From the NCBI RefSeq assembly GCF_003323745.1, contig NZ_QOIL01000009.1, forward strand, positions 1-64,000: DNA of 64,000 nt, in the 5' to 3' direction. The notes beneath the pieces are model-generated. The model did no database searches, was not told the origin of the DNA, and worked only from the letters and a program-made list of their open reading frames with translations. Source of the DNA: Sphaerisporangium album. Its GTDB lineage: Bacteria > Actinomycetota > Actinomycetes > Streptosporangiales > Streptosporangiaceae. Shown in pieces: positions 1 through 64,000 of this stretch. How positions within the stretch are numbered: position 1 is the first letter of the stretch; every line of letters starts with the position of its first letter. The position numbers and the translations under genes are program-made.

Positions 1-2714
<2,714 letters not shown>

Positions 2715-2718
<4 letters not shown>

Positions 2719-4595
2719 GCCGGACGGCCACCGATGCGCAGGACGGCGCGCAGGACGGCGCGCGGGCGAACGCGTCCGTCGAACCGGGACGCTGGCGTGG
2801 CGTCGCCGCCGAGAAGCAGGACGAACTGCCGGACAAGGTGTCGGTGCTGCTGCGGGCGCGGTCCCGGCGGCTGCTCGGCGACCTGCTGCGCCCGCACCGG
2901 CGGGCCATCGCCCTGCTGATCGCGGTCATCGTGGTCTCGAACGCGGCCGGCCTCGCGATCCCGTACCTGGTGAAGGTCGGCATCGACGCCGGGATCCCCC
3001 CGATGCTGCGGCACGAGGGCACGGGGACGTTGCTCGCGTCCGTCGCGGCGATCCTGGCCGCGGCACTCACCCAGGCGTTCACCCGTCGGGCGTTCCTCCA
3101 GATATCCGGGCGGATCGGGCAGGACATCCTGCTGGAGCTGCGCCGCCGCGTCTTCGACCACTTCCAGCGCCTGTCGCCGGCGTTCCACGAGCGGTACACC
3201 TCGGGGCGGGTCATCGCCCGGCTCACCTCAGACATCGACGCGATCGCCGAGATGCTGCAGTCGGGGTTCGACAGCATCGTCACCGCCGTCCTCACCATGT
3301 TCGGCACCGCGGTCCTGCTCCTGGTGCTGGACGTTCCGCTCGGCGCGGTCGCGCTGGTGCCGCTGCCGATCCTGTTGCTGTTCACCCGGTGGTTCCGGCG
3401 TGAGTCGAGCATCGTCTACCGGCGGACCCGCGAGGCGGTGGCGCTGGTCATCGTCCATTTCGTCGAGTCGATGACCGGGATCAGGGCGGTCCAGGCGTTC
3501 CGCAGGGAGCCGCGCAACCAGGAGATCTTCCAGGAGCTCAACACCGGCTACCGTGACGCCGGCGCGCGCGGCATGTATCTCGTCGCGGTGTTCATGCCGG
3601 GCATCAAGCTGATCGGCAACCTCACGGTCGCGGTGGTCCTGCTGTACGGCGGCTGGCTCGCGCTCCACCACGCGGTCACGGTGGGCGTGCTCGCCGCGTT
3701 CCTGCTGTACCTGCGGCAGTTCTACGAGCCGATGCAGGAGATCTCCCAGTTCTACAACACGCTCCAGTCGGCCGGTGCGGCGCTCTCGAACCTCTCCGGC
3801 GTGCTGGAGGAGCGGCCCGAGGTGGCCGAGCCCGGCCATCCGGTGCCACTCGCGCGCCCGCGCGGCGCGGTGCGGTTCGAGGCGACCGAGTTCTCCTATC
3901 TCGACGGCGTGCCGGTCCTGCCCCGGCTGGATCTGGAGATACCCCCCGGGCAGATCGTCGCGCTGGTCGGCGCGACCGGCGCGGGCAAGACGACGGTGGC
4001 GAAGCTGATCGCGCGTTTCTACGACCCGACGGCGGGCCGCGTCCTGCTCGACGGCGTCGATCTGCGCGACCTCGACGATGCCACGCTGCGCCGGGCCGTG
4101 GTGATGGTGACCCAGGAGAACTTCCTGTTCACCGGCACGGTGGCGGACAACATCAGGTTCGGCCGCCCGGACGCCACCCCGGCCCAGATCGAGGAGGCGG
4201 CCCGGACCATCGGCGCCCACGAGTTCATCGCGGCGCTGCCGGACGGGTACCGGACCCAGGTCGGCAAGCGCGGCGGCCGCATGTCGGCGGGGCAGCGGCA
4301 GCTCGTGGCGTTCGCGAGGGTCTTCCTCGCCGACCCGGCCGTGGTGATCCTCGACGAGGCCACGTCCAGTCTCGACGTCCCCAGCGAACGACTCGTCCAG
4401 CGCGCCCTGCGCACCGTCCTGACCGGCCGCACCGCGCTGATCATCGCCCATCGCCTGTCCACCGTCGAGATCGCCGAGCGGGTGCTCGTCATGGACGCCG
4501 GCCGCGTCGTCGAGGACGGCCCCCCGGACCGCCTCATCGCCGAGGCCGGCCGCTACGCCGGCCTTCACCGCGCCTGGCTCGACAGCCTGTCGTGA
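2715..4595 (+). CDS. ABC exporter half-transporter, subunit 2
   Basis: This 626-residue partner of the preceding gene has a cytosolic N-terminal extension of about 60 residues, an exporter membrane domain and a nucleotide-binding domain with Walker A GATGAGKTT and a normal Walker B plus Glu (VVILDEATSSLD). Its signature is MSAGQRQLV instead of LSGGQ. An altered signature here and a missing Glu in subunit 1 together make one degenerate and one active ATP site, as expected for a heterodimer. The ATG overlaps the upstream stop by four bases. Confidence 0.88.
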
Positions 4596-4675
4596 GCGAC
4601 CTGTACCGGCGGCACGACCGGGACCGGAACAGCCTGATCAAGGGTGAGGTCACACAGGAAAGATCACGACAATCC

Positions 4676-4710
4676 TTGACGTATCAAATGAACGGTCATT
4701 TAATTTCCAT
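4676..4710 (+). promoter_or_regulatory. Leaderless promoter with operator for the TetR-ferredoxin-P450 operon
   Basis: A consensus-like -35 TTGACG (4676-4681) is followed 17 bases later by an AT-rich -10 region, TTTAAT (4699-4704). This would start transcription at or next to the ATG at 4711. No Shine-Dalgarno sequence precedes that ATG, so the mRNA is probably leaderless. The inverted repeat AAATGA-ACGG-TCATTT (4686-4701) overlaps the -10 and is a likely TetR operator for autorepression. Sequence elements are seen; function is inferred. Confidence 0.6.
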
Positions 4711-5328
4711 ATGGGGCGGATCGCAGGCGTCACCGCCGCCGAGACGCGCAAGCGGCTGTTGCACGCGGCCGCCGAGGTCTTCGCGCAGCGGGGATACGAC
4801 GGCACGCGTGTGACCGACATCGCGTCGGCCGCCAAGGTGAGCAACGGCGCGCTGTACGCGCACTTCGCCTCCAAGGCGGGGTTGCTCGTGGCCGCGCTGC
4901 GCGCGCACGGGCCGAGGCTGCTGGCCGACCTGCTGGCCGCCGACCCGCACCGGCCGGTCATCGATCTGCTGGTCGCCGCGGGCCGCCGGCTCCCGCACCG
5001 GCGCGCGGCCACCAGCTCTCTGATCGTCGAGGCGCTCGTCACGGCCCGTCGTGACGAGGACGTCGCCGGGCCGATGCGGGACTACGTCGGCGAACGCGCG
5101 GACCGGCTCGCCGAGCTCGTGCGCGTCGCCCAGAGCCGCGGCGAACTGGATCCCGCGCTGTCTCCGGGCGCGCTGGCCCACTTCTGCCTGCTGCTCGCGA
5201 TGGGCGGCGCGCTCGTCACACCCGACCTGCACGCGGTCGACGACGAGGAGTGGACCATGTTGCTCACGCGTGTCGGCGCCGCCTTCGCCCCTGCCGACAC
5301 CACAGCACAGAGGGAGGCGCCGGAGTGA
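4711..5328 (+). CDS. TetR-family repressor of the P450 operon
   Basis: This 205-residue protein opens with a canonical TetR N-terminal helix-turn-helix: TRKRLLHAAAEVFAQRGYDG, then TDIASAAKVSNGALYAHF. A variable helical ligand domain follows. It is the first gene of a three-gene operon with a ferredoxin and a cytochrome P450, and its stop overlaps the ferredoxin GTG (GTGA). The palindrome over its own -10 region suggests autoregulation, with induction by a P450 substrate or product. The ATG at 4711 is supported by the leaderless promoter geometry. Confidence 0.9.
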   Translation: MGRIAGVTAAETRKRLLHAAAEVFAQRGYDGTRVTDIASAAKVSNGALYAHFASKAGLLVAALRAHGPRLLADLLAADPHRPVIDLLVAAGRRLPHRRAATSSLIVEALVTARRDEDVAGPMRDYVGERADRLAELVRVAQSRGELDPALSPGALAHFCLLLAMGGALVTPDLHAVDDEEWTMLLTRVGAAFAPADTTAQREAPE

Positions 5329-5525
5329 GAGTCACGATCAACCCCGAGCGATGCCAGGGACACGGCCGCTGCTACGACCTGGCCCCCGGCCTGTTCGGCG
5401 AGGACGACGAGGGTTACGGGCGGGTTCTCGGCGACGGCGTCGTGCCGCCGGGCGAGGAGCAGACCGCGCGCCTGGCCGTGTCCAACTGCCCGGAAAGAGC
5501 GATCGAGATCCACCAGGAGGCGTGA
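5325..5525 (+). CDS. Small 3Fe-4S-type ferredoxin, P450 redox partner
   Basis: The 66-residue product has the pattern CQGHGRC near residue 10 and NCPERAIEI at the C-terminal end. This is the actinobacterial P450-associated ferredoxin arrangement in which a non-cysteine sits at the second ligand position, giving a 3Fe-4S cluster. The GTG start overlaps the TetR stop, and one base separates its stop from the P450 ATG. It most likely passes electrons to the adjacent P450. No ferredoxin reductase gene is nearby. Confidence 0.9.
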   Translation: MRVTINPERCQGHGRCYDLAPGLFGEDDEGYGRVLGDGVVPPGEEQTARLAVSNCPERAIEIHQEA

Positions 5526-5526
5526 C

Positions 5527-6798
5527 ATGGCCGTCGAGGACCGCTTCAGCCGGGACTTCCGGGAGACGCTCAGCGACCGCCCCCTCGGGACGCGCAACGA
5601 GGTCATCACCGGCCCGGTCTCGGACTGGGCGACCGACTTCTCCCACACCGAGCCGGAGTGGGCCGCCGATCCGTACCCGATCCAGGACGACCTGCGGCAG
5701 CGCTGCCCGATCGCGCACACCGACCGGTTCGGGGGCGGCTGGCTGCCGACGCGGTACGAGGACGTCTCGGCCATCGCCTACGACACCGAGCGCTTCTCGT
5801 CACGCGCGATCATCATGAGCAACTTCCGGCCGCCCCGGGAGCTGGCGCCGATCGGCGGCGCCCCGCCGATCTCCTCGGACCCGCCGTTCCACCACGACGC
5901 GCGCAAGCTGCTGCTGCCCGCGTTCACCAAGTCCGCGGTCGCCCGGCGGGAGCAGGCGACGCGCGCGTTCTGCCACTCGCTCATCGACGCGATGGAGGGA
6001 CAGGACGTCGTCGACGCGGCCCACGACTACGCCCAGCACATCCCGGTGCGGGTCATCGCCGACATGCTCGGGTTCCCCCCTGAGGACGGGCCGCGGTTCC
6101 GCGAGTTCGTCGAGAACGCGCTGGAAGGCGTCAACCGGCCGCCGGACGAGCGTATCCAGCGGATGGAAACGCTGTTCGACTACCTGTACGCGCAGATCCG
6201 CGACCACGTCGACAACCCGCGCGACGACCTGACGACGTACCTCATGAACGCCGAGATCTACGGCCGGAAGCTGGAACCGTCCCACGTGGCCGGCACCATG
6301 TCCCTGCTGCTCATCGCCGGCATCGACACCACGTGGAGCGCGATCGGCGCGTCGTTGTGGCACCTGGCGAAGACGCCGGCGGACCGCGAGCGGCTGGTCG
6401 CCGAACCCGGGCTGCTGCCGACGGCGATGGAGGAGCTGCTCCGGGTCTACGCGCCGGTCACGATGGCACGGCTGGTCAAGGAGGACATGCACTGGCGGGG
6501 CGTCGACATGAAGGCCGACGACTGGATCCTTCTGTCGTTCCCTGCGGCCAACCGCGACCCGGCGCAGTTCGACCGGGCGGGCGAGGTCGTCATCGACCGG
6601 GAGGTCAACAGGCACGCGGCGTTCGGCCTGGGCATCCACCGCTGCGTGGGTTCCCACCTGGCGCGCATGGAGCTCCGGGTGGCCCTGGAGGTCTGGCTGG
6701 AGCGGATTCCGGCTTTCAGCCTGGAAGACCCGTCGGCCGTGACCTGGGCCCCCGGTCAGGTCCGCGGGCCGCGCACGCTCCCGATCCGCATCCGCTGA
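5527..6798 (+). CDS. Cytochrome P450 monooxygenase
   Basis: A full-length 423-residue bacterial class I P450. It has I-helix oxygen-binding AGIDTT (residues 264-269), K-helix ELLR (303-306), and heme loop FGLGIHRCVG with Cys 373 as thiolate ligand. AGGAGG precedes the ATG by 7 bases. Co-transcription with its own ferredoxin and a TetR repressor suggests an inducible hydroxylation step, catabolic or xenobiotic, instead of a biosynthetic cluster. The substrate cannot be read from the sequence. Confidence 0.93.
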   Translation: MAVEDRFSRDFRETLSDRPLGTRNEVITGPVSDWATDFSHTEPEWAADPYPIQDDLRQRCPIAHTDRFGGGWLPTRYEDVSAIAYDTERFSSRAIIMSNFRPPRELAPIGGAPPISSDPPFHHDARKLLLPAFTKSAVARREQATRAFCHSLIDAMEGQDVVDAAHDYAQHIPVRVIADMLGFPPEDGPRFREFVENALEGVNRPPDERIQRMETLFDYLYAQIRDHVDNPRDDLTTYLMNAEIYGRKLEPSHVAGTMSLLLIAGIDTTWSAIGASLWHLAKTPADRERLVAEPGLLPTAMEELLRVYAPVTMARLVKEDMHWRGVDMKADDWILLSFPAANRDPAQFDRAGEVVIDREVNRHAAFGLGIHRCVGSHLARMELRVALEVWLERIPAFSLEDPSAVTWAPGQVRGPRTLPIRIR

Positions 6799-6803
6799 AA
6801 CGG

Positions 6804-6827
6804 GGAACCCTTGCCCGGCAGGGTTCC
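6804..6827. terminator. Hairpin between convergent P450 and Spo0M genes
   Basis: A perfect 8-bp stem (GGAACCCT at 6804-6811, AGGGTTCC at 6820-6827) with an 8-base loop begins five bases after the P450 stop. No long T-run follows, which is common for actinobacterial terminators. Confidence 0.6.
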
Positions 6828-6976
6828 ATCCAGCCGGGCGATACCGTGCCGCGCGAACTGAGCGTGGGGGCCGGCACGCTCAGGTCCGTGACACAACCGA
6901 ACCGAAGGCGGTGTCGCCTCGCACCTTCGCGGCCGGCAGCAGGTTCCGCCGCCACGAAGACAGCCGAGGCCGCGGG

Positions 6977-7771
6977 TCAGATCGCCCCCTGAGCGGCGCC
7001 GTGGCCGGTCAGGCCCGCCAGCCATCGGCCCAGCTCGGCGTCCCAGTCGGTGCCCAGCGCCTCCTCGTGGCCGACCTGGAAGCGGGCGCCGGCGTCGGCG
7101 GGCAACTGTCCGGCGACGTGCTCGACGGCGTCCAGGATGATCAGCAGCCCGGCGGGGTCCGCCACGAAGGTGAGGTCCACCTCGTCAACGACCTCGGCGA
7201 GCCGGGGCGGCGGGGCGAACGCGATCACCTGGTAGAACGGCAGTTCCTGGCTCACCCCGAAGTTGTAGCCGAGTTCCAGCTCGGCCGCCTGGACCTGGAA
7301 GCCCAGGCTCAGGAGCGCCTCCAGAACGCGCATCTGGGAGGGCAGGGGCTCGACGGCGAGCGGGTCCAGATCGCCCTTGTCGACCGCCTTGGCGATGGCC
7401 AGCTCGGTACGCACGCCGAGCGCCATCTCGGCGAGCCGCCCGCCGCGGACCTCGCTGATGGGGCTCTCCCACGGCATCTCGATCTCGAAGGGGACCGCCA
7501 GCTCCTCGCCGGCGCGCAAGGTGAAGGGGCCCGAGACCTGGACGCGGAGGAACTCGTCGTCGTCAGGCCGCGGCACGTCATCCTCGGGCACGACCTGCGC
7601 ATGGGCCACCAGGCCCAGGGTGATGTGCTCGATGTGGGCGTCGAAGTCACCGCCCTTGAGCCGCACGTCACCGGCCAGCACCCCTCCCGGCTCGACCCGA
7701 GGGCCGGAGAGAACGGTGTCCACCGACGGGGCGCCGACACCGAACGCGCCCAGGATCCGTTTGAAGACCAC
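6977..7771 (-). CDS. Spo0M (SpoOM) family sporulation-control protein
   Basis: This protein of about 264 residues matches the arrestin-like Spo0M family: VVFKRILGAFGVGAPSVDTVL at the N-terminus, PGGVLAGDVRL, then two beta-sandwich halves. Spo0M-like proteins affect sporulation or cell division in Bacillus and are widespread in sporulating actinomycetes. I prefer the GTG at 7769-7771, which has GGGAG five bases upstream and matches the usual MVFKR family start. An ATG at 7781-7783 would add four residues. It stands alone, convergent with the P450. Confidence 0.85.
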   Translation of the reverse strand: MVFKRILGAFGVGAPSVDTVLSGPRVEPGGVLAGDVRLKGGDFDAHIEHITLGLVAHAQVVPEDDVPRPDDDEFLRVQVSGPFTLRAGEELAVPFEIEMPWESPISEVRGGRLAEMALGVRTELAIAKAVDKGDLDPLAVEPLPSQMRVLEALLSLGFQVQAAELELGYNFGVSQELPFYQVIAFAPPPRLAEVVDEVDLTFVADPAGLLIILDAVEHVAGQLPADAGARFQVGHEEALGTDWDAELGRWLAGLTGHGAAQGAI

Positions 7772-8281
7772 GACTACTCCCATCGCATCACGCTCTGAGG
7801 CCCCCCGCGCCGGCGATCCGTGCGCGGGGGCGGCTCCGGTCAGTACCAGGTCATGCCACGTTCAACCGGTACATACCCGCGGGGCGTCGTGGTGGCCCGC
7901 CTTCCGTACCCCTGGGCCTTCCCGGCGCAGAGCGCGGGCGTGCGAGGGCGGCCTTGACGCGTTCGGCGCCTTCTCCGTGGTGGGCAGCGCGCTAGGAGCT
8001 CCGTCGCGCCGGGCGTCCATGACGCCGGACTGAGGGCTCGCATCCGCTCACCCAAGGTAATCGTCATCGCCTGTCCTGGGGGATCTACGGGTTGACCACA
8101 TTGACTCGACACGGAGAGCAACAGGTCAACTCTGCCACGGTAACCGGACGGCTGTTTGCACGGCCCTCGAACTCCCGCTACCCACAAGCCCCGAGTCTCA
8201 GATCGGAAAACTGGAGCGTTAAGTCGCGTTCGTAGGATCGTTTGCGGAACATCCACCGGCCCCAGCCAAAATGACGAACGT
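7772..8281. other. Intergenic region of about 510 bases with a strong hairpin
   Basis: No supportable gene is seen. A perfect 9-bp hairpin (CCCCCGCGC at 7802-7810, GCGCGGGGG at 7822-7830) lies just upstream of Spo0M and may be a terminator or a 5' leader structure. The rest, up to the truncated antitoxin-like frame at 8282, looks non-coding and marks the edge of the accessory patch. Confidence 0.5.
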
Positions 8282-8442
8282 ATGAACACCAAGTCGATCA
8301 CGATCACTGTGGACACCGATCTCCACGACTACCTGCGACGCGAGGTCGAAACCGGACGCGTCCAGGCGGTCTCGACCTTCTTCAACTCGGTAGCCCAGCG
8401 AGCGTGCGCCTGGACCTACAAGCGACCGTCCGCCTCGGCTGA
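8282..8442 (+). pseudogene. Truncated ribbon-helix-helix (antitoxin-like) gene
   Basis: The frame begins MNTKSITITVDTDLHDYL, followed by REVETGRVQAVSTFFN. This looks like the DNA-binding N-terminus of small ribbon-helix-helix antitoxins of actinomycete toxin-antitoxin pairs. After about 50 residues the similarity stops and the frame runs antisense into the XRE gene. No toxin gene follows. The C-terminal toxin-binding part and the toxin seem to have been lost when the neighbouring XRE gene arrived. No good ribosome site precedes the ATG. Confidence 0.5.
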
Positions 8443-9789
8443 CTATGCGGCGGAACCTTTTGGAGAGTTGGTCCTTGACGCGGTAAGGGCACGGAGGTCG
8501 CGGGCGGCAGGGAGGGCGGCGGCCTTCTCGGGCAGGCTGTCCAGGATCTCATCCGCCAGTCTGCGGCGAGCGGCCGTGACGGGAAGCGGGCTCACGATGT
8601 CGAGCGCATGCCCAAGCCCTTCATTGACATCGCGATCCTGCACCAGAGTCCAGGCCTGTAGGAGCCGCACATTGGCCCTTCCTCCCACTTTCTCGCGCGG
8701 GCACGCCGCGAGAGCCTGTTCGACCAATGGCATGGCTTGTTCGGTGTCTCCAAGCTTGATGAGTACGTACGCCTCTGCAAACTGAACAGTGTCCAGCGAT
8801 TGGCCCCAGACAGAGATCCGGTCACGGGTCACGGCGGGCGGTAGCCGCTCGAAGGTGTGCTCAAGAGCACCGAGCGCGTCGCGAGCCTGCTCGGCCTGTC
8901 CTACGGTCGCGTGCATACGACTACTGATCTTCAGGGCCTCTGTCAGCCCCAGGCTCGGTCTGCCATTCGCCAAACGAAGGGCGTCCTCAACGAGGTCGCC
9001 CGCAGCCGGCCCGGCCCGGTGTAGGTAGAAGGATTCCGATGCCTCTTCGGCTCGCACCCATACCTGGAGATCACGATCACCGGACGCATCGGCGGCCGAG
9101 CGTGCGGCACGCCAGGAACGCCAGCACATCCGAACGGCGCCGTGCGACAGATCCATGGCCATGAAAGCCGCCAATTGCGCGTAAACCCGCAGTAGAGCGG
9201 CGCGCTCCGGTCCCTCCATCGTCCGGGACAGACGCTGCTCCAGAGCCCGGATGTCGCCCGCGAGGTCGGTGATGCGCGAACCCGGTGGTTCAGTCCAAAC
9301 GCCTTGCGCGTAATCCCAGGCGACCTGTTCCCAATCTTCCACACTGTTCTCGGCCGCTACGCCTATGGCCTGCCGCAGACCGGCATGTAGGGCATCGATA
9401 GCCGAAGCCGGGACGTTAACACCGGCACCGAACATCGCCAGGAGCTGAAGAAGGGTACGGCGTTCCACGGCGACCTCATCACATGCTGAGGGAAAGGAAT
9501 CCGAATCAACTGTACCCGCCCTAAAACGGTCAAGCTCTATTGCGATGGCATGCAGTGCCGCAATCTGGCCACATGCCCCAAGGGCATCATCAATGCCCTT
9601 GACGTGATCGGCATGCGGGCGAGCCAGACCACGCTCCCACCTCGAAAGCTCCCCTTGATCGACAAATGCGGCTTTTGCCAATTCTCGCTGCGTAAGATCG
9701 CGAACGTCCTCACGCCAATGACGCAGTGTGGCGCCGAGCAGATGCCAGGGTGATTCATCCACTTTGATCGGATCGCTCGCACGCGGCAT
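8443..9789 (-). CDS. XRE-family regulator with TPR-like sensor domain
   Basis: The 448-residue protein has an N-terminal XRE helix-turn-helix (TQRELAKAAFVDQGELSRWE, about residues 33-52). A long helical region of tetratricopeptide character follows (for example GDTEQAMPLVEQALAACP). This architecture is common in actinomycete regulators that sense peptides or partner proteins. The ATG has GGGAG upstream. It is divergent from a five-gene coupled cassette, with an imperfect inverted repeat in the shared promoter region, so it probably regulates that cassette. Ligand unknown. Confidence 0.85.
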   Translation of the reverse strand: MPRASDPIKVDESPWHLLGATLRHWREDVRDLTQRELAKAAFVDQGELSRWERGLARPHADHVKGIDDALGACGQIAALHAIAIELDRFRAGTVDSDSFPSACDEVAVERRTLLQLLAMFGAGVNVPASAIDALHAGLRQAIGVAAENSVEDWEQVAWDYAQGVWTEPPGSRITDLAGDIRALEQRLSRTMEGPERAALLRVYAQLAAFMAMDLSHGAVRMCWRSWRAARSAADASGDRDLQVWVRAEEASESFYLHRAGPAAGDLVEDALRLANGRPSLGLTEALKISSRMHATVGQAEQARDALGALEHTFERLPPAVTRDRISVWGQSLDTVQFAEAYVLIKLGDTEQAMPLVEQALAACPREKVGGRANVRLLQAWTLVQDRDVNEGLGHALDIVSPLPVTAARRRLADEILDSLPEKAAALPAARDLRALTASRTNSPKGSAA

Positions 9790-9810
9790 TAAGGACTCCC
9801 GGGTGATGGG

Positions 9811-9835
9811 TTGATGGAGGCCAAGCCCCCATCAA
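9811..9835. promoter_or_regulatory. Inverted repeat upstream of the XRE gene
   Basis: TTGATGGAGG (9811-9820) and CCCCCATCAA (9826-9835) form a 10-bp arm pair with one mismatch around a 5-base spacer. It starts 22 bases upstream of the XRE start codon. It could be the regulator's operator or a leader hairpin. Confidence 0.4.
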
Positions 9836-9966
9836 TGTTTTCGTTGGACGCGCCCCGAAGCTCCTCCACTATGACATCGACAACCAAACAAAATCCCCGT
9901 AAACAGCGGACCCGCCCGGCGCTCACAACACCGGACGGGTCCCGATCGGACAGTGGAGGTCCGACC

Positions 9967-10371
9967 GTGAGGAAGCCTAGAGTCATCCGCATTCGCTGGG
10001 GAGCGGAAGCGCCGCCGTTGCCGCTCGGGTGTCGTTGGTGCGGGCACCCGCCCTACGCGCACGACGCCTCCAGCCTGCCCCACCGCCGTCACCACCAGTG
10101 GGAGCAGCCGACTCCGGCGCAGATGCGCGCCCGGCTGGACGCCCGGCGTCGCCTGGGGCTGGGCGTGTCGCTCCCGGCGGCGGCCCCCGTACGTCCGCTG
10201 AAGCTCCAGCCACCTATGGCACCTCGTCCCGGCAGGCACGCGCGCCCCCTGCCGGTCCCGGCTTCGTCCGGTGGACGCCGCTCCCCCGACCGGGTCCCGC
10301 CCGGCCCACGTGGGCCGTATCAGCGCGAGCCGTGCGGCACCCCGGCGTACTGGTCTGAGGAGGCGGCGTGA
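9967..10371 (+). CDS. Hypothetical protein with CxxC motif, first gene of the coupled cassette
   Basis: The GTG at 9967 is fixed by GGAGGT six bases upstream; the longer frame from 9811 has no ribosome site. The 134-residue product starts with a basic segment and GCRWCGHPPYAHD, a possible half zinc site, then a proline- and arginine-rich tail. I do not recognise a named family. Its stop overlaps the next GTG (GTGA), making it the promoter-proximal member of a five-gene unit. Confidence 0.65.
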   Translation: MRKPRVIRIRWGAEAPPLPLGCRWCGHPPYAHDASSLPHRRHHQWEQPTPAQMRARLDARRRLGLGVSLPAAAPVRPLKLQPPMAPRPGRHARPLPVPASSGGRRSPDRVPPGPRGPYQREPCGTPAYWSEEAA

Positions 10372-10658
10372 GCCGGGAAGCGGGGCGGCACCGTATCGGG
10401 GGGCCGGTCGTCCGGGTGGAGCCTCGGCGGTGGGATCTGGCCAAGCAGGCGGCGGCCTGCCAGGTCGACCAGATGGAACCCGCCTGGTTCGTCATGTACG
10501 GGGTCGGCATCCGCAGATTCGTCGCCATCGCCGTCTGGAACGCGCCGTCGCCCTTGCGAGTCGAAGCCGCCACGGTGGAAGAACTCCGGGAGCTGATGCG
10601 CGAGGCCGAGCTGGGTCCACTGGCAGGGCTCAACCGGGGATGGGCGTGGGTGGCATGA
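10368..10658 (+). CDS. Hypothetical small protein, second gene of the cassette
   Basis: The 96-residue product has a mixed hydrophobic middle (EPAWFVMYGVGIRRFVAIAV) and a helical C-terminus ending GWAWVA. There is no recognisable domain. Both ends overlap neighbours by four bases (GTGA before, ATGA after), so expression is tied to the unit. Confidence 0.6.
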   Translation: MSREAGRHRIGGPVVRVEPRRWDLAKQAAACQVDQMEPAWFVMYGVGIRRFVAIAVWNAPSPLRVEAATVEELRELMREAELGPLAGLNRGWAWVA

Positions 10659-11194
10659 CGACCCCGGACCAGAACACGCCCGAACCAGCCAAGGCCGCAG
10701 AGTCCCTTAGCCCTGATATCCGTGATCCGTACGGCTTCGGGCCGGGTGCGTGGATCTCGGTGGGCGGCTACTTCCCGCCCACCACCGGGCAACGCACGCG
10801 GGAACGGCCGGAGAGCGCGGGCGACACGCTCGACCTCGACCGGCCATACGATGACCGGCCGAACAGTGACCGGCCGAACCCCCACGGAGCGCAGACCGGC
10901 CGGCCGAACACCGATCCAGCGCACACCGACCCACTGCGCACCGGTCGGCCGGACGCCGGCCGGTTCCGCGCCCGGCAGTTGTACGCCGTGGCGCTGGTCA
11001 CCGGCTCCCTCGCCGAGCATGCCGTGCCGTGGCCCGGCGCCGTCCCTCGGAGCGAGGCCGCCGCCGCGTGCGGCGTCCTCGCGACCGTCGCGGACATCGC
11101 CAGGTCGCGGGTCATCTGGATGCCGGGCGTGCGGATGTGCCAGGACTGTGCCGTGGTCGTCACCGGCCGCGCGAGCCGGGACGGACAATCATGA
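10655..11194 (+). CDS. Hypothetical protein with degenerate Asp-Arg-Pro-Asn repeats
   Basis: The ATG at 10655 overlaps the previous stop (ATGA) and the end overlaps the next ATG. The 179-residue product has a low-complexity middle made of short degenerate units around DRPN/TGRPNTDP (DNA 10846-10965, with recurrent CGGCCGAAC). A folded C-terminal part follows, with a CQDC motif and VIWMPGVRM. The repeat looks like slipped-strand expansion. Family not recognised. Confidence 0.6.
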   Translation: MTTPDQNTPEPAKAAESLSPDIRDPYGFGPGAWISVGGYFPPTTGQRTRERPESAGDTLDLDRPYDDRPNSDRPNPHGAQTGRPNTDPAHTDPLRTGRPDAGRFRARQLYAVALVTGSLAEHAVPWPGAVPRSEAAAACGVLATVADIARSRVIWMPGVRMCQDCAVVVTGRASRDGQS

Positions 11195-11484
11195 CCCCAC
11201 TCAAACCGACGGAGGGCTCAGCGGGCCACGGGTTTCATGTGATGGAGCCGGACTCCAGCTCGGCGCCGATCGACTGGCAACCCGCGACGCAGGCCGAGGA
11301 CCGGCGGCGCGTGCTGCGCTGGACCTGTGAGTGCAGGCCAGTGGTGTACTACCTGATCACGGCGGGCGGCCAGGGCTACATCGAGCGCACGGACCCCGGC
11401 CACACGACCGTCCAGAGCCCTCGCCTGCGGTACGCGCAGATCGCCGACCTGTGGGAACAGCTCCTCCTCGGACGTGCCCGATGA
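11191..11484 (+). CDS. Hypothetical small protein, fourth gene of the cassette
   Basis: The 97-residue product contains WTCECRPVVYYLITAGGQGY and a C-terminal helix (QIADLWEQLLLG). It starts within the stop of the preceding gene and its stop overlaps the next ATG. The compact aromatic-rich core could be a small protein-interaction domain, but I recognise no family. Confidence 0.6.
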   Translation: MTPLKPTEGSAGHGFHVMEPDSSSAPIDWQPATQAEDRRRVLRWTCECRPVVYYLITAGGQGYIERTDPGHTTVQSPRLRYAQIADLWEQLLLGRAR

Positions 11485-11894
11485 TGGCCCGCCGCCGCGA
11501 CACCACCTGGCATGCGGAGTTCCTGCGCCTGGTGAAAGCCGGACTGACGTTCAAAGCCGCCGTGGAAAAGCTGGGCGTGAGCCCGGCCACTCTCAACAAG
11601 CACTTCCACGCCGATCGGACGTTCCACGGCAAGGCCAGAGCCCACCGCGCTCGCCGCCTGCACGGCCCCCCTCCTGACACCAGCTGGCATCCCCGACTCC
11701 CCCCACTGCTCGCCGCCGGCCTGTCCACCCGTCAAGCAGCCAGCCAATTACACGAAAGCCCTATAACCGTAAGAAACCACCTGGACCGCTTCCCCGAACT
11801 GCGTAACGCCGTCGACACCGCGCTCTTGCACGCACACCCCGCCGAGCCACCTCCACCAGATACCACGCGGGACGGCCCCCGGGCCGCCTTATGA
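11481..11894 (+). CDS. Tandem helix-turn-helix DNA-binding protein, fifth gene of the cassette
   Basis: The 137-residue protein contains two copies of a helix-turn-helix-like module: TTWHAEFLRLVKAGLTFKAA followed by VSPATLNKHF, and TSWHPRLPPLLAAGLSTRQA followed by ESPITVRNHL. The copies share the W-H, AGL and HTH positions, so the gene arose by internal duplication. It resembles phage or transposon DNA-binding subunits in style but cannot be assigned. It closes the translationally coupled unit, and its last six bases overlap a gene fragment on the other strand. Confidence 0.65.
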   Translation: MMARRRDTTWHAEFLRLVKAGLTFKAAVEKLGVSPATLNKHFHADRTFHGKARAHRARRLHGPPPDTSWHPRLPPLLAAGLSTRQAASQLHESPITVRNHLDRFPELRNAVDTALLHAHPAEPPPPDTTRDGPRAAL

Positions 11895-12065
11895 GATCGC
11901 CGTCAGGTTGAGCAACGGCTTCTCCAGGGACTCGGCGAGGCCGGGATCCGTGGCGTGCAGTTCGCGGATCAGGGCTCGGGTGGCCGCCTTGAGAGCGCGG
12001 GTGAGCTCGGGCGGGTCCAGGGAGTGGACGAGGGCCGCGCCCTTCGCGCCTTGGGGTAGCGCACA
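11889..12065 (-). pseudogene. C-terminal gene fragment, unrecognised
   Basis: On the minus strand a well-formed helical C-terminus (GAALVHSLDPPELTRALKAA, then TRALIRELHATDPGLAESLE) runs to a TAA at 11889-11891. There is no start codon, and an in-frame TGA closes it upstream at 12066. Codon use is native, so this is a decayed remnant of a larger gene. It could be from a nucleotidyltransferase or kinase, but that is a guess. Confidence 0.4.
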
Positions 12066-12095
12066 TCACCCGCGATCGACACGATCAAGATCGTC

Positions 12096-12170
12096 AAAAT
12101 GACTACCGGGAGAACCGCGAAATGACTACCAGACCTCTGGCAAACTGCCTACCAGGGCGACCGCGAAATT
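12096..12170. repeat. Iteron-like direct repeats, 22-23 base period
   Basis: AAATGACTACC occurs at 12097-12107 and 12120-12130, with a diverged third copy AAACTGCCTACC at 12142-12153. The trailing GACCGCGAAAT/GAACCGCGAAAT part is also repeated. The spacing is about two helical turns. Such arrays serve as replication iterons, regulator sites or recombination sites. This one sits directly upstream of a broken ATPase gene. Confidence 0.6.
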
Positions 12171-12191
12171 AAGGTTTGCGAGGTCAGCGGC

Positions 12192-12400
12192 ATGTCAGAC
12201 CAGATCCCACGACAGTTGAGAGCTCGGATCGAGCGCGCGCTCAGCGCGTACCGTGTTGTCATCGTCGGTGGTCCCCGCCAGGTCGGCAAGACGACGTTGG
12301 CCAAAGAACTGTTGTCCGCCAAGGGGACCTTCAGACAGTTGGACAAGGACGAGACGCTGGCAGCGGCGATCGTCGACCCTCTGGGCTTCGCCACAGTGGG
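12192..12400 (+). pseudogene. N-terminal fragment of a DUF4143-type AAA ATPase
   Basis: The frame encodes MSDQIPRQLRARIERAL, then VVIVGGPRQVGKTTLAKELL and FRQLDKDETLAAA. This is the start and Walker A of the AAA_14/DUF4143 ATPases common in bacterial genomes. After about 67 residues the homologous sequence ends and unrelated DNA follows, so at least 300 residues including Walker B are missing. It is a truncation, not a functional ATPase. Confidence 0.7.
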
Positions 12401-12433
12401 CACTCCTCCCAGAGGCAAGTCCGCAGCCTCCGG

Positions 12434-12590
12434 TCAGGCGCCCTTGCCCTTCTTAGCGGGCTCGATGCCGTTCTCCCCGGCGATCTTGCGCACGTACGCG
12501 TCCATGAATGGCGAGTGCGCCACCACGTCCGGTCGGGCGTTTGCCAGCCTTCAGCGCGGCCACCACGTCGGCGATGACGGCCGTACGGGA
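12434..12590 (-). pseudogene. Frameshifted small-gene remnant
   Basis: On the minus strand one frame gives VIADVVAALKAGKRPTG. A different frame continues directly as DVVAHSPFMDAYVRKIAG and ends in KKGKGA at a TGA (12434-12436). Joined, they would read as one small basic protein C-terminus, so a frameshift near 12530 is likely. Family not recognised. Confidence 0.35.
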
Positions 12591-12626
12591 GGTACATCAG
12601 GGCTCATCACGATCCGCAGTGATTGA

Positions 12627-13340
12627 TTAGCCAGGCGGCGCCGGCATCTTTTTCTTGATCTCGTCGAGCTCCTTCTTGACCTTCTCGAGCACCTCCACGC
12701 CGTCATGCAGGTTCCGCACGCCATGAAAGGTGACGTCGTAGTAGATCGAAAGGTCGATGTTGTAGGTCATGGTCTCGACGCGGCCACCAGTCCATTCGGC
12801 GTCCACGGTGGCCGCGTACTGCATCGGAAGCTGGGCATCATGGCGTTCAGGCGTCTGGTCGAAGAGCAGCTCGATACGACGTCCGGGGGGCATATGAGAG
12901 ATGCCCTCGGTGAAGATTCGAGAGTTGCGCAGCACATGCTGGTGAGGATTCCTCTCCGCTGCTCGCTCAATCGGCGGTTCGAACGCGATGCGTACGTTGC
13001 GAGCGACCGTGGGGCCTATGTTCTCGATCACTAGAATGAACACCTTGATGGCGTGTGGTGATGGAACGATGTCGACTACAACGTGGGGTTCCTGTTGCTC
13101 TCGGCGGATCGCCACCTCGAGTTCGAGCTGCCGCGAGGCGACATCTAGTTGGTCTTTCCCAACGGCGACCTGCTCCTTGGCGGCGTCGGCTTGCGTTCCC
13201 GCGAACCGTGCCGAGTCCGCAGCCATGTCCGCCTGCCGGCTGGCCTTCCACGCCGCCCACAGGGCAACTCCCACAGCAACCACCGTGACGATCGTTGTGA
13301 CGATGTCGGTCCACGCAGGTCCACCCGGGTCTGGTGACAT
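12627..13340 (-). CDS. Membrane-anchored protein of unknown function with coiled-coil ends
   Basis: The 237-residue protein has one N-terminal transmembrane helix (TIVTVVAVGVALWAAW). A coiled-coil-like segment follows (QADAAKEQVAVGKDQLDVAS), then a beta-rich middle (HVVVDIVPSPHAIKVFILVI) and a charged C-terminal helix (EKVKKELDEIKKKM). AAGGAGGGG lies just before the ATG, inside one arm of an inverted repeat. It may be a surface- or membrane-tethered scaffold. I recognise no named family. Confidence 0.65.
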   Translation of the reverse strand: MSPDPGGPAWTDIVTTIVTVVAVGVALWAAWKASRQADMAADSARFAGTQADAAKEQVAVGKDQLDVASRQLELEVAIRREQQEPHVVVDIVPSPHAIKVFILVIENIGPTVARNVRIAFEPPIERAAERNPHQHVLRNSRIFTEGISHMPPGRRIELLFDQTPERHDAQLPMQYAATVDAEWTGGRVETMTYNIDLSIYYDVTFHGVRNLHDGVEVLEKVKKELDEIKKKMPAPPG

Positions 13341-13347
13341 AACCCCT

Positions 13348-13385
13348 CCTTACGATCGATGACCGGCCGATCGCCGATCGTAAGG
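13348..13385 (-). promoter_or_regulatory. Inverted repeat overlapping the ribosome site of the 12627-13340 gene
   Basis: CCTTACGATCG (13348-13358) and CGATCGTAAGG (13375-13385) are perfect 11-bp arms around 16 bases. In the minus-strand mRNA the 3' arm contains the AAGG of the ribosome site, so the hairpin could limit translation. It could equally be an operator. Confidence 0.5.
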
Positions 13386-13473
13386 GGTGCAGAGGGGGCA
13401 TACAGCCAGTTGCAGGATTTCGTCACCCGGTCAGGAAGAGGGCGAGAGCGAGAGCCCGGCGATGAGGAACGGC

Positions 13474-14532
13474 TCAGCCCAGGCCCGGGGAGGCGGGCGC
13501 GGTGGAGCCCAGGCCCAGCGAGGCGGGGGCGGTGGAGCCGCGGACGACCAGTTCGGTGGCGAGCTCGACGTGGTGGGAGTCGACCCGCTCCCCGGCCGCC
13601 AGGCGCAGCGCCGTGCGCACCGCGACGCCGCCCATCTCGCGCAGCGGCTGGCGCACGGTGGTCAGCGGGGGCGAGGCCATGCGGGCGACCTGCGTGTCGT
13701 CGAAGCCCACGATGCTGAGGTCCTCCGGCACGCGTAACCCCCGCGCCCGCGCGGCCTCCATGACGCCGAGCGCGATCTCGTCGCAGCCCGCGAAGATGGC
13801 CGTGGGCACCTCCGGCAGGTCGAACAGGGCCGCGCCGCCCGCCACGCCGTCCTGGTAGTGGAAGTGCCCCGTCCGCACGTGGCCAGGAGGAACGGGGGCG
13901 CCCGCGGCCTCCATGGCGGCGCGGTAGCCGTGCATCCGGGCCTGGTTGCAGGCGGCGGTGGCCGGGCCGCCGAGGTAGGCGATGCGCCGGTGCCCGAGCG
14001 CGAGCAGGTGCTGTGTCGCGGCCAGGCCCCCGGCGAAGTTCGTCGAGCCGACGCTGGTGACCTCGGCCTGCGGGAGGTTCAGCGGGTCGATCACGACCAG
14101 GGGAAGCTGCGCGCGGGACAGGGCGGCGAGCTGCCCCGCGGTCAGGTCGCCCGTGACGGCGATCAGCGCCCGCCGCCCGGCCGTGACGAGGCCGCGCGCC
14201 CACGCTCCCGAGCGGTCGGCGTTCGTCCGGATGCTCACCACGATCGCCGCGTCCAGCTCGGCCCCGGCCCGCACCGCGCCCTGGACGATCTCGGTCGAGT
14301 ACGCGTTCAGGTCGGCGTCGAGCTCGATCTCGACCGTGTCGAGCGCGGCCCCCTCCCCCCGGCGCTGCGCCGACGCGACGTAGTTGTGCTGCCGCAGCAA
14401 CGACTCGACGAGGGAGCGGGTGGCCGCGGAGACGTCGCTGCGGCCGTTGAGCACCTTCGACACGGTCGCGACCGACACGCCCGCCGAGGCCGCGACCGTG
14501 GCCAGGGTGGCCCGTCTACGACTCGCCGGCAT
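13474..14532 (-). CDS. bxlR: LacI-family repressor of the xylobiose genes (BxlR-like)
   Basis: The 352-residue protein has an N-terminal LacI helix-turn-helix (ATLATVAASAGVSVATVSKV, then LNGRSDVS) and a periplasmic-binding-protein-like sensor domain (TAIFAGCDEIALGVMEAARA, LSIVGFDDT). It follows the beta-xylosidase gene on the same strand, and its ATG lies 17 bases inside that gene. This arrangement matches bxlR of the Streptomyces xylobiose locus. It probably binds the CGAAA/TTTCG palindromes at 17.0-17.2 kb and releases them with xylobiose or xylose. The C-terminal 20 residues are a tandem ten-residue repeat from a 30-bp DNA duplication. Confidence 0.8.
   Translation of the reverse strand: MPASRRRATLATVAASAGVSVATVSKVLNGRSDVSAATRSLVESLLRQHNYVASAQRRGEGAALDTVEIELDADLNAYSTEIVQGAVRAGAELDAAIVVSIRTNADRSGAWARGLVTAGRRALIAVTGDLTAGQLAALSRAQLPLVVIDPLNLPQAEVTSVGSTNFAGGLAATQHLLALGHRRIAYLGGPATAACNQARMHGYRAAMEAAGAPVPPGHVRTGHFHYQDGVAGGAALFDLPEVPTAIFAGCDEIALGVMEAARARGLRVPEDLSIVGFDDTQVARMASPPLTTVRQPLREMGGVAVRTALRLAAGERVDSHHVELATELVVRGSTAPASLGLGSTAPASPGLG
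13476..13535. repeat. 30-bp tandem duplication in the 3' end of bxlR
   Basis: Two 30-base units (13476-13505 and 13506-13535) differ at only a few bases and encode STAPASPGLG and STAPASLGLG. The unit length keeps the reading frame. It adds a small flexible tail and appears recent. Confidence 0.8.
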
Positions 14533-16966
14533 CTGATCCCCCCCGGTGTGCGGCGCCCGAGCCCGGCGCCGGTTCCACGTCCACGGGCGTGACCAGCCGC
14601 CGGCCGCGGCCGACGTGGCGCAGGGGGCCGGTCAATCGTACGCGGCCCCGGCACGGCAGGTTCGACGCCGACGTGCCCGCGAACACCTCGATGTCCCCCG
14701 GCTCGACGACGCGCCGCAGGTCGCGCCCCGTGAACGCCGTGCGGTCGGCCGAGACGGTGAACGTCACCCGCGCGCTCGCGCCGGGCTCCAGCCGGACCCG
14801 GGTGAAACCGGCGAGCTGGAGCACCGGCCGGGTGACCTGGGCGAGCACGTCGTGCAGGTAGAGCTGGACGACCTCCTCGCCCGCCCGGCCGCCGGTGTTG
14901 CGCACGCGCACGGACACGGTGAACTCGCCGTCGGTGGGCACCTCGGCGTCACCGACATGCAGGTCGCCGACCTCGAAGGTGGTGTACGAGGAGCCGTGGC
15001 CGAAAGGGAACAGCGGGCTCGGGTCCAGGTTGCTGATGCCGTGGCTGTTGGAGCCGAGCGGCGGTTGCAGGTAGGTGCCCGGCTGCCCGCCGGGGACGCG
15101 CGGGACCTGCACCGGCAGCTTCCCGCTGGGCTGCACGCGGCCGGACAGGACTCCGGCGATGGCCGCCCCGCCCTCCTCGCCGGGCATGAACGCCTGGACG
15201 AGCGCGGCGGCCCCGCCGGACACCGCGCCGAGCGCGTACGGGCGGCCGGAGACGACGACCACCACGACCGGCGTGCCCGTGGCGGCCAGCTCGGTCAGCA
15301 GGTGCTCCTGCACGCCGGGCAGGCGCAGGTCCTCGGCGTCGCAGCCCTCGCCGGAGGTGCCCTGCCCGAACAGCCCGGCCAGGTCGCCGACGACGGCGAC
15401 GCACAGGTCGGACTCGCGGGCCGCCCGGAGCGCGGCGGCGAAGCCGGAGCGGTCGTCGCCCGACACCTCGCACCCGCGCTCGTGGACCAGCTCGGCGCCG
15501 GGCAGCTCGTGCCGCAGCGCGTCGAGCAGGCTGGGCGCGTCCACGCCGAGCCCGAGCCCCGGGTGACGGGGCAGCACGTGGTTGGGGAAGGCGTAGCAGC
15601 CCATGAACGTGCGCGGGTCGTCGGCGCACGGCCCGACCACGGCGACCCGGCGCGGCTCAGGACGCCCCTCGCCGAGCAGCGGCAGCGCGGTGCCCGCGTC
15701 GAGCAGGATGATCGACCGCTCGGCCAGCTCGCGGGCCAGCGCCCGGTTGTCCGGCGAATCCAGGTCGACGGCCCCCGCCCCGGCCACCGACTTCTCCGGC
15801 GTCCAGTCCGGGTCGAGCAGCCCGAGCTCCACCTTCTGCGTGAGTAGGCGGCGGGCGGCCCGGTCCACGAGGGACTCCGGCAGCTCGCCCCGCCGTACGC
15901 GCTCGACCAGGTGGCCGCCGTAGCCGAGCGTGTCGGGCAGCTCGACGTCGATGCCCGCGGTCAGGGCCAGCACCCCGGCCTCGTCGGTGTCCGCGGCGAC
16001 CTGGTGCATCGTCGCGAGGAACGGGACCGCCCAGTAGTCCGACACGACCGTCCCGGTGAACCCCCACTCGTCGCGCAGCAGGTCGGTCAGCAGCCAGGAG
16101 TCGGCCCCGGCGGGCACGCCGTCCACGTCGGAGTAGGAGTTCATGACCGACCGCGCGCCGGCCTCGACGATGGCGGTCTCGAAGGTCGGCAGGATCATGT
16201 CCATCAGCTCGCGCCGCCCCATGGGCACCGGACCGTGGTTGCGGGCCGCCCGGGAGGCGGAGTACCCGGCGAAGTGCTTGAGCGTGGCGATGATCCCGGC
16301 GCTCTGCAGGCCGCGGACGTAGGCCGCGCCGAGCATCGCGACCAGGTACGGGTCTTCGCCCATGGTCTCCTCGACGCGACCCCAGCGGTAGTCGCGCACG
16401 ACGTCCAGCACCGGCGACAGGCCCTGGTGGACGCCCACGGCGCGCATGTCCCGCCCGATGGCGGCGGCCATGCGCTCCACCAGGTCCGGGTCGAACGTCG
16501 CGCCCCAGGCGATGGCCGCCGGGTAGACGGTCGCGCCGTAGGTGGTGAAGCCGGTCAGGCACTCCTCGTGGACGACGGCCGGAATGCCGAGCCGGGAGTT
16601 CTTCACCACCTCGGACTGCAGCCGCACGACCTCCGCGGCGCCCTCCGCCGCGGTCACGGGAGCGCTGCCGAACACCCGCGTCAGGTGGCCGAGCCCGTGG
16701 CGGATCGCCACGTCGAAGGGCACCGCGCCCGAGGCCGCGAAGACGTCCTGCATCGGGGCGACGTTCAGCTGGCCCGCGGTCTCGTCGGCGGGCTCGTCGT
16801 TCTGCTCGAACGGCATGTCGTTGCCGATCCAACGGCTGCCGAGCTGCCCGATTTTCTCTTCCAGGGTCAGCTCCCCGAGGAGGGCGTCGACCCGGTCGGA
16901 CACGGAGAGTGCCGGGTCCTGCCACGGCCGGAGCTTCTGGTCGGCCGCAGAGGTCGGATCTGTCAT
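14516..16966 (-). CDS. bxlA: GH3 beta-xylosidase/beta-glucosidase (BxlA-like), cytoplasmic
   Basis: The 816-residue GH3 enzyme has the (alpha/beta)8 domain with LKHFAGYSASRAARNH and the nucleophile in GTVVSDYWAV (Asp 310). The alpha/beta sandwich domain and a C-terminal fibronectin-like domain follow. There is no signal peptide, so it acts inside the cell, splitting imported xylobiose into xylose. GAGGAG lies 5 bases before the ATG. It is divergent from the importer genes and precedes bxlR. A beta-glucosidase activity cannot be excluded, but the neighbouring xylanase and synteny favour xylosides. Confidence 0.87.
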   Translation of the reverse strand: MTDPTSAADQKLRPWQDPALSVSDRVDALLGELTLEEKIGQLGSRWIGNDMPFEQNDEPADETAGQLNVAPMQDVFAASGAVPFDVAIRHGLGHLTRVFGSAPVTAAEGAAEVVRLQSEVVKNSRLGIPAVVHEECLTGFTTYGATVYPAAIAWGATFDPDLVERMAAAIGRDMRAVGVHQGLSPVLDVVRDYRWGRVEETMGEDPYLVAMLGAAYVRGLQSAGIIATLKHFAGYSASRAARNHGPVPMGRRELMDMILPTFETAIVEAGARSVMNSYSDVDGVPAGADSWLLTDLLRDEWGFTGTVVSDYWAVPFLATMHQVAADTDEAGVLALTAGIDVELPDTLGYGGHLVERVRRGELPESLVDRAARRLLTQKVELGLLDPDWTPEKSVAGAGAVDLDSPDNRALARELAERSIILLDAGTALPLLGEGRPEPRRVAVVGPCADDPRTFMGCYAFPNHVLPRHPGLGLGVDAPSLLDALRHELPGAELVHERGCEVSGDDRSGFAAALRAARESDLCVAVVGDLAGLFGQGTSGEGCDAEDLRLPGVQEHLLTELAATGTPVVVVVVSGRPYALGAVSGGAAALVQAFMPGEEGGAAIAGVLSGRVQPSGKLPVQVPRVPGGQPGTYLQPPLGSNSHGISNLDPSPLFPFGHGSSYTTFEVGDLHVGDAEVPTDGEFTVSVRVRNTGGRAGEEVVQLYLHDVLAQVTRPVLQLAGFTRVRLEPGASARVTFTVSADRTAFTGRDLRRVVEPGDIEVFAGTSASNLPCRGRVRLTGPLRHVGRGRRLVTPVDVEPAPGSGAAHRGGSDAGES

Positions 16967-17002
16967 CTGCTCTCCTCAAGAAAGAACCTGTTCCGCAACT
17001 AT

Positions 17003-17195
17003 CCGAAACATTTCGGTGCTTGGCAGCGGCTTCGCCGACGACCCCGGATCTCGGAAGATCAGCAGCTGAAACCCCTACGCAGCGTACCTTACACGCCCCT
17101 CATCAGGCGTTGACGAGAGTCCGAGACCACCCTTGACAGGTACGTAGGGGAAACCTAAATTGGCGTGCCACGCGGCCTGTTTCGAAAATGTTTCG
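17003..17195. promoter_or_regulatory. LacI-type operators between bxlA and bxlE
   Basis: Two palindromes lie in the divergent promoter: CCGAAACATTTCGG (17003-17016, 37 bases from the bxlA start) and CGAAAATGTTTCG (17183-17195, on the bxlE side). The half-sites CGAAA/TTTCG are shared, with spacers of two and three bases. They fit dual control by the BxlR-like repressor. Confidence 0.65.
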
Positions 17196-17321
17196 ACAAT
17201 CCGAGCCCGAGGAGGAGCGGACGCGGGGACCGGTAGGTGCTGCTCCACGACCGCCGGCCACCACCTCTGATGTTTCACATGGAGCCGCGACGGCCTCGGC
17301 ATTCAACATACGGAGATCAGC

Positions 17322-18677
17322 GTGGAATCCAGGACACCTTCTCGCCGCACCTTCCTCAGTCTCTCCATGGGCATCCCCGTGGGCGCCGCGTTAGCGGCCT
17401 GCGGCACCTCCGGCCCGGCCAAGCCCAGCGCGACCGGGAGCGCGGGGGGCGGCGGGGGCGGCGCGGGCAACGCCACCTACTGGTACCTGTCGGTCCAGCC
17501 GCAGGAGGGCGTGCGCGCCAGGGCGGTCGAGCGGTTCAACAAGGCCAACCCCGGCGGCCAGATCACCGGGACGGCCTTCCAGAACGACGCGTACAAGACG
17601 AAGATCAAGACGGCGATCGGCGCGGGCCAGGCGCCCACCATCATCTGGGGCTGGGGCGGCGGCACGCTGCGCACGTACGTGCAGGCGGGCCAGGTCGAGG
17701 ACCTCACCTCGTGGTTCGGCGAGAACGCCGCCGTGAAGGACCGGCTGTTCCCGTCCTCCTTCGGCGCGGCGACGATCGACGGCAAGATCTACGCGATGCC
17801 GTGCGAGACCGTGCAGCCCATCGTCCTCTACTACAACAAGACGGTCTTCGAGAAGGTCGGCGCGGAGCCCCCGCAGTCCTGGGGCGACATCATGGCCCTG
17901 GTCCCCAAGTTCAACGCCGCCGGCATCGCCCCGTTCTCCCTCGGCGGCCAGTCCCGCTGGACGAACATGATGTGGCTGGAGTTCCTCTTCGACCGCATCG
18001 GCGGCCCCGAGGTGTTCCAGGCCGTGTTCGACGCCGAGAAGGACGCCTGGAACAACCCCGCCGCCATCGACGGCCTGACCAAGATGCAGGAGCTCATCAA
18101 GGCGAACGGCTTCATCAAGGGCTTCTCCTCGATCACGGCCGACTCCAACGCCGACCAGGCGCTGCTGTACACCGGCAAGGCCGCGATGATGCTGCACGGC
18201 GGCTGGACGTACGGCGGCATGTCCACCGACGGCGGCGACTTCGTCTCCGGCGGCCACCTCGGCTACATGAACTTCCCGCCGGTCGAGGGCGGCAAGGGCG
18301 ACCCGAGCAACACCGTCGGCAACCCCGGCCAGTACCTGTCGATCTCCTCCAAGGCGACGCCCGAGCAGAAGGAGATCGCCAAGAAGTTCTTCGCCACCGG
18401 TGTGCTCACCGACCAGGAAGCGAAGGAGTGGGCCGACACCGGCGCGGTGCCGATCGTCAAGGGCGCCGACAGCTCGTTCGCCTCCTCCAAGGACGCCGAC
18501 TTCCTGAAGTTCGTCTACGGCATCGCCAGCAACGCCACGTCGTTCGCCCAGTCCTGGGACCAGGCGCTCAGCCCGACCGCGGCCGAGGTGCTGCTGGACA
18601 ACATCGCCAAGCTGTTCCAGCTCTCGATCTCGCCGCAGCAGTTCGCGTCGAACATGAACGCGGTCATCGGCAAGTGA
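17322..18677 (+). CDS. bxlE: Xylobiose-binding lipoprotein of an ABC importer
   Basis: This 451-residue family 1 extracellular solute-binding protein carries a twin-arginine signal (SRRTFLSLSMGIPVGAALAA) ending at a lipobox cysteine, ACG, so it is a Tat-exported lipoprotein. A Gly-rich linker precedes the binding lobes. The GTG start has CGGAG upstream and is chosen because it gives the signal peptide. It is the first gene of a coupled bxlEFG-like operon and overlaps the next start (GTGA). Xylobiose specificity is inferred from synteny. Confidence 0.85.
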   Translation: MESRTPSRRTFLSLSMGIPVGAALAACGTSGPAKPSATGSAGGGGGGAGNATYWYLSVQPQEGVRARAVERFNKANPGGQITGTAFQNDAYKTKIKTAIGAGQAPTIIWGWGGGTLRTYVQAGQVEDLTSWFGENAAVKDRLFPSSFGAATIDGKIYAMPCETVQPIVLYYNKTVFEKVGAEPPQSWGDIMALVPKFNAAGIAPFSLGGQSRWTNMMWLEFLFDRIGGPEVFQAVFDAEKDAWNNPAAIDGLTKMQELIKANGFIKGFSSITADSNADQALLYTGKAAMMLHGGWTYGGMSTDGGDFVSGGHLGYMNFPPVEGGKGDPSNTVGNPGQYLSISSKATPEQKEIAKKFFATGVLTDQEAKEWADTGAVPIVKGADSSFASSKDADFLKFVYGIASNATSFAQSWDQALSPTAAEVLLDNIAKLFQLSISPQQFASNMNAVIGK

Positions 18678-19600
18678 CCGCGTTCGCGCCCTCCGGCCGC
18701 AGGGGGACGCCGCCGACCGCCACGAGAGGCGCCCGCGACGGCGTCCTCCCGTGGCTGGCCGTGCCGGCCCTGGCGGTGTTCGTCGCCTTCGGGGTGATCC
18801 CGCTCATCGGGGTCCTGCTCCTCAGCTTCACGTCCTGGGACGGGCTGGGGGAGATCCAGATCTCCGGGCTCACGAGCTGGCGTGCCGTGCTCGCCGACCC
18901 CGGCCTGCCGCACGCGCTGTGGGTGACGTTCCTGGTGATGGCCGCCTCGTGGGCGGTGCAGACGCCGGCCAGCATCCTGATCGGGGTGTTCCTGGCCGGG
19001 CACCAGCGCTACCGCGCGGTGCTGGCGGTGCTGTACTTCATCCCGCTGCTGCTCAGCTCCGCCGCCATCGCCATCACCTACAAGGCGCTGCTCGACCCGA
19101 ACTTCGGGCTCGGCGCCGGCCTGCACATCGGGCTCCTCACCCAGGACTGGCTGGGCGAGCCCGTCCTCGCGTTCAGCGTCGTGATCTTCGTGGTGTCGTG
19201 GCAGTTCATCCCGTTCCACTCGCTGATCTACCAGGGCGGCGTGCGGCAGATCCCGCGGACCATGTACGAGGCGGCCGAGATCGACGGCGCGGGCCGCGTG
19301 CGCAAGTTCTTCAGCATCACGCTGCCGCAGCTCAAGTACACGATCATCACGTCCTCCACCCTCATGGTCGTCGGCTCCCTTACCTTCTTCGACCTGATCT
19401 TCGTGCTGACCGCGGGCGGTCCCGGCGACGCGACCCGGGTGCTCGCGCTGGACATGTACAAGCGCGGGTTCCAGGCCAACCTCATGGGGCCGGCCAGCGC
19501 CATCGCCGTCATCCTCGTCCTCGTGGGCCTCGCCCTGGCGCTGTTCCTGCGCCGGCTCGGCGGGCGCGACACCGGCGCCAGCCAGTTGGAAGGGGCCTGA
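18674..19600 (+). CDS. bxlF: Sugar ABC permease, MalF type
   Basis: The 308-residue product has six predicted membrane segments and the EAA loop EAAEIDGAGRVRKFFSITLP that docks the ATPase. The GTG at 18674 overlaps the upstream stop; a much longer open frame from 17237 is a shadow of bxlE. No ATPase gene is present, so a shared MsiK-type ATPase encoded elsewhere is expected, as for other actinomycete sugar importers. Confidence 0.9.
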   Translation: MTAFAPSGRRGTPPTATRGARDGVLPWLAVPALAVFVAFGVIPLIGVLLLSFTSWDGLGEIQISGLTSWRAVLADPGLPHALWVTFLVMAASWAVQTPASILIGVFLAGHQRYRAVLAVLYFIPLLLSSAAIAITYKALLDPNFGLGAGLHIGLLTQDWLGEPVLAFSVVIFVVSWQFIPFHSLIYQGGVRQIPRTMYEAAEIDGAGRVRKFFSITLPQLKYTIITSSTLMVVGSLTFFDLIFVLTAGGPGDATRVLALDMYKRGFQANLMGPASAIAVILVLVGLALALFLRRLGGRDTGASQLEGA

Positions 19601-19602
19601 CC

Positions 19603-20499
19603 ATGGGCGTGACGCACACGACGGGGCTCGACCGGGCCGCCGCGTCCTCCAGGACCCACCGGCGCCCGCCGCGCCCGAGGGGCGAGCGCCCGAACTGGCT
19701 GGGTGGCGCCGCGGGCTGGCTGTGGCTGGTGGTCGTGGTCGTGCCGATCTACTGGATCGTCATCACCAGCTTCAAGTCGCAGAGCACCTACTACGCGACC
19801 AACCCGCTGGCGCCGCCCGGCGAGCCGACCCTCGCCAACTACAAGCTGGTCATCGAGTCCGACTTCCCGCTGTACTTCCTCAACAGCCTCATCGTCACCG
19901 TCGGCGCGGTCGTCCCGGCGGTCGCGTTCGCGTTCATGGCGGCGTACGCCATCGTCCGGGGCCGCGCCGGCCGCTTCCTGCGCGCGGTGAACTCGCTGTT
20001 CCTCATGGGCCTGGCCATCCCGTTGCAGGCGACGATCATCCCGATCTACCTGATCATCATCCGGCTGCGCCTCTACGACTCGCTGACGGCGCTGATCCTC
20101 CCGTCGATGGCGTTCGCGATCCCGCTGTCGGTGCTGGTCCTGGCCAACTTCATCCGCGACGTGCCCAAGGAGCTGTTCGAGTCGATGCGGCTGGACGGCG
20201 CGACCGAGACGATGACGCTCTGGCGCCTGGCCTTTCCGCTGACCCGGCCGGCCGTGGTGACGGTGACGATCTACAACGCGCTGACGATCTGGAACGGGTT
20301 CCTGCTGCCGCTGATCCTCACCCAGAGCCCCGAGAAGCGCACGCTGCCGCTCGCGCTGTGGAGCTTCCAGGGGCAGTACAGCGTGAACGTGCCCGCCGTG
20401 CTCGCCTCCGTCATGCTGACCACGCTGCCCATCCTGGTCCTGTACGTGCTCGGCCGCCGCCAGTTGCTCAGCGGCCTGACCGCCGGCTTCGGCAAGTGA
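19603..20499 (+). CDS. bxlG: Sugar ABC permease, MalG type
   Basis: The 298-residue product has six membrane segments and an EAA-like loop, ESMRLDGATETMTLWRLAFP. The ATG at 19603 has GGAAGGGG upstream and lies two bases after the bxlF stop. It completes the three-gene importer. Its stop is only three bases from the stop of the convergent iron-transport ATPase. Confidence 0.9.
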   Translation: MGVTHTTGLDRAAASSRTHRRPPRPRGERPNWLGGAAGWLWLVVVVVPIYWIVITSFKSQSTYYATNPLAPPGEPTLANYKLVIESDFPLYFLNSLIVTVGAVVPAVAFAFMAAYAIVRGRAGRFLRAVNSLFLMGLAIPLQATIIPIYLIIIRLRLYDSLTALILPSMAFAIPLSVLVLANFIRDVPKELFESMRLDGATETMTLWRLAFPLTRPAVVTVTIYNALTIWNGFLLPLILTQSPEKRTLPLALWSFQGQYSVNVPAVLASVMLTTLPILVLYVLGRRQLLSGLTAGFGK

Positions 20500-20502
20500 C
20501 CC

Positions 20503-21555
20503 TCAGGACGACGCCGTGCTCGCCAGGGCGGGGAAGGCGGTGGCCGGGCCGTTGACGGTGAGGTGGACGCTGCTGCCCGGATGAGGGGTGCGGGTGCCGG
20601 TGACGCGGGCGGTGATGTCCGGGCCGTCCGGCTGGAGCGTCATGGTGACGGTGGCGTCGTGGCCGAAGTAGGTCACCGCGCCGACGGTGGCGGGCACACC
20701 GGGGCCGCCGTCGAGGATCTCGATCTGTTCGGGGCGGATCAGCACCTGGGCCCGCCCGTCGGCCGAACCGTCGCGGACCGTCACCGTGCCGAGCGCGCAC
20801 CGCGCCGTCCGGCCGGTGATGACGGCCGGCAGCAGTACCGCGTCGCCGACGAAACGCGCCACCGCGGGGTCGGCGGGGGTGGCGTACACCGTGCCGGGCG
20901 GGCCGACCTGCACCAGGTGGCCCGCGCGCATGACGGCGACCTGGTCGGCGAGCGACAGCGCCTCGTCCTGGTCGTGGGTGACGAGGATCGCCGTCGCGCC
21001 CGCGGCGTGCAGCGCCTGCGCGACCGTCCGCCCGGTCGACAGGCGCAGGTTCGCGTCCAGCGAGGAGAACGGCTCGTCGAGCAGGACGATCGAGGGATCC
21101 GGGGCCAGCGCCCGGGCGAGCGCGACGCGTTGCTGCTGGCCTCCCGACAGCTCGTGCGGGTACCGGTCGGCGGTGGAGGCGTCCAGCTCCACCAGGTCGA
21201 GCAGCTCGGCCAGGCGGTCCCGCGACCGGCGGGCGGCGCGGGGAAGCGCGAAGGTGATGTTGTCGGCGACGCGCAGGTGCGGGAACAGGGCGCCTTCCTG
21301 CGGCACGTACCCGATGCGGCGCCGCTGGGGCGGAACGGCCGTGTGCGGCTCGGACACCAGCCGGTCGCCGAAGCGGATCGTACCGGCGTCGGGCGTGGTG
21401 AAGCCGGCGACGAGGCGCAGCAGCGTCGTCTTTCCGCAGCCGGACGGACCCAGGATCGCGGTCAGGCTGCGCGCGGGCACGTCGAGGTCGACGCCCGCCA
21501 GCGCGGCCACCGCGCCGAAGTTCTTGGTGAGCCCGCGGATGGTCAGGCCTGTCAT
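20503..21555 (-). CDS. fbpC: Fe(III) ABC importer ATPase (FbpC-like)
   Basis: The 350-residue ATPase has Walker A GPSGCGKTT, signature LSGGQQQRVALARAL, Walker B IVLLDEPFSSLD and a C-terminal TOBE-like regulatory domain, as in FbpC/PotA-type importers. Its ATG overlaps the permease stop by four bases. Together with the iron-box promoter 2.6 kb upstream it forms an iron-repressed fbpABC operon. Confidence 0.88.
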   Translation of the reverse strand: MTGLTIRGLTKNFGAVAALAGVDLDVPARSLTAILGPSGCGKTTLLRLVAGFTTPDAGTIRFGDRLVSEPHTAVPPQRRRIGYVPQEGALFPHLRVADNITFALPRAARRSRDRLAELLDLVELDASTADRYPHELSGGQQQRVALARALAPDPSIVLLDEPFSSLDANLRLSTGRTVAQALHAAGATAILVTHDQDEALSLADQVAVMRAGHLVQVGPPGTVYATPADPAVARFVGDAVLLPAVITGRTARCALGTVTVRDGSADGRAQVLIRPEQIEILDGGPGVPATVGAVTYFGHDATVTMTLQPDGPDITARVTGTRTPHPGSSVHLTVNGPATAFPALASTASS

Positions 21556-23036
21556 GTGGACCTCCTCGCGGTCGCGGTGAGCAGGTAGGTGGCCGGCGCA
21601 GAGATCAGCACCATGAGCACGGCGTACGGGGCGGCGGCGCCGTAGTCCACGTCGCGGACCTCGCTCCAGAACTGGGTGGCCAGCGTGTGCGTGCCCGTGG
21701 GCGACAGCAGCAGGGTGGCGGTCAGTTCGGTGACGACCGCCAGGAACACCAGCGCCGCGCCTGCGGCGACGCCCGGCGCCACCAGCGGCAGGGTCACCCG
21801 GCGCAGCGTCGCGACCGTGCCGGCGCCCAGCGAGTGCGCGACGTCGTCGAGGACCGGCTGCGCCTGGGCGATGGCCGCGCGGACGCTCACCAGCGCCCGC
21901 GGCAGGAACATGATCATGTACGCGGCGAGCAGCAGCCCCGTGGTCTGGTACGCCGGTTGGACGAAGCGGATGGACACCGTGATCAGCGCCAGCGCGACCA
22001 CGATGCCGGGCAGGGAGTTGCCGATGTAGGTGCTGCGCTCCAGCGTGCTGGCGACCCGGCCGCGGTGGCGGACCGCCAGCCACGCCACCGGCAGCGCGCA
22101 CGCCGTCGTGACCAGCGCGGCCATCACGCCGAGCCCCAGCGCCGTACCCGTCGTCCGCAGCAGGGTCTCGATCGGGAACGCGGTCGAGGCGCCGACCCAC
22201 AGCCAGTGCGCCAGGCTGGCCAGCGGGACGCCGAGCGCGAGCGCGACGACGCCGAGCACGGCGAGCAGCGCGGGCGCCGACCACAGGCCGAGGCGGGCCG
22301 GCGGGGCGATCCGGGCGGCGCCCGAGCCGAGGCGGGCGTACCGGCGGCGGCCCCGCAGCCGCAGCTCGGCGAACAGCAGCACCGCGCAGCACGCCACCAG
22401 CACGCCGGCCAGCATGTTGGCGGCCTGGGCGTCGTAGGCGGAGCGGTACTGGTCGTAGATCGCCGTGGTGAACGTCGGGAAGCGCAGCATCTGCAGGGCG
22501 CCGAACTCGGCCAGCAGGTGCAGCCCGACGAGCAGCGCACCGCCGAGCACGGCCGGGCGAAGCTGCGGCAGCACGACGCGGGCGAAGACGGCCCACGAGC
22601 CGAGCCCCAGCGAGCGAGCGGTCTCCTCCAGCGCCGGGTCCAGGCCCCGCAGGGTCGCGGCCACGGGCAGGTACACCAGGGGATAGTAGGCCAGGGTCAC
22701 GATGAGCAGGGCGCCGCCGTAGCCCTCGACCGCGCCGGTGACGGAGACCCAGCCGAAGCTCGTCACGAACGCGGGGACCGCCAGCGGCGCGGCGAGCAGT
22801 ACGTGCCAGACCTTGCGGCCCGGCAGGTCGGTGCGGTGCACCAGCCATGCCGCGGCCGAGCCGAGCACGGCGCACAGGAGCATGCAGCCCAGCGTGAGCT
22901 CGGTGGTGTTGACGAGCAGCTCGCCCACGCGCGGGCGCACGATCAGCCGCCACGCCTCGTCCCAGCCGACGCTCACGGCGTAGCCGACGACGAACAGCAG
23001 CGGGACGGCGGTGACGAGGGCGACGGCCCCGCACAC
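21552..23036 (-). CDS. fbpB: Fe(III) ABC importer permease, fused two-half type (FbpB-like)
   Basis: The protein of about 494 residues has around twelve membrane segments in two homologous halves, each with an EAA-type loop (LEETARSLGLGSWAVFARVV, LDDVAHSLGAGTVATLRRVT). This is the FbpB/CysTW-like fused permease. The start is uncertain. The frame is open back to the fbpA stop, but the only normal start codon before the first membrane helix is complete is GTG at 23034-23036. A CTG at 23112-23114, overlapping the fbpA stop, would restore 26 basic residues before the first helix. Confidence 0.82.
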   Translation of the reverse strand: MCGAVALVTAVPLLFVVGYAVSVGWDEAWRLIVRPRVGELLVNTTELTLGCMLLCAVLGSAAAWLVHRTDLPGRKVWHVLLAAPLAVPAFVTSFGWVSVTGAVEGYGGALLIVTLAYYPLVYLPVAATLRGLDPALEETARSLGLGSWAVFARVVLPQLRPAVLGGALLVGLHLLAEFGALQMLRFPTFTTAIYDQYRSAYDAQAANMLAGVLVACCAVLLFAELRLRGRRRYARLGSGAARIAPPARLGLWSAPALLAVLGVVALALGVPLASLAHWLWVGASTAFPIETLLRTTGTALGLGVMAALVTTACALPVAWLAVRHRGRVASTLERSTYIGNSLPGIVVALALITVSIRFVQPAYQTTGLLLAAYMIMFLPRALVSVRAAIAQAQPVLDDVAHSLGAGTVATLRRVTLPLVAPGVAAGAALVFLAVVTELTATLLLSPTGTHTLATQFWSEVRDVDYGAAAPYAVLMVLISAPATYLLTATARRST

Positions 23037-23049
23037 GGCGAGCAGGAGC

Positions 23050-23080
23050 GGAGGGTACGCCCCGTCTCGGCGTACCCTCC
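23050..23080 (-). promoter_or_regulatory. Hairpin between fbpA and fbpB
   Basis: Perfect 12-bp arms (GGAGGGTACGCC at 23050-23061, GGCGTACCCTCC at 23069-23080) enclose a 7-base loop. The mRNA hairpin sits between the binding-protein and permease genes and traps the only GGAGG-like ribosome site. Such hairpins commonly keep binding-protein mRNA more abundant than permease mRNA. Confidence 0.65.
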
Positions 23081-23110
23081 GTCCCGCGATCCCGCGAAGC
23101 GCCGTGCCGG

Positions 23111-24160
23111 TCAGAGCAGGCCCGTCTGCTGCATCAGCTCGATCACCTTGGGCCCGTTCAGCGAGGACAGCTCGATGTCGGGCGGGCTCAGCTCGCCGAG
23201 CGGCTTCAGCTTGGGGTTGGTGGGCACGTCGGCGGAGATCGAGTACTCCAGCGCGTCGCTGTCGGCCAGCACCTGCTGGCCGTTCTTGCCGGTAAGGAAC
23301 TTCACCAGGGCCTGCGCCTCGGCCGGGTGCTTGCTGGACTTGAGCACGCCCGCGCCGGAGACGCCCACGAACGCGCCGGCGTCCTTGTCCGGGAAGAAGT
23401 GCAGCTCGACGTTCTTGCTGTTGGTGCCCGCCTCGGCGCGGTCCTGGTACCAGTAGTAGTGGTAGATCACGGCCGCCTGGATCTCGCCGGCGTTGACGGC
23501 CCGCATCGCCGCCCCGTTGCCCTGGTAGATCTTCGCGTTGTCCTTGAGGCCCCCCAGCCACTCGGCGGTCGCCCTCTCCCCCTTGACGGCGAGGACGGCG
23601 CTGACGATGGCCTGGAAGTCGGCGCCGCCGGCGGCGACGCCGAACCTGCCCTTCCACTCCGGCTTGGCCAGATCCATGATGGACGCCGGCAGCCGGTCCT
23701 CGGTGAGCTGCTGGGAGTTGTAGGCGAGGACCGTCGAGCGGGCCGCGAACCCCACCCAGTCGCCCGTCGACGGCGCGTACCGCTTGCCGACCTGGGCCAG
23801 GGTGGCCGGGTCGACCTTGGCGAAGCCGCCCTTGCTCGCGACCAGGGTCATCGCCGGCGAGTTCTCGGTGACGAAGACGTCGGCGGGAGACGCGGAGCCC
23901 TCCTGGACGATCTGGTTGGCCATGTCGGGGTCCTCCCCCGACCGCATGTCCACCTTGATCCCGGTCTCCTTGGTGAAGGCGTCCACCATGAGCTTCATCA
24001 GGTCCTCATGCTGGGCGTTGTAGAGCGTGATCGCCGCCTTCCCGGGCGAGGCGGGCGACGAACCCGCCGTGCCGGAGTCGTCCGTCCCTCCGCACCCGGC
24101 CGCCGCCAGCGCGACGGCCAGCGTCCCGGCGGCGAGCATGACCCGGCCGAATCCACGCAT
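23111..24160 (-). CDS. fbpA: Fe(III)-binding lipoprotein of the importer (FbpA-like)
   Basis: The 349-residue protein has a lipoprotein signal ending in AAAGCGG. The body resembles ferric-binding proteins: ITLYNAQHEDLMKLMVDAFT, MANQIVQEGSASPADVFVTE, and tyrosines in VIYHYYWYQDRAE that match the usual iron-ligand region. An iron box begins 28 bases upstream of its start. It is the first gene of the fbpABC operon. Confidence 0.88.
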   Translation of the reverse strand: MRGFGRVMLAAGTLAVALAAAGCGGTDDSGTAGSSPASPGKAAITLYNAQHEDLMKLMVDAFTKETGIKVDMRSGEDPDMANQIVQEGSASPADVFVTENSPAMTLVASKGGFAKVDPATLAQVGKRYAPSTGDWVGFAARSTVLAYNSQQLTEDRLPASIMDLAKPEWKGRFGVAAGGADFQAIVSAVLAVKGERATAEWLGGLKDNAKIYQGNGAAMRAVNAGEIQAAVIYHYYWYQDRAEAGTNSKNVELHFFPDKDAGAFVGVSGAGVLKSSKHPAEAQALVKFLTGKNGQQVLADSDALEYSISADVPTNPKLKPLGELSPPDIELSSLNGPKVIELMQQTGLL

Positions 24161-24187
24161 CCCACATCCCCCTAAGGCAAGGCAAAG

Positions 24188-24206
24188 TTAAGTGAGCCTA
24201 ACCTAA
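24188..24206 (-). promoter_or_regulatory. Iron box (IdeR/DmdR1-type operator) for fbpABC
   Basis: Read on the minus strand, TTAGGTTAGGCTCACTTAA matches the 19-base actinobacterial iron-box consensus TTAGGTTAGGCTAACCTAA at 17 positions. Its place just upstream of the Fe(III)-binding protein predicts repression by Fe(II)-loaded IdeR/DmdR1. Confidence 0.85.
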
Positions 24207-24265
24207 GGCGGCATGGGACGTCCTGTCCAATCCGGATCGCTCGATGACGCGCGGCCGAAATGCGG

Positions 24266-24865
24266 TCAGAATGACAGAAGGTCGTCGGCGATGGCGAGGA
24301 GGCGGACGGCCGCCGCGTCCGACGGCCGGGCCCGTCCCGGCAGTCTCTCGCCGATCCTCCTGAGGAGCGTGTACGGGTCGCCCTCCGGCTCGCGCCGGCT
24401 GTTCCGCACCCGCAGCAGGAACTCCAGGCCGCAGGCGGCCTGGGTGGCGAACAGCCCCAGCAGGTCGATGTCGTCCAGATCGCTCCGGGACTCCGCGCGG
24501 TCCAGCACCTCCAGGACGCCGACGCACTCCTCGAACCGGATGAGCGGCGCGGCCATGATGGTGCGCGGCACGTAACCGGTGGACTCGGCGGCGTCCTGGG
24601 CGAACTGCGTCACCTCCGACACGTCGTCGGCGACCATGGACTGCCCGCTGGCCGCCACCCAGCCGGCGATCCCGGTTCCCGCCGGGAAGCGGCTCCCGAC
24701 CAGCTCTTTCTCCCCCTGGCCCGAGACGGCTTCGAAGACCAGCTCACCGGTGTCCGGGTCCACCAGGAAGATGGAGGCGGCGGCGGCGCCGAACATGTGG
24801 CGGGCCACCTCGACGATGGACTGCAGCAACTTGCGTTCGGTGCCGTCGAAGTCGTCAGGGGACAT
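24266..24865 (-). CDS. GAF-domain sensor protein
   Basis: The 199-residue protein is mostly one GAF domain: LQSIVEVARHMFGAAAASIF, GTGIAGWVAASGQSMVADDV and PLIRFEECVGVLEVLDR. GAF domains bind small ligands, including cyclic nucleotides. It has no output domain and overlaps the upstream protease gene by 11 bases. It is the last gene of the operon that begins with the leader-like peptide and includes a cyclase-type protein, so it may read a cyclic-nucleotide signal made there. That link is inference. Confidence 0.8.
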   Translation of the reverse strand: MSPDDFDGTERKLLQSIVEVARHMFGAAAASIFLVDPDTGELVFEAVSGQGEKELVGSRFPAGTGIAGWVAASGQSMVADDVSEVTQFAQDAAESTGYVPRTIMAAPLIRFEECVGVLEVLDRAESRSDLDDIDLLGLFATQAACGLEFLLRVRNSRREPEGDPYTLLRRIGERLPGRARPSDAAAVRLLAIADDLLSF

Positions 24866-25739
24866 GTGCCTCTCCGTTCTGCATCGTGTTGTCCGCCGCC
24901 AGATAGAGGACCGTCTTCAGCTGGAACGGCGTCATCCAGGGGTGCTTGCTGAGGATGAGGGCGCAGATGCCGGTGATGTGCGGCGCGGCGAAGCTGTTGC
25001 CGGTGCTGCGGATCTCCCGACCGCCGGGCCACGCGACCGGCACCTTCACCCCGCGCGCGTGGAACTCCGCGGGCGGCGCGGGGTTGTAGAAGTACGTCAT
25101 CGGGTCGGCCAGGTCATGGCTGGCCACGGAGACCACCGACGAGAACGTCCACGGGAAGCTGAGCACGGGCATGTTGTGCGCCGCGGCGATCAGCAGGCAA
25201 CGCCGGAAGTACGCGCGGTCGGCCAGTTCCTGGAGGGATTCCCTGAAGGTGGACCTCGTGGTGGAAAGGCTGAGGTTGATCAGGTCGAACCCCGCGTCGA
25301 TGGCCCATCTGAGCCCGGTGACGAGGGCACTGCCGCTGCCGGTCTTCCCGTCGGTGAGCACGCGCAGCGAGGTGAGCGACGCGCCGGGAGCGATCGACCT
25401 GATCACTCCGGCGCAGGCCGTGCCGTGCCCGGCGGGGTCGGCGGGGGCGCAGCCGGCGACCGTGAGCCCGCCCCCGTCGCCGCTGACGACCTCGTACGCC
25501 CGTTCCACGCCGCCGATCCTGGGATGGTCCGCGTCCACGCCCGTGTCCACCACGCACACGCGCGCACCGGTGCCGTCGGCCCCGCCCCAGGCCCACTCCT
25601 TGGTGACCCCCGCCAGCGGGCTGACCTCGAAACGCTCGGGGGCCTGCCGGGCGGTGGCCAGCCCCCACGCGGGCACCCCGGGAAAGTGGGCACGCTTCTC
25701 CCTGCGCCAGGGCGGTGTGCTCGTGGGCGTCATGGACAC
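24855..25739 (-). CDS. S8 family subtilisin-like serine protease without signal peptide
   Basis: The 294-residue protease has the full S8 triad: Asp 65 (CVVDTGVDADHP), His 105 (GHGTACAG) and Ser 249 (GNSFAAPHITG), with Asn 189 (AAAHNMPV) as the probable oxyanion residue. There is neither a signal peptide nor an obvious prodomain, so it should act inside the cell. It is coupled to the cyclase-ATPase gene (10-base overlap) and lies close to the RiPP precursor, making it a candidate leader peptidase or regulatory protease. A general intracellular role is also possible. Confidence 0.88.
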   Translation of the reverse strand: MSMTPTSTPPWRREKRAHFPGVPAWGLATARQAPERFEVSPLAGVTKEWAWGGADGTGARVCVVDTGVDADHPRIGGVERAYEVVSGDGGGLTVAGCAPADPAGHGTACAGVIRSIAPGASLTSLRVLTDGKTGSGSALVTGLRWAIDAGFDLINLSLSTTRSTFRESLQELADRAYFRRCLLIAAAHNMPVLSFPWTFSSVVSVASHDLADPMTYFYNPAPPAEFHARGVKVPVAWPGGREIRSTGNSFAAPHITGICALILSKHPWMTPFQLKTVLYLAADNTMQNGEAHVP

Positions 25740-28700
25740 GGCTCCCCCATCCAGTCGTGGACTCTGCGCGCCGGCAGGGTCGCGCCTTTGCCGAGATAGG
25801 CGTCGCGTGCGCGCCGGGCGGCGCCGGCCGGGTCGCGGCCGGCCGCCCGGTGGATCCGGGCGACCTCGAACAGGACGTCCCCCCGAAGGCAGGGGTCGTC
25901 GGTCGATTCGAGCAGTTCGCTGGCCCGCCCGGCGAGGCCGAGCGCCTCGGCGTGCGCGCCGTCGCGGGACGCGATGGCGGCCCTCGTCGCGACGGCCACC
26001 ACTTCGCCGCGGCGCTGACGCGGCCGGGCCTCGGGCCGCGCCAGCTCCAGGGCCGCCTGCCGCGCGTCCCCCCGCCGGAGCGTCTCGCGCGCCGCGTAGA
26101 CCTCCAGGGTGGCGGCGGGCGCCTCGTGTCCCGCCGTACGCAGGACGCCCGCGGCATGCGTGAACAGGCCGCGCGCGGCCTCGTGGTCCCCGTCCAGGGA
26201 CTCCACCAGCCCCCGTACCTGGACGACGGCGATCGCCGACAGGCCGAGGTCGAGTTCGTCCACGTAACGGGCGGCCGTACCGAGCGTCTCACGGGCGGTC
26301 ACGAGGTCGCCGGAGAGCGCGAGAAGGCGGGCTCTGGTGACGAGCACCGGCACCAGCAGAGCACGGTCGCCGGCGAATCGGCCCAGCAGGTCGGCGCAGA
26401 GCGCGAGCCCCTCCCGCGCCGGAGTGGGCGACCACTGCACCAGCTCGCACAGCCCGCCGAGCAGGCGGTCCTCCTCGTAGCGGTCCCCCATCGCCCCGGC
26501 CCGGCGGACCCCGTCGCGCAGTGCCCGGTCGGCGGCGCCGAAACGTCCGTCCTCGATGTGGACCCACGCTTCGAGCTGGTGGAACCGGCACCAGCTCAGC
26601 TCGTCCATGGGGTCGAGCTCCAGCAGCTCCCGGAGCGGCCGCAGCTCCGTCCTGCGGGCGCCCGAGCGAACGGCCAGGATCTCGCGTTGGATCGCACAGC
26701 TGAGCAGGTTGCGCGGATCGTCCGGCAGCAGGTCCTCCGCGCAGTCCAGGGCCGCGAGCGCCCGGGCGCCGTCCCCTCGTGCCAGTTCCGCGTCGCTGAT
26801 GCGCACGGCGAGCCGGCGGTGCTCCTCCCTGCCCCGGGGGAGCATCTCGCGGCCCCGTTCCAGCAGCGCGATCGCCGCGGGCAGGTCCTTGCGGTGCAAC
26901 GCCTGACCGCCCTCCCTGATGAGCGAGTCCGCGGCCCGGTCGGTCAGCTCGGGCAGGCACGGATCGCCGGGGCGCACCTCGCGGGTGAGCCGGCAGGCCG
27001 CCAGCAGGTGCTGACTGACGTCTCCCGAGGTCGACCCCGGGAACGGGACGTCGTCCGAGGCGGCGCGGGCCCGCTCGCCGAACCAGTCGGCAAGCCTGCG
27101 GTGCCAGTCCGCGCGCGCCTCCTTGCTGGTCATCGCGTAGACGGTCTCCCGGGTGAGGGTCTGGGTGAACTCGAACGCCCCCGGCAGCGCGCCGCGCCGG
27201 ATCAGCCGGTCGCGCTGGAGCCGTCGCAGGGGCACCGCCGTCGCGGGGGCGGTCGCGTCGCGCAGGGCCTCCACCTGTTCCAGCGTGAAGGTCTGCCCGA
27301 TGGTCGCCGCCCGTTCGAGGACCTCGCGCTCCGCGTCGCCCAGGCGGCCCAGCCGGGCCCCGAGCAGCGCCTGGATGGTGGGCGGCAGCGAGGCGGCGCC
27401 CTCGGCGAGGGTCTCCAGCATCAGCTCGGCGAAGAGCGGGTTGCCGTCCGAGCCGTCGATCACCCGCCGGGCCGTCCGGTCCATGGCGTCGTCGTGGGCG
27501 ACGACGTCCGCGCGTGCGGCGCAGAGCTCGGCGACCAGCCGCGCGAGGTCCGGCCGGCTCAGCGGGCCGAGCTCCAGCGACACGGCGCCGGCCATGTTCC
27601 TTCCCCAGGAGGGACGGATGTCGTAGAGCTCGGGCCGGGCGACGCAGACGAGGAGCACCGGCACGTCGGCGAGCCACGTCGCGCAGTCCTCGATGAGGTC
27701 GAGCAGTGTCGGCCCGGCCCACTGCAGGTTGTCCAGCACCACGACCAGCGGCCGGCGCCGGGCGAGGACCTCGAAGAACGACCGCACCGCCTGCGCGATC
27801 TCCGCCACCCCGGAGGTGTCCCCGTAGTCCGCGGCGCCCGAGCCGGCCAGCCCGCGCAACGCGCGCTCGGCGTCCGGGCCCACGGCCTCGGCGATGGCGG
27901 GCCAGTCGCCGTTGAGGGCTTCGAGCATCTCCGCGATCGGCCGGTAGGTGGCGCCGATGCCGTACGACGGGCAGCGGCCGGTGAGAACGGCGACGCCGTC
28001 GGGCAGGTTGTGCAGGAACTCCCTGGCCAGCCGCGACTTGCCGATGCCGGGCGCGCCGAGCAGGGTCGCCATGCCGAACCGCCGGTCGCGGACGACGCGT
28101 TCGTGGAGCCGCGTCAGCCGGCGCAGCTCCCCGGCGCGGCCGATCAGCGGGATCGCGCCGGTTCCCGGCTCCGCGCGATCCGGCTCCACGGCGACCAGCC
28201 GCCACGCCCGCACGGGATCGCGTTTGCCCTTGAGCCTCAGCGGGGGTACCTCGTCCAGCACCGCGTGGTGCCGGACGAGGCGGGCGACCTCGTCTCCCAC
28301 GAGGATCTCGCCGGCCTCGGCCGCGGACTGCAGGCGGCTCGCGGTGTTGACCGCGTCACCGATCACGCGCACGTCCGAGGCGGACGCGGCGACGACCACG
28401 ACCTCGCCGAAGGCGATGCCGCAGTGGGCGTCCAGCCGGATCTCGTGGGTCGGGGCGATCTCGGCGCTCAGGCGGTGCACCGCCGACATCGCCGCGTACG
28501 CGGCGAGGGCCGCCCGCAGCGCGTCGTCCTCCCGGCTGACGGGAACACCGAACACCGCCATGATGGCGTCGCCGATGTACTTCTCCAGGACGCCGCCGTG
28601 TTCGACGATCTCCGTCCTGCAGGCGGCGTAGTAGCGCTCCAGGATCCGCAGGAGCAGCTCCAGGTCGAGGCGCTCGGCGAGTTCCGTCGACCCGACGATG

Positions 28701-28756
28701 TCGATGAACAGCACCGCGATGTGACGACGGGCGGGTCGCGGGCCCCTGCCGGTCAT
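25730..28756 (-). CDS. Adenylate/guanylate cyclase - AAA ATPase - TPR signalling protein
   Basis: The 1008-residue protein begins with a class III nucleotide cyclase domain (VLFIDIVGSTELAERL with metal-binding Asp 19; EKYIGDAIMAVFG with Asp 63; VIGDAVNTASRL). An AAA/STAND-type ATPase follows, with Walker A GAPGIGKS at 234-241 and LVVVLDNLQWAGP, then about 500 residues of TPR-like helices. No C-terminal LuxR helix-turn-helix is present, unlike LAL regulators. Its ATG overlaps the stop of the leader-like peptide, so the two are translated together. A peptide- or protein-sensing switch is the likely role. Confidence 0.85.
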   Translation of the reverse strand: MTGRGPRPARRHIAVLFIDIVGSTELAERLDLELLLRILERYYAACRTEIVEHGGVLEKYIGDAIMAVFGVPVSREDDALRAALAAYAAMSAVHRLSAEIAPTHEIRLDAHCGIAFGEVVVVAASASDVRVIGDAVNTASRLQSAAEAGEILVGDEVARLVRHHAVLDEVPPLRLKGKRDPVRAWRLVAVEPDRAEPGTGAIPLIGRAGELRRLTRLHERVVRDRRFGMATLLGAPGIGKSRLAREFLHNLPDGVAVLTGRCPSYGIGATYRPIAEMLEALNGDWPAIAEAVGPDAERALRGLAGSGAADYGDTSGVAEIAQAVRSFFEVLARRRPLVVVLDNLQWAGPTLLDLIEDCATWLADVPVLLVCVARPELYDIRPSWGRNMAGAVSLELGPLSRPDLARLVAELCAARADVVAHDDAMDRTARRVIDGSDGNPLFAELMLETLAEGAASLPPTIQALLGARLGRLGDAEREVLERAATIGQTFTLEQVEALRDATAPATAVPLRRLQRDRLIRRGALPGAFEFTQTLTRETVYAMTSKEARADWHRRLADWFGERARAASDDVPFPGSTSGDVSQHLLAACRLTREVRPGDPCLPELTDRAADSLIREGGQALHRKDLPAAIALLERGREMLPRGREEHRRLAVRISDAELARGDGARALAALDCAEDLLPDDPRNLLSCAIQREILAVRSGARRTELRPLRELLELDPMDELSWCRFHQLEAWVHIEDGRFGAADRALRDGVRRAGAMGDRYEEDRLLGGLCELVQWSPTPAREGLALCADLLGRFAGDRALLVPVLVTRARLLALSGDLVTARETLGTAARYVDELDLGLSAIAVVQVRGLVESLDGDHEAARGLFTHAAGVLRTAGHEAPAATLEVYAARETLRRGDARQAALELARPEARPRQRRGEVVAVATRAAIASRDGAHAEALGLAGRASELLESTDDPCLRGDVLFEVARIHRAAGRDPAGAARRARDAYLGKGATLPARRVHDWMGEPCP

Positions 28757-28953
28757 ACGATCTTGAACTCCTGTCCTTCCACTTCACCCGCGGCGTCGTC
28801 CAGGCGCTTCTTGATGGAGTTCAGCAACGCGACCTCGGTCTCGGAGAGCTCGGCGAACACCCGTCGCTGCCGTTCGTCGAGCAGGTCGATGGGATGCCCG
28901 GCGGCGCGGAGCCTGCCCAGTGCGTCGAACGCGCCCGATCCGGTTCTGTCCAT
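28753..28953 (-). CDS. Leader-like peptide without a core, paralogous to the RiPP precursor leader
   Basis: This 66-residue peptide aligns without gaps to residues 3-52 of the precursor on the other strand (its residues 9-58), with 20 of 50 positions identical. These include FD, LR, AG, FA-L and EV-LL-S-K-RL. The precursor core (GGSCMCGAW...) is absent; this peptide ends EGQEFKIV. The ATG at 28951-28953 has AAGGAAG upstream, and the stop overlaps the cyclase ATG. It could be a decoy that binds the same leader receptor, a sensor subunit, or a decayed precursor. Confidence 0.75.
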   Translation of the reverse strand: MDRTGSGAFDALGRLRAAGHPIDLLDERQRRVFAELSETEVALLNSIKKRLDDAAGEVEGQEFKIV

Positions 28954-29087
28954 CGAGTCTTCCTTTCGTCGGCGGCCGGTTCGCCGGGCGATTTCCGGGT
29001 GCCGGCGCCATGGAAACTCCGAGGCGCGGATATCGTTCCGCCCGCCCAGCCTGAAACGGCCCGCCGGTGATCGCAAGCGAGCCGGAA

Positions 29088-29104
29088 ACCCACATTCGTG
29101 TGGT
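29088..29104. promoter_or_regulatory. Degenerate copy of the cluster operator between the two leader-peptide genes
   Basis: ACCCACATTCGTGTGGT keeps the CCCAC-n-TTCGTG-n-GG pattern of the cluster boxes at 29158 and 40356 but is symmetric around TTCG (CCACA/TGTGG). It is placed to act on the minus-strand operon starting at 28953, about 135 bases away, or to extend the precursor promoter. Confidence 0.45.
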
Positions 29105-29157
29105 TTTCGATTTGCATTCCCGAGCAGGCGCCACGGCTTGGAAACCGGTACGGATCA

Positions 29158-29206
29158 GCCCACGTTCGTGGGGTTGTGTCACCTTGTCGCGACCGGCCCA
29201 TACTCG
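29158..29206 (+). promoter_or_regulatory. Promoter and operator of the precursor-maturase operon
   Basis: A 26-base element (29158-29183) centred on the palindrome CCCACGTTCGTGGG (29160-29173) and running on as GTTGTGTCACC is identical, in reverse, to 40356-40381. After 15 variable bases both copies carry CATACTCG (here 29199-29206), a plausible -10 region. Further 5' leader matches (CTGC-ACACATC) follow. Transcription would start near 29211, some 33 bases before the precursor ATG. Confidence 0.8.
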
Positions 29207-29243
29207 ACCTGCAACACATCTCACCAGATAGAGAGGTGAAGGC

Positions 29244-29522
29244 ATGGCCTTCGATCCGAGGGAAGCTCTGCGGGACGCGGGTGTCCTGAGCGACCCGATC
29301 GCCGCGGAGGTCGAGGAGGCGTTCGCCACCTTGACCCATGAGGAAGTCGACCTGCTCATCTCCCTGAAGTCCCGGCTCCCCGCCGTCCTGCCCGAGGTGC
29401 TGGCGCGCTCCCCGCAGGCCGGAGAGTGGGCCACCCCCGAGGTGGTGGCGCACGTCGACGAGGCCCCGAGCATAGGCGGATCGTGCATGTGCGGCGCCTG
29501 GTCCGGGTCCGGATCGGGCTGA
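29244..29522 (+). CDS. RiPP precursor peptide
   Basis: The 92-residue peptide has an acidic helical leader (FDPREALRDAGVLSDPIAAE, then LTHEEVDLLISLKSRL). A short linker leads to a C-terminal core of small residues, GGSCMCGAWSGSGSG (residues 78-92; Cys 81, Cys 83, Trp 86). GAGAGGTGAAGGC precedes the ATG. It sits just before radical SAM, PqqD-like and FAD enzymes and shares its promoter element with the YcaO/TfuA operon. Cys/Ser/Gly are typical YcaO targets and Trp or Cys are typical radical SAM-SPASM targets. The exact cleavage site is unknown; one after residue 79 or nearer residue 75 is possible. Confidence 0.85.
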   Translation: MAFDPREALRDAGVLSDPIAAEVEEAFATLTHEEVDLLISLKSRLPAVLPEVLARSPQAGEWATPEVVAHVDEAPSIGGSCMCGAWSGSGSG

Positions 29523-29542
29523 TCCGGTCCGAACGGTTGAAC

Positions 29543-29594
29543 GGAGGCGGCCCCGGCCGCATGTCGCGGGACAGAACGGTCCGGGGCCGCCTCC
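29543..29594 (+). terminator. Strong hairpin between precursor and maturase (attenuator)
   Basis: Perfect 14-bp arms (GGAGGCGGCCCCGG at 29543-29556, CCGGGGCCGCCTCC at 29581-29594) enclose 24 bases with a small inner stem (CCGC/GCGG). There is no T-run. Placed 20 bases after the precursor stop, it probably lets most transcripts end there, giving excess precursor over enzymes. Confidence 0.75.
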
Positions 29595-29619
29595 ACCGCT
29601 GGATCACGAAGGGGAACGG

Positions 29620-31080
29620 ATGTCCGGGAAGCTGGCGAGAAATCCCGCCTTGTTCGATGTACCAGAAGACCTCACCTACTTCGTGCACGACGAGGACTAC
29701 CTGGTGGTCAACCCGAATGTGGGCGGCCGGTGTGTCCTCGACGCGCGTGAGTTCGCCATCCTCCAGGCCCTGGCCCGTCCCCGGGCGAGCGGAGAGCACG
29801 CGCGGCTCGAAGAGACCCGCGAAACCGATCGGGCCCTCGGAAGAATGATCCTGAACTGGATCGTCTATTACAACGGAATTCGCCCGCAGAGCCGGTTCGT
29901 AGAACCTCCGCTGCGGCAGGTGTACTACGCCGTCACCGACGGCTGTAATCTTCGCTGCCCCTACTGTTACGCCTCGTCCGAGAAATGCCTGCCGGGCGAG
30001 CTCACCACCGCGGAATCGCTCGCCCTGATCGACCAGATCGCCGATTTCGGGGCCGAGGTCCTGATTTTCACCGGCGGCGAGCCGATGCTCAGGAAAGACC
30101 TGTTCCAATTGGTCGAGCACGCCAACGGCCGCGGCCTGAAGTCGAACATCGTCACCAACGCCACGATGATCAGGAAGCCCGCGGCGGCGCGGCGGTTCGC
30201 CGAGCTGTTCAACTCCGTGACGGTGAGCGTGGACGGCGGCACGGCCGACACGCACGACCGCACCCGGGGCGCCGGCGCCTTCGCGAAGACCCATCGCGCC
30301 CTCCAACTGCTCAACGAGGCCGGTGTGGTGCCGAAGATCAACCACATCGTCACCTCGGAGAACGTCGACGAGCTGGAGGACTTCGCGCTCTTCGTCGAGG
30401 GGCTGGAGGTCGACAGCATCCGGCTGATGTACCACAACAATCTGGGCCGCGGGGAGACCGACGACTACGACTTCGGCTGGCAGGACCATCTGAAAATCCA
30501 GGAGATCGCCTGGACGTCGCCGGCCGCCGGCAAGCTGAGGCCCGACGGGCCGAGACCCGTCTCGCCGTGCTCGGTCAGGGGCAACTGCGGGATGGGCGGC
30601 AACGAGATCTACATCAACTCGCTCGGCGACGTCTACCCGTGCAAGCTCGTCACCGGGCGGGCGCACTACGCGGGCAACGTCAGGCGGCAGTCGCTGTCGG
30701 AGGTCTTCGCCAGCCCGGTCCTTCGCGACATGCGCACCAGCACGGTGTTCGGCGGCGACTACCACGCCGACTGCGCGAAGTGCTACATCAAGGCGTCCTG
30801 CGGCGGAGGCTGCCGCGCCGCGCACATGGCGGAGTCCAAGGACCTGCGGCGCAACAGCCGCCACCAGTGCCGGATCCTGCGGCACGGCGTCGCCACGCAG
30901 CTCTGGCTGGAGGCGGGCGTCAGCCCCTCCGAGCTCGCCAAGAAGAACTTCACGATGACGACGCCGCACCTGGTCGTCAACGACGACGTGCACCCGGTCT
31001 TCGACGACTGGAAGACCTATGTTCCCCCCTCGCCCAAAGCCGTCAGGATCGGCGAGCTGCTTCCCATAACGCCGGCATAG
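29620..31080 (+). CDS. Radical SAM-SPASM peptide maturase
   Basis: The 486-residue enzyme has the radical SAM cluster motif CNLRCPYC (Cys 109, 113, 116) and FTGGEPM. A C-terminal SPASM domain carries many cysteines for auxiliary Fe-S clusters (CSVRGNCGMGG, VYPCKL, CAKCYIKASCGGGC, HQC). The first 90 residues look like a divergent PqqD/RRE leader-binding fold (FVHDEDYLVVNPNVGGRCVL). AAGGGGA precedes the ATG. Such enzymes make thioether or carbon-carbon/ether crosslinks in peptides. The likely substrate is the Cys/Trp core just upstream. Confidence 0.92.
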   Translation: MSGKLARNPALFDVPEDLTYFVHDEDYLVVNPNVGGRCVLDAREFAILQALARPRASGEHARLEETRETDRALGRMILNWIVYYNGIRPQSRFVEPPLRQVYYAVTDGCNLRCPYCYASSEKCLPGELTTAESLALIDQIADFGAEVLIFTGGEPMLRKDLFQLVEHANGRGLKSNIVTNATMIRKPAAARRFAELFNSVTVSVDGGTADTHDRTRGAGAFAKTHRALQLLNEAGVVPKINHIVTSENVDELEDFALFVEGLEVDSIRLMYHNNLGRGETDDYDFGWQDHLKIQEIAWTSPAAGKLRPDGPRPVSPCSVRGNCGMGGNEIYINSLGDVYPCKLVTGRAHYAGNVRRQSLSEVFASPVLRDMRTSTVFGGDYHADCAKCYIKASCGGGCRAAHMAESKDLRRNSRHQCRILRHGVATQLWLEAGVSPSELAKKNFTMTTPHLVVNDDVHPVFDDWKTYVPPSPKAVRIGELLPITPA

Positions 31081-31092
31081 CGGAGGTGGAGT

Positions 31093-31371
31093 GTGTCACT
31101 GCGGATCAACGACTCCGTCGTATGGCAGGAGACCGCGGAAGGCGTCTCCCTGTACGACATCGACACGGGCGCCTTCACGACCCTGAACGCGACCGCCGCC
31201 AGGATCTGGATGCTCATCGACAGCGACGGGGAACGCGAGCCGATCGTCTCGAAGCTCTCCCAGGAGTTCGCCGGCGGCAACACCGCGGTGAGCAGGCGCA
31301 TCCGGGCGGACGTGCAGGACTTCCTCGGCACCATGATCGAGCGCAAGCTGGTCGAAGAGCACCCGGCATGA
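31093..31371 (+). CDS. PqqD-like RiPP recognition element protein
   Basis: The 92-residue protein has the PqqD pattern: SVVWQETAEGVSLYDIDTGA, then TLNATAARIWMLIDSDG and a C-terminal helix ending IERKLVEE. PqqD-family proteins bind leader peptides and present them to maturases. The GTG has GGAGGTGGAG upstream and starts 12 bases after the radical SAM stop. It may serve the radical SAM enzyme, the YcaO, or both, since no other discrete leader-binding subunit is in the cluster. Confidence 0.88.
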   Translation: MSLRINDSVVWQETAEGVSLYDIDTGAFTTLNATAARIWMLIDSDGEREPIVSKLSQEFAGGNTAVSRRIRADVQDFLGTMIERKLVEEHPA

Positions 31372-31416
31372 GGCGGCCACCGACCCGGCCCGGCCGGCCG
31401 TGCTGACCGCGCGCCC

Positions 31417-32850
31417 GTGAACAGGGCGATCGTCCTCGGCGGGGGCTTCGCGGGGGTGCTGGCCGCCGCCGTGCTGGCCCGGCACGCGGACGACGTCATC
31501 CTGATCGAGACCGACCGTTACCCGCCCGGCCCCCGCCCCCGGCGGGGGCTGCCCCAGTCCCACCACAACCACGTGCTCGTGACCGGCGGCGCGAGGGCGC
31601 TGCAGGCGCTGCTTCCCGGCACCCTTGAGGCGCTCTACGCGCGCGGGGCGCACCGGCGGGGCCTGTCCGGCGGTGCGCTGATCCTCGCCGCGCAGGGATG
31701 GTTCCGGCGCATCGACACCGAGGCCTACCTCGTCGCGTGCAGCCGGGGACTGCTTGACCAGGTGGTGCGGGAGCGGGCGCTGGGCGGCGGCGCCGTCTCG
31801 GTGTGGGAGGGGGCGCAGGCGCTGGGGCTGGTGGGGGACGCGACCCGGGTCACCGGCGTCCGTGCCGGGCGCGTGGGAGGTCCGGCGCGGACCTTCCAGG
31901 CCGATCTCGTCGTGGACGCGACGGGGCGCAGGTCCAAGGCGCCCCGGTGGCTGGCCGAGCTCGGAGCACCGGACGTCGAGGAGGCCGGCGTCACCTCGGG
32001 CCTGGCGTACTCCACACGGGTCTACCAGGCGCCTCCCGAACTCGCCGGCGGCGTACCGGCGATCATGATCCATCCCGGCCCGGCGCAGGGGCGGCCGGCG
32101 CAGGGGGCGACGCTGTTCCCGATCGAGGACGACCGGTGGGTCGTCACCCTGACCGGCACCAGGGGTGGCGAGCCGCCGGCCGACGAGCAGGGCTTCACGC
32201 GCTTCGCGCGCTGCCTGCGCCACCCGATCGTGGCGGACCTCATGGCGGCGGCCACGCCCCTCGGCGGCGTCAGGCCCTACCGCGACACCGCGAACAGGCG
32301 GCGCTTCTACGAACGCGCCCGCCTGCCCGCCGGCTTCCTCGCGACGGGCGACGCGGTCGTCGCGGTGAACCCCGTCCACTCGCACGGGATGTCCGTCGCC
32401 GCGCTGGGCGCGCTCAGGCTGGACAGGGAGCTGACCCGGCGCGGGTTCGACCCGTCCCTCACCCCGGACCTTCAGGCCGCCGTGGCGGCGGAGGCGGAGA
32501 CGTCGTGGCGGATGGCCGTCCGGCAGGACGGCGGGCACGCCGGCGGAGCGGACGAGCGGCGGGAGGCGTCCGCGTTCGAGCGCCGGATCCGGACCCGTCT
32601 GGCCCGGGCGGCGCTGAGCAGCCCGGAACTCGCGGCCGACCTCTTCCACGCCCAGACGCTGATCCAGGCGGAGGCCCGGACGGACACGTCGTCGCGGTCG
32701 CGGGCGCTCAGGGGCGAGCCGGATCCCCTGCTCTCGTCGCCGGAGGCGATCGCGCAGTTCCCGGGCCTTCACGCGTGGTGGCTCTCGCGGTCGATCCCGC
32801 CGGTCACGCCGGTCCGCGTGCCCGTGGGCGGTGAGATCCCCCGGCGATGA
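31417..32850 (+). CDS. FAD-dependent oxidoreductase of the halogenase/hydroxylase-like group
   Basis: The 477-residue flavoprotein has an N-terminal dinucleotide-binding motif (AIVLGGGFAGVLAAAVLARH), the VVDATGRRSKAPRW segment and a C-terminal GDAVVAVNPVHSHGMSVAAL FAD motif. This is the fold of aromatic hydroxylases, flavin halogenases and geranylgeranyl reductases. The WxWxIP motif of classical tryptophan halogenases is not seen, so hydroxylation or epoxidation is more likely. The GTG start lacks a clear ribosome site. Its 3' end overlaps the convergent LuxR gene by 47 bases. It probably tailors the peptide. Confidence 0.78.
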   Translation: MNRAIVLGGGFAGVLAAAVLARHADDVILIETDRYPPGPRPRRGLPQSHHNHVLVTGGARALQALLPGTLEALYARGAHRRGLSGGALILAAQGWFRRIDTEAYLVACSRGLLDQVVRERALGGGAVSVWEGAQALGLVGDATRVTGVRAGRVGGPARTFQADLVVDATGRRSKAPRWLAELGAPDVEEAGVTSGLAYSTRVYQAPPELAGGVPAIMIHPGPAQGRPAQGATLFPIEDDRWVVTLTGTRGGEPPADEQGFTRFARCLRHPIVADLMAAATPLGGVRPYRDTANRRRFYERARLPAGFLATGDAVVAVNPVHSHGMSVAALGALRLDRELTRRGFDPSLTPDLQAAVAAEAETSWRMAVRQDGGHAGGADERREASAFERRIRTRLARAALSSPELAADLFHAQTLIQAEARTDTSSRSRALRGEPDPLLSSPEAIAQFPGLHAWWLSRSIPPVTPVRVPVGGEIPRR

Positions 32851-33526
32851 AGCCGGACTCGTACGCGATGCCGACCGCGTGCGCCCGGTTGGCGGCCTTC
32901 AGCTTGGTGAGGATGCGGGCGAGGTGGGAACGGACCGTTCCAGCGCCGATGCCCAGTTTCTCGGCGATACCGGCGTTGGACAGGCCGGTCGCGACCAGCG
33001 CCAGCACCTCGGCCTCGCGGCGGGTGAGCGCCGCGAGCCGGTCGTCGACCCCGGCGGTCACGGCGGCGATGCGGTCGCGGAGCAGCGTGATCATCGAAGT
33101 GGAGATGAACGTGTGGCCCGCGGAGACCAGCCGTATCGCGGGCACGATCTCCTCCAGCAGCGACTCCCTGTGGACGAAGCCGCCGACCCCCTCACGAAGC
33201 GCGCGCCCGAGCAGTTCCTCGTCCAGCGCTTCGGAGACCAGCACCACCTGCGTCCTGTTCCTGGTCTGCGCCGCGACGGCCAGGGCGACCTCGGCGCCGC
33301 CCGGCAGCCGTAGCGCCGCGTTCACCACCGCGACCCTCGGCCGGTGCCGGACGACCAGATCGCTCAGCGCCTGGGTGGCGCCGGCCTCCCCTACCACGTA
33401 GAAGCCGTTGCCCATGTGCAGCAGGCCCCTGAGCTTGGCGCGCAAGACCCGGTCCGGGTCTCCGACGACGACCCGCAGGGCGGGTATCGCCTCACCTGCG
33501 GCCACCCATTCGCCCCGTTGTGTCAA
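32804..33526 (-). CDS. LuxR-family regulator with atypical receiver domain
   Basis: The 240-residue NarL-like protein has an N-terminal receiver fold and a C-terminal LuxR helix-turn-helix (LTRREAEVLALVATGLSNAG, then VRSHLARILTKL). In the receiver the phosphoacceptor position is Asn 69 (VAVVNAALRLPGG) and the conserved Lys region reads GGFVHRES. It therefore probably does not use phosphorylation and instead responds to a ligand or works as a constitutive activator. The TTG at 33526 has GGAAGG upstream; a GTG at 33505 is an alternative. No cognate kinase is adjacent. Confidence 0.82.
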   Translation of the reverse strand: MTQRGEWVAAGEAIPALRVVVGDPDRVLRAKLRGLLHMGNGFYVVGEAGATQALSDLVVRHRPRVAVVNAALRLPGGAEVALAVAAQTRNRTQVVLVSEALDEELLGRALREGVGGFVHRESLLEEIVPAIRLVSAGHTFISTSMITLLRDRIAAVTAGVDDRLAALTRREAEVLALVATGLSNAGIAEKLGIGAGTVRSHLARILTKLKAANRAHAVGIAYESGFIAGGSHRPRARGPA

Positions 33527-33655
33527 GTGACCTTCCGATTTGAGCGAGTTTGCGCGACCGGCTCATTATGCGCATTCACCGCGTCGGACCACCAGAGCAC
33601 GGAGCGTACTCATGCCGCCCGCCCTGGTGGATCGGCCCTGACGTTTTCCGGGCGC

Positions 33656-34690
33656 TCAGACCGGATCCGCGACCAGGATCCGAACCGCCGAGCCCCCGAG
33701 CGGCGGCGTGACCCCGGCCAGCGCGAACCCGCCGGCCGCGAGCAGGCGCCGGAACTCGTCCCGGTCGCGTTCCCGGCCACCGGTGTAGACGAGCATGGCG
33801 ATGTCGCTCATGACGACCGCGGCCCCCTCCGGCGTGCCGATCCTGGACGGCAGCACCGGTTCCAGCACCAGCAGGCGCCCGCCGGCGGCGATCGACGCGC
33901 GGCACCCGCGCAGCAGCGTGACGCACCGCTCGTCGTCCCAGTCGTGCAGGACGCCCTTCACGAGCAGCAGGTCGCCCTCCGGCACGGCCTCGAAGAAGTC
34001 GCCGGTCCGGATCGAACAGCGATCGGACACCCCCGCGCGGCGGAACGTCTCGGCCGCGCCCGCCACCCCCTCGGCGGTGTCGAACAGGACGCCACGGGCG
34101 TCGGACGCGGCCGCCAGGATCGCGGCCAGCAGGGCGCCGTTCCCGCCCCCGATGTCGACCACGGTCCGCGCGCCGGAGAAGTCGTACGCCTTGGGGACCT
34201 CGGGCGCGATCTGCCCGGTGCCCTCGCGCATCGCCGTGTTGAAGATGCCGGACAACTCCGGGTCGCGGGCGAGGTGGTCGAAGAGCGGCCGGCCGTGCAC
34301 GTGGTCGAACGCCGCCTCGCCGGTACGCGCGGCGTGGGTCAGCGCCCCCCACGCCCGCCACGTCGCGGGGTCGCCGAGCAGCAGCACGCCGGAGCGCATC
34401 GACCGCGGGTGGCCCGCGAGCAGCGGCCGGCCCATCTCGGCCAGCGCGTAGTGCCCGGGTGGTTCCTCGGCGACCACGCCCAGCACGACCAGCGCCCGCA
34501 CCAGCCGGCGCAGCGCCCCCGGGTCCGCGCCGACGGCGTCCGCCAGCCGCCCGATCGGCAGCGCGCCGGCGGCCAGGGCGTCCGGCACGCCCAGCCGGAC
34601 GGCCGCGTACAGGATCTGCGAGGCGGTGAAGCCGAACGCCATCCGGGACAGCGTCGCGTACGCCTCGCGGGGCGGGACGTGGTCGGTCAT
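33656..34690 (-). CDS. SAM-dependent O-methyltransferase
   Basis: The 344-residue enzyme resembles the dimeric plant-type/hydroxyneurosporene O-methyltransferases. An N-terminal winged-helix dimerisation domain precedes the SAM-binding VDIGGGNGALLAAILAA, KGVLHDWDDERC and LLVLEPVLP. AAGGGAG lies upstream of the ATG at 34688-34690. It follows the P450 gene by 13 bases in the YcaO operon, suggesting methylation of a hydroxyl made by P450 or flavoenzyme action on the peptide. Confidence 0.88.
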   Translation of the reverse strand: MTDHVPPREAYATLSRMAFGFTASQILYAAVRLGVPDALAAGALPIGRLADAVGADPGALRRLVRALVVLGVVAEEPPGHYALAEMGRPLLAGHPRSMRSGVLLLGDPATWRAWGALTHAARTGEAAFDHVHGRPLFDHLARDPELSGIFNTAMREGTGQIAPEVPKAYDFSGARTVVDIGGGNGALLAAILAAASDARGVLFDTAEGVAGAAETFRRAGVSDRCSIRTGDFFEAVPEGDLLLVKGVLHDWDDERCVTLLRGCRASIAAGGRLLVLEPVLPSRIGTPEGAAVVMSDIAMLVYTGGRERDRDEFRRLLAAGGFALAGVTPPLGGSAVRILVADPV

Positions 34691-34703
34691 CGGCTGCTCC
34701 CTT

Positions 34704-35960
34704 TCAACGTTCGCGAGGGCGCCGCACCAGCACGGGCAGGCGGCGTACCCCGTGCAGGAACAGGTCCGGCGTCCATCGCAGGTCGGCGGGGTCGACCGCC
34801 AGGGCCAGGTCCGGGAAGCGGCGCACCAGCGTGCCGATGGCGGCCCGGGCCTGCATCCGCGCCAGGGCCGCGCCGAGGCAGAAGTGGATGCCGTGGCCGA
34901 AGCCCAGATGCCGGTTCGGGTCGCGGCCGATGTCAAAGACGTCCGGCCGCGGGAACACCGCCGGGTCGCGGTTGGCCGCCAGCAGCACGGGCACGACGAT
35001 GTCACCGCGGGGGATCACGGTCCCCCCGATCTCGACGTCGGCCAGCGCGTACAGCGGCCGCGAGTGCCCGACGGGGCCGTTGAACCGCGCGGCCTCCTCG
35101 ACCATGGAGTCGATCATCCCCGGTCGCGCGCGCAGCCGCGTGAGCTGTTCGGGGTGGCGCAGCAGTTCGAGCACTCCGTTGCCGATGAGGTTGACCGTCG
35201 TCTCGTCTCCGGCGAACAGCAACTGGAACACGCTGGATATCAGCTCGACGTGGCTGATGTCGCCGGTCCGCTCGGCCTGGAGCAGCCGGGACAGCAGGTC
35301 CTCCCGCGGGCGGGCCCGCCGCTCGTCGATCCTCTCCTCGACGTACGCGACGAATTCCATCCCGGCCGCGCGCACCCGGGCCACGTCCCGGCCGCGCAGC
35401 ATGTCGTCGCTCCACCGGCGCAGCCGCGCCCGGTCCGCGTGCGGGAAGCCGAGCAGCTCGGCGACGATCAGGATCGGCAGCGGCAGGGCCAGCGCCTCGA
35501 TGAGGTCCACCTCGCCGTCCGCGCCCGCCGGGTCGTCGGCCAGATGGTCCGCCAGGTCGTCGGCGAGCCCGGCGACGACCTGGCGGACGCGCCGGTCGAG
35601 CGCCGCCGTCGCCCGGGGGCCGAACGCGGGCGCCATCAGCCGCCGCAGCCGGGTGTGGTCCGGCGGATCGAGGTTGAACATGTTCCGTCTCACCATCGCC
35701 AGCGGGTCACCGTCCTGCCCGCGGTGGAGCGCGGCGAGCTCGTCGGGCAGCCGGTCGAGCTGCCGCCCGATCTCCGGGTCGAGGAGCGCGCGCCGCACGT
35801 CCGCGTACCGGGTCAGGTACCAGAACGCGCGGCCGGTCGCCGGGCTCGCGTGGCGGTGGACGGGGGCCCGTTCGCGCATCCGGTGGAAGAGCGGATGCGG
35901 GTCGGGACGGTGCCGCGGGGCGGTCGGGTCGAACGACCGGCCGAGCGTGGTCGCGGTCAT
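34704..35960 (-). CDS. Cytochrome P450, RiPP tailoring
   Basis: A complete 418-residue P450 with I-helix AGDETT (250-255), K-helix EAAR (289-292) and heme loop FGHGIHFCLG (Cys 361). It is typical of secondary-metabolite P450s. It has no ferredoxin of its own in the cluster; the nearest candidate in the window is at 5325-5525. It lies between tfuA-like and methyltransferase genes, so it should oxidise the peptide or a crosslinked intermediate. Confidence 0.92.
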   Translation of the reverse strand: MTATTLGRSFDPTAPRHRPDPHPLFHRMRERAPVHRHASPATGRAFWYLTRYADVRRALLDPEIGRQLDRLPDELAALHRGQDGDPLAMVRRNMFNLDPPDHTRLRRLMAPAFGPRATAALDRRVRQVVAGLADDLADHLADDPAGADGEVDLIEALALPLPILIVAELLGFPHADRARLRRWSDDMLRGRDVARVRAAGMEFVAYVEERIDERRARPREDLLSRLLQAERTGDISHVELISSVFQLLFAGDETTVNLIGNGVLELLRHPEQLTRLRARPGMIDSMVEEAARFNGPVGHSRPLYALADVEIGGTVIPRGDIVVPVLLAANRDPAVFPRPDVFDIGRDPNRHLGFGHGIHFCLGAALARMQARAAIGTLVRRFPDLALAVDPADLRWTPDLFLHGVRRLPVLVRRPRER

Positions 35961-36009
35961 CGGCCTCTCCTCACGCGTGCGCGGCCACCCGGCCGCGCGC
36001 GACGATCGC

Positions 36010-37332
36010 TCAACGCCCGGTCGACGCGCGGGCGTTCTGGACGTCCAGGGCGAAGAACCGTCTGGCGACGCGGCCCAGGTCCTCCAGCCCGCGAAACCCC
36101 CGCCTGGCCATCTCGACCTGCGCCGACGTGCCCTTCCGCTGCCAGCGGCGCAGGAAGAACCTTCCGCAGATCTCCGGCGACGGGACGACCACCCGGTCGC
36201 GCGTCCGTTCGGCGACCTCGTCGGCGCGGGCCACCGTCGCGGCCCACTCGTCCAGGCGGCCCGACTCCCGGAGCCGCGCGAGGACGTGCGGCCTCCAGTC
36301 GGCCGACTGCCAGACCGGCCACACCCGCACCATGACCGTCCGCAGCAGCTCGGCGGGGGGCAGCGTGTCCGGCTCCGTCCCGGTGAGCCACGACGCGAGG
36401 GCGGGCGGCGGCGCGGAGCGGCCGTCGGCCCCGAGCCTGGCGCGGGCGTACGCCTCCACGTCCGTGCCGCGCTCGCGGGCGAAGTCCTCCAGCAGACCGG
36501 TCAGGACCTCCTCGTGCAGCCGGGGGTAGTCGTCGCCGAAGAGCCGCGCCGCGTTCAGGGCGTCGAGATCGGACATCCACCGGCCGGGCGCGTACTCGCG
36601 CGTCGACCGCCATTTCAGCGCCTCGTAGTGGGTGATCCCCGTCAGAGCGGACCGGGCCTCCCACGCCGTGGACGCCTCGTCCGGGCGGTCGCCGGCCGCT
36701 CTCAGCGCGGCCACCGCGTCCAGCCGCTTCAGGTCCCACTCCCCCGAGCCGATCATCCGCCGGAGCGTGCTCAGCGCCTCGTGGTCCTCCGGGCCGAGCT
36801 CCTGTTCCAGCTCATGCCAGGTCCGGTGGGTGAAGGGCCGGCGCTTCGCCGCCTCGACGATCCGCTCACCGGCCGCGGCGGGGACGAGATCGGTCCTCGC
36901 ACCCTCCTGGCAGCCGTAGCGGACGTTCACCATCGCCACCGTGCCGACGGGGTAGCCCACGTCGGCGGGCCCGTGCAGCACCGCGACCTCGTCGTCCCCG
37001 TCGACCTCCCCCGTCGCGTACATGCGGAACACGGCCCCGGCGCCCCTCATGCCGTACGGGCTCAGCTCCGCCGCCCGCAGCGCGCCCATGCTCGCCGCGC
37101 CGATGACGTTCACGCCCTCGTCGAGCAGCCACAGGATCTCCTTGTGGCCCACCGAAAGCCGCTCGCGGTAGTAGCCGTCGATGATGACGGCGGTGTCGTC
37201 GCGGTTCCACCCTTCCCTGAGCAGGTCCCCCCGGGCCACGGGTGGCCGCACCCGGGCCTCCGGGACCACGCCGAGCACCTGGTCCTCGGAGATCGTCGGA
37301 CCGGCGTAGACGACGACCTTGCGGGGGCTCAT
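36010..37332 (-). CDS. TfuA-domain protein, YcaO partner for thioamide formation
   Basis: The 440-residue protein starts with a TfuA-like core: KVVVYAGPTISEDQVLGVVP, NVIGAASMGALRAAELSPYG and MYATGEVDGDDEVAVLHG. A helical extension of about 250 residues follows. TfuA proteins pair with YcaO enzymes to convert backbone amides to thioamides, as in archaeal methyl-CoM reductase and thioviridamide-type peptides, probably by handling sulfide. Its ATG shares one base with the YcaO stop. The long C-terminal extension is unusual and may bind the leader. Confidence 0.88.
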   Translation of the reverse strand: MSPRKVVVYAGPTISEDQVLGVVPEARVRPPVARGDLLREGWNRDDTAVIIDGYYRERLSVGHKEILWLLDEGVNVIGAASMGALRAAELSPYGMRGAGAVFRMYATGEVDGDDEVAVLHGPADVGYPVGTVAMVNVRYGCQEGARTDLVPAAAGERIVEAAKRRPFTHRTWHELEQELGPEDHEALSTLRRMIGSGEWDLKRLDAVAALRAAGDRPDEASTAWEARSALTGITHYEALKWRSTREYAPGRWMSDLDALNAARLFGDDYPRLHEEVLTGLLEDFARERGTDVEAYARARLGADGRSAPPPALASWLTGTEPDTLPPAELLRTVMVRVWPVWQSADWRPHVLARLRESGRLDEWAATVARADEVAERTRDRVVVPSPEICGRFFLRRWQRKGTSAQVEMARRGFRGLEDLGRVARRFFALDVQNARASTGR

Positions 37333-38483
37333 CAGAACACCTCCGGGCGCACGCGGCTGCCGGGCGCCACCACACGGACGACGGGGACCCCGATGTCCTC
37401 CCTGGTCAGGTCGATGACGACGGGCGCGTGCGCGAACGCGACCGCCGCCCGCTTGACCACGTCCTCCAGGTCGTCTACCAGGCTCCCGTGCGCCCGCAGC
37501 GTCTGGATCGGCTCGCCGGGACCCGCCGCCGGGACGGGCGCCGCGTCCTTGTGGAAGTCCGGCAGCAGGTCGTCCCGCGCGCCGGAGATGTAGCCCAGCC
37601 TCGCCTGCGCGGCCTCGGTGACGGCCCGGGTGAGCGCTATCTCGGAGCTGAGATGGCAGCCGTACCCCACGAACCCCGGAGGGTAGTCATCGCAGGAGAC
37701 GCGGGCGAGGAAGCACGGCAGCTCCGTGGGCGACGGCAGGGACCTGACCTCCAGCCGGACCCGGGCCCGCGCCGTCATCGCGCACAGCTCGCCGACGACC
37801 GGCGACCCCGACGTCTCCGGGTCGACGAGGACGCCCCGGTCGCCGCCGCTGATCGCCGTCGTCACGGCATCCCTCTCGACCACCTCGTACAACGCGTGCA
37901 GGACGGCCTCGGCCACCGTGTTCCCGCTGGCCAGGCCGTTGGTCGACTCGAAGAACGCCGGAGGGTTCCAGCCCGCCCTGCGCACCAGCGAGAACCCCAC
38001 CACGTCCGCGGGAACGAGCGTCTCCGCGCCGTCGACCAGCGACCTGCCGGCGACCCAGTCCAGCGGCAGCCCATCGTGCAGCACGGTCGGCGTGGAGAGC
38101 GGCAGGTCGCGGACGTCGTAGCCCAGCCGCCCGGCGACCTCGCGCGGCGGCGCCGTCGCCACGGGGCAGAGGGGTTGCTCCGCGTGCCACAGCTCGACGG
38201 CCTCCATCATCGCCGACAGCCTCGCCAGCTCCGGAGTGACCCCCTTGCCCTGCGAGACGGCGAGCGTCCTGGACGTCGGTCTGATGGCCTGGAAGGTCGG
38301 GATTCCTATGGTGTCGAGGAGGGTGATGTCCGCGACCCGGGTGACGCCGACCCTCCGCGCCGCACGACCGGCCATCTCCAGCGTGGCCGCCGGATCGTGG
38401 GCTCTGTCCGTGCCGGGCAGCCGCACCTTGGAGCGGTCGGAGTCGGAGAAGATCCACGAGAAGGAGGAGTTGTCTGTCCGCAT
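37332..38483 (-). CDS. YcaO-domain ATP-dependent peptide backbone enzyme
   Basis: The 383-residue YcaO has the ATP-binding signatures LSAMMEAVELWHAEQ and ALYEVVERDAV. It activates a backbone amide with ATP. The C-terminus (RVRPEVF) lacks the PxPxP tail of azoline cyclodehydratases, and no ThiF/ocin-ThiF partner or dehydrogenase is encoded nearby, so with the adjacent TfuA it more likely makes thioamides than azoles. The ATG at 38483 has an AAGGG-containing ribosome site. Confidence 0.9.
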   Translation of the reverse strand: MRTDNSSFSWIFSDSDRSKVRLPGTDRAHDPAATLEMAGRAARRVGVTRVADITLLDTIGIPTFQAIRPTSRTLAVSQGKGVTPELARLSAMMEAVELWHAEQPLCPVATAPPREVAGRLGYDVRDLPLSTPTVLHDGLPLDWVAGRSLVDGAETLVPADVVGFSLVRRAGWNPPAFFESTNGLASGNTVAEAVLHALYEVVERDAVTTAISGGDRGVLVDPETSGSPVVGELCAMTARARVRLEVRSLPSPTELPCFLARVSCDDYPPGFVGYGCHLSSEIALTRAVTEAAQARLGYISGARDDLLPDFHKDAAPVPAAGPGEPIQTLRAHGSLVDDLEDVVKRAAVAFAHAPVVIDLTREDIGVPVVRVVAPGSRVRPEVF

Positions 38484-38505
38484 CGTCCCTTGCCCTTGTA
38501 CGGGG

Positions 38506-39318
38506 TCAGATGTTGCGCGCGCGGTTGAGCAGGCCACGGCCGCCCACGGTGTAGCCGATGGCCGCCATGACGGCCAGCACGAGCAGGTCCGGCCACGCGT
38601 CGCCGAAACCGAAGATCGCGGCGTCCCGCATGCCGTTGATCGCGTACGTCAGCGGGTTGACCACCGACACCCACTGCAGCACCGTCGGCATGCTGTCGAA
38701 GGTGTAGAGCGACGGGGCGCTGAAGACCAGGACGGGCATCGACACGTTCGAGAGCACCATGAACGCCTGGAAGTCCGTGATCGTGATGGCCGCCGCCAGG
38801 TACAGCCCGTTGAAGGCCAGGGCCGCCAGCGTGAGCGCGGCCAGCAGGCCCACCCAGCCCTCCCAGCCGAATGGGAAGTCGAAGATGAGCACCGCCGCGG
38901 CGAGGCCCAGCAGGCTCTGGCCCAGCACGAGCGACACTCCGGCGATCATCTTGCCCAGCAGGAACCGCGACCTGCGCATCGGGTAGGACCACAGCTGGGT
39001 CGCCACCCCGCTCAGCTCCTCCTGGAACAGCGCCATGCCGGACGTGCCCGCCGCGCTGACGACCGACATCCCCAGCGTCATCGGCAGGAGGAAGACCGCG
39101 AACCCGACCTGGACGCCCTTGTAGCCGACGACCTGCACGAGGTTGCTCAGCGAGGTGTTCACCAGCAGCAGGTACACCAGCATCGGCGTCAGGCCGAGGA
39201 TGAGGTACACCCGGTTGCGGGCGAGCAGCGCGTACTCGCGGTAGACCACCGCCGACAGGTCGGCCGTCTTCGCGACCGCGACGGGTGGAGTGTGGGTGAA
39301 CTGCAGTTTTTCGGTCAT
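38506..39318 (-). CDS. ABC-2 type permease (DrrB-like), peptide export or immunity
   Basis: The 270-residue protein has six predicted membrane helices and the ABC-2 pattern (ATQLWSYPMRRSRFLLGKMI; VNPLTYAINGMRDAA near the C-terminus). It starts one base after the ATPase stop. As part of the YcaO operon it most likely exports the product and gives self-resistance. Confidence 0.88.
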   Translation of the reverse strand: MTEKLQFTHTPPVAVAKTADLSAVVYREYALLARNRVYLILGLTPMLVYLLLVNTSLSNLVQVVGYKGVQVGFAVFLLPMTLGMSVVSAAGTSGMALFQEELSGVATQLWSYPMRRSRFLLGKMIAGVSLVLGQSLLGLAAAVLIFDFPFGWEGWVGLLAALTLAALAFNGLYLAAAITITDFQAFMVLSNVSMPVLVFSAPSLYTFDSMPTVLQWVSVVNPLTYAINGMRDAAIFGFGDAWPDLLVLAVMAAIGYTVGGRGLLNRARNI

Positions 39319-39319
39319 C

Positions 39320-40297
39320 TCACCGCTCGTTCTCGGTCATCCGGAGGAACGCCTGCTCCAGCGAGTCCGCGACCGTGGAGACGCCCGAGATCGCGACTCC
39401 GTGGTCCCGGCAGTGCCGGGACAGCTCGGTCAGCACATCCCGCGCCCGAGCGCCCTCGAGGCGTACCTCGAAGTCCGAGACCGTGGTCGTGAGCCCGGCC
39501 GCGTCCGCCCAGGCCGCGACGACGCGGCTCGCCTCGGGATCCTCGACGGTCACCAGCAGGTGGGTGGTGCCGAACTCCTCGACGATCTCGCGCGGCTTGG
39601 CGAAGCGCAGCACGCGGCCCCGGTCGATGACCAGGACGCGCTGGCTGTTGCGCTCCAGTTCGTCGATGTGGTGGCTGGTCCACAGCACGGTCACCCCGTG
39701 CTCCTCGCGCAACCAGGTCACGAAGCGCTCGACCTGGCGCCGCCCCGCCACGTCCAGCCCCGCCGACGGCTCGTCGAGGATCAGCAACCGCGGAATGGTG
39801 AGCAGTGCCCGTACCAGTTGCAACCGCTGCCGCTGGCCGCCCGACATCTGGAAGCACAGCCGGTGCAGGGCGCCGGTCAGGCCGAGGAAATCGGCGACCT
39901 CCAGCGCCCACGGCTCGGCGTCGCGCCACCTGAGACCGCGGAAGCGGGCCGCGATCCGCAGGTTGTCGAGCCCCGGCAGCATCATGTCGAACGGACCGGT
40001 CTGGTGCATCGCCCCGATGCCGCTCTTGGCGGCGACCGGCCGGCGCACCGGATCGGCGTCGAAGACACGGATGTGGCCCGAGGTGGGGACGGTCACCCCG
40101 CAGATCATCTTGATCAGCGTCGTCTTCCCGGCTCCGTTGGGCCCGAGGAGCCCGATGGTCTCCCCACGGGCGATCTCGAACGAGACGTCGTCCACGGCGG
40201 GTCTGTCGCTGTTCCGATAGCGTTTGGTCAGCCCCACGGCCGTCACCACATCGCCCGGCACGGCCCCACCCCTCACTACGCCCTCCGCTGTGGTCAT
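39320..40297 (-). CDS. ABC-2 exporter ATPase (DrrA-like)
   Basis: The 325-residue ATPase has Walker A GPNGAGKTT, signature MSGGQRQRLQL, Walker B LLILDEPSAGLD and the His-loop region TVLWTSHHIDE, with a DrrA/CcmA-like C-terminal extension. It is the first gene of the minus-strand RiPP operon, about 36 bases from the -10-like element of the shared promoter. The ATG at 40295-40297 has GAGG upstream. Confidence 0.9.
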   Translation of the reverse strand: MTTAEGVVRGGAVPGDVVTAVGLTKRYRNSDRPAVDDVSFEIARGETIGLLGPNGAGKTTLIKMICGVTVPTSGHIRVFDADPVRRPVAAKSGIGAMHQTGPFDMMLPGLDNLRIAARFRGLRWRDAEPWALEVADFLGLTGALHRLCFQMSGGQRQRLQLVRALLTIPRLLILDEPSAGLDVAGRRQVERFVTWLREEHGVTVLWTSHHIDELERNSQRVLVIDRGRVLRFAKPREIVEEFGTTHLLVTVEDPEASRVVAAWADAAGLTTTVSDFEVRLEGARARDVLTELSRHCRDHGVAISGVSTVADSLEQAFLRMTENER

Positions 40298-40332
40298 CCC
40301 GGCCTCTTTTTCCCTGGGGATGTGTCGCAGAC

Positions 40333-40381
40333 CGAGTATGACCTGGCGATAAATAGGTGACACAACCCCACGAACGTGGGC
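40333..40381 (-). promoter_or_regulatory. Promoter and operator of the exporter-YcaO-TfuA operon
   Basis: Positions 40356-40381 are the exact reverse complement of 29158-29183, including the palindrome CCCACGTTCGTGGG. The -10-like CATACTCG lies at 40333-40340 on the minus strand, at the same 15-base distance as in the other copy. A conserved CTGC-ACACATC follows in the leader. This ties both halves of the cluster to one regulator. Confidence 0.8.
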
Positions 40382-40541
40382 TACCAATATCGCTCCCGGG
40401 CTCGTCGGGAACCGGACGCGTGCCGACGGACATTTTTGACCAGGGGCGAAATTCTCATCTCGGATGCCCGTCAATCCAGGTCAACCCTTATTCAACGAAA
40501 TCCGGGCCGCGCCGCATATGCCGAACGACAGAGGAGTGATT

Positions 40542-40664
40542 GTGCCGCCTCGCCGGTCCGTTGACCATCGGCGCATGGACGACTACACCGCGAGCGGCCG
40601 GCGTGAACCGCTGATCAGCCGCACTCCGCCGCCGGCGATCGGAGCGCACGTGGATCGAAGCTGA
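40542..40664 (+). CDS. Possible small peptide gene upstream of the ATP-grasp-SARP gene
   Basis: A 40-residue frame (MPPRRSVDHRRMDDYTASGR, then REPLISRTPPPAIG) starts at a GTG with a good ribosome site (AGGAG at 40532-40536, five-base spacing). It has no Cys and no similarity to the precursor leader. It could be a leader peptide for regulation, a small protein, or chance. Apart from it, the stretch 40382-40719 shows no gene. Confidence 0.35.
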   Translation: MPPRRSVDHRRMDDYTASGRREPLISRTPPPAIGAHVDRS

Positions 40665-40719
40665 TCCACCGCCCCTCGAAGCCACGTCCGTTTGGGAGAC
40701 CCGAGGCGGTGGACTGCCA

Positions 40720-42624
40720 GTGAACCTCGATCAGCGACCCGGCGATGCTCCGTACACCCTGCGAATGCCCGCCGGAGGTCCCGGCGTGACATGGCACCTA
40801 CCGGAGGAGACCGACCCCGCGATCCCCCTGCCCTGCGTCGTCCTCGCCGACCGCGCGGGTCTCACCGAGTTCGCCGCGCTCCAGCGAGGGCTGCGGACGC
40901 TCGGCGTGCCCAGCCTGCGGATCGACGTCGGGTCGATCGCCGACCTGCGCGTCTTCACCCTGCACGAGGACGGGTCGCTGACGGTGGACGGGCGCCGCGT
41001 CATCCCGACCGTCACCTGGGTACGGCACTTCTCGCCGCGGGCCGTCCCCCCGGGACACGGCTCGGCGCCCGCGCTGTTCCGGGCGGAGTCGTGGTGCGGC
41101 CTCGTCGACCAGGTGTCGTCGCTGTCGGCGGTCCACCTGCCCGGCGGCGCCGATCCCGGGCGGCTGGTCCAGCTCGACGGCGCGGCGCGCGCGGGGATCC
41201 GCATTCCCCGGACGATCGTCACCACCCATCCGGGGGCGGCGAGCGCGGACCTGTCGAGCGACCGCGTCATCGTCAAGGCCCTCCACCGGCATTTCGTCGA
41301 ACCGGCGCCGGGCACCCTGGAGGGGATCTTCCCGGAGATCGTGGACGGCGCCGCGGCCAGGCACCTGGCCGTGCGAGACGTGCCCATGATCGTCCAGGAG
41401 TACGTGGAGCACCAGGCGGAGCTGCGCGTCTACTACGTGAACGGCGAGATCCGGGCCTTTCGCGTCGGCAAATCGTCGCCCGAGGCGCTCTGGCGCGACG
41501 CGGCCTCCGTCACGGTCTCGCCGGTCCCGGTGCCCGAGCCTGTGGAAAAGGCGGTGCGCACGCTCACCGAGCTGTGGGGGCTGCGCTACGGCGCCTTCGA
41601 CTTCCTGCTGACCGGGGACGGGCCGGTCTTCCTCGAGGTCAACCCCGACGGTGACTGGCGGTGGTTCGAGTCCAGGGCCGGAGTCGACGACGTCTCCATC
41701 TCCGCGCTGTCCATGGTGCGGACGCTGCACCGCCAGGCGGCGCGGAAGGGCCCGTCCGCGATCGACCTGGCCGGGTTCCTCGCGCTCGGCACCGACCGCG
41801 CGGGACATGCGCGGGCCAGGACGCCGAGCATGGACGCCTGCCTGCTCGGGCCGCTGGAGATCCGGGTGAACGACGCGAGCGTCCACCTCAGCGCGAGGAA
41901 GGCCCGGCTCCTGGCCGCCATCCTGCTCTCCCGGCCGAACCAGGTGGTTCCCACCGACCAGCTCCTCGACTCCCTGTGGGACGAACGACCGCCCCCCACG
42001 GCGCGCAAGAACCTCCAGGTTCACGTCTCGGCGCTGCGCAGGAAGATCGGCGACCGCATCACCTACGAGGGGTGGGGTTACCGCCTCGACGCCGGGCCGG
42101 ACGACCTCGATCTGCTCCGGTTCCGGGACCTCGCCTGCGCCGCCCGCGACACGCGGCGCAAGGGCGACGCCGACGCGGCACTGACCCTGCTGCACTACGC
42201 CACCCGCCTGTGGCGCGGCCGGCCGCTCGCGGAGTTCCGGGGTGTCCGCCTGATCGACGAGGTGGTCGGCCGGTACACCGAGCTGTACCTCACGATCAAC
42301 GAGGACTGGGCGGAGCTGGAGATCGAGCGGGGCAGGCACATCGAGGTCCTGAACGGCCTCGACGACCTGGTGCCCTTCTTCCCCGGGCGTGAACGGCTCG
42401 TGGCGGCGAGGATGACCGCCTTGGCCGGCTGCGGGCGCGCCCCCGAGGCGCTCTCCCAGTTCGAGACCGTGCGCCTGTATCTGGCGGCCGAGCTCGGCAT
42501 CACCCCGAGCCCCGTCCTCAGGAACCTGTACGAGGAGATCCTCAGGGGCGACGCGCCCTGCCGGCCCGGCGCCGTAACCGGCCGCACGGCAACGCCATAC
42601 CGGCGGTTAAGCGGGCTTTTCTAG
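40720..42624 (+). CDS. ATP-grasp peptide ligase fused to a SARP transcriptional regulator
   Basis: Residues 40-340 resemble RiPP-type (MvdD/RimK-like) ATP-grasp enzymes: an N-terminal substrate-type region (LRTLGVPSLRIDVGS, TVTWVRHFSP), then IVKALHRHFVEP, IVQEYVEHQAELRVYYVNGE and FDFLLTGDGPVFLEVNPDGD. From residue 371 a complete SARP follows: a winged-helix OmpR-like domain (LLGPLEIRVNDASVHLSARK, VHVSALRRKIGD) and a bacterial transcriptional activation domain to about 610. The fusion joins peptide-modifying and gene-regulating functions in one 634-residue chain. Start is GTG; the nearest GAGG is about 12 bases upstream. Confidence 0.85.
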   Translation: MNLDQRPGDAPYTLRMPAGGPGVTWHLPEETDPAIPLPCVVLADRAGLTEFAALQRGLRTLGVPSLRIDVGSIADLRVFTLHEDGSLTVDGRRVIPTVTWVRHFSPRAVPPGHGSAPALFRAESWCGLVDQVSSLSAVHLPGGADPGRLVQLDGAARAGIRIPRTIVTTHPGAASADLSSDRVIVKALHRHFVEPAPGTLEGIFPEIVDGAAARHLAVRDVPMIVQEYVEHQAELRVYYVNGEIRAFRVGKSSPEALWRDAASVTVSPVPVPEPVEKAVRTLTELWGLRYGAFDFLLTGDGPVFLEVNPDGDWRWFESRAGVDDVSISALSMVRTLHRQAARKGPSAIDLAGFLALGTDRAGHARARTPSMDACLLGPLEIRVNDASVHLSARKARLLAAILLSRPNQVVPTDQLLDSLWDERPPPTARKNLQVHVSALRRKIGDRITYEGWGYRLDAGPDDLDLLRFRDLACAARDTRRKGDADAALTLLHYATRLWRGRPLAEFRGVRLIDEVVGRYTELYLTINEDWAELEIERGRHIEVLNGLDDLVPFFPGRERLVAARMTALAGCGRAPEALSQFETVRLYLAAELGITPSPVLRNLYEEILRGDAPCRPGAVTGRTATPYRRLSGLF

Positions 42625-42687
42625 AGTCGATTCAGAGGCACTTCCACCAGCCGCCTCCAGTCACGGCGATCGGACCAAGGAATTCAC

Positions 42688-42951
42688 ATGAGTCTCACTT
42701 CCGAAGACCTGATAAATGATCGCGACAGATCACTGATCGTCATGCTGGCCCGGGGTTACACGACAACCAGAATCGCCCGCGAGATGCACCTCAGCAGATA
42801 TACGGTGGCGGAGCGGATAAGCAAGCTTCTCGACCAGTTCGCCTGCAGCAACCGCAGCCAGCTCGTCGCGTACTCCTACGCCCACGAGCTCCTGCGCGTC
42901 GGTATCTGGCCTCCCAGCGCCCCCAACGTGATCGGCGAGGGCGTGTTCTGA
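42688..42951 (+). CDS. Small stand-alone LuxR-type helix-turn-helix protein
   Basis: The 87-residue protein consists almost only of a GerE/LuxR DNA-binding domain (LIVMLARGYTTTRIAREMHL, then YTVAERISKLLDQF) with a short tail. AAGGA precedes the ATG. It follows the ATP-grasp-SARP gene by 63 bases and is probably the last regulator of the RiPP cluster. No receiver or ligand domain is present. Confidence 0.82.
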   Translation: MSLTSEDLINDRDRSLIVMLARGYTTTRIAREMHLSRYTVAERISKLLDQFACSNRSQLVAYSYAHELLRVGIWPPSAPNVIGEGVF

Positions 42952-43275
42952 GTCCGGGCGCCCGGGCCGGCACGACACCGGACGCGGGTGCCCCAGGGTC
43001 GTCGAGGCGGGTCTCCGAAAGATTCAGTCCGCGGTCAACCGTACGGAACGTTCCCGCAGCTCACCGCGACGTGAGAAAAGCAGGCCATAACTACTCTTTC
43101 CACTCCGAAAGTCGGCCGATAGTTTCCGAGCACGGCCGACCCCGGCATGGCCGGAGCCGGGGCCGGCCCGTCGCGCGGCGCAGGCGGGAGCCGCCCGCCG
43201 TCACGGTGCGCAGACCCGTGAACGCTCACGGTGGACGGGAAGGCGCGAACGCCCCGCGGCGGTTACAGTCCCATC
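42952..43275. other. Intergenic region of about 320 bases at the end of the RiPP cluster
   Basis: No gene is supportable. A 7-bp GC hairpin (CCCCGGC at 43140-43146, GCCGGGG at 43156-43162) could act as a terminator. The last 50 bases hold the probable promoter of the following LacI gene. An in-frame GTG at 43231 would extend that gene by 15 residues but lacks a ribosome site. Confidence 0.5.
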
Positions 43276-44286
43276 GTGCCGACCAACAGAAAACCCCGGA
43301 TCACCATCGACCATGTGGCGCGCGCGACCGGTGTCTCCCGGCAGACGGTGTCCCGGGCGATCAACAACAAGTCCGAGATCGACCCGGACACCCGGCAGCG
43401 GATCCTCGAAGCGGCGCGGACGATGGGATACCGCCCGAGCCGCTTCGCCCGGGGCCTGGTGCGGCAGGACCTGATCACCATCGGGCTCGTGATCGCCGAC
43501 GTGCTCAACCCGTTCTTCCCGGAGGTGACGGCCGGGGTGCTGGAGGCCGCAGAGCGCCGGGGCTGGCAGGTCGTGGTCTACAACACCGGTTCCGAGTACC
43601 GCAAGGAACTGGAGGTGGTCGACATGCTCACCGATCAGGTGGACGCGGGGGTGGCGTTCCTGCTCCACCACGACGCGATCGTCAAGGCGGCGACGAGCAA
43701 CATGCCGTTCGTCCTGCTGGACAAGGGCGGCCGGGCGCCGGCGGTCGCGGGCGTGCGCATCGACTTCGAGGGCGGGACGCGGCAGGGCCTCGAATACCTG
43801 GTCTCCAAGGGTCACCGCAGGATCGCGATGCTCGACGACGAGTCCTCCCGCGTGGCGCAGGCGCCCAACACGCGCAGGGAGTTGTACCTCAAGGTCATGG
43901 GCGAGCACGGGCTCCCCGTGAACAGCGACTGGATCCAGCCCGCGCACAACTCGATCGACGGCGGGGCGGCGGCGCTGGAGCGGCTGCTGGCGGTGCACCG
44001 GGACGTGACCGCGGTCTTCGCCTACAACGACGTGATCGCCATCGGCGCGCAGCTCCGCGCGCGTCACCTCGGCCTTCGCGTGCCGGAGGACCTGGCCTTC
44101 CTCGGCTTCGACGGGCTGAGCATCGGCGAGTTGGTGGAGCCGCCGCTGACGACGCTGCACATCGACAAGCGGCGCCTGGGCGAGCTGGCCGTGGAGCAGG
44201 CGGCGCTGCTGCTCAACGGCGCCGAGGCGGACGAGGTGCCGGAGGCCGTCATCGAACCGCAACTCGCCATCCGCGCCTCCGTCTGA
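43276..44286 (+). CDS. LacI-family repressor of the galactoside/fucoside operon
   Basis: The 336-residue LacI protein has the helix-turn-helix ITIDHVARATGVSRQTVSRA at its N-terminus and a sugar-sensor domain (FAYNDVIAIGAQLRARHLGL, LAFLGFDGL). I chose the GTG at 43276 because family members start just before the helix-turn-helix. With TACAGT at 43264-43269 as -10 the mRNA may be leaderless. It precedes two glycosidases and an importer on the same strand and probably represses them through the palindrome at 44334-44347. Confidence 0.85.
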   Translation: MPTNRKPRITIDHVARATGVSRQTVSRAINNKSEIDPDTRQRILEAARTMGYRPSRFARGLVRQDLITIGLVIADVLNPFFPEVTAGVLEAAERRGWQVVVYNTGSEYRKELEVVDMLTDQVDAGVAFLLHHDAIVKAATSNMPFVLLDKGGRAPAVAGVRIDFEGGTRQGLEYLVSKGHRRIAMLDDESSRVAQAPNTRRELYLKVMGEHGLPVNSDWIQPAHNSIDGGAAALERLLAVHRDVTAVFAYNDVIAIGAQLRARHLGLRVPEDLAFLGFDGLSIGELVEPPLTTLHIDKRRLGELAVEQAALLLNGAEADEVPEAVIEPQLAIRASV

Positions 44287-44295
44287 TCCTCACTA

Positions 44296-44347
44296 TTGAC
44301 ATTCCGCCCTCGTTGGAAGAAGGTCACCGTGATCGCTCACGTGAGCG
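44296..44347 (+). promoter_or_regulatory. Promoter with LacI-type operator before the GH29-like gene
   Basis: TTGACA (44296-44301) is a consensus -35. A perfect 14-bp palindrome CGCTCACGTGAGCG (44334-44347) lies 17 bases before the next ATG. The -10 is weak. The palindrome is a good candidate operator for the upstream LacI protein. Confidence 0.6.
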
Positions 44348-44364
44348 GTAACGAGGGAGGCGGC

Positions 44365-45675
44365 ATGACGGGGCCGAGCGAGACCAGCTCTCAGCGCCGC
44401 GCCCTGGCCCTCGCCCGGCAGGAATGGCTGCGCAACGGCGTGCTGGGGCTGTTCCTCCACTGGGGCATGCGCACCTCGCCTCCGTACACCGACGTCCGCG
44501 CGTGGGAGGCCGCCGTCACGGCCGGCGGGTGGAACGCCGGCCACTGGGTCGACAGGGCCGTCGCCCTCCGCGCGAGCCACCTCGTCCTGGCGTCCTTCCA
44601 CAGCCGCCTGGGCTACGTCAGGGTCTGGCCGTCCCGGGTCCCCGGCAGCCCGTCCACCCGCAGGGACTTCCTCGGAGAGCTGGTCTCGGCCGCCCGGTCC
44701 AAGGGCGTGCGAGTCCTGCTCTACATGACCGACGACCCCCGCTGGCACGACGAGACCGGCGTCGGGCTCCTGGACTCGGCGGCCTACTCGGCGCACAAGG
44801 GCGCGCCCGTGGACCTGACCACGCGCGACGGGTTCGGCGCGTTCGCCTACGACAACTTCGCCGAGGTCATGCGGCTCTATCCGGATCTGGCCGGCTTCTG
44901 GATCGACAGGGAGAACGCCTACTGGAGGCGCAGCGGCCTGTACGACCGCATTCGCGCGGAACGCCCGGAGTGGCTCCTGGTCAGCAACGACCAGGACCAT
45001 CCGCCCGGGGACGCGACCATGGACGTCGTCGCCCCCGGCGTCACCGCGAGCGCCGACGTCCCCCACCTCACGGAGTCGTGCTTCACCGTCACGGGCGGCT
45101 GGTGGCACGCCGGCGGCGACCCGGCGGTCGACCACGGCCGGGTCATCGGGCGGATCATCGCCAACGCCGGGTCCTCCACCAAGTCGCTGCTCGCGTTCGG
45201 GGCGCGGCACGACGGAGGGTTCCCGCCGAACCAGGAGTCCTTCATCGGCTTCGCGGCGTCCTACCTGGACGCGATCTGGGAGTCCGTCGGCGGCACCGAG
45301 GGCCGCGGCTCCGTCCGCGGCCACGTCCTGCTCGGGGGGGCGCGGCAGGGCGACGCCGTCACCATCGTGGCCACCGCGCGCAGGGACGATGCCGGCCGCC
45401 ACTACCTCCACGTGCTCGGCCGTCCGTCCGGGGACGCGATCCGCGTCGAGGACTGCGGCCCGCGGGTCCTTTCGGTGCGCGACGTGCGCACCGGCGAGAG
45501 CCTGGCGTTCGCGCAGTCCGGCGGCCACCTCACGATCAGCGGAATCACCGCCTGGGACGCCCACGACACGGTCTTCGCGCTGAGGACGGCCCGCACACCA
45601 TCGGGGACCGCTTCGCCGCGTCCAGCGGCGCCGGAGAACATCCCTCATCACCGATCGGAAGGCAACTCGTCATGA
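44365..45675 (+). CDS. GH29-like (alpha-L-fucosidase-type) glycoside hydrolase, cytoplasmic
   Basis: The 436-residue enzyme has the GH29 opening GVLGLFLHWGMRTSPPY and the motif LAGFWIDRENAYW, where Asp 181 is the likely nucleophile. There is no signal peptide, so it acts on imported sugar. GAGGGAGG precedes the ATG. It differs from classic fucosidases in the nucleophile loop (FWIDR in place of WxDG-like), so the sugar may be fucose or a related alpha-linked 6-deoxy or galacto-configured residue. Its stop overlaps the importer gene (ATGA). Confidence 0.7.
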   Translation: MTGPSETSSQRRALALARQEWLRNGVLGLFLHWGMRTSPPYTDVRAWEAAVTAGGWNAGHWVDRAVALRASHLVLASFHSRLGYVRVWPSRVPGSPSTRRDFLGELVSAARSKGVRVLLYMTDDPRWHDETGVGLLDSAAYSAHKGAPVDLTTRDGFGAFAYDNFAEVMRLYPDLAGFWIDRENAYWRRSGLYDRIRAERPEWLLVSNDQDHPPGDATMDVVAPGVTASADVPHLTESCFTVTGGWWHAGGDPAVDHGRVIGRIIANAGSSTKSLLAFGARHDGGFPPNQESFIGFAASYLDAIWESVGGTEGRGSVRGHVLLGGARQGDAVTIVATARRDDAGRHYLHVLGRPSGDAIRVEDCGPRVLSVRDVRTGESLAFAQSGGHLTISGITAWDAHDTVFALRTARTPSGTASPRPAAPENIPHHRSEGNSS

Positions 45676-46976
45676 AGCACAGGGCTTTACCGACGGCTCT
45701 CGCCGCCGCCGTCGCACTCGCCGGGTGCACCGTCGGATGCACTGTCGGGCAGGAGCAGACCCCGCGGGCGGGTGGCGCCGCGGCCAAGAAGGAGATCACC
45801 TTCCTGGTCTTCGAGACCCCGAACCTCACGCCCCAGGTATGGGACGCCGCGATCAAGCGGGTGACCGACAAGTACCCGGACATCTCGGTCAAGAAGCTGG
45901 TGGCCCCGAGCGAGGACCGGGTCTCGTACGCCAAGCAGCTCCTGGCCTCCGGCCAGTTCCCCGACGTCATGATCGCCGTCTCCCCCGCGGGCTTCGCCGA
46001 GAGCGGGGCCATGGCCGCCTTCACCCCGGACGAGCTCAAGGACTTCCAGTTCCCCGGCAACGGGGCCGTCCACGGCAAGGTCTACCAGCTACCGACCAAC
46101 ACCCAGACGATCCCGGTCGTCTACTACAACAGGGACCTGTTCGCCAAGGCCGGCATCGGCGCCCCGCCCAGGACGTACGCCGAGCTGCTCGACGCCTGCG
46201 CCAAGCTCAAGGCCGAGAACATCACCCCGTTCGTGATCGGCGGCGGCAAGGACCCGTTCGCCTCGACGCTCGCCTGGACGGCCACGATCGCCACCGACGT
46301 CTACGCGAAGACCCCGGACTGGATGGCCAGGCGGCGCGCGGGGAGCGTGAAGTTCACCGACCCGGACTTCGTGAAGGCCACGACCAAGTTCGCGGACCTC
46401 GCCGCGAAGGGCTACATCGACAAGAAGGACGTCTCGCGCGACTACGCGGCGACCGAGCAGGCCTTCCTGGACGGCAAGGGCGCCATGTACCCGATGGGCA
46501 ACTGGTTCGCGGCCGCCGGGGACGACCCCAAGCGCAAGCCGTCGTGGGAGATCGGCGCCTTCACCTGGCCGAGCGACGACGCGAGCGTGGTCGTGCCCGC
46601 GTTCACCGGCGGCGGCCTGTCGGTGAGCGCTTCGGCCAAGCACCTGGCCGAGGCCAAGAAGTTCGCGCTGGCCTACACGCTCGACACGGCGAACCTCGAC
46701 AACTCCGTCCACAACGACGGGCTGTATCCCGCGATCAAGGGCTACACCCCGCCGGCCGACACCGGCGCGGTGTTCAAGCTCGGCTACGACCTGTACCGGC
46801 AGGGCGTCCAGGCCGACAGGGTAACCCAGGCGTTCGGCTGGGAGGCCGGGGACGACGGCATGCCGCCCGGCGTGGTCGACAAGTGGCGCGCAGCCGCGCA
46901 GGACCTGGTCACCGGGAGCAGGACCGTCGACCAGGTGCTCGCCTCCCTCGACGACGACTGGGCCAAGGCCTCCTGA
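45672..46976 (+). CDS. Sugar-binding lipoprotein of an ABC importer
   Basis: The 434-residue family 1 solute-binding protein has a lipoprotein signal, ALAAAVALAGCTVGCTVG, in which a 12-bp DNA duplication (45723-45734 and 45735-45746) creates two candidate lipid-modified cysteines. The mature part shows typical binding-protein lobes (VYQLPTNTQTIPVVYYNRDL). The ATG overlaps the glycosidase stop. Ligand is probably an alpha-galactosidic or fucosylated oligosaccharide, judged from the flanking GH29-like and GH36 genes. Confidence 0.87.
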   Translation: MKHRALPTALAAAVALAGCTVGCTVGQEQTPRAGGAAAKKEITFLVFETPNLTPQVWDAAIKRVTDKYPDISVKKLVAPSEDRVSYAKQLLASGQFPDVMIAVSPAGFAESGAMAAFTPDELKDFQFPGNGAVHGKVYQLPTNTQTIPVVYYNRDLFAKAGIGAPPRTYAELLDACAKLKAENITPFVIGGGKDPFASTLAWTATIATDVYAKTPDWMARRRAGSVKFTDPDFVKATTKFADLAAKGYIDKKDVSRDYAATEQAFLDGKGAMYPMGNWFAAAGDDPKRKPSWEIGAFTWPSDDASVVVPAFTGGGLSVSASAKHLAEAKKFALAYTLDTANLDNSVHNDGLYPAIKGYTPPADTGAVFKLGYDLYRQGVQADRVTQAFGWEAGDDGMPPGVVDKWRAAAQDLVTGSRTVDQVLASLDDDWAKAS

Positions 46977-46980
46977 CCCC

Positions 46981-47925
46981 ATGGCCGTCGACGTCAAGAG
47001 GACTGCCGTGCCGGCCTCCGCGACCCGGCGCTCGCGCGGGCCGCGCCGGCCGGCCCTGGACAGGCTGCGGGCCTTCGCCCTGTTCGGCGCCCCGGGCCTG
47101 CTCGTCTACATCTGCTTCGTGCTCGCGCCCATCGTGATCAGCTTCGGGTACAGCCTTACCAACCACAACCCGTTCAACCCGCCGACGAGGTTCGTGGGCC
47201 TGCGCAACTACCAGACGCTGTTCACCGACGCCGAGTTCCTGACCTCCCTGCGGGTGACCACGATCCTCACGGTCATCGTGGTGATCGTCCCGAACGTGGC
47301 GGGGCTCGGCATCGCCGTCCTGCTCGACCGCAGGGGCTGGCTCTACAACGCCCTGCGCACGGTGTTCTTCACCCCGATGGTGCTCAGCTCGGTGGTGGTG
47401 AGCATCGTCTGGACGCGCATGCTGGACGACGAGGGCCTGGTCAACCAGTCGCTGCGCGCCCTCGGGGTGGCGCGGCCGCCGGGCTGGTTGTCCGACCCCG
47501 GGCTCGCCCTGTACTCGATCGCGATCATCCTGTCCTGGCAGATGCTCGGGTTCTGCGTCGTGGTGTACCTGGCGGGGCTCCAGGGCGTGCCGGTCGAGCT
47601 GTCCGAGGCCGCGGCGATCGACGGCGCCGGCCCGGTGCGGCGGTTCAGGTCCGTCACCTGGCCCCTGCTCGCGCCCGCGCTGACCATCAACACGGTGGTC
47701 CTGCTGATCAGCGCGTTCAAGATCTTCGATCACATCCAGGTGATCACCCATGGCGGCCCCGGCACCGGCACGACCGCGACCATCGCCTACAACGTCCTGC
47801 AGACGGGCCTGGTGGCCAACCGGCAGGGGTACGCGTCCGCGACGGCCATCGTCATGCTCGTGATCATCGCGGCCGCCGCCACGGTGACGCTCCGCGTGCT
47901 CAACCGCCGTGAGGTGAACCTTTGA
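46981..47925 (+). CDS. Sugar ABC permease, MalF type
   Basis: The 314-residue product has six membrane helices and the EAA loop LSEAAAIDGAGPVRRFRSVT. It starts four bases after the binding-protein stop and overlaps the next gene (TTGA). No ATPase gene lies in the operon, so a shared MsiK-like ATPase is expected. Confidence 0.9.
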   Translation: MAVDVKRTAVPASATRRSRGPRRPALDRLRAFALFGAPGLLVYICFVLAPIVISFGYSLTNHNPFNPPTRFVGLRNYQTLFTDAEFLTSLRVTTILTVIVVIVPNVAGLGIAVLLDRRGWLYNALRTVFFTPMVLSSVVVSIVWTRMLDDEGLVNQSLRALGVARPPGWLSDPGLALYSIAIILSWQMLGFCVVVYLAGLQGVPVELSEAAAIDGAGPVRRFRSVTWPLLAPALTINTVVLLISAFKIFDHIQVITHGGPGTGTTATIAYNVLQTGLVANRQGYASATAIVMLVIIAAAATVTLRVLNRREVNL

Positions 47926-48752
47926 AGGATGCCCGCCTCCCCTGGCTGCGGCCGGTCGTGGCCCTGGTCATCAGCGCGTTCTTCCTCGTGCCGCTCTACA
48001 TGATCCTCGTCAACGTCTTCAAGCGCGGCGAGAAGATCACCCAGTCGCCCGCGTCCTTGCCGGCGCCCCCGACGCTGGACAACATCACCGGGCTGCTCAC
48101 CCGGACGGACGACCTGTTCTGGGCCAGCCTGACCAACAGCGTCGTCGTCACGACGCTGTCGATCATCCTGCTCACGATCCTGTCGGCCATGCTCGGCCAC
48201 TACCTGGCCCGGACGCGCGGCAGGTGGGCGCGGGTGGCCACGCTCCTGCTGCTGTCCGGCCTGATGATCCCGCCGCAGGTGATCCTCATGCCGGTCACGC
48301 AGGTGCTCCGGGCGTTCGGCCTCATGACCACGGTGCAGGGGCTGGTGCTGTTCAACGTCGGCTACTACATCCCGTTCGGCGTGTTCGTGTTCTCCGGGTT
48401 CCTGCGCGGCATCCCGATCGAGCTGGAGGAGGCCGCCGCGATCGACGGCGCGAGCCGTTCGCGCGTCTTCTGGCGCGTGGTCTTCCCGCTGCTCCGTCCC
48501 GCCACGGCGAGCGTCCTCATCTTCCTGGGCGTCTGGATCTGGAACGACTTCATCGACCCGCTCGTCATCCTCGGACCGTCGCAGGGGACCACGATCACGA
48601 CCGGCATCTACCGGTCCATCGGCCAGTACCAGGCCGACTTCGGCACCGTCTTCGCCCTCATGTTCCTGGCGACGCTCCCCGTGCTGATCTTCTACCTGTT
48701 CCTGCAGAAACACTTCGTCAAAGGCCTGACAGGAGGAGCCACCAAAGGATGA
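47922..48752 (+). CDS. Sugar ABC permease, MalG type
   Basis: The 276-residue product has six membrane helices and EAA loop LEEAAAIDGASRSRVFWRVV. The TTG start has GAGGTG four bases upstream and overlaps the preceding stop. The stop overlaps the ATG of the GH36 gene. Confidence 0.88.
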   Translation: MKDARLPWLRPVVALVISAFFLVPLYMILVNVFKRGEKITQSPASLPAPPTLDNITGLLTRTDDLFWASLTNSVVVTTLSIILLTILSAMLGHYLARTRGRWARVATLLLLSGLMIPPQVILMPVTQVLRAFGLMTTVQGLVLFNVGYYIPFGVFVFSGFLRGIPIELEEAAAIDGASRSRVFWRVVFPLLRPATASVLIFLGVWIWNDFIDPLVILGPSQGTTITTGIYRSIGQYQADFGTVFALMFLATLPVLIFYLFLQKHFVKGLTGGATKG

Positions 48753-50083
48753 TCTTTCATCCGATCGCCGACGTCCCCGTCGACCCCGTGCGCGGGCTGG
48801 TGCACGCGCACGGCTGGCAGAGCTGGACGCCGACCACCACGCTGCCCGTCACCGGCCGGGGCTTCCGCCCCGTGCTCCCGATCATGCAGACGATGCGCTA
48901 CCGCCCCGGGCTTCCCGCCCCCGGCGACGGCTTCCAGGGCGAGGGGCTGCTCGCGGTGGCCCCCGGCCCGGACGGGCCGGTCCGGCTGTTCACCGCCCGG
49001 GACGGCCTGGCGGCGGTGCCCTCGATCCGCGCCCGCCTCGTGGGCGACCGGCTCACGGTCACCGCCGACGAGCCGGACGAGGTCGTGGAGAAATCGTTCC
49101 CGGGGCCGCTCGACGCGGCGCTCGCCGCCTTCGCCGACGGTCTCCGCGCCGGGGCCGGTGTGGGCCCGCCGCGGACGCCGCCCACCGTGTGGTGCTCCTG
49201 GTACCACTACTACGAGAACGTCACCGAGGACGACGTCCTGGAGAACCTCCGCGAGATCGGCGCGCACGACCTTCCCGTGGACGTCGTCCAGATCGACGAC
49301 GGGTGGCAGGCCGCGATCGGCGACTGGCTGACCCCGTCGGGGCGCTTCTCCTCGATGCCGCGCCTGGCCGCGCGCGTCCACGCCGAGGGCAGGCGGGCCG
49401 GGCTGTGGGTGGCGCCGTTCGTGGTGGGCGCGCGCAGCGCGCTCGCCCGTGCCCACCCCGAGTGGCTGGTGGGCGACGCCGGGCACAACTGGGACCAGGA
49501 CCTGTACGGGCTCGACGTCACGCACCCGGGCGCGGCCGCGTACCTGCGCGAGGTCTTCCAGACCCTGTGCGGCTGGGGATTCGACTACTTCAAGCTCGAC
49601 TTCCTGTACGCCAGCGCGGTGGCCGGGCGGCGGCACTCGGGGGCGTCGCCGATCGCCGCGTACCGGGAGGGGCTGGCGCTCGTCCGCGAGGCCGTGGGGC
49701 CGGGGCCGTACATGCTGGGCAGCGGCGCGCCGATACTGCCGAGCGTCGGGCTGGTGGAGGCGATGCGGGTCGCCCCCGACATCGCCCCGCACTACGACGC
49801 CGGAACCGGCGACCTGTCCGACCCCGCCCAGCGGGCGGCGGCGCTCACGACGACCGGCCGCTCCTGGCAGCACGGCCGCCTGTGGGTCAACGACCCGGAC
49901 TGCCTGCTCGCCCGGCCGGCCGTCCAGCACCGTGAGGACTGGTCGCTGGTCGTCGAGCGGTACGGCGGCCTGCGCGCGTCCTCCGACAGGATCGCGGACC
50001 TCGACGGCTGGGGCCTGGACACCACCCGCCGCCTGCTCTCCACGGTCCCGCCCCCGACCCCGTTCCCGCTGGTCACGCCGTGA
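48749..50083 (+). CDS. GH36-like alpha-galactosidase, cytoplasmic
   Basis: The 444-residue enzyme has the GH36/clan D core: WCSWYHYYENVTEDDVLENL, VVQIDDGWQ, and FDYFKLDFLY with nucleophile Asp 284. MRVAPDIAP follows, whose Asp 344 is a candidate acid/base. It is shorter than classic 700-residue GH36 enzymes because most of the N-terminal beta-sandwich is missing. There is no signal peptide. AGGAGGAG precedes the ATG. It completes a LacI-GH29-importer-GH36 operon. Confidence 0.8.
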   Translation: MIFHPIADVPVDPVRGLVHAHGWQSWTPTTTLPVTGRGFRPVLPIMQTMRYRPGLPAPGDGFQGEGLLAVAPGPDGPVRLFTARDGLAAVPSIRARLVGDRLTVTADEPDEVVEKSFPGPLDAALAAFADGLRAGAGVGPPRTPPTVWCSWYHYYENVTEDDVLENLREIGAHDLPVDVVQIDDGWQAAIGDWLTPSGRFSSMPRLAARVHAEGRRAGLWVAPFVVGARSALARAHPEWLVGDAGHNWDQDLYGLDVTHPGAAAYLREVFQTLCGWGFDYFKLDFLYASAVAGRRHSGASPIAAYREGLALVREAVGPGPYMLGSGAPILPSVGLVEAMRVAPDIAPHYDAGTGDLSDPAQRAAALTTTGRSWQHGRLWVNDPDCLLARPAVQHREDWSLVVERYGGLRASSDRIADLDGWGLDTTRRLLSTVPPPTPFPLVTP

Positions 50084-50193
50084 TCGCCGAAGACCCGGGT
50101 CTAGCATGGGAGGTGATTCCGACAGACGGCTCCGCAGGGTGGCGGACCTCCCGTTTCCCGGTGCCGGACGCCGACGACGGTAGGAGGAATCCC

Positions 50194-50757
50194 ATGGCGC
50201 ACGAACTACAAGGCCGGAAGATCGCCATCCTCGCGACGGACGGCGTCGAGCGGGTCGAGCTGGAGCAGCCGCGAGGTGCGCTCTTCGGGGCGGGCGCGAA
50301 GACCGAGCTGCTGTCGATCCACCCCGGCGAGATCCAGGCCCGGCAGTGGGACCTGAACCCGGCCGGCACGTTGGCCGTCGACCGGCTGGTCTCCGACGCC
50401 TCGCCCGGCGACTACGACGCGCTTCTGCTGCCCGGCGGGACCATGAACCCCGACCAGCTCCGGATGAACCGTGACGCCGTCGGGTTCGTGAAGGCGTTCG
50501 TGGCCACGGGCAAGCCCATCGCGGCGATCTGCCACGGCCCCTGGACGCTGGTCGAGGCCGACGCGGTACGCGGCCGCCGCCTCACCTCCTGGCCGAGCAT
50601 CCGCACCGATCTCCGCAACGCCGGGGCCGAGGTCGTCGACGAGGAGGTCGTGGTCGACGGGCAGTTCACGACCAGCCGCTCGCCCGCCGACCTCCCGGCG
50701 TTCTGCCGCGCGATCCTGGACCAGTTCGCCAAGGCCGAGCACCGCGTACCCGGTTAG
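50194..50757 (+). CDS. DJ-1/PfpI family protein
   Basis: The 187-residue protein has the PfpI fold: KIAILATDGVERVELEQPRG, YDALLLPGGTMNPDQLR and the nucleophile elbow IAAICHGPWTLVEA with the reactive Cys. YhbO/PfpI-type members act in stress response, including deglycation-type activities, though function varies. AGGAGGA precedes the ATG. It is a single gene ending at a strong bidirectional terminator. Confidence 0.9.
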   Translation: MAHELQGRKIAILATDGVERVELEQPRGALFGAGAKTELLSIHPGEIQARQWDLNPAGTLAVDRLVSDASPGDYDALLLPGGTMNPDQLRMNRDAVGFVKAFVATGKPIAAICHGPWTLVEADAVRGRRLTSWPSIRTDLRNAGAEVVDEEVVVDGQFTTSRSPADLPAFCRAILDQFAKAEHRVPG

Positions 50758-50762
50758 ACGGT

Positions 50763-50820
50763 CGGACGGACGCGATCGCCGCGCGAGGCGGCGATCGCGG
50801 TGCCGTCCGCCGGACGTTTT
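50763..50820. terminator. Strong bidirectional terminator
   Basis: Inner perfect 12-bp arms CGCGATCGCCGC (50771-50782) and GCGGCGATCGCG (50788-50799) with a five-base loop are extended by outer arms CGGACGG (50763-50769) and CCGTCCG (50803-50809). TTTT follows at 50817-50820. It separates the convergent PfpI and sulfotransferase genes. Confidence 0.85.
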
Positions 50821-50836
50821 CCTTGACCGCGCGGAT

Positions 50837-51535
50837 CTAGCGCGCGGGGTCGAAGGGTAAGATCAGGTGGCCTTCGCGCATCGAGCGCTCGAACATGCGG
50901 CGCATCCATTCGCTGTCGTTGAGGTGCGGGAAGGGCTCGTCCTCCGGCGGCTCGACGCCGAGGAAGTCGCATAAGGGTCCCCAGCCCTGACTCGCCTCGA
51001 ACACCAGCAGGCGATCGGCGGGAACGCTGTTCCGGACGGTCTCGGTGTGGCTGTTGAACACCCGCACGGCGTCCTCCTCGTCCGGAACGTGCTCTCCGAA
51101 CCGCCATTCGTCGCCGAAGGTGGACTTCCCCAGCATCTCCAGCACGGGCCGCATGCGGATCATCGGCGTCATCATCGGGGACGTCTCGCCCGGCTCGCCG
51201 GGGCCGCCCCGCGGACGGGTGATGAGGGTCCGAAAGCTGGTGTACCAGCGCCGGGGATCGCGCACGGTCAGGATGACCTTGGCGTCCGGATAGGCGTCCG
51301 CCAGCTCCCGCCAGAAGTAGGCGGCCGGCCAGTCCACCGCCGACCGGTACCCCTCGAACACCGCCTCCCAGTCGACGGGATCGCCCTGGGCGACGGGGAG
51401 CCACCGGTCGGTGTGCTCAGGATGGGCTATGACCTCGAACATGTGGTAACAGGGACCGAAGCCCAGCCGGTCCAGGGCGGCCTTGAGCGAAGTGGTCCCT
51501 GTGCGCGGGAAGCCCGCGCCGATCACCGTCAACAT
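50837..51535 (-). CDS. Sulfotransferase-family protein
   Basis: The 232-residue protein has the 5'-phosphosulfate-binding loop IGAGFPRTGTTSLKAALDRL at its N-terminus and VILTVRDPRRWYTSF as the 3'-phosphate-binding region, matching the Sulfotransfer_4 group. The ATG at 51535 has AGGAGG upstream; an upstream extension to 51649 lacks this. Acceptor substrate unknown. It stands alone. Confidence 0.87.
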   Translation of the reverse strand: MLTVIGAGFPRTGTTSLKAALDRLGFGPCYHMFEVIAHPEHTDRWLPVAQGDPVDWEAVFEGYRSAVDWPAAYFWRELADAYPDAKVILTVRDPRRWYTSFRTLITRPRGGPGEPGETSPMMTPMIRMRPVLEMLGKSTFGDEWRFGEHVPDEEDAVRVFNSHTETVRNSVPADRLLVFEASQGWGPLCDFLGVEPPEDEPFPHLNDSEWMRRMFERSMREGHLILPFDPAR

Positions 51536-51670
51536 CCCTCTGCCTCCTGCGGGTCGGCGGCATCGACACGTGCGCGCCGCGCGAATCTCCGTCCAGTTCC
51601 CTAGTTCCCGATCGAAGTAGTCGAGTACCCAGTTTTCTGGATAATTCATCAGAGGGTGGGTTTACTGCGA

Positions 51671-53026
51671 TCAGGAGTGGCGGTTCCCGGCCACCGCCGC
51701 GGCCACAGGGAGGCGCAGTTCGACGATGCCGCCGGACCTGCTCGCGCGGGGGGTGAGGCCTCCGCCCGCCGCCTCGGCCAGGCGGCGGGCCAGCGCCAGG
51801 CCCAGGCCGGAGCCCTGGCCGGGCGGTGAGGCGCGGCCCTGGACTCCGGGGCGCAGGACCGCTTCCAGCTCGTCCTCGGCGAAGCCGGGGCCGTCGTCGC
51901 GGACGCGGAAGAGCACGTCGCCGCCCTCCCGCCTCACTTGCAGGGTGACGGCCGAGCGTCCGAAGCGCAGCGCGTTGTCCAGCAGCGGCTGCAACATCCT
52001 CAGCACCACGTCGTGATCACAGCCGACCAGTACCTCGCCCTCGCCGGTCTGTTCGAGGTCGAGGCGGATGCCGCCGACACCGCCGGCGCCGTCACGGCAG
52101 GCGCGCAGCGCGTCCCTCGCCACCTTCCCGGCCGGCGTGGTGCCGTCGGCGGGGCGGATGTCGCGCTGGGCCAGGCCGATCAGCGTGTCCAGCGCGTTCG
52201 TCATGCGGTCGGTGGCGTTCGAGACCTCGGTGAGCGCGGCGCGAAGCTCGGACGCGGGGCGGTCGCGGCGCAGCGCGACCTCGGTCTCCAGCCGGACCTG
52301 GCTCAGGGGCGTGCGCAGCTCGTGCGCGATCTCGGCGGTGACGCGCTGCTCGTGGCGCAGCGCGGCCGACAGGCGGCCGAGCAGGTTGTCCAGCGTCGCG
52401 GCCAGCCCGCTCAGCTCGTCGCGCGGCGGCCCGAGGCTGAACCGCTTGTCGAGATCGTGTTCGGACCACCGCGCCGCCTGGTCGGTCATCCGGGCCACGG
52501 GGCGCAGCGCCTGGGTGACGGCGCGGCGCACGAACACCGCGCCCAGCCCGAGGATGAACAGGTCGAAGACGATCGCCGCGACCAGTGTGGTGTGCTCGGC
52601 CTCCAGGAACGGGGCCAGCGAGAGGGCCACCACGAGCGTGCCGCCCGGGGCGGCGTACTCCCGCAGGGGAACGGCCAGAAAGCGAAGATCATCGCCGAAG
52701 CCGCGGAACGTCGGCCGGGAGACGCCGGAGAGGGCGCGGGCCTCCCGGTCCAGCGCGCCGGCGGCGGGCGAGCTGACCGTCGCGCCGTGGGCGTCGAACA
52801 CCCAGACCCCGTTGTCCAGCGCCTCGTCGAACGGGGTCTCGATCATGTGGAGCCGGCCCGACGACACCGTGAGGACGCCCGCGGCCGCGTCGGCCCGCGC
52901 CCGGAGCGCGTGGTCGGCGTCCCGCTCCAGGCGCCAGGACAGGACGACGTGGAAACCCACGGTCAGGGCGACGAGCGCCACGGCGAGGGGAGCCGCCGCG
53001 CTGAGGACCAGCCTCCGGCGGATCAC
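51671..53026 (-). CDS. Sensor histidine kinase
   Basis: The 451-residue kinase has two membrane helices around an extracytoplasmic sensor of about 100 residues, then HAMP (VRRAVTQALRPVARM), the phosphoacceptor IAHELRTPLSQ and a HATPase domain (LLDNALRFG, VRDDGPGF, GSGLGLALARRL). Its GTG overlaps the response regulator stop (GTGA), so the two form a coupled pair. Confidence 0.9.
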   Translation of the reverse strand: MIRRRLVLSAAAPLAVALVALTVGFHVVLSWRLERDADHALRARADAAAGVLTVSSGRLHMIETPFDEALDNGVWVFDAHGATVSSPAAGALDREARALSGVSRPTFRGFGDDLRFLAVPLREYAAPGGTLVVALSLAPFLEAEHTTLVAAIVFDLFILGLGAVFVRRAVTQALRPVARMTDQAARWSEHDLDKRFSLGPPRDELSGLAATLDNLLGRLSAALRHEQRVTAEIAHELRTPLSQVRLETEVALRRDRPASELRAALTEVSNATDRMTNALDTLIGLAQRDIRPADGTTPAGKVARDALRACRDGAGGVGGIRLDLEQTGEGEVLVGCDHDVVLRMLQPLLDNALRFGRSAVTLQVRREGGDVLFRVRDDGPGFAEDELEAVLRPGVQGRASPPGQGSGLGLALARRLAEAAGGGLTPRASRSGGIVELRLPVAAAVAGNRHS

Positions 53027-53688
53027 CCGACCCGGTACCCCACGCCTCGGACCGTCTTTATCGCGTCCGGCCTGCCCAGATCGGCCAGCTTGCGCCGCAG
53101 CCTGAGCAGGTACGAGTCGAGCGTGTTGTCGTGGACGGTCGCCCCGGACGGCCAGGCCGCCGCGATCAGCGCCTGCCTGCGCACCACCTCGCCGCGCCGG
53201 GCCAGGAGGATCGCGAGCAGGCGGAACTCGGTCGGGGTGAGCGGGGCCCGGTTGCCGTCGTGGCCGACCTCGTGGGCGGCCAGGTCCAGATAGAGCCCCT
53301 CGGGGGGATCGGACGGACCCTGGCCGCGCCGGGCCAGGGCCCTCAGCCTCAGGACCAGCTCCTCGAAGTGGAAGGGCTTGGGAAGGTAGTCGTCGGCGCC
53401 GGCCCGGAACCCCGACAGCCGGTCGGTGACGTGACCGCGCGCGGTCAGCAGCATCACCGGCGCGCCGACCCCCCGGGCGCGCAACGCCATGATCAGGTCG
53501 CGGCCGTCGGTGTCCGGCAGCCCGATGTCGATGACGAACACATCTGGGCAGATCTCCCCGAGGCCCGCCAGCAGATCGGTTCCGGACCCCGCCGACAGGA
53601 CCACGTCGAAACCGTCCTCCCGCAGGCCCCGGCCCAGTCCCAGGCGCAGCGTGAGATCGTCCTCCACAATCGCGATCTTCGTCGTCAC
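53023..53688 (-). CDS. OmpR/PhoB-family response regulator
   Basis: The 221-residue protein has a normal receiver (acidic pair in IAIVEDD, phosphoacceptor Asp in VFVIDIGLPDTDG, Lys in DDYLPKPF) and a winged-helix DNA-binding domain (LTPTEFRLLAILLARRG; IKTVRGVGYRV). It lies between a membrane-protein gene and its kinase on the same strand. Confidence 0.93.
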   Translation of the reverse strand: MTTKIAIVEDDLTLRLGLGRGLREDGFDVVLSAGSGTDLLAGLGEICPDVFVIDIGLPDTDGRDLIMALRARGVGAPVMLLTARGHVTDRLSGFRAGADDYLPKPFHFEELVLRLRALARRGQGPSDPPEGLYLDLAAHEVGHDGNRAPLTPTEFRLLAILLARRGEVVRRQALIAAAWPSGATVHDNTLDSYLLRLRRKLADLGRPDAIKTVRGVGYRVG

Positions 53689-53714
53689 ATGTCACCCCCG
53701 TTCCCCGCGCGGGC

Positions 53715-54494
53715 TCAGGCGGAGGTCCCCGCCGGGGTCGCGTCCCTGCGCGTCCGTGTCAGGTAGATGACGAACGCGAGGATCGTGACCAGGAAGAGCC
53801 CACTGGTGGCCACGGTACCCAACCCCAGGCCTCCGTCGTCGGGGGACTGCGACAGGTAGTCGCCGAGGGACGCCCCGAGCGGGCGGGTCAGGACATAGGC
53901 GATCCAGAAGGTCAGCACCGCGCCGGCGTGCAGGGCGAAGTGGGCGGCGGCCACGATCGCGATCAGCCCGCCGAAGATGAGCGCCGAGGGCCAGTAGCCC
54001 AGGTTGAGGCGCTCGGCGGCCAGGTCGCCCGCGGCGGTGCCGAGCGCGAAGGTGAACAGGATGGCCAGCCAGTAGAAGGCCTCCCGGCGCGGCGTGTAGA
54101 TCGTGTGGATGGAGAGCGTCCGCTCGCGGGCGTACCAGGCCGCGAAGGTGGCCGCCAGGGCGACGGCGAACACGCCGGTCGTCACCTCCAGCGAGACGCC
54201 GAGGTTGTCGGTGAGATTGTCGGTGATCAGCGTGCCCACGATGCTGATCAGCACCACCGCGATCCAGTACACCCCTGGCGAGTACCGCGGGGACCGGAAC
54301 TGGACGTACAAGGCAATGATCAGGAGCACGCTCATGACGAGGGAGGTGCCGGTCAGTCCGAGCCCGAGGTTCTGGTTCAGAAAGTCGGCCGCCGTCTCCC
54401 CCACCGTCGTGCACAGGACCTTGATGATCCAGAAGTAGATCGTGACCTCGGGAACCTTGTTCAGCATCCGGCGTCGAGCCGTCGTGGTCGTCAT
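53715..54494 (-). CDS. Multi-pass membrane protein, COG4705-like
   Basis: The 259-residue protein has about seven hydrophobic helices and a repeated pattern of VGETAADFLNQNLGLG / GTLITDNLTDNLGVS / GTAAGDLAAERLNLG segments, each acidic and helix-flanking. This fits an uncharacterised COG4705 membrane-protein family. The three similar acidic motifs suggest internal duplication and a possible cation-binding or transport role. It lies immediately upstream of the response regulator, which may control or sense through it. Confidence 0.75.
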   Translation of the reverse strand: MTTTTARRRMLNKVPEVTIYFWIIKVLCTTVGETAADFLNQNLGLGLTGTSLVMSVLLIIALYVQFRSPRYSPGVYWIAVVLISIVGTLITDNLTDNLGVSLEVTTGVFAVALAATFAAWYARERTLSIHTIYTPRREAFYWLAILFTFALGTAAGDLAAERLNLGYWPSALIFGGLIAIVAAAHFALHAGAVLTFWIAYVLTRPLGASLGDYLSQSPDDGGLGLGTVATSGLFLVTILAFVIYLTRTRRDATPAGTSA

Positions 54495-54567
54495 GGCGGG
54501 AGACTGGCACGGCCCACCTGAACACGACCTGACTGCGAGGGGCGTCACGCGACCGTTCTGCCCAGAA

Positions 54568-56022
54568 TCACCATGTTTCGCCGGTGGACTCCACGGGGGT
54601 CGGCGCCCGCTCACCGTCGTGGTCGTCCGCCAGAGGCAGGTCCAGGACGAAGCAGGCGCCGCGGCCGGAGGCGTCGGCGATGTCCAGGGTGCCGTGGTGG
54701 GCGCGGGCGATGTCGCGGGCGATGGCCAGGCCCAGGCCCGTGCCGCCCTGATCACGGCCGCGGGCGGTGTCCAGCCGGGTGAACCGCTGGAAGACCACCT
54801 CGCGATCTGCCTCGGGGATGCCGGGCCCGTCGTCGGTGACGGTCAGCTCCGCCCGGCCGCCGCCGGCCCGCAGCCGTACCCCGACGCGGCGGGACGCGTG
54901 GCGCTGGGCGTTGTCCAGCAGATTGCCCAGCAGCCGGGCGATCTGCCGTGGCACCACCTCGACGCACACGCCCGGCTGAACGTCCAGATGGACGGGGTGC
55001 CGATCGCCGGCCCGCCGCGTGGTCTCGGTAGTCACCAGCCGGCTCAGGTCGAGCACGCACAGATCGCCGGGGCGGACGGCGCCCACCTGGGCGAGCAGCA
55101 GCAGATCGGTGATGATGGCCTGCAAGCGGTCGACGTCCCGCAACGCGTGCTGGAGCACGTGCGGCAGGTCGGTCTCGTCGGGATGCAGCTCGGCCTCTTC
55201 CAACTGGGCGCGCAGCCCCGCCAGGGGGGTGCGCAGCTCGTGGGAGGCGTCGGAGGTGAAGCGGCGCTGCTGGTCCAGCATCCGTTGCAGCCCCGCGCGT
55301 ACCTGCTGCTCGGCGTCGCGCGACCGCTCCAGGCGTTCCAGGGTCTGGTTGATGGTGCCGGCGAGCCGGGCGATCTCGTCCTCGCCGCGCGGCTGGGGCA
55401 CCCGGGTGGCCAGGTCGCTGGCGGTGATGTGGGCGAGCTCGGAGCGGATGGCCTCCACCGGGCGCAGCGTGCGGCCGGAGATCGTCCACGCCGCCCAGGT
55501 GGCCAGCGCGACCAGAAGGACCGCCTCGACGGCGAACAGCCCGTCCAGCTTCGCGGACGAGACCGCGCTGGGGGCGGCCCTGCCGGCGTAGACCACCGGC
55601 GAGCCGGACGCGGGCGACACGCGCAGGGCCGAGACGAGCAGGCACGGACGACCTGGCCTGCACACCTGTACGTCCTGTGCCGGATCCTCCGCCGTCGGCC
55701 AGGCCGCGACCAGGGCCGGGCCGCGGGCCTGCGACGACGCGGCGATGACCCGCCGGCCGGGAGCCACCACCTGCACCAGGTCGACGCCGGGCGTGGACGG
55801 CGTGATCGTGGCGGTCAGCCGCCCGCTCCGGGCCACCGCGGCGGTCAGCTCGGCCTGGCGGCGGCTGTGCTGCCACACGCCCTGGCTGATCGCCGTACGC
55901 GCCACCAGCCCGCCGACCAGCGCCGCCGGCACCAGGAGCACCACCGTGATGAGCGCCACCAGCACGGTGATCCGTGCCCGGATGGATCTCAGACGCGAAT
56001 GTCGGACAGGTCTGGTTGTCAT
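54568..56022 (-). CDS. Second sensor histidine kinase, no adjacent regulator of its own
   Basis: The 484-residue kinase has two membrane helices, an extracytoplasmic sensor with a CRPGRPC disulphide-like pair, HAMP (ISGRTLRPVEAIRSELAHI), phosphoacceptor DASHELRTPLAG and HATPase (LLDNAQRHA, TDDGPGIP, GTGLGLAIARDI). There is no response regulator upstream; the nearest is at 53023-53688, beyond one membrane gene on the same strand. It may feed the same regulator as the kinase at 51671 or be an orphan. Confidence 0.9.
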   Translation of the reverse strand: MTTRPVRHSRLRSIRARITVLVALITVVLLVPAALVGGLVARTAISQGVWQHSRRQAELTAAVARSGRLTATITPSTPGVDLVQVVAPGRRVIAASSQARGPALVAAWPTAEDPAQDVQVCRPGRPCLLVSALRVSPASGSPVVYAGRAAPSAVSSAKLDGLFAVEAVLLVALATWAAWTISGRTLRPVEAIRSELAHITASDLATRVPQPRGEDEIARLAGTINQTLERLERSRDAEQQVRAGLQRMLDQQRRFTSDASHELRTPLAGLRAQLEEAELHPDETDLPHVLQHALRDVDRLQAIITDLLLLAQVGAVRPGDLCVLDLSRLVTTETTRRAGDRHPVHLDVQPGVCVEVVPRQIARLLGNLLDNAQRHASRRVGVRLRAGGGRAELTVTDDGPGIPEADREVVFQRFTRLDTARGRDQGGTGLGLAIARDIARAHHGTLDIADASGRGACFVLDLPLADDHDGERAPTPVESTGETW

Positions 56023-56283
56023 GCTCGCCCCCGCACAGCATGATCGAAATGCGAATTCCGGGTGAGATCAGGTTGTCGCGCTCAGCGGACCCGGCCCGTG
56101 CCGTCCTGGACTGTGGGTTCGGCGCCGAGGCCGCCCCACAGGGAGATCTGCGAAATGACGGCGAGCGTCGCGCCCGCTACCGTGGGACCGGCTCGCCACT
56201 GTCAGGTTAGCTCCCGTTTCGCACCTTGTGAATTTGACCACTCGGTTCCGGTAGAGCCGAGAAGCGGAGGGCCCGGCACGGCG

Positions 56284-57375
56284 TCAGGCAAGGCCGGCGA
56301 GGCGGAGGCGAGCCCACGCGTTGTTGACGTAGCCCAGCGGGTTCCACAGCGACGCGGGCGATTCGGGCTGCAGGGCGGCGGTGGAATCCCAGGCGCGCGC
56401 GGTGACCACGGTCTCGCCCGGGGGCAGGTCGACGGTGATCCGCCAGTGCTGCCAGGTCCACGGACCTTCGGGGGCGTCGAGTTCGGCCTGGGCCCAGGTG
56501 CGGCCGTCGTCCAGGGAGACGTCCAGCCGGGTGACGGCGCGGTCGTCGCCGGCCAAGGCGTAGCCGGTGACCTCGACCGGCCCGGCGGGCACGGGGGCCG
56601 CGCCGTCGGGCCAAAGGATGTCGCAGTTGAGCGCCACCGGCCCCAGAGGCACGCCGTCGCCCGGCCGGACCTGGGCGGGATCGGCGTCGGGCGGCAGCAG
56701 ACGGTAGGCGACGGCCTGGAAGTAGTTGCGCGACGGCTCGGCCCGCGCGGTGATCCGCTGGAGCCATTTGACGCTGCGGGCGCCGATCCAGCCGGGGACG
56801 ACGACGCGCAGCGGCCCGCCGTGGACCCGAGGCAGCGGCCGGTCGTTCATCGCCCAGGCCAGCAGCACCTCGTCCGCCAGCGCCTTGGCCACCGGAATGG
56901 AGCCGCCGAAGGGCTGGGGCGGATCGGCGTCCTCCGAGACGTCCGGGGCGGTGAAGGCGACGAAGGCCGCCTGAGGGAGCAGGCCCGCCTCGGCCAGGAC
57001 ATCGGCCAGGCGCACACCGCTCCAGCGCGCGGTTGAGGTCGCGCCGGGCCCCCAGGGCTCCTGACCGGGAATGTCCCGCACCTCCAGCAGGCCCGCGCGG
57101 CGGTTGCCCGCGCACTGCAGCGTCGCCGTGACCTCCCGCCGCTCGAACCCGTCCCGCAGCCGGTCCAGCGACAGCCTCAACGGCCGCCGGACCAGCCCGT
57201 CGACCTCCAGACGCCACAGGCCCTCGTCGACCTCGGGGATCGGGCCGTGGTTGCGGCTGTAGAAGGTGTCCACCGCCGTGATCGGACGCCCGGCCAGCGC
57301 GCACCGCGGCGGCTCCGCGTTGAAAGGCTCCCGAGTGTGCACGACCATGTCGCCCCGCTTGCCCCACAGCGTCAT
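56284..57375 (-). CDS. Molybdopterin-dependent sulfite oxidase-family oxidoreductase
   Basis: The 363-residue protein has the sulfite-oxidase fold. The molybdenum-ligand Cys 88 lies in VTATLQCAGNRR; GGPLRVVVPGWIGARSVKWL follows, and the C-terminal dimerisation domain contains VSLDDGRTWAQAEL. There is no Tat or Sec signal, so it would act in the cytoplasm. No heme domain or partner cytochrome is adjacent. The substrate may be sulfite or another oxyanion. Confidence 0.88.
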   Translation of the reverse strand: MTLWGKRGDMVVHTREPFNAEPPRCALAGRPITAVDTFYSRNHGPIPEVDEGLWRLEVDGLVRRPLRLSLDRLRDGFERREVTATLQCAGNRRAGLLEVRDIPGQEPWGPGATSTARWSGVRLADVLAEAGLLPQAAFVAFTAPDVSEDADPPQPFGGSIPVAKALADEVLLAWAMNDRPLPRVHGGPLRVVVPGWIGARSVKWLQRITARAEPSRNYFQAVAYRLLPPDADPAQVRPGDGVPLGPVALNCDILWPDGAAPVPAGPVEVTGYALAGDDRAVTRLDVSLDDGRTWAQAELDAPEGPWTWQHWRITVDLPPGETVVTARAWDSTAALQPESPASLWNPLGYVNNAWARLRLAGLA

Positions 57376-57496
57376 ACTGCCTGCCTACCCCCGTCCTTCC
57401 GCCGGATCCGCGGGCGACCGGCGTTTTACCCGACGGGTACCGGAAGCTAGGGAGAACGCGAACGGTACCCGCCGGCTACGGCGAGCGGACCCATGG

Positions 57497-57556
57497 CCCG
57501 TCCGCGGGGACCGGGGACCGTCCGCGGCGCCGGATCGGGCCGACGCCGCGGACGGG
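57497..57556. terminator. Hairpin after the GH76 gene
   Basis: CCCGTCCGCGG (57497-57507) and CCGCGGACGGG (57546-57556) are perfect 11-bp arms, with a further CCGTCCGCGG copy in the loop that could pair alternatively. It directly follows the GH76 stop on the minus strand. Confidence 0.6.
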
Positions 57557-57560
57557 TACG

Positions 57561-59012
57561 TCAGGGGGCGGCGTTGAGCAGGTCGAGCGCGCTGTGCTGG
57601 CAGCTGTGGTTGGTGGGGACGAACGGCCCGGCCCAGTGGCTGCCGTAGGCGTCGAGGGTGTCGCGATCGGCGGCGTAGGCGGTGTCGGCGTTGCGCCGCA
57701 GGTAGGTGTTGTACGCGCCGCCGGTGGCGGTGTTCAGCGCGCCGAGGCCGCGGATCGCCGCGCCCTTGAACGACGCTCCGTCACCGCTACAGGTGTTGCT
57801 CTCGTTGGGTTCGCGCAGGATGCCGCCGGGGCTGAGATAGGTGCTGGTGGTGAGCGCGTCGCCGATGCGGCGCGCCGTGGCGAGCGCGTTCGCGTCGCCG
57901 GTGACCTTGTTGAGCTGCACCAGCGCGTTGATCAGCACGCCCTGGTTGTAGGTCCAGGTGGTGTCGCCGTTGTTCCTGCAGGTGCTCAGATCGATGCCGT
58001 CGTTGACCAGGTTGGAGCCGTTCAGCATGCCGGTGCTCTGGAACCACGTCCAGGCGGCCTGCGCGCGGCCGCGGTAGACGGTGTCGCCCGGGATGCGCTG
58101 GGACAACGCGGCGTTGAGCTGGATGTAGAGGCTGTTCTCGATGGCGTTCTTGTTCGCCCGGTCGGTCTTCCACCACACGCCGCCGCCGCAGCGGGTGTCC
58201 CAGTAGTTGTACATGTGGTCGGCGTCGGCGCGGGCGGTGTTCAGGTACCGGCCGTCGCCGGTCATGTCGTAGGCGGCCACCCAGGCCAGGCCCCACCAGC
58301 CGGTGTCGTCGAGGTACTCGTTGCGGAACTGCCCCTGCCGTGAGTTGACGTTCTTGTCGTAGGTGTTGGCGATGGCGTACGAGTAGCTGCCCATGCCGCT
58401 GCGCCGCATGTTCTCGATCAGGGCCGTGAGCGCGTTCGCGCCCGTCCACCACCCGTTTCCGTCGAACAGGCCGGTGCCGCGGTCGTAGCGCATCATCAGC
58501 GCGGTCGCCGCCGCCGTGCGCCGGTCCCACGCGTTCCAGGTGCTGCGGGTCCAGGGCGTGCAGGTGATCTCGGGCCGGTCGCCCGCCTTCCCGCAGGCCC
58601 GCAGGGCGCCGACGCCCTGGTTCGCCCAGTCGTCGACGTTGAACATGGCGGTGCGCCAGCCCCGCGACCCGGCCGGGATCGCGGTGGCGCCGAGGCGGCT
58701 GTCGACCCAGGTGCGGCCGCCGTCGAACGAGCGGTCCAGCCACACCTCGTCTCCGGGGTTGCCGGTCTCGACGGACGCCCAGGCCATGGCGTCGGTGTCG
58801 TTGACGTGGACGACGAAGCGCCGCCCGTACAGGGTGCCGGACACGGGTTGCCGGTCGGACGGGGAGAGCGCGGGGTCGCGCCCGTCGCAGTAGCGGTTGC
58901 AGATCGTCGCGGCCTCGGCCGGAGCGGCGGGGACGACGGCGAGCGCCGTCGGCACCAGAGCGGCGAGGAGCAACGCGGGGATCGTGAGGGGAAGGCGCCA
59001 TCGTGTCTTCAA
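57561..59012 (-). CDS. Secreted GH76 alpha-1,6-mannanase-type hydrolase
   Basis: The 483-residue protein starts with a Sec signal peptide (KTRWRLPLTIPALLLAALVP, cleavage after AEAA). A sugar-binding-like beta domain (residues 40-140) follows, then a GH76 (alpha/alpha)6 barrel with the catalytic pair Asp 235-Asp 236 in YLDDTGWWGLAW. GH76 enzymes cut alpha-1,6-mannan of fungal or mycobacterial-type walls. I chose the TTG at 59010-59012 because GGAG lies five bases upstream and the signal peptide starts there. The longer frame from 59114 adds 34 residues before the signal. Confidence 0.85.
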   Translation of the reverse strand: MKTRWRLPLTIPALLLAALVPTALAVVPAAPAEAATICNRYCDGRDPALSPSDRQPVSGTLYGRRFVVHVNDTDAMAWASVETGNPGDEVWLDRSFDGGRTWVDSRLGATAIPAGSRGWRTAMFNVDDWANQGVGALRACGKAGDRPEITCTPWTRSTWNAWDRRTAAATALMMRYDRGTGLFDGNGWWTGANALTALIENMRRSGMGSYSYAIANTYDKNVNSRQGQFRNEYLDDTGWWGLAWVAAYDMTGDGRYLNTARADADHMYNYWDTRCGGGVWWKTDRANKNAIENSLYIQLNAALSQRIPGDTVYRGRAQAAWTWFQSTGMLNGSNLVNDGIDLSTCRNNGDTTWTYNQGVLINALVQLNKVTGDANALATARRIGDALTTSTYLSPGGILREPNESNTCSGDGASFKGAAIRGLGALNTATGGAYNTYLRRNADTAYAADRDTLDAYGSHWAGPFVPTNHSCQHSALDLLNAAP

Positions 59013-59099
59013 TGCGGCTCCAAGATCGGACCAGACTGGGGGGTGAACCAGTCCGACGAGCGATGCGACACGCGTAACGAAAGATGAATTACGGCCGCA

Positions 59100-59113
59100 T
59101 GTCAACGTTGTCA
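59100..59113. promoter_or_regulatory. Palindrome upstream of the GH76 gene
   Basis: TGTCAACGTTGTCA has a perfect CAACGTTG centre and near-symmetric ends, resembling LacI/GntR operators. It is 88 bases upstream of the GH76 start and 47 bases after the aldehyde dehydrogenase stop. Confidence 0.45.
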
Positions 59114-59159
59114 CACACGCCGGTCACCGGCGATGGTGAGGAGACGCGACCGGTGCCCG

Positions 59160-60584
59160 TCAGCCGTGGGAGAAGCCGATCGCCGATGTGGTCTCGAAGC
59201 TGCGGATCAGCTTCTTGTTGAGGAACTCCTGGATCCCCAGATCGGACAGTTCCCTGCCGTACCCGGAGCACTTGATGCCACCAAAGGGCAGTTCGGGACG
59301 CGAGGAGGTCGGATGGTTGATCCACACCATGCCGGTGTCCAGCCGCTCGGCGACCCGGCGCGCCCGGTCCAGGTCACGGCAGAAGACCGCGCCACCCAGG
59401 CCGTACGGGTTGTCGTTGGCCAGCGCGACGGCCTCGTCCTCGTCGGCGACCTGGTACACCACGGCCACCGGCCCGAACAGCTCCTCGTCGTACGCCCGCA
59501 TGCCGGGCCGCACGTCGACGAGGATCGTGGCGTCCATGAACGCGCCGGGCCGGTCGGGGCGCCCGCCGCCGATGACGAGCGTCGCGCCCTGGCTCACGGT
59601 GTCGCGCACCTGCGCCGCGAGGTTCTCGGCGGCCTTCTCCGAGGAGAGGGGCGCGAGCGTCGTCGCCGGGTCGAGGGGGTCCCCCGGGGCGAACTCCGCG
59701 AACCGGTCGCGCAGCCGTTCCACGAACTCGACGAACAGGTCACCCACAATGATCATGCGCTTGGCGCTCACGCAGCTCTGCCCCATGTTGGACATGCGCC
59801 CGACGACCGCCGCCTCCACGGTGCGGTCGAAGTCCTTGCCGTCGAGCACGATGAACGGGTCGCTGCCCCCGAGTTCGAGCACCGTCTTCTCGATGTTGCG
59901 TCCGGCGCGCTCGGCCGTCCTCTCGCCCGCGCGATCGCTCCCGGTCAGGGAGACGCCCTGGATCAGCCGGTTGTCGATGACGCGGCCGATCCCCGCCGCC
60001 GGGACGAGCAGGTTGGTGTAGACGCCCTCCGGGGCGCCGGCGTCGCGGAACAGCCGTTCGAGCAGGATGGCCGACTGCGGGCAGTTGCTGGCGTGCTTGA
60101 GCAGGATCGTGTTCCCGGCCACGAGGTTCGGCGCGGCGAAGCGGGCGACCTGGTAGAGCGGGTAGTTCCACGGCATGATGCCGAGGAGCGGCCCGAGCGG
60201 CCGGTTGGCCACCACTGCGGATCCCTCGTCGACGGGCACCGTCCGGTCGGTGAGCATGCCCGGCCCGTGCTGCCCGTAGTACCGCAGGATGTCGGCCACG
60301 AGATCGACCTCGTCGTAGCTCTCGCCGATGCGCTTGCCCATCTCCAGGGTGATGGTGCGGGCGAACTCGTCCTTGCGCTCCACCAGCAGCTCGCCGGCCA
60401 TGCGGACGACCGCCGCGCGCTCGGCGGCGGCGAGCCACCTCCAGCTCTGGAAGGCGTCGTGCGCCGTTTCGACGGCCCGGTCGAGCTCCTCCTCGGTCAT
60501 GGCGGGGAACTCGCGTATCACCTCGTTGGTGTACGGGTTGACGCTGGAGATCGACGTGCGCGTGACGGACGGCGTGGCGGTCAT
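59160..60584 (-). CDS. Aldehyde dehydrogenase, succinate-semialdehyde dehydrogenase-like
   Basis: The 474-residue NAD(P)-dependent enzyme has the catalytic Glu in LELGGSDPF and Cys in [11 protein letters not shown], with cofactor-loop LTGSDRAGE and [10 protein letters not shown]. It is closest in feel to GabD-type semialdehyde dehydrogenases. GGAGGAAG lies just before the ATG at 60584. It is divergent from the LacI gene at 60882 and not obviously linked to the sugar operon. Confidence 0.9.
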
Positions 60585-60778
60585 GATCTTCCTCCGCTCA
60601 GCGGACCGCCGGCGTTGGATGAACCGTTTCTGCCAGTGGACGGCGGCCGGCCCCTCGTGCCGTCGCCCGGTCATCTCACCGGCGAAATGTCGTTGTTTCG
60701 ATGCTATCAGGGCAGGTCACGGCCGCCGGTCCGCATGTCGTACCCGCCCGGCACCGCCCCGCGCGCAGAAGCTGGGGA

Positions 60779-60790
60779 AAAACCGCTTAA
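60779..60790. promoter_or_regulatory. Possible operator upstream of the third LacI gene
   Basis: AAAACCGCTTAA matches the perfect palindrome TAAAGCGCTTTA at 62003-62014 at 9 of 12 positions, suggesting autoregulation by the same repressor. Confidence 0.35.
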
Positions 60791-60881
60791 GTCGAGCCGG
60801 CCGTAGGCGTGTACGGGACACGAGTCTCCGCCCAGCTTACGATTGCTGAACCGAGGAAGTTCAGTCGCCGGAGGTCCCGCA

Positions 60882-61910
60882 GTGAAGCGACCGACCATGG
60901 CGGACATCGCCAGGGAGGCGGGAGTGTCGAAGGGCGCCGTCTCCTACGCCCTCAACGGCCGGGCGGGGGTCTCCGACGAGACACGGCGGCGCATCCTGGC
61001 CATCGCCGACCAGCTCGGGTTCCGCGCCAACAGCGCCGCACGGGCTCTGGCGGGCGCCCAGGCCAAGGTCGTCGGCCTGGCCCTGCCGCGCCCGCCCGCC
61101 ACGCTCGGCGTCGAGCCGTTCTTCATGGAGCTGATCAGCGGCCTCGAAGCCGAGCTGTCCACGCGCTCGTACGCCCTGCTGCTGCAGACGGTTCCGGACG
61201 AGACCGGAGAGATCGGCTTGTACCGGCGCTGGTGGAGCGAGAGCCGGGTGGACGGGGTGCTGGTCTGCGACCTGCGCGTCCACGACCAGCGCGTCACGAT
61301 CCTTCGCGAGCTGGGCCTGCCGGCGGTCGTGATCGGCCCGCCGAGCTCGGCGGGGGGCCTGGCCAGCATCTGGTCCGACGACCAGATCTCGATGACGGAG
61401 GCCGTGGAGTACCTGGTCGCGCTCGGTCATCGCAGGATCGCCCGCGTCGGCGGCATCCCGCGGCTCGCCCACACCGCGATCCGGACGCGGGCCTTCGGGG
61501 AGGCCTGCGAACGGCTGGGCATCACGGAGGCGACGACCGTCTCGACCGACTACACCGGCGAGAACGGCGCCCAGGTCACCCGGGCTCTGCTGTGCAGGCA
61601 GGCCAGGCCCACCGCGCTCGTCTACGACAACGACATCATGGCGATCGCGGGCCTCGGCGTCGCCCATGAGCTCGGGCTTCGCGTCCCGGCCGACCTCTCC
61701 ATCGTGGCCTGGGACGATTCGCCGCTCTGCCGGCTGGTCGGCCCGCCACTGACCGCCCTGAGCCGCGACATCAGCGCGCACGGCGTCCAGGCGGCCAGAA
61801 TGCTGCTGAGCGCCATGGAGGGCTCGCCCGTCGAGGACGTCCATGACGAGCCCGCCCACCTCAGCCCGCGGGGCAGCACCGCCCCGCCGCCGCAGGGCTC
61901 CCGCCCCTAG
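60882..61910 (+). CDS. LacI-family repressor of the third sugar importer
   Basis: The 342-residue protein has the LacI helix-turn-helix MADIAREAGVSKGAVSYALN and a sugar-sensor domain (ALVYDNDIMAIAGLGVAHEL, LSIVAWDDSPLC). The GTG at 60882 has GGAGG seven bases upstream. It is followed on the same strand by a binding-protein gene and a permease gene, and the palindrome TAAAGCGCTTTA between them is its likely operator. Confidence 0.87.
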   Translation: MKRPTMADIAREAGVSKGAVSYALNGRAGVSDETRRRILAIADQLGFRANSAARALAGAQAKVVGLALPRPPATLGVEPFFMELISGLEAELSTRSYALLLQTVPDETGEIGLYRRWWSESRVDGVLVCDLRVHDQRVTILRELGLPAVVIGPPSSAGGLASIWSDDQISMTEAVEYLVALGHRRIARVGGIPRLAHTAIRTRAFGEACERLGITEATTVSTDYTGENGAQVTRALLCRQARPTALVYDNDIMAIAGLGVAHELGLRVPADLSIVAWDDSPLCRLVGPPLTALSRDISAHGVQAARMLLSAMEGSPVEDVHDEPAHLSPRGSTAPPPQGSRP

Positions 61911-62002
61911 TCAGGAAACCTGGTTGTAACGGTTCCACATCAAGGGCCGCCGACCGCTTTACACGTGCCGCCCGCTGCGCGCACCATTTCGCTCACTTGG
62001 GA

Positions 62003-62014
62003 TAAAGCGCTTTA
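62003..62014 (+). promoter_or_regulatory. LacI-type operator upstream of the third importer
   Basis: TAAAGCGCTTTA is a perfect 12-bp palindrome in an AT-rich context (GGGATAAAGCGCTTTATATACC region), 57 bases before the binding-protein ATG. The following TATATA may be part of the -10 region. Confidence 0.65.
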
Positions 62015-62070
62015 TATACCACCGCCTCAAGGCACTTCCGCGTGCCGGGAAATCCCTATGGACGGACGAC

Positions 62071-63406
62071 ATGGAATTACGCAGCCTCGACAGGACCCTG
62101 GCCGGAATCGTTCTGGCCGCGACGCTCCCGCTGGCCACCGCGTGCGGCGCCGGCCAGACCACTCCGGACGCCGGCGCCCCGGCCCCCACGGCGCCGGCGG
62201 ACCCCGCCACCCTCACCGGTGAGATCACGGTGCTGACCAACAGGACCGACCTGGTGACCGACGGGACGCTGAAGAAGTACGCCGCCGAGTTCGGCAGGAC
62301 CTACCCGAAGGTGACGGTGAAGTTCGAGGGGATCACCGACTACGAGGGCGAGGTCAAGATCCGCATGAACACCGACAACTACGGTGACGTGCTGCTGATC
62401 CCCAACACGATCGCCAGGGACGACTATCCCAAGTTCTTCGACGCCCTCGGCCCGGCCACCGAGATCGGCAGGAAGTACATGTACACCCAGAAGGGCGAGG
62501 TCGGCGGCGCCGTCTACGGCATTCCGGGGTTCAACTCCGCCAACGGGCTGGGTCTACAACAAGGACGTCTGGGCCAAGGCCGGCATCACCGACTGGCCCA
62601 AGACCCCCGCGGAGTTCCTGGCCGACCTACAGGCCATCAAGGACAGGACCGACGCGATCCCGTACTACACCAACTACAAGGACGGCTGGCCGCTGACCGC
62701 CTGGACCAGCGTGCTCGGCTCGCCCTCCTGCGACGCCAAGGCCGGCGACGCCCTGGCCACCTCCACCGACCCCTGGGCCACCGGCGGCGATCTCAACGTC
62801 GGCGACTCCCTGCTGTTCGACATCGTGAACAAGAAGCTGTCGGAGGAGGACCCCACCACCACCAACTGGGAGGACTCCAAAGGACAACTGGCCACCGGGA
62901 AGATCGCCGGCATGTGGCTGGGGTCCTGGGCGATCGTCCAGATGCGGGACGCGGCCGAGAAGGCGGGCAAGGACCCGTCGGTGATCGGGTACATGCCCTT
63001 CCCCGCGCAGGTGAACGGCAAGTTCTGCTCGATGGTCACCCCGGACTACCTGTACAGCGTGAACGTGCATTCCAAGAACAAGGCCGCCGCGCACGCCTGG
63101 CTGAGGTGGATGCTGGACGAGTCCGGGTTCGCCGACGCCAACCAGGCGATCTCCAGCGTCCGTGGAGCACCGCTGCCGACCGCCCTCAAGCCGTTCGGCG
63201 ACGCGGGCGTCCAGCTCGTGGAGCTGTCCCAGGTCAAGGCCGGACAGGTCAACGCCATCGACAACGCCTCGGAGGTCGGCCTCAACAAGCCCGACTACCG
63301 CCAGCGCCTGATAGACGTCGCCCGCGGCGCCGCGCCCGGCGACGCGAAGTCGGTCTTCGCCGAGCTGACGACCAGGTGGGCCGACGCCGTGAAGATGGGC
63401 GGATAG
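62071..63406 (+). pseudogene. Sugar-binding lipoprotein gene with a one-base frameshift
   Basis: From the ATG at 62071 a lipoprotein signal (LAATLPLATACGAG) leads into a family 1 solute-binding protein. The homologous reading shifts to the next frame near 62545-62547, in a GGG run. Before it the frame reads GIPGFNSANG; after it the other frame reads WVYNKDVWAKAG and continues normally to the TAG at 63404-63406. Removing one G would give an intact protein of about 444 residues. Either the gene is inactive or the base is a sequencing error. It is probably the binding component of the importer whose permease follows. Confidence 0.8.
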
Positions 63407-63414
63407 CGGCGGCG

Positions 63415-64000
63415 ATGGCCCTCACCCGCCTGAGCTCACCGAGCGCCTCGCCCCCGCGGTCCGTGCCCGCCGCGCCCACGCGCCCCGGCCGGCGGTGGAT
63501 CACCCCGTGGCTGTTCCTCGCCGTCCCGTTGATCATGCTGGTGACCTTCACCTACGTGCCGGTCGCGAACATGATCTCCTACAGCTTCACCGACTGGGAC
63601 GGCGTGAGCCCGGACAAGGATTTCGTCGGCCTGGGCAACTACGCGCAGTTGTTCACCCGCCCGGAACTGTTCCAGGTCTTCTCCGTCAGCCTCTTCTACC
63701 TCGTCGCGTCCTTCGCGCAGATCGCGCTGGCGCTGTATTTCGCCACGGTGCTGAGCTTCAGGCTGCGGCTGCGCAACCTGTTCAAGGGCGTCCTGTTCTT
63801 CCCCTACCTGCTCAACGGCGTCGCGGTGGCGTTCGTCTTCCTCTACGTGTTCCAGCCCGGCGGCACGCTGGACGGGCTGCTGCGCCTGTTCGGCGTGGAC
63901 GCCAAGATCTTCTGGCTCGGCGACCCCGACCTGGTCAACGTCTCACTGGCGGGGGTGTCGATCTGGCGCTTTCTCGGGCTGAACTTCGTGCTCTTCCTGG
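63415..64000 (+). CDS. Sugar ABC permease, MalF type, partial (runs off the window)
   Basis: The ATG at 63415 starts a permease with a basic N-terminus and membrane helices (WITPWLFLAVPLIMLVTFTY, GVLFFPYLLNGVAVAFVFLY). It is cut at base 64000 before the EAA loop. It lies eight bases after the binding-protein stop. It happens to share the frame of the 5' part of the shifted gene, so an artificial fusion frame is open, but the proteins are separate. Confidence 0.88.
   Translation, partial: MALTRLSSPSASPPRSVPAAPTRPGRRWITPWLFLAVPLIMLVTFTYVPVANMISYSFTDWDGVSPDKDFVGLGNYAQLFTRPELFQVFSVSLFYLVASFAQIALALYFATVLSFRLRLRNLFKGVLFFPYLLNGVAVAFVFLYVFQPGGTLDGLLRLFGVDAKIFWLGDPDLVNVSLAGVSIWRFLGLNFVLFL

What the first reader, a model, noticed from the sequence alone, without database searches (positions are those of the whole stretch)
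24266..42951. Hybrid RiPP cluster combining radical SAM-SPASM, YcaO/TfuA, ATP-grasp-SARP, P450, methyltransferase and flavoenzyme
A precursor with a Gly/Ser/Cys/Trp core sits with three different classes of peptide-backbone or side-chain maturases that rarely occur together. Established: SPASM enzymes make crosslinks, YcaO with TfuA makes thioamides, RimK/MvdD-like ATP-grasps form amide or ester bonds. Inference: the product is a crosslinked, thioamidated and further oxidised/methylated peptide of about 15-20 residues. I recognise no described class with this gene set.
Basis: partly seen in the sequence, partly recalled or inferred. Interest (0 to 1): 0.92.

Follow-up and report, generated by a model that had tools for sequence, protein, structure and literature searches.

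The report
Hybrid sactipeptide-thioamide peptide gene cluster
A soil actinobacterium carries a conserved gene set that appears to turn one small protein into a sulfur-bridged, thioamide-bearing, oxidised peptide, next to a second peptide gene that tracks a different enzyme; most enzymes belong to known families, but the product is unknown.

Summary
The gene set is real and forms one conserved cluster. Precursor and radical SAM enzyme belong to the known StsA/StsB sactipeptide family. YcaO/TfuA belongs with them: of 297 genomes of the same family, all 26 with this TfuA also carry this StsB. Celeribacter persicus has a bare operon StsA-B-C-flavoenzyme-YcaO-TfuA. One 25-bp operator precedes both half-clusters in the window; the genome shows no other near match.

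The flavoenzyme is a Lsd18/MonCI-type epoxidase; it goes with a core Trp in 36 of 36 clusters, and 14 clusters of the Streptomyces sparsogenes type have neither. The ATP-grasp is probably not a third StsA maturase: it follows a second leader-bearing peptide (28753-28953) ending phi-Lys-phi-phi, in 39 of 39 genomes with ATP-grasp and leader domain, 0 of 9 with the leader domain alone.

Genome mining has noted such gene sets (PMC8120280, PMC8939145). I found no characterised product in the library searched. Predicted product: sactionine-bridged, thioamidated, Trp-oxidised peptide, further oxidised and O-methylated in many members. All chemistry is inferred.

The parts
29244..29522 (+). StsA-type precursor: aroma-sacti leader domain, WxxPE-V-x-A-H segment, core ...SCMCGAWSGSGSG
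   Evidence: NF045559 E 4e-40 and NF045560; core C-x-C-[GSA]-x-W-S-G-[SA]-G in relatives
29620..31080 (+). StsB radical SAM/SPASM sactipeptide maturase
   Evidence: NF045574 912 bits, cut-off 625; PF04055 + PF13186
31093..31371 (+). StsC, stand-alone PqqD-type RiPP recognition element
   Evidence: PF05402 E 2.4e-12
31417..32850 (+). Flavin-dependent enzyme of the Lsd18/LasC-MonCI epoxidase family
   Evidence: profile search E 7e-128 to Lsd18; AF2 model pLDDT 87, Foldseek E 7.5e-51, 41-42% identity
32804..33526 (-). LuxR-type response regulator
   Evidence: GerE E 3e-18
33656..34690 (-). O-methyltransferase (PF00891; nearest solved relative CalO6)
   Evidence: found only where the P450 is found
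34704..35960 (-). Cytochrome P450
   Evidence: PF00067; in 30 of 36 type II loci
36010..37332 (-). TfuA with C-terminal extension
   Evidence: PF07812 E 1.6e-40; solved TfuA matches residues 5-213 only; NF033432 165 bits, below cut-off 235
37332..38537 (-). YcaO, thioamidation type by pairing and homology
   Evidence: PF02624 227 bits; nearest solved relative MJ1094
38506..39318 (-). ABC transporter permease (presumed exporter)
   Evidence: PF01061
39320..40297 (-). ABC transporter ATPase (likely start at 40297; listed ORF runs to 40474)
   Evidence: PF00005; promoter alignment
29159..29183 (+). 25-bp operator CCCACGTTCGTGGGGTTGTGTCACC upstream of stsA
40356..40380 (-). Identical 25-bp operator upstream of the ABC-YcaO-TfuA-P450-MT operon
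28753..28953 (-). Second precursor-like gene: same leader domain, EVEGQ, C-terminal EFKIV (listed ORF runs to 29076)
   Evidence: NF045560 78 bits; tail conservation
25730..28756 (-). Adenylate-cyclase/AAA protein (resembles TOMM kinase/cyclase, below its cut-off)
24855..25739 (-). Subtilase, candidate leader peptidase
   Evidence: PF00082; below-cut-off matches to mycosin and QhpE
24266..24865 (-). GAF-domain protein
   Evidence: PF01590
40720..42624 (+). ATP-grasp peptide ligase fused to a SARP activator
   Evidence: TIGR04187 104 bits, below cut-off 350; BTAD; AMdnB, CdnC and AfsR among solved relatives
42688..42951 (+). Small LuxR-type HTH protein, candidate operator-binding regulator
   Evidence: GerE; in 25 of 25 related loci; it and the operator are both missing in Celeribacter L160

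Best explanation
The locus holds two modules that share a leader type. Module A (29244-32850 plus 33656-40297) makes a hybrid RiPP from StsA: StsC binds the WxxP leader segment, StsB installs Cys-to-alpha-carbon (sactionine) bridges in the C-x-C-G-x-W-S-G-S-G core, YcaO/TfuA converts one or more backbone amides to thioamides, the Lsd18/MonCI-type flavoenzyme oxidises the core Trp (most simply by 2,3-epoxidation of the indole), the P450 and then the O-methyltransferase add a further oxygen and methyl in the members that have them, and the ABC transporter exports the product. The subtilase may cut after a [EV]-x-[AG]-[HQ] motif, giving VDEAPSIGGSCMCGAWSGSGSG here. Module B (ATP-grasp/SARP, 28753-28953 peptide, AAA/cyclase, subtilase, GAF) handles a second peptide ending phi-Lys-phi-phi, on whose Lys the ATP-grasp probably acts. 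Shown: family membership, co-occurrence, shared operator, Trp/flavoenzyme and Lys-tail/ATP-grasp associations. Inferred: every chemical step, their order, the cleavage site and the regulator.
For: Precursor and StsB over NCBIfam cut-offs. In 297 family genomes: StsB over cut-off in 30, of which 27 are of the window's type; close TfuA in 26, all among these 27; none without. Celeribacter persicus L160: contiguous StsA-B-C-FAD-YcaO-TfuA, no P450 or MT in the 21-kb locus and no ATP-grasp in that genome. Identical 25-bp operators before both operons; for its first 20 bases (ninth free) the only sites in 9.3 Mb with fewer than 3 mismatches; operator before stsA in 33 of 34 named type II loci and 0 of 14 type I loci. 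Flavoenzyme in 36 of 36 type II and 0 of 14 type I loci (the types were first named by this gene, and the StsB tree then gave them as two clades); Trp in the core of 36 of 36 type II precursors and 0 of 14 type I. MT with P450 in 24, P450 alone in 6, neither in 6, MT alone in 0. ATP-grasp versus Lys tail: 39 of 39 against 0 of 9; 13 genomes have ATP-grasp and leader gene without type II StsB.
Against: No product is known. Type I and type II StsB are two clades split once, so the Trp/flavoenzyme association is one evolutionary event; the tree tool warns that the long Celeribacter branch may be misplaced. Cores in clusters with and without YcaO/TfuA do not differ in any diagnostic residue, so no thioamide site can be assigned. 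Lsd18/MonCI enzymes are known for alkenes of polyketides (recalled), not peptides. YcaO, TfuA and ATP-grasp scores lie below the NCBIfam equivalog cut-offs. In Winogradskya and Actinoplanes (L157-L159) the operator stands only before stsA, not before the ABC-YcaO run. ATP-grasp is present in 26 of 27 type II genomes (in trans in Microbispora and S. melleum) and in 4 of 4 Streptomyces checked, so a role on StsA is not excluded; 2 of 41 ATP-grasp genomes (G087, G166) have no leader domain. The Lys pattern was relaxed after some tails proved to lack the acid, and the search profile was built from Lys-tailed seeds.
Confidence: 0.7

Rival explanations
1. Two unrelated clusters lie side by side: an StsABC sactipeptide cluster and a YcaO/TfuA thioamide cluster with its own precursor.
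For: The two halves lie on opposite strands in the window, and StsB exists without YcaO/TfuA in type I, in Nonomuraea candida and in four Streptomyces.
Against: 26 of 26 TfuA genomes have linked StsB; one-run arrangements in Celeribacter L160 and Winogradskya L157; identical operators. The one small ORF examined near the ABC start (40464-40664) is not kept as a protein over its length: by eye, the DNA there is about equally conserved in all frames and breaks down in Herbidospora.
Confidence: 0.04
2. The ATP-grasp is a third maturase of StsA, forming a lactam or ester in the same peptide.
For: Present in 26 of 27 type II genomes, inside the cluster in 16 of 25 loci, fused to a probable pathway activator.
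Against: Absent from Celeribacter and from Spongiactinospora sp. TRM90649 (G121), whose StsA cores are ordinary; away from StsA and beside the Lys-tail peptide in Microbispora and S. melleum; in 13 leader-domain genomes without type II StsB; 39 of 39 versus 0 of 9 link to the other peptide's Lys tail.
Confidence: 0.12
3. StsB in this clade makes a different crosslink (for example Cys to Trp or beta-carbon) rather than sactionines, because Trp now stands where type I cores have other residues such as Leu or Phe.
For: An invariant Trp next to C-x-C in type II cores, none in type I; two StsB clades.
Against: NF045574 covers both and window StsB scores 912 bits against 625; radical SAM and SPASM cysteines are invariant in the eight-row alignment.
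Confidence: 0.2
4. YcaO installs azolines or another amide activation product, not thioamides.
For: The core has Cys and Ser; a thioamide site is not identifiable.
Against: YcaO is next to TfuA in the three layouts looked at gene by gene (window, Celeribacter, Winogradskya). After the generic YcaO domain model, the best curated match is the McrA-glycine thioamidation YcaO; the only TfuA match is its McrA thioamidation partner (both below cut-off); nearest solved relatives are MJ1094 and a TfuA-domain protein. No ThiF-like or SagB-type dehydrogenase domain among the window cluster proteins scanned.
Confidence: 0.15

Closest known systems
StsA/StsB/StsC sactipeptide cluster of Streptomyces sparsogenes (Precord et al. 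2023, recalled; StsC binding of WxxP in PMC12710340, passages)
   Same: StsB family, stand-alone PqqD RRE, WxxP leader segment, C-x-C core, ABC transporter
   Different: S. sparsogenes StsA (L161) lacks the aroma-sacti leader domain and the core Trp; its 21-kb locus has no flavoenzyme, YcaO, TfuA, ATP-grasp, close P450 or close MT
TfuA/YcaO gene-cluster families with rSAM from Sphaerisporangium, Microbispora and Herbidospora (Malit et al. 2021, PMC8120280, passages)
   Same: Same genera; YcaO, TfuA, SPASM rSAM, PqqD, P450, O-methyltransferase, Cys/Ser precursor
   Different: There annotated as putative ranthipeptides; the passages read do not mention StsB, a flavoenzyme, an operator, a second peptide or an ATP-grasp in these clusters
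Branch 6 ATP-grasp loci (PMC8939145, passages)
   Same: ATP-grasp with SPASM, YcaO, TfuA and adenylate cyclase
   Different: There no precursor was found in most loci; here a leader-bearing peptide with an invariant tail Lys is tied to the ATP-grasp. That the window's ATP-grasp falls in branch 6 was not tested
Lsd18/LasC and MonCI epoxidases
   Same: 41-42% and 36-37% identity, same fold over nearly the full length
   Different: Encoded in a RiPP cluster, presumed peptide substrate
Thioamitides and thiovarsolins (PMC6511847, abstract and passages)
   Same: YcaO plus TfuA proposed to thioamidate a ribosomal peptide
   Different: The words 'sacti' and 'P450' do not occur in that paper's main text

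Membership tests
Sactipeptides of StsA/StsB type | Maturase over the StsB cut-off | tested here: met
   912 bits, cut-off 625
Sactipeptides of StsA/StsB type | Precursor over the StsA cut-off with C-x-C core | tested here: met
   136 bits, cut-off 75; CMC
Sactipeptides of StsA/StsB type | Stand-alone RRE and WxxP in leader | tested here: met
   PF05402; WATP; motif meaning from PMC12710340; binding itself not tested
Sactipeptides of StsA/StsB type | Cys sulfur to alpha-carbon bonds in product | not testable with these tools
   needs mass spectrometry and NMR
TfuA/YcaO thioamidated RiPPs | Adjacent ycaO and tfuA | tested here: met
   36010-37332 and 37332-38537
TfuA/YcaO thioamidated RiPPs | Thioamidation-type YcaO and TfuA by curated cut-off | tested here: inconclusive
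   TIGR03266 204 bits (cut-off 365) and NF033432 165 bits (cut-off 235), models made for McrA thioamidation
TfuA/YcaO thioamidated RiPPs | Thioamide in product | not testable with these tools
   needs mass spectrometry
Graspetides | ATP-grasp over a curated peptide-maturase cut-off | tested here: not met
   TIGR04187 104 bits (cut-off 350); MvdC 81 bits (cut-off 425); MvdD 60 bits (cut-off 475)
Graspetides | Cognate precursor with acceptor and donor residues | tested here: inconclusive
   Lys invariant in the second peptide's tail, acidic residue not invariant
Lsd18/MonCI flavin epoxidases | Full-length sequence and fold match | tested here: met
Lsd18/MonCI flavin epoxidases | Epoxidation activity | not testable with these tools
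   needs assay
Qhp (CTQ) maturation system | QhpG- and QhpE-type partners over cut-off | tested here: not met
   QhpG 31.5 bits (cut-off 240), QhpE 97 bits (cut-off 165); flavoenzyme far closer to Lsd18

The most novel reading that the evidence does not exclude
A polyether-type flavin epoxidase has been recruited to epoxidise the indole of a Trp in a ribosomal peptide, inside a peptide that also carries sactionine bridges and backbone thioamides, and producers make a second peptide with the same leader whose tail Lys is modified by a transcription-factor-fused ATP-grasp, so that the two peptides share a protease and perhaps a regulatory circuit.
Probability: 0.3. Interest if true: 0.85.

Novelty: new variant of a known kind. 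Interest (0 to 1): 0.62.

Why it matters
Two peptide-modifying chemistries of known enzyme families would meet in one small core, with natural variants lacking YcaO/TfuA (Nonomuraea candida, Streptomyces), P450 (Celeribacter and others) or methyltransferase that let each step be read out by comparison. The ATP-grasp/Lys-tail rule proposes a precursor for ATP-grasps in complex YcaO/TfuA-associated loci, for most of which PMC8939145 found none (passage), and it can be tested with one enzyme and one 66-residue peptide.

Tried and rejected
Rejected: ORF 33576-34361 as the methyltransferase (no family hit; the real frame is 33656-34690). Rejected: a separate precursor for YcaO at 40464-40664 (judged by eye over 13 regions). 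Rejected: Qhp-like (CTQ) logic for the flavoenzyme and subtilase, my own first idea from weak hits; the flavoenzyme is far closer to Lsd18/MonCI. Led nowhere: comparing cores with and without YcaO/TfuA to find the thioamide site; PHROGs for the two peptides; solved structures for the P450, which gave many relatives and no substrate hint.

Paper searches (ten in all) gave no characterised product for this cluster among the titles and abstracts listed; one search listed 12 of 95 and one search listed 10 of 109 papers. Only five papers were opened, none whole. The library holds open-licence PMC papers only.

Rows and counts: of the 80 loci, 48 entered the comparison: 34 type II (L129-L160, L173, L176) and 14 type I (L161-L172, L174, L177). 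The other 32 (L175, L178-L208; 24-35% identity) were not used. The window and L049 were added to the 34 for the counts of 36. Before the ABC operon the script found the operator in 21 of 34; of the other 13, three loci end before or at that start (L131, L133, L136), one has a site just outside the script's limits (L143), one has it before an stsA copy that heads the run (L176), four Streptomyces lack that operon, Celeribacter has no site, and L157-L159 have the operon without a site. Chance rate in that script: 1 hit in 386,064 shuffled bases; a few extra 2-3-mismatch hits lie elsewhere in the loci. In one search, YcaO is missing in L136 because the locus ends.

Tail test: my first pattern required an acidic residue (33 of 67 distinct tails, StsA tails included); it was relaxed to the Lys after G044, G112, G152 and G153 lacked the acid. 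A genome counted as Lys-tailed if any of its leader genes was; G081, G112 and G129 also have other tails. Of the 20 short regions, six new ATP-grasp genomes (G044, G064, G084, G093, G112, G153) and six without it (G001, G013, G059, G074, G180, G227) came after the Lys idea was formed, and all 12 fitted the Lys rule (three of them only without the acid). L250 (G204, below the domain cut-off) gave no tail. Two leader hits left unread in G003 and G009 were read: no Lys tail. ATP-grasp absence was tested at E 1e-20 in eight of the nine negatives and at 1e-40 only in G013.

Full report
What is there. The precursor 29244-29522 and the radical SAM enzyme 29620-31080 exceed NCBI's cut-offs for the StsA-related sactipeptide precursor (136 bits, cut-off 75) and the StsB maturase (912 bits, cut-off 625); 31093-31371 is a PqqD-type recognition element. 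On the minus strand an ABC transporter, YcaO, TfuA, P450 and O-methyltransferase form one run. An ATP-grasp fused to a SARP activator and a small LuxR protein follow on the plus strand. To the left lie GAF, subtilase and AAA/cyclase genes and a short gene, 28753-28953, that bears the same leader domain as StsA (NF045560).

One cluster, not two. Among 297 genomes of the same family, StsB is over its cut-off in 30; 27 are of the window's type and three (G013, G153, G283) are not. The close TfuA occurs in 26 genomes, all among those 27, and it is linked to StsB in each: the 25 relatives carry StsB within the stretch of 17-20 kb taken, and the window itself. In 394 genomes drawn from the class, 5 exceed the StsB cut-off, all members of this family; the named search nevertheless finds relatives in Streptomyces, Actinoplanes, Winogradskya and Celeribacter. 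In Celeribacter persicus, an alphaproteobacterium, the run is StsA-B-C-flavoenzyme-YcaO-TfuA and no other gene of the window's cluster was found at useful identity in the 21-kb locus; transposase-like genes upstream were recognised by eye only. In Winogradskya consettensis ABC, YcaO, TfuA, P450, MT, StsA, StsB, StsC and the flavoenzyme run in one direction.

Shared operator. The sequence CCCACGTTCGTGGGGTTGTGTCACC occurs twice in the window, 60 bp before stsA and 58 bp before the likely start of the ABC-YcaO-TfuA-P450-MT operon, and, at up to 6 mismatches, in none of five shuffles. For its first 20 bases with the ninth free, the genome of 9.3 Mb has only these two perfect sites; the next six have three mismatches (control pattern: one hit). 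It precedes stsA at 67-73 bp (from the end of its first 18 bases) in 33 of 34 named type II loci, not in Celeribacter, and stands before stsA in 0 of 14 type I loci. It was found before the ABC operon in 21 of 34; in L157-L159 that operon has none. The small LuxR protein is in 25 of 25 loci and, like the operator, missing in Celeribacter; that it binds the site is inference.

Two kinds of StsB cluster. I first named the types by presence of the flavoenzyme; the StsB tree (49 rows) then separated them in one split with 100/100 support, with a warning that the long Celeribacter branch may be misplaced. Type I (14 loci, including S. sparsogenes) has StsB, StsC and an ABC transporter, and short precursor candidates without Trp in the core (0 of 14). 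Type II has the leader domain, a core C-x-C-[GSA]-x-W-S-G-[SA]-G and the flavoenzyme in 36 of 36, against 0 of 14 for the flavoenzyme in type I. YcaO/TfuA is absent at two places within type II: Nonomuraea candida and four Streptomyces. Their cores look the same as those with YcaO/TfuA, so the thioamide position cannot be read from sequence. The methyltransferase never occurs without the P450 (24 both, 6 P450 alone, 6 neither), as expected if it methylates an oxygen the P450 installs.

The flavoenzyme. A profile of 21 members matches Lsd18/LasC (E 7e-128) and MonCI (E 2e-118) far better than any halogenase (best E 1e-10). The model (mean pLDDT 87) matches Lsd18 at Foldseek E 7.5e-51, 41-42% identity. 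Among the residues of the core, the indole of Trp is the natural target for an epoxidase; this is inference from family chemistry (recalled) and from the single-split association above.

The ATP-grasp belongs elsewhere. It is in 41 of 297 family genomes (E <= 1e-40), 39 of which carry the aroma-sacti leader domain over its cut-off (48 genomes do); two (G087, G166) do not. Thirteen of the 39 have no type II StsB. In the four Microbispora genomes fetched and in S. melleum it sits away from StsA in a module with SARP, leader peptide, AAA/cyclase, subtilase and GAF; in three more Microbispora it lies on the contig of the leader gene, not of StsA. The leader peptide ends in a hydrophobic-Lys-hydrophobic-hydrophobic tail (last position also Ala) in 39 of 39 genomes with ATP-grasp and leader domain, and in 0 of 9 leader-domain genomes without ATP-grasp, which end GGLLF, GAALF, SFW, LFW or GLW apart from Cys-bearing and other precursors. 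One type II genome, G121, lacks the ATP-grasp, and its leader peptide ends VGGLLF while its StsA is ordinary. Outside the family, four Streptomyces have the ATP-grasp and leader peptides ending NLKLL or DLKLL, whereas Celeribacter has neither ATP-grasp nor a Lys-tail peptide in its locus. Related genomes are not independent, so the Fisher value (6e-10) is only a guide, and my search profile was made from Lys-tailed seeds. The acid residue two before the Lys is common, not invariant, so a Glu-Lys lactam is only one option.

Known or new. Malit et al. 2021 (PMC8120280; abstract, outline and passages) describe two TfuA cluster families from Sphaerisporangium, Microbispora and Herbidospora with a SPASM enzyme, stand-alone PqqD, P450 and O-methyltransferase, read by antiSMASH as ranthipeptides. 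PMC8939145 (passages) describes branch 6 ATP-grasps with SPASM, YcaO, TfuA and adenylate cyclases, mostly without precursors; I did not test whether the window's ATP-grasp is one. PMC12710340 (passages and two of three parts of the reference list) shows StsC binding the WxxP segment of StsA. PMC6511847 (abstract, outline, passages) and PMC9231227 (passages) were also opened. The sactionine finding for S. sparsogenes StsB is recalled from Precord et al. 2023, not held. In the papers opened and the listings of the ten searches (Tried and rejected) I saw no characterised product and no mention of the flavin epoxidase in such a cluster, the operator, or the ATP-grasp tail rule; that library is partial and most listed papers were not opened.

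Verdict. A real, conserved hybrid of two known RiPP types with an unusual oxidase, sitting between the halves of a second peptide module. New variant of a known kind; the chemistry is a set of testable predictions.

Noticed in passing
28753-28953: Short gene with the StsA-type leader domain and conserved C-terminal EFKIV ([EDN]-x-K-x-x in most relatives), first gene of a run with AAA/cyclase, subtilase and GAF.
   Followed up: yes
L151:20915-21454 (minus strand): In this Streptomyces one open frame holds both the small LuxR-type HTH and the leader domain with tail NLKLL, as if regulator and second peptide were fused; L152-L154 look alike.
   Followed up: partly
L221, L223, L225, L226, L230: Other precursors with the same leader domain but cores such as NNNNCLC, SNNNTVC and NLINSLC, mostly beside the AAA/subtilase/GAF/ATP-grasp genes: probably further peptide types on the same leader.
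   Followed up: partly
L224, L246, L222: Leader-domain genes with tails IIGGLLF, SFW, LFW and GLW, and Cys-bearing precursors (L224, with two weakly StsB-like radical SAM genes nearby), in two genomes without the ATP-grasp.
   Followed up: no
L160:9490-15608: Celeribacter persicus carries the bare six-gene version, GC 0.559 against 0.61 in the flanks, with IS-like genes upstream (by eye): a likely horizontal transfer.
   Followed up: partly
L151:13164-15014, L157:13051-14922, L046:16042-17886: An S9 (prolyl oligopeptidase-like) peptidase gene follows the flavoenzyme in Streptomyces and Winogradskya, and by likeness of its start in Spongiactinospora L046; an alternative leader or core peptidase.
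   Followed up: partly
L066 (G000:C11:1-14000): The window's genome has a second YcaO-TfuA pair (35-39% identity) and three further YcaO genes.
   Followed up: no
8001-10000: GC drops to 0.62 against about 0.71 on either side; a helix-turn-helix regulator gene with weak codon bias lies there; it may be foreign DNA.
   Followed up: no
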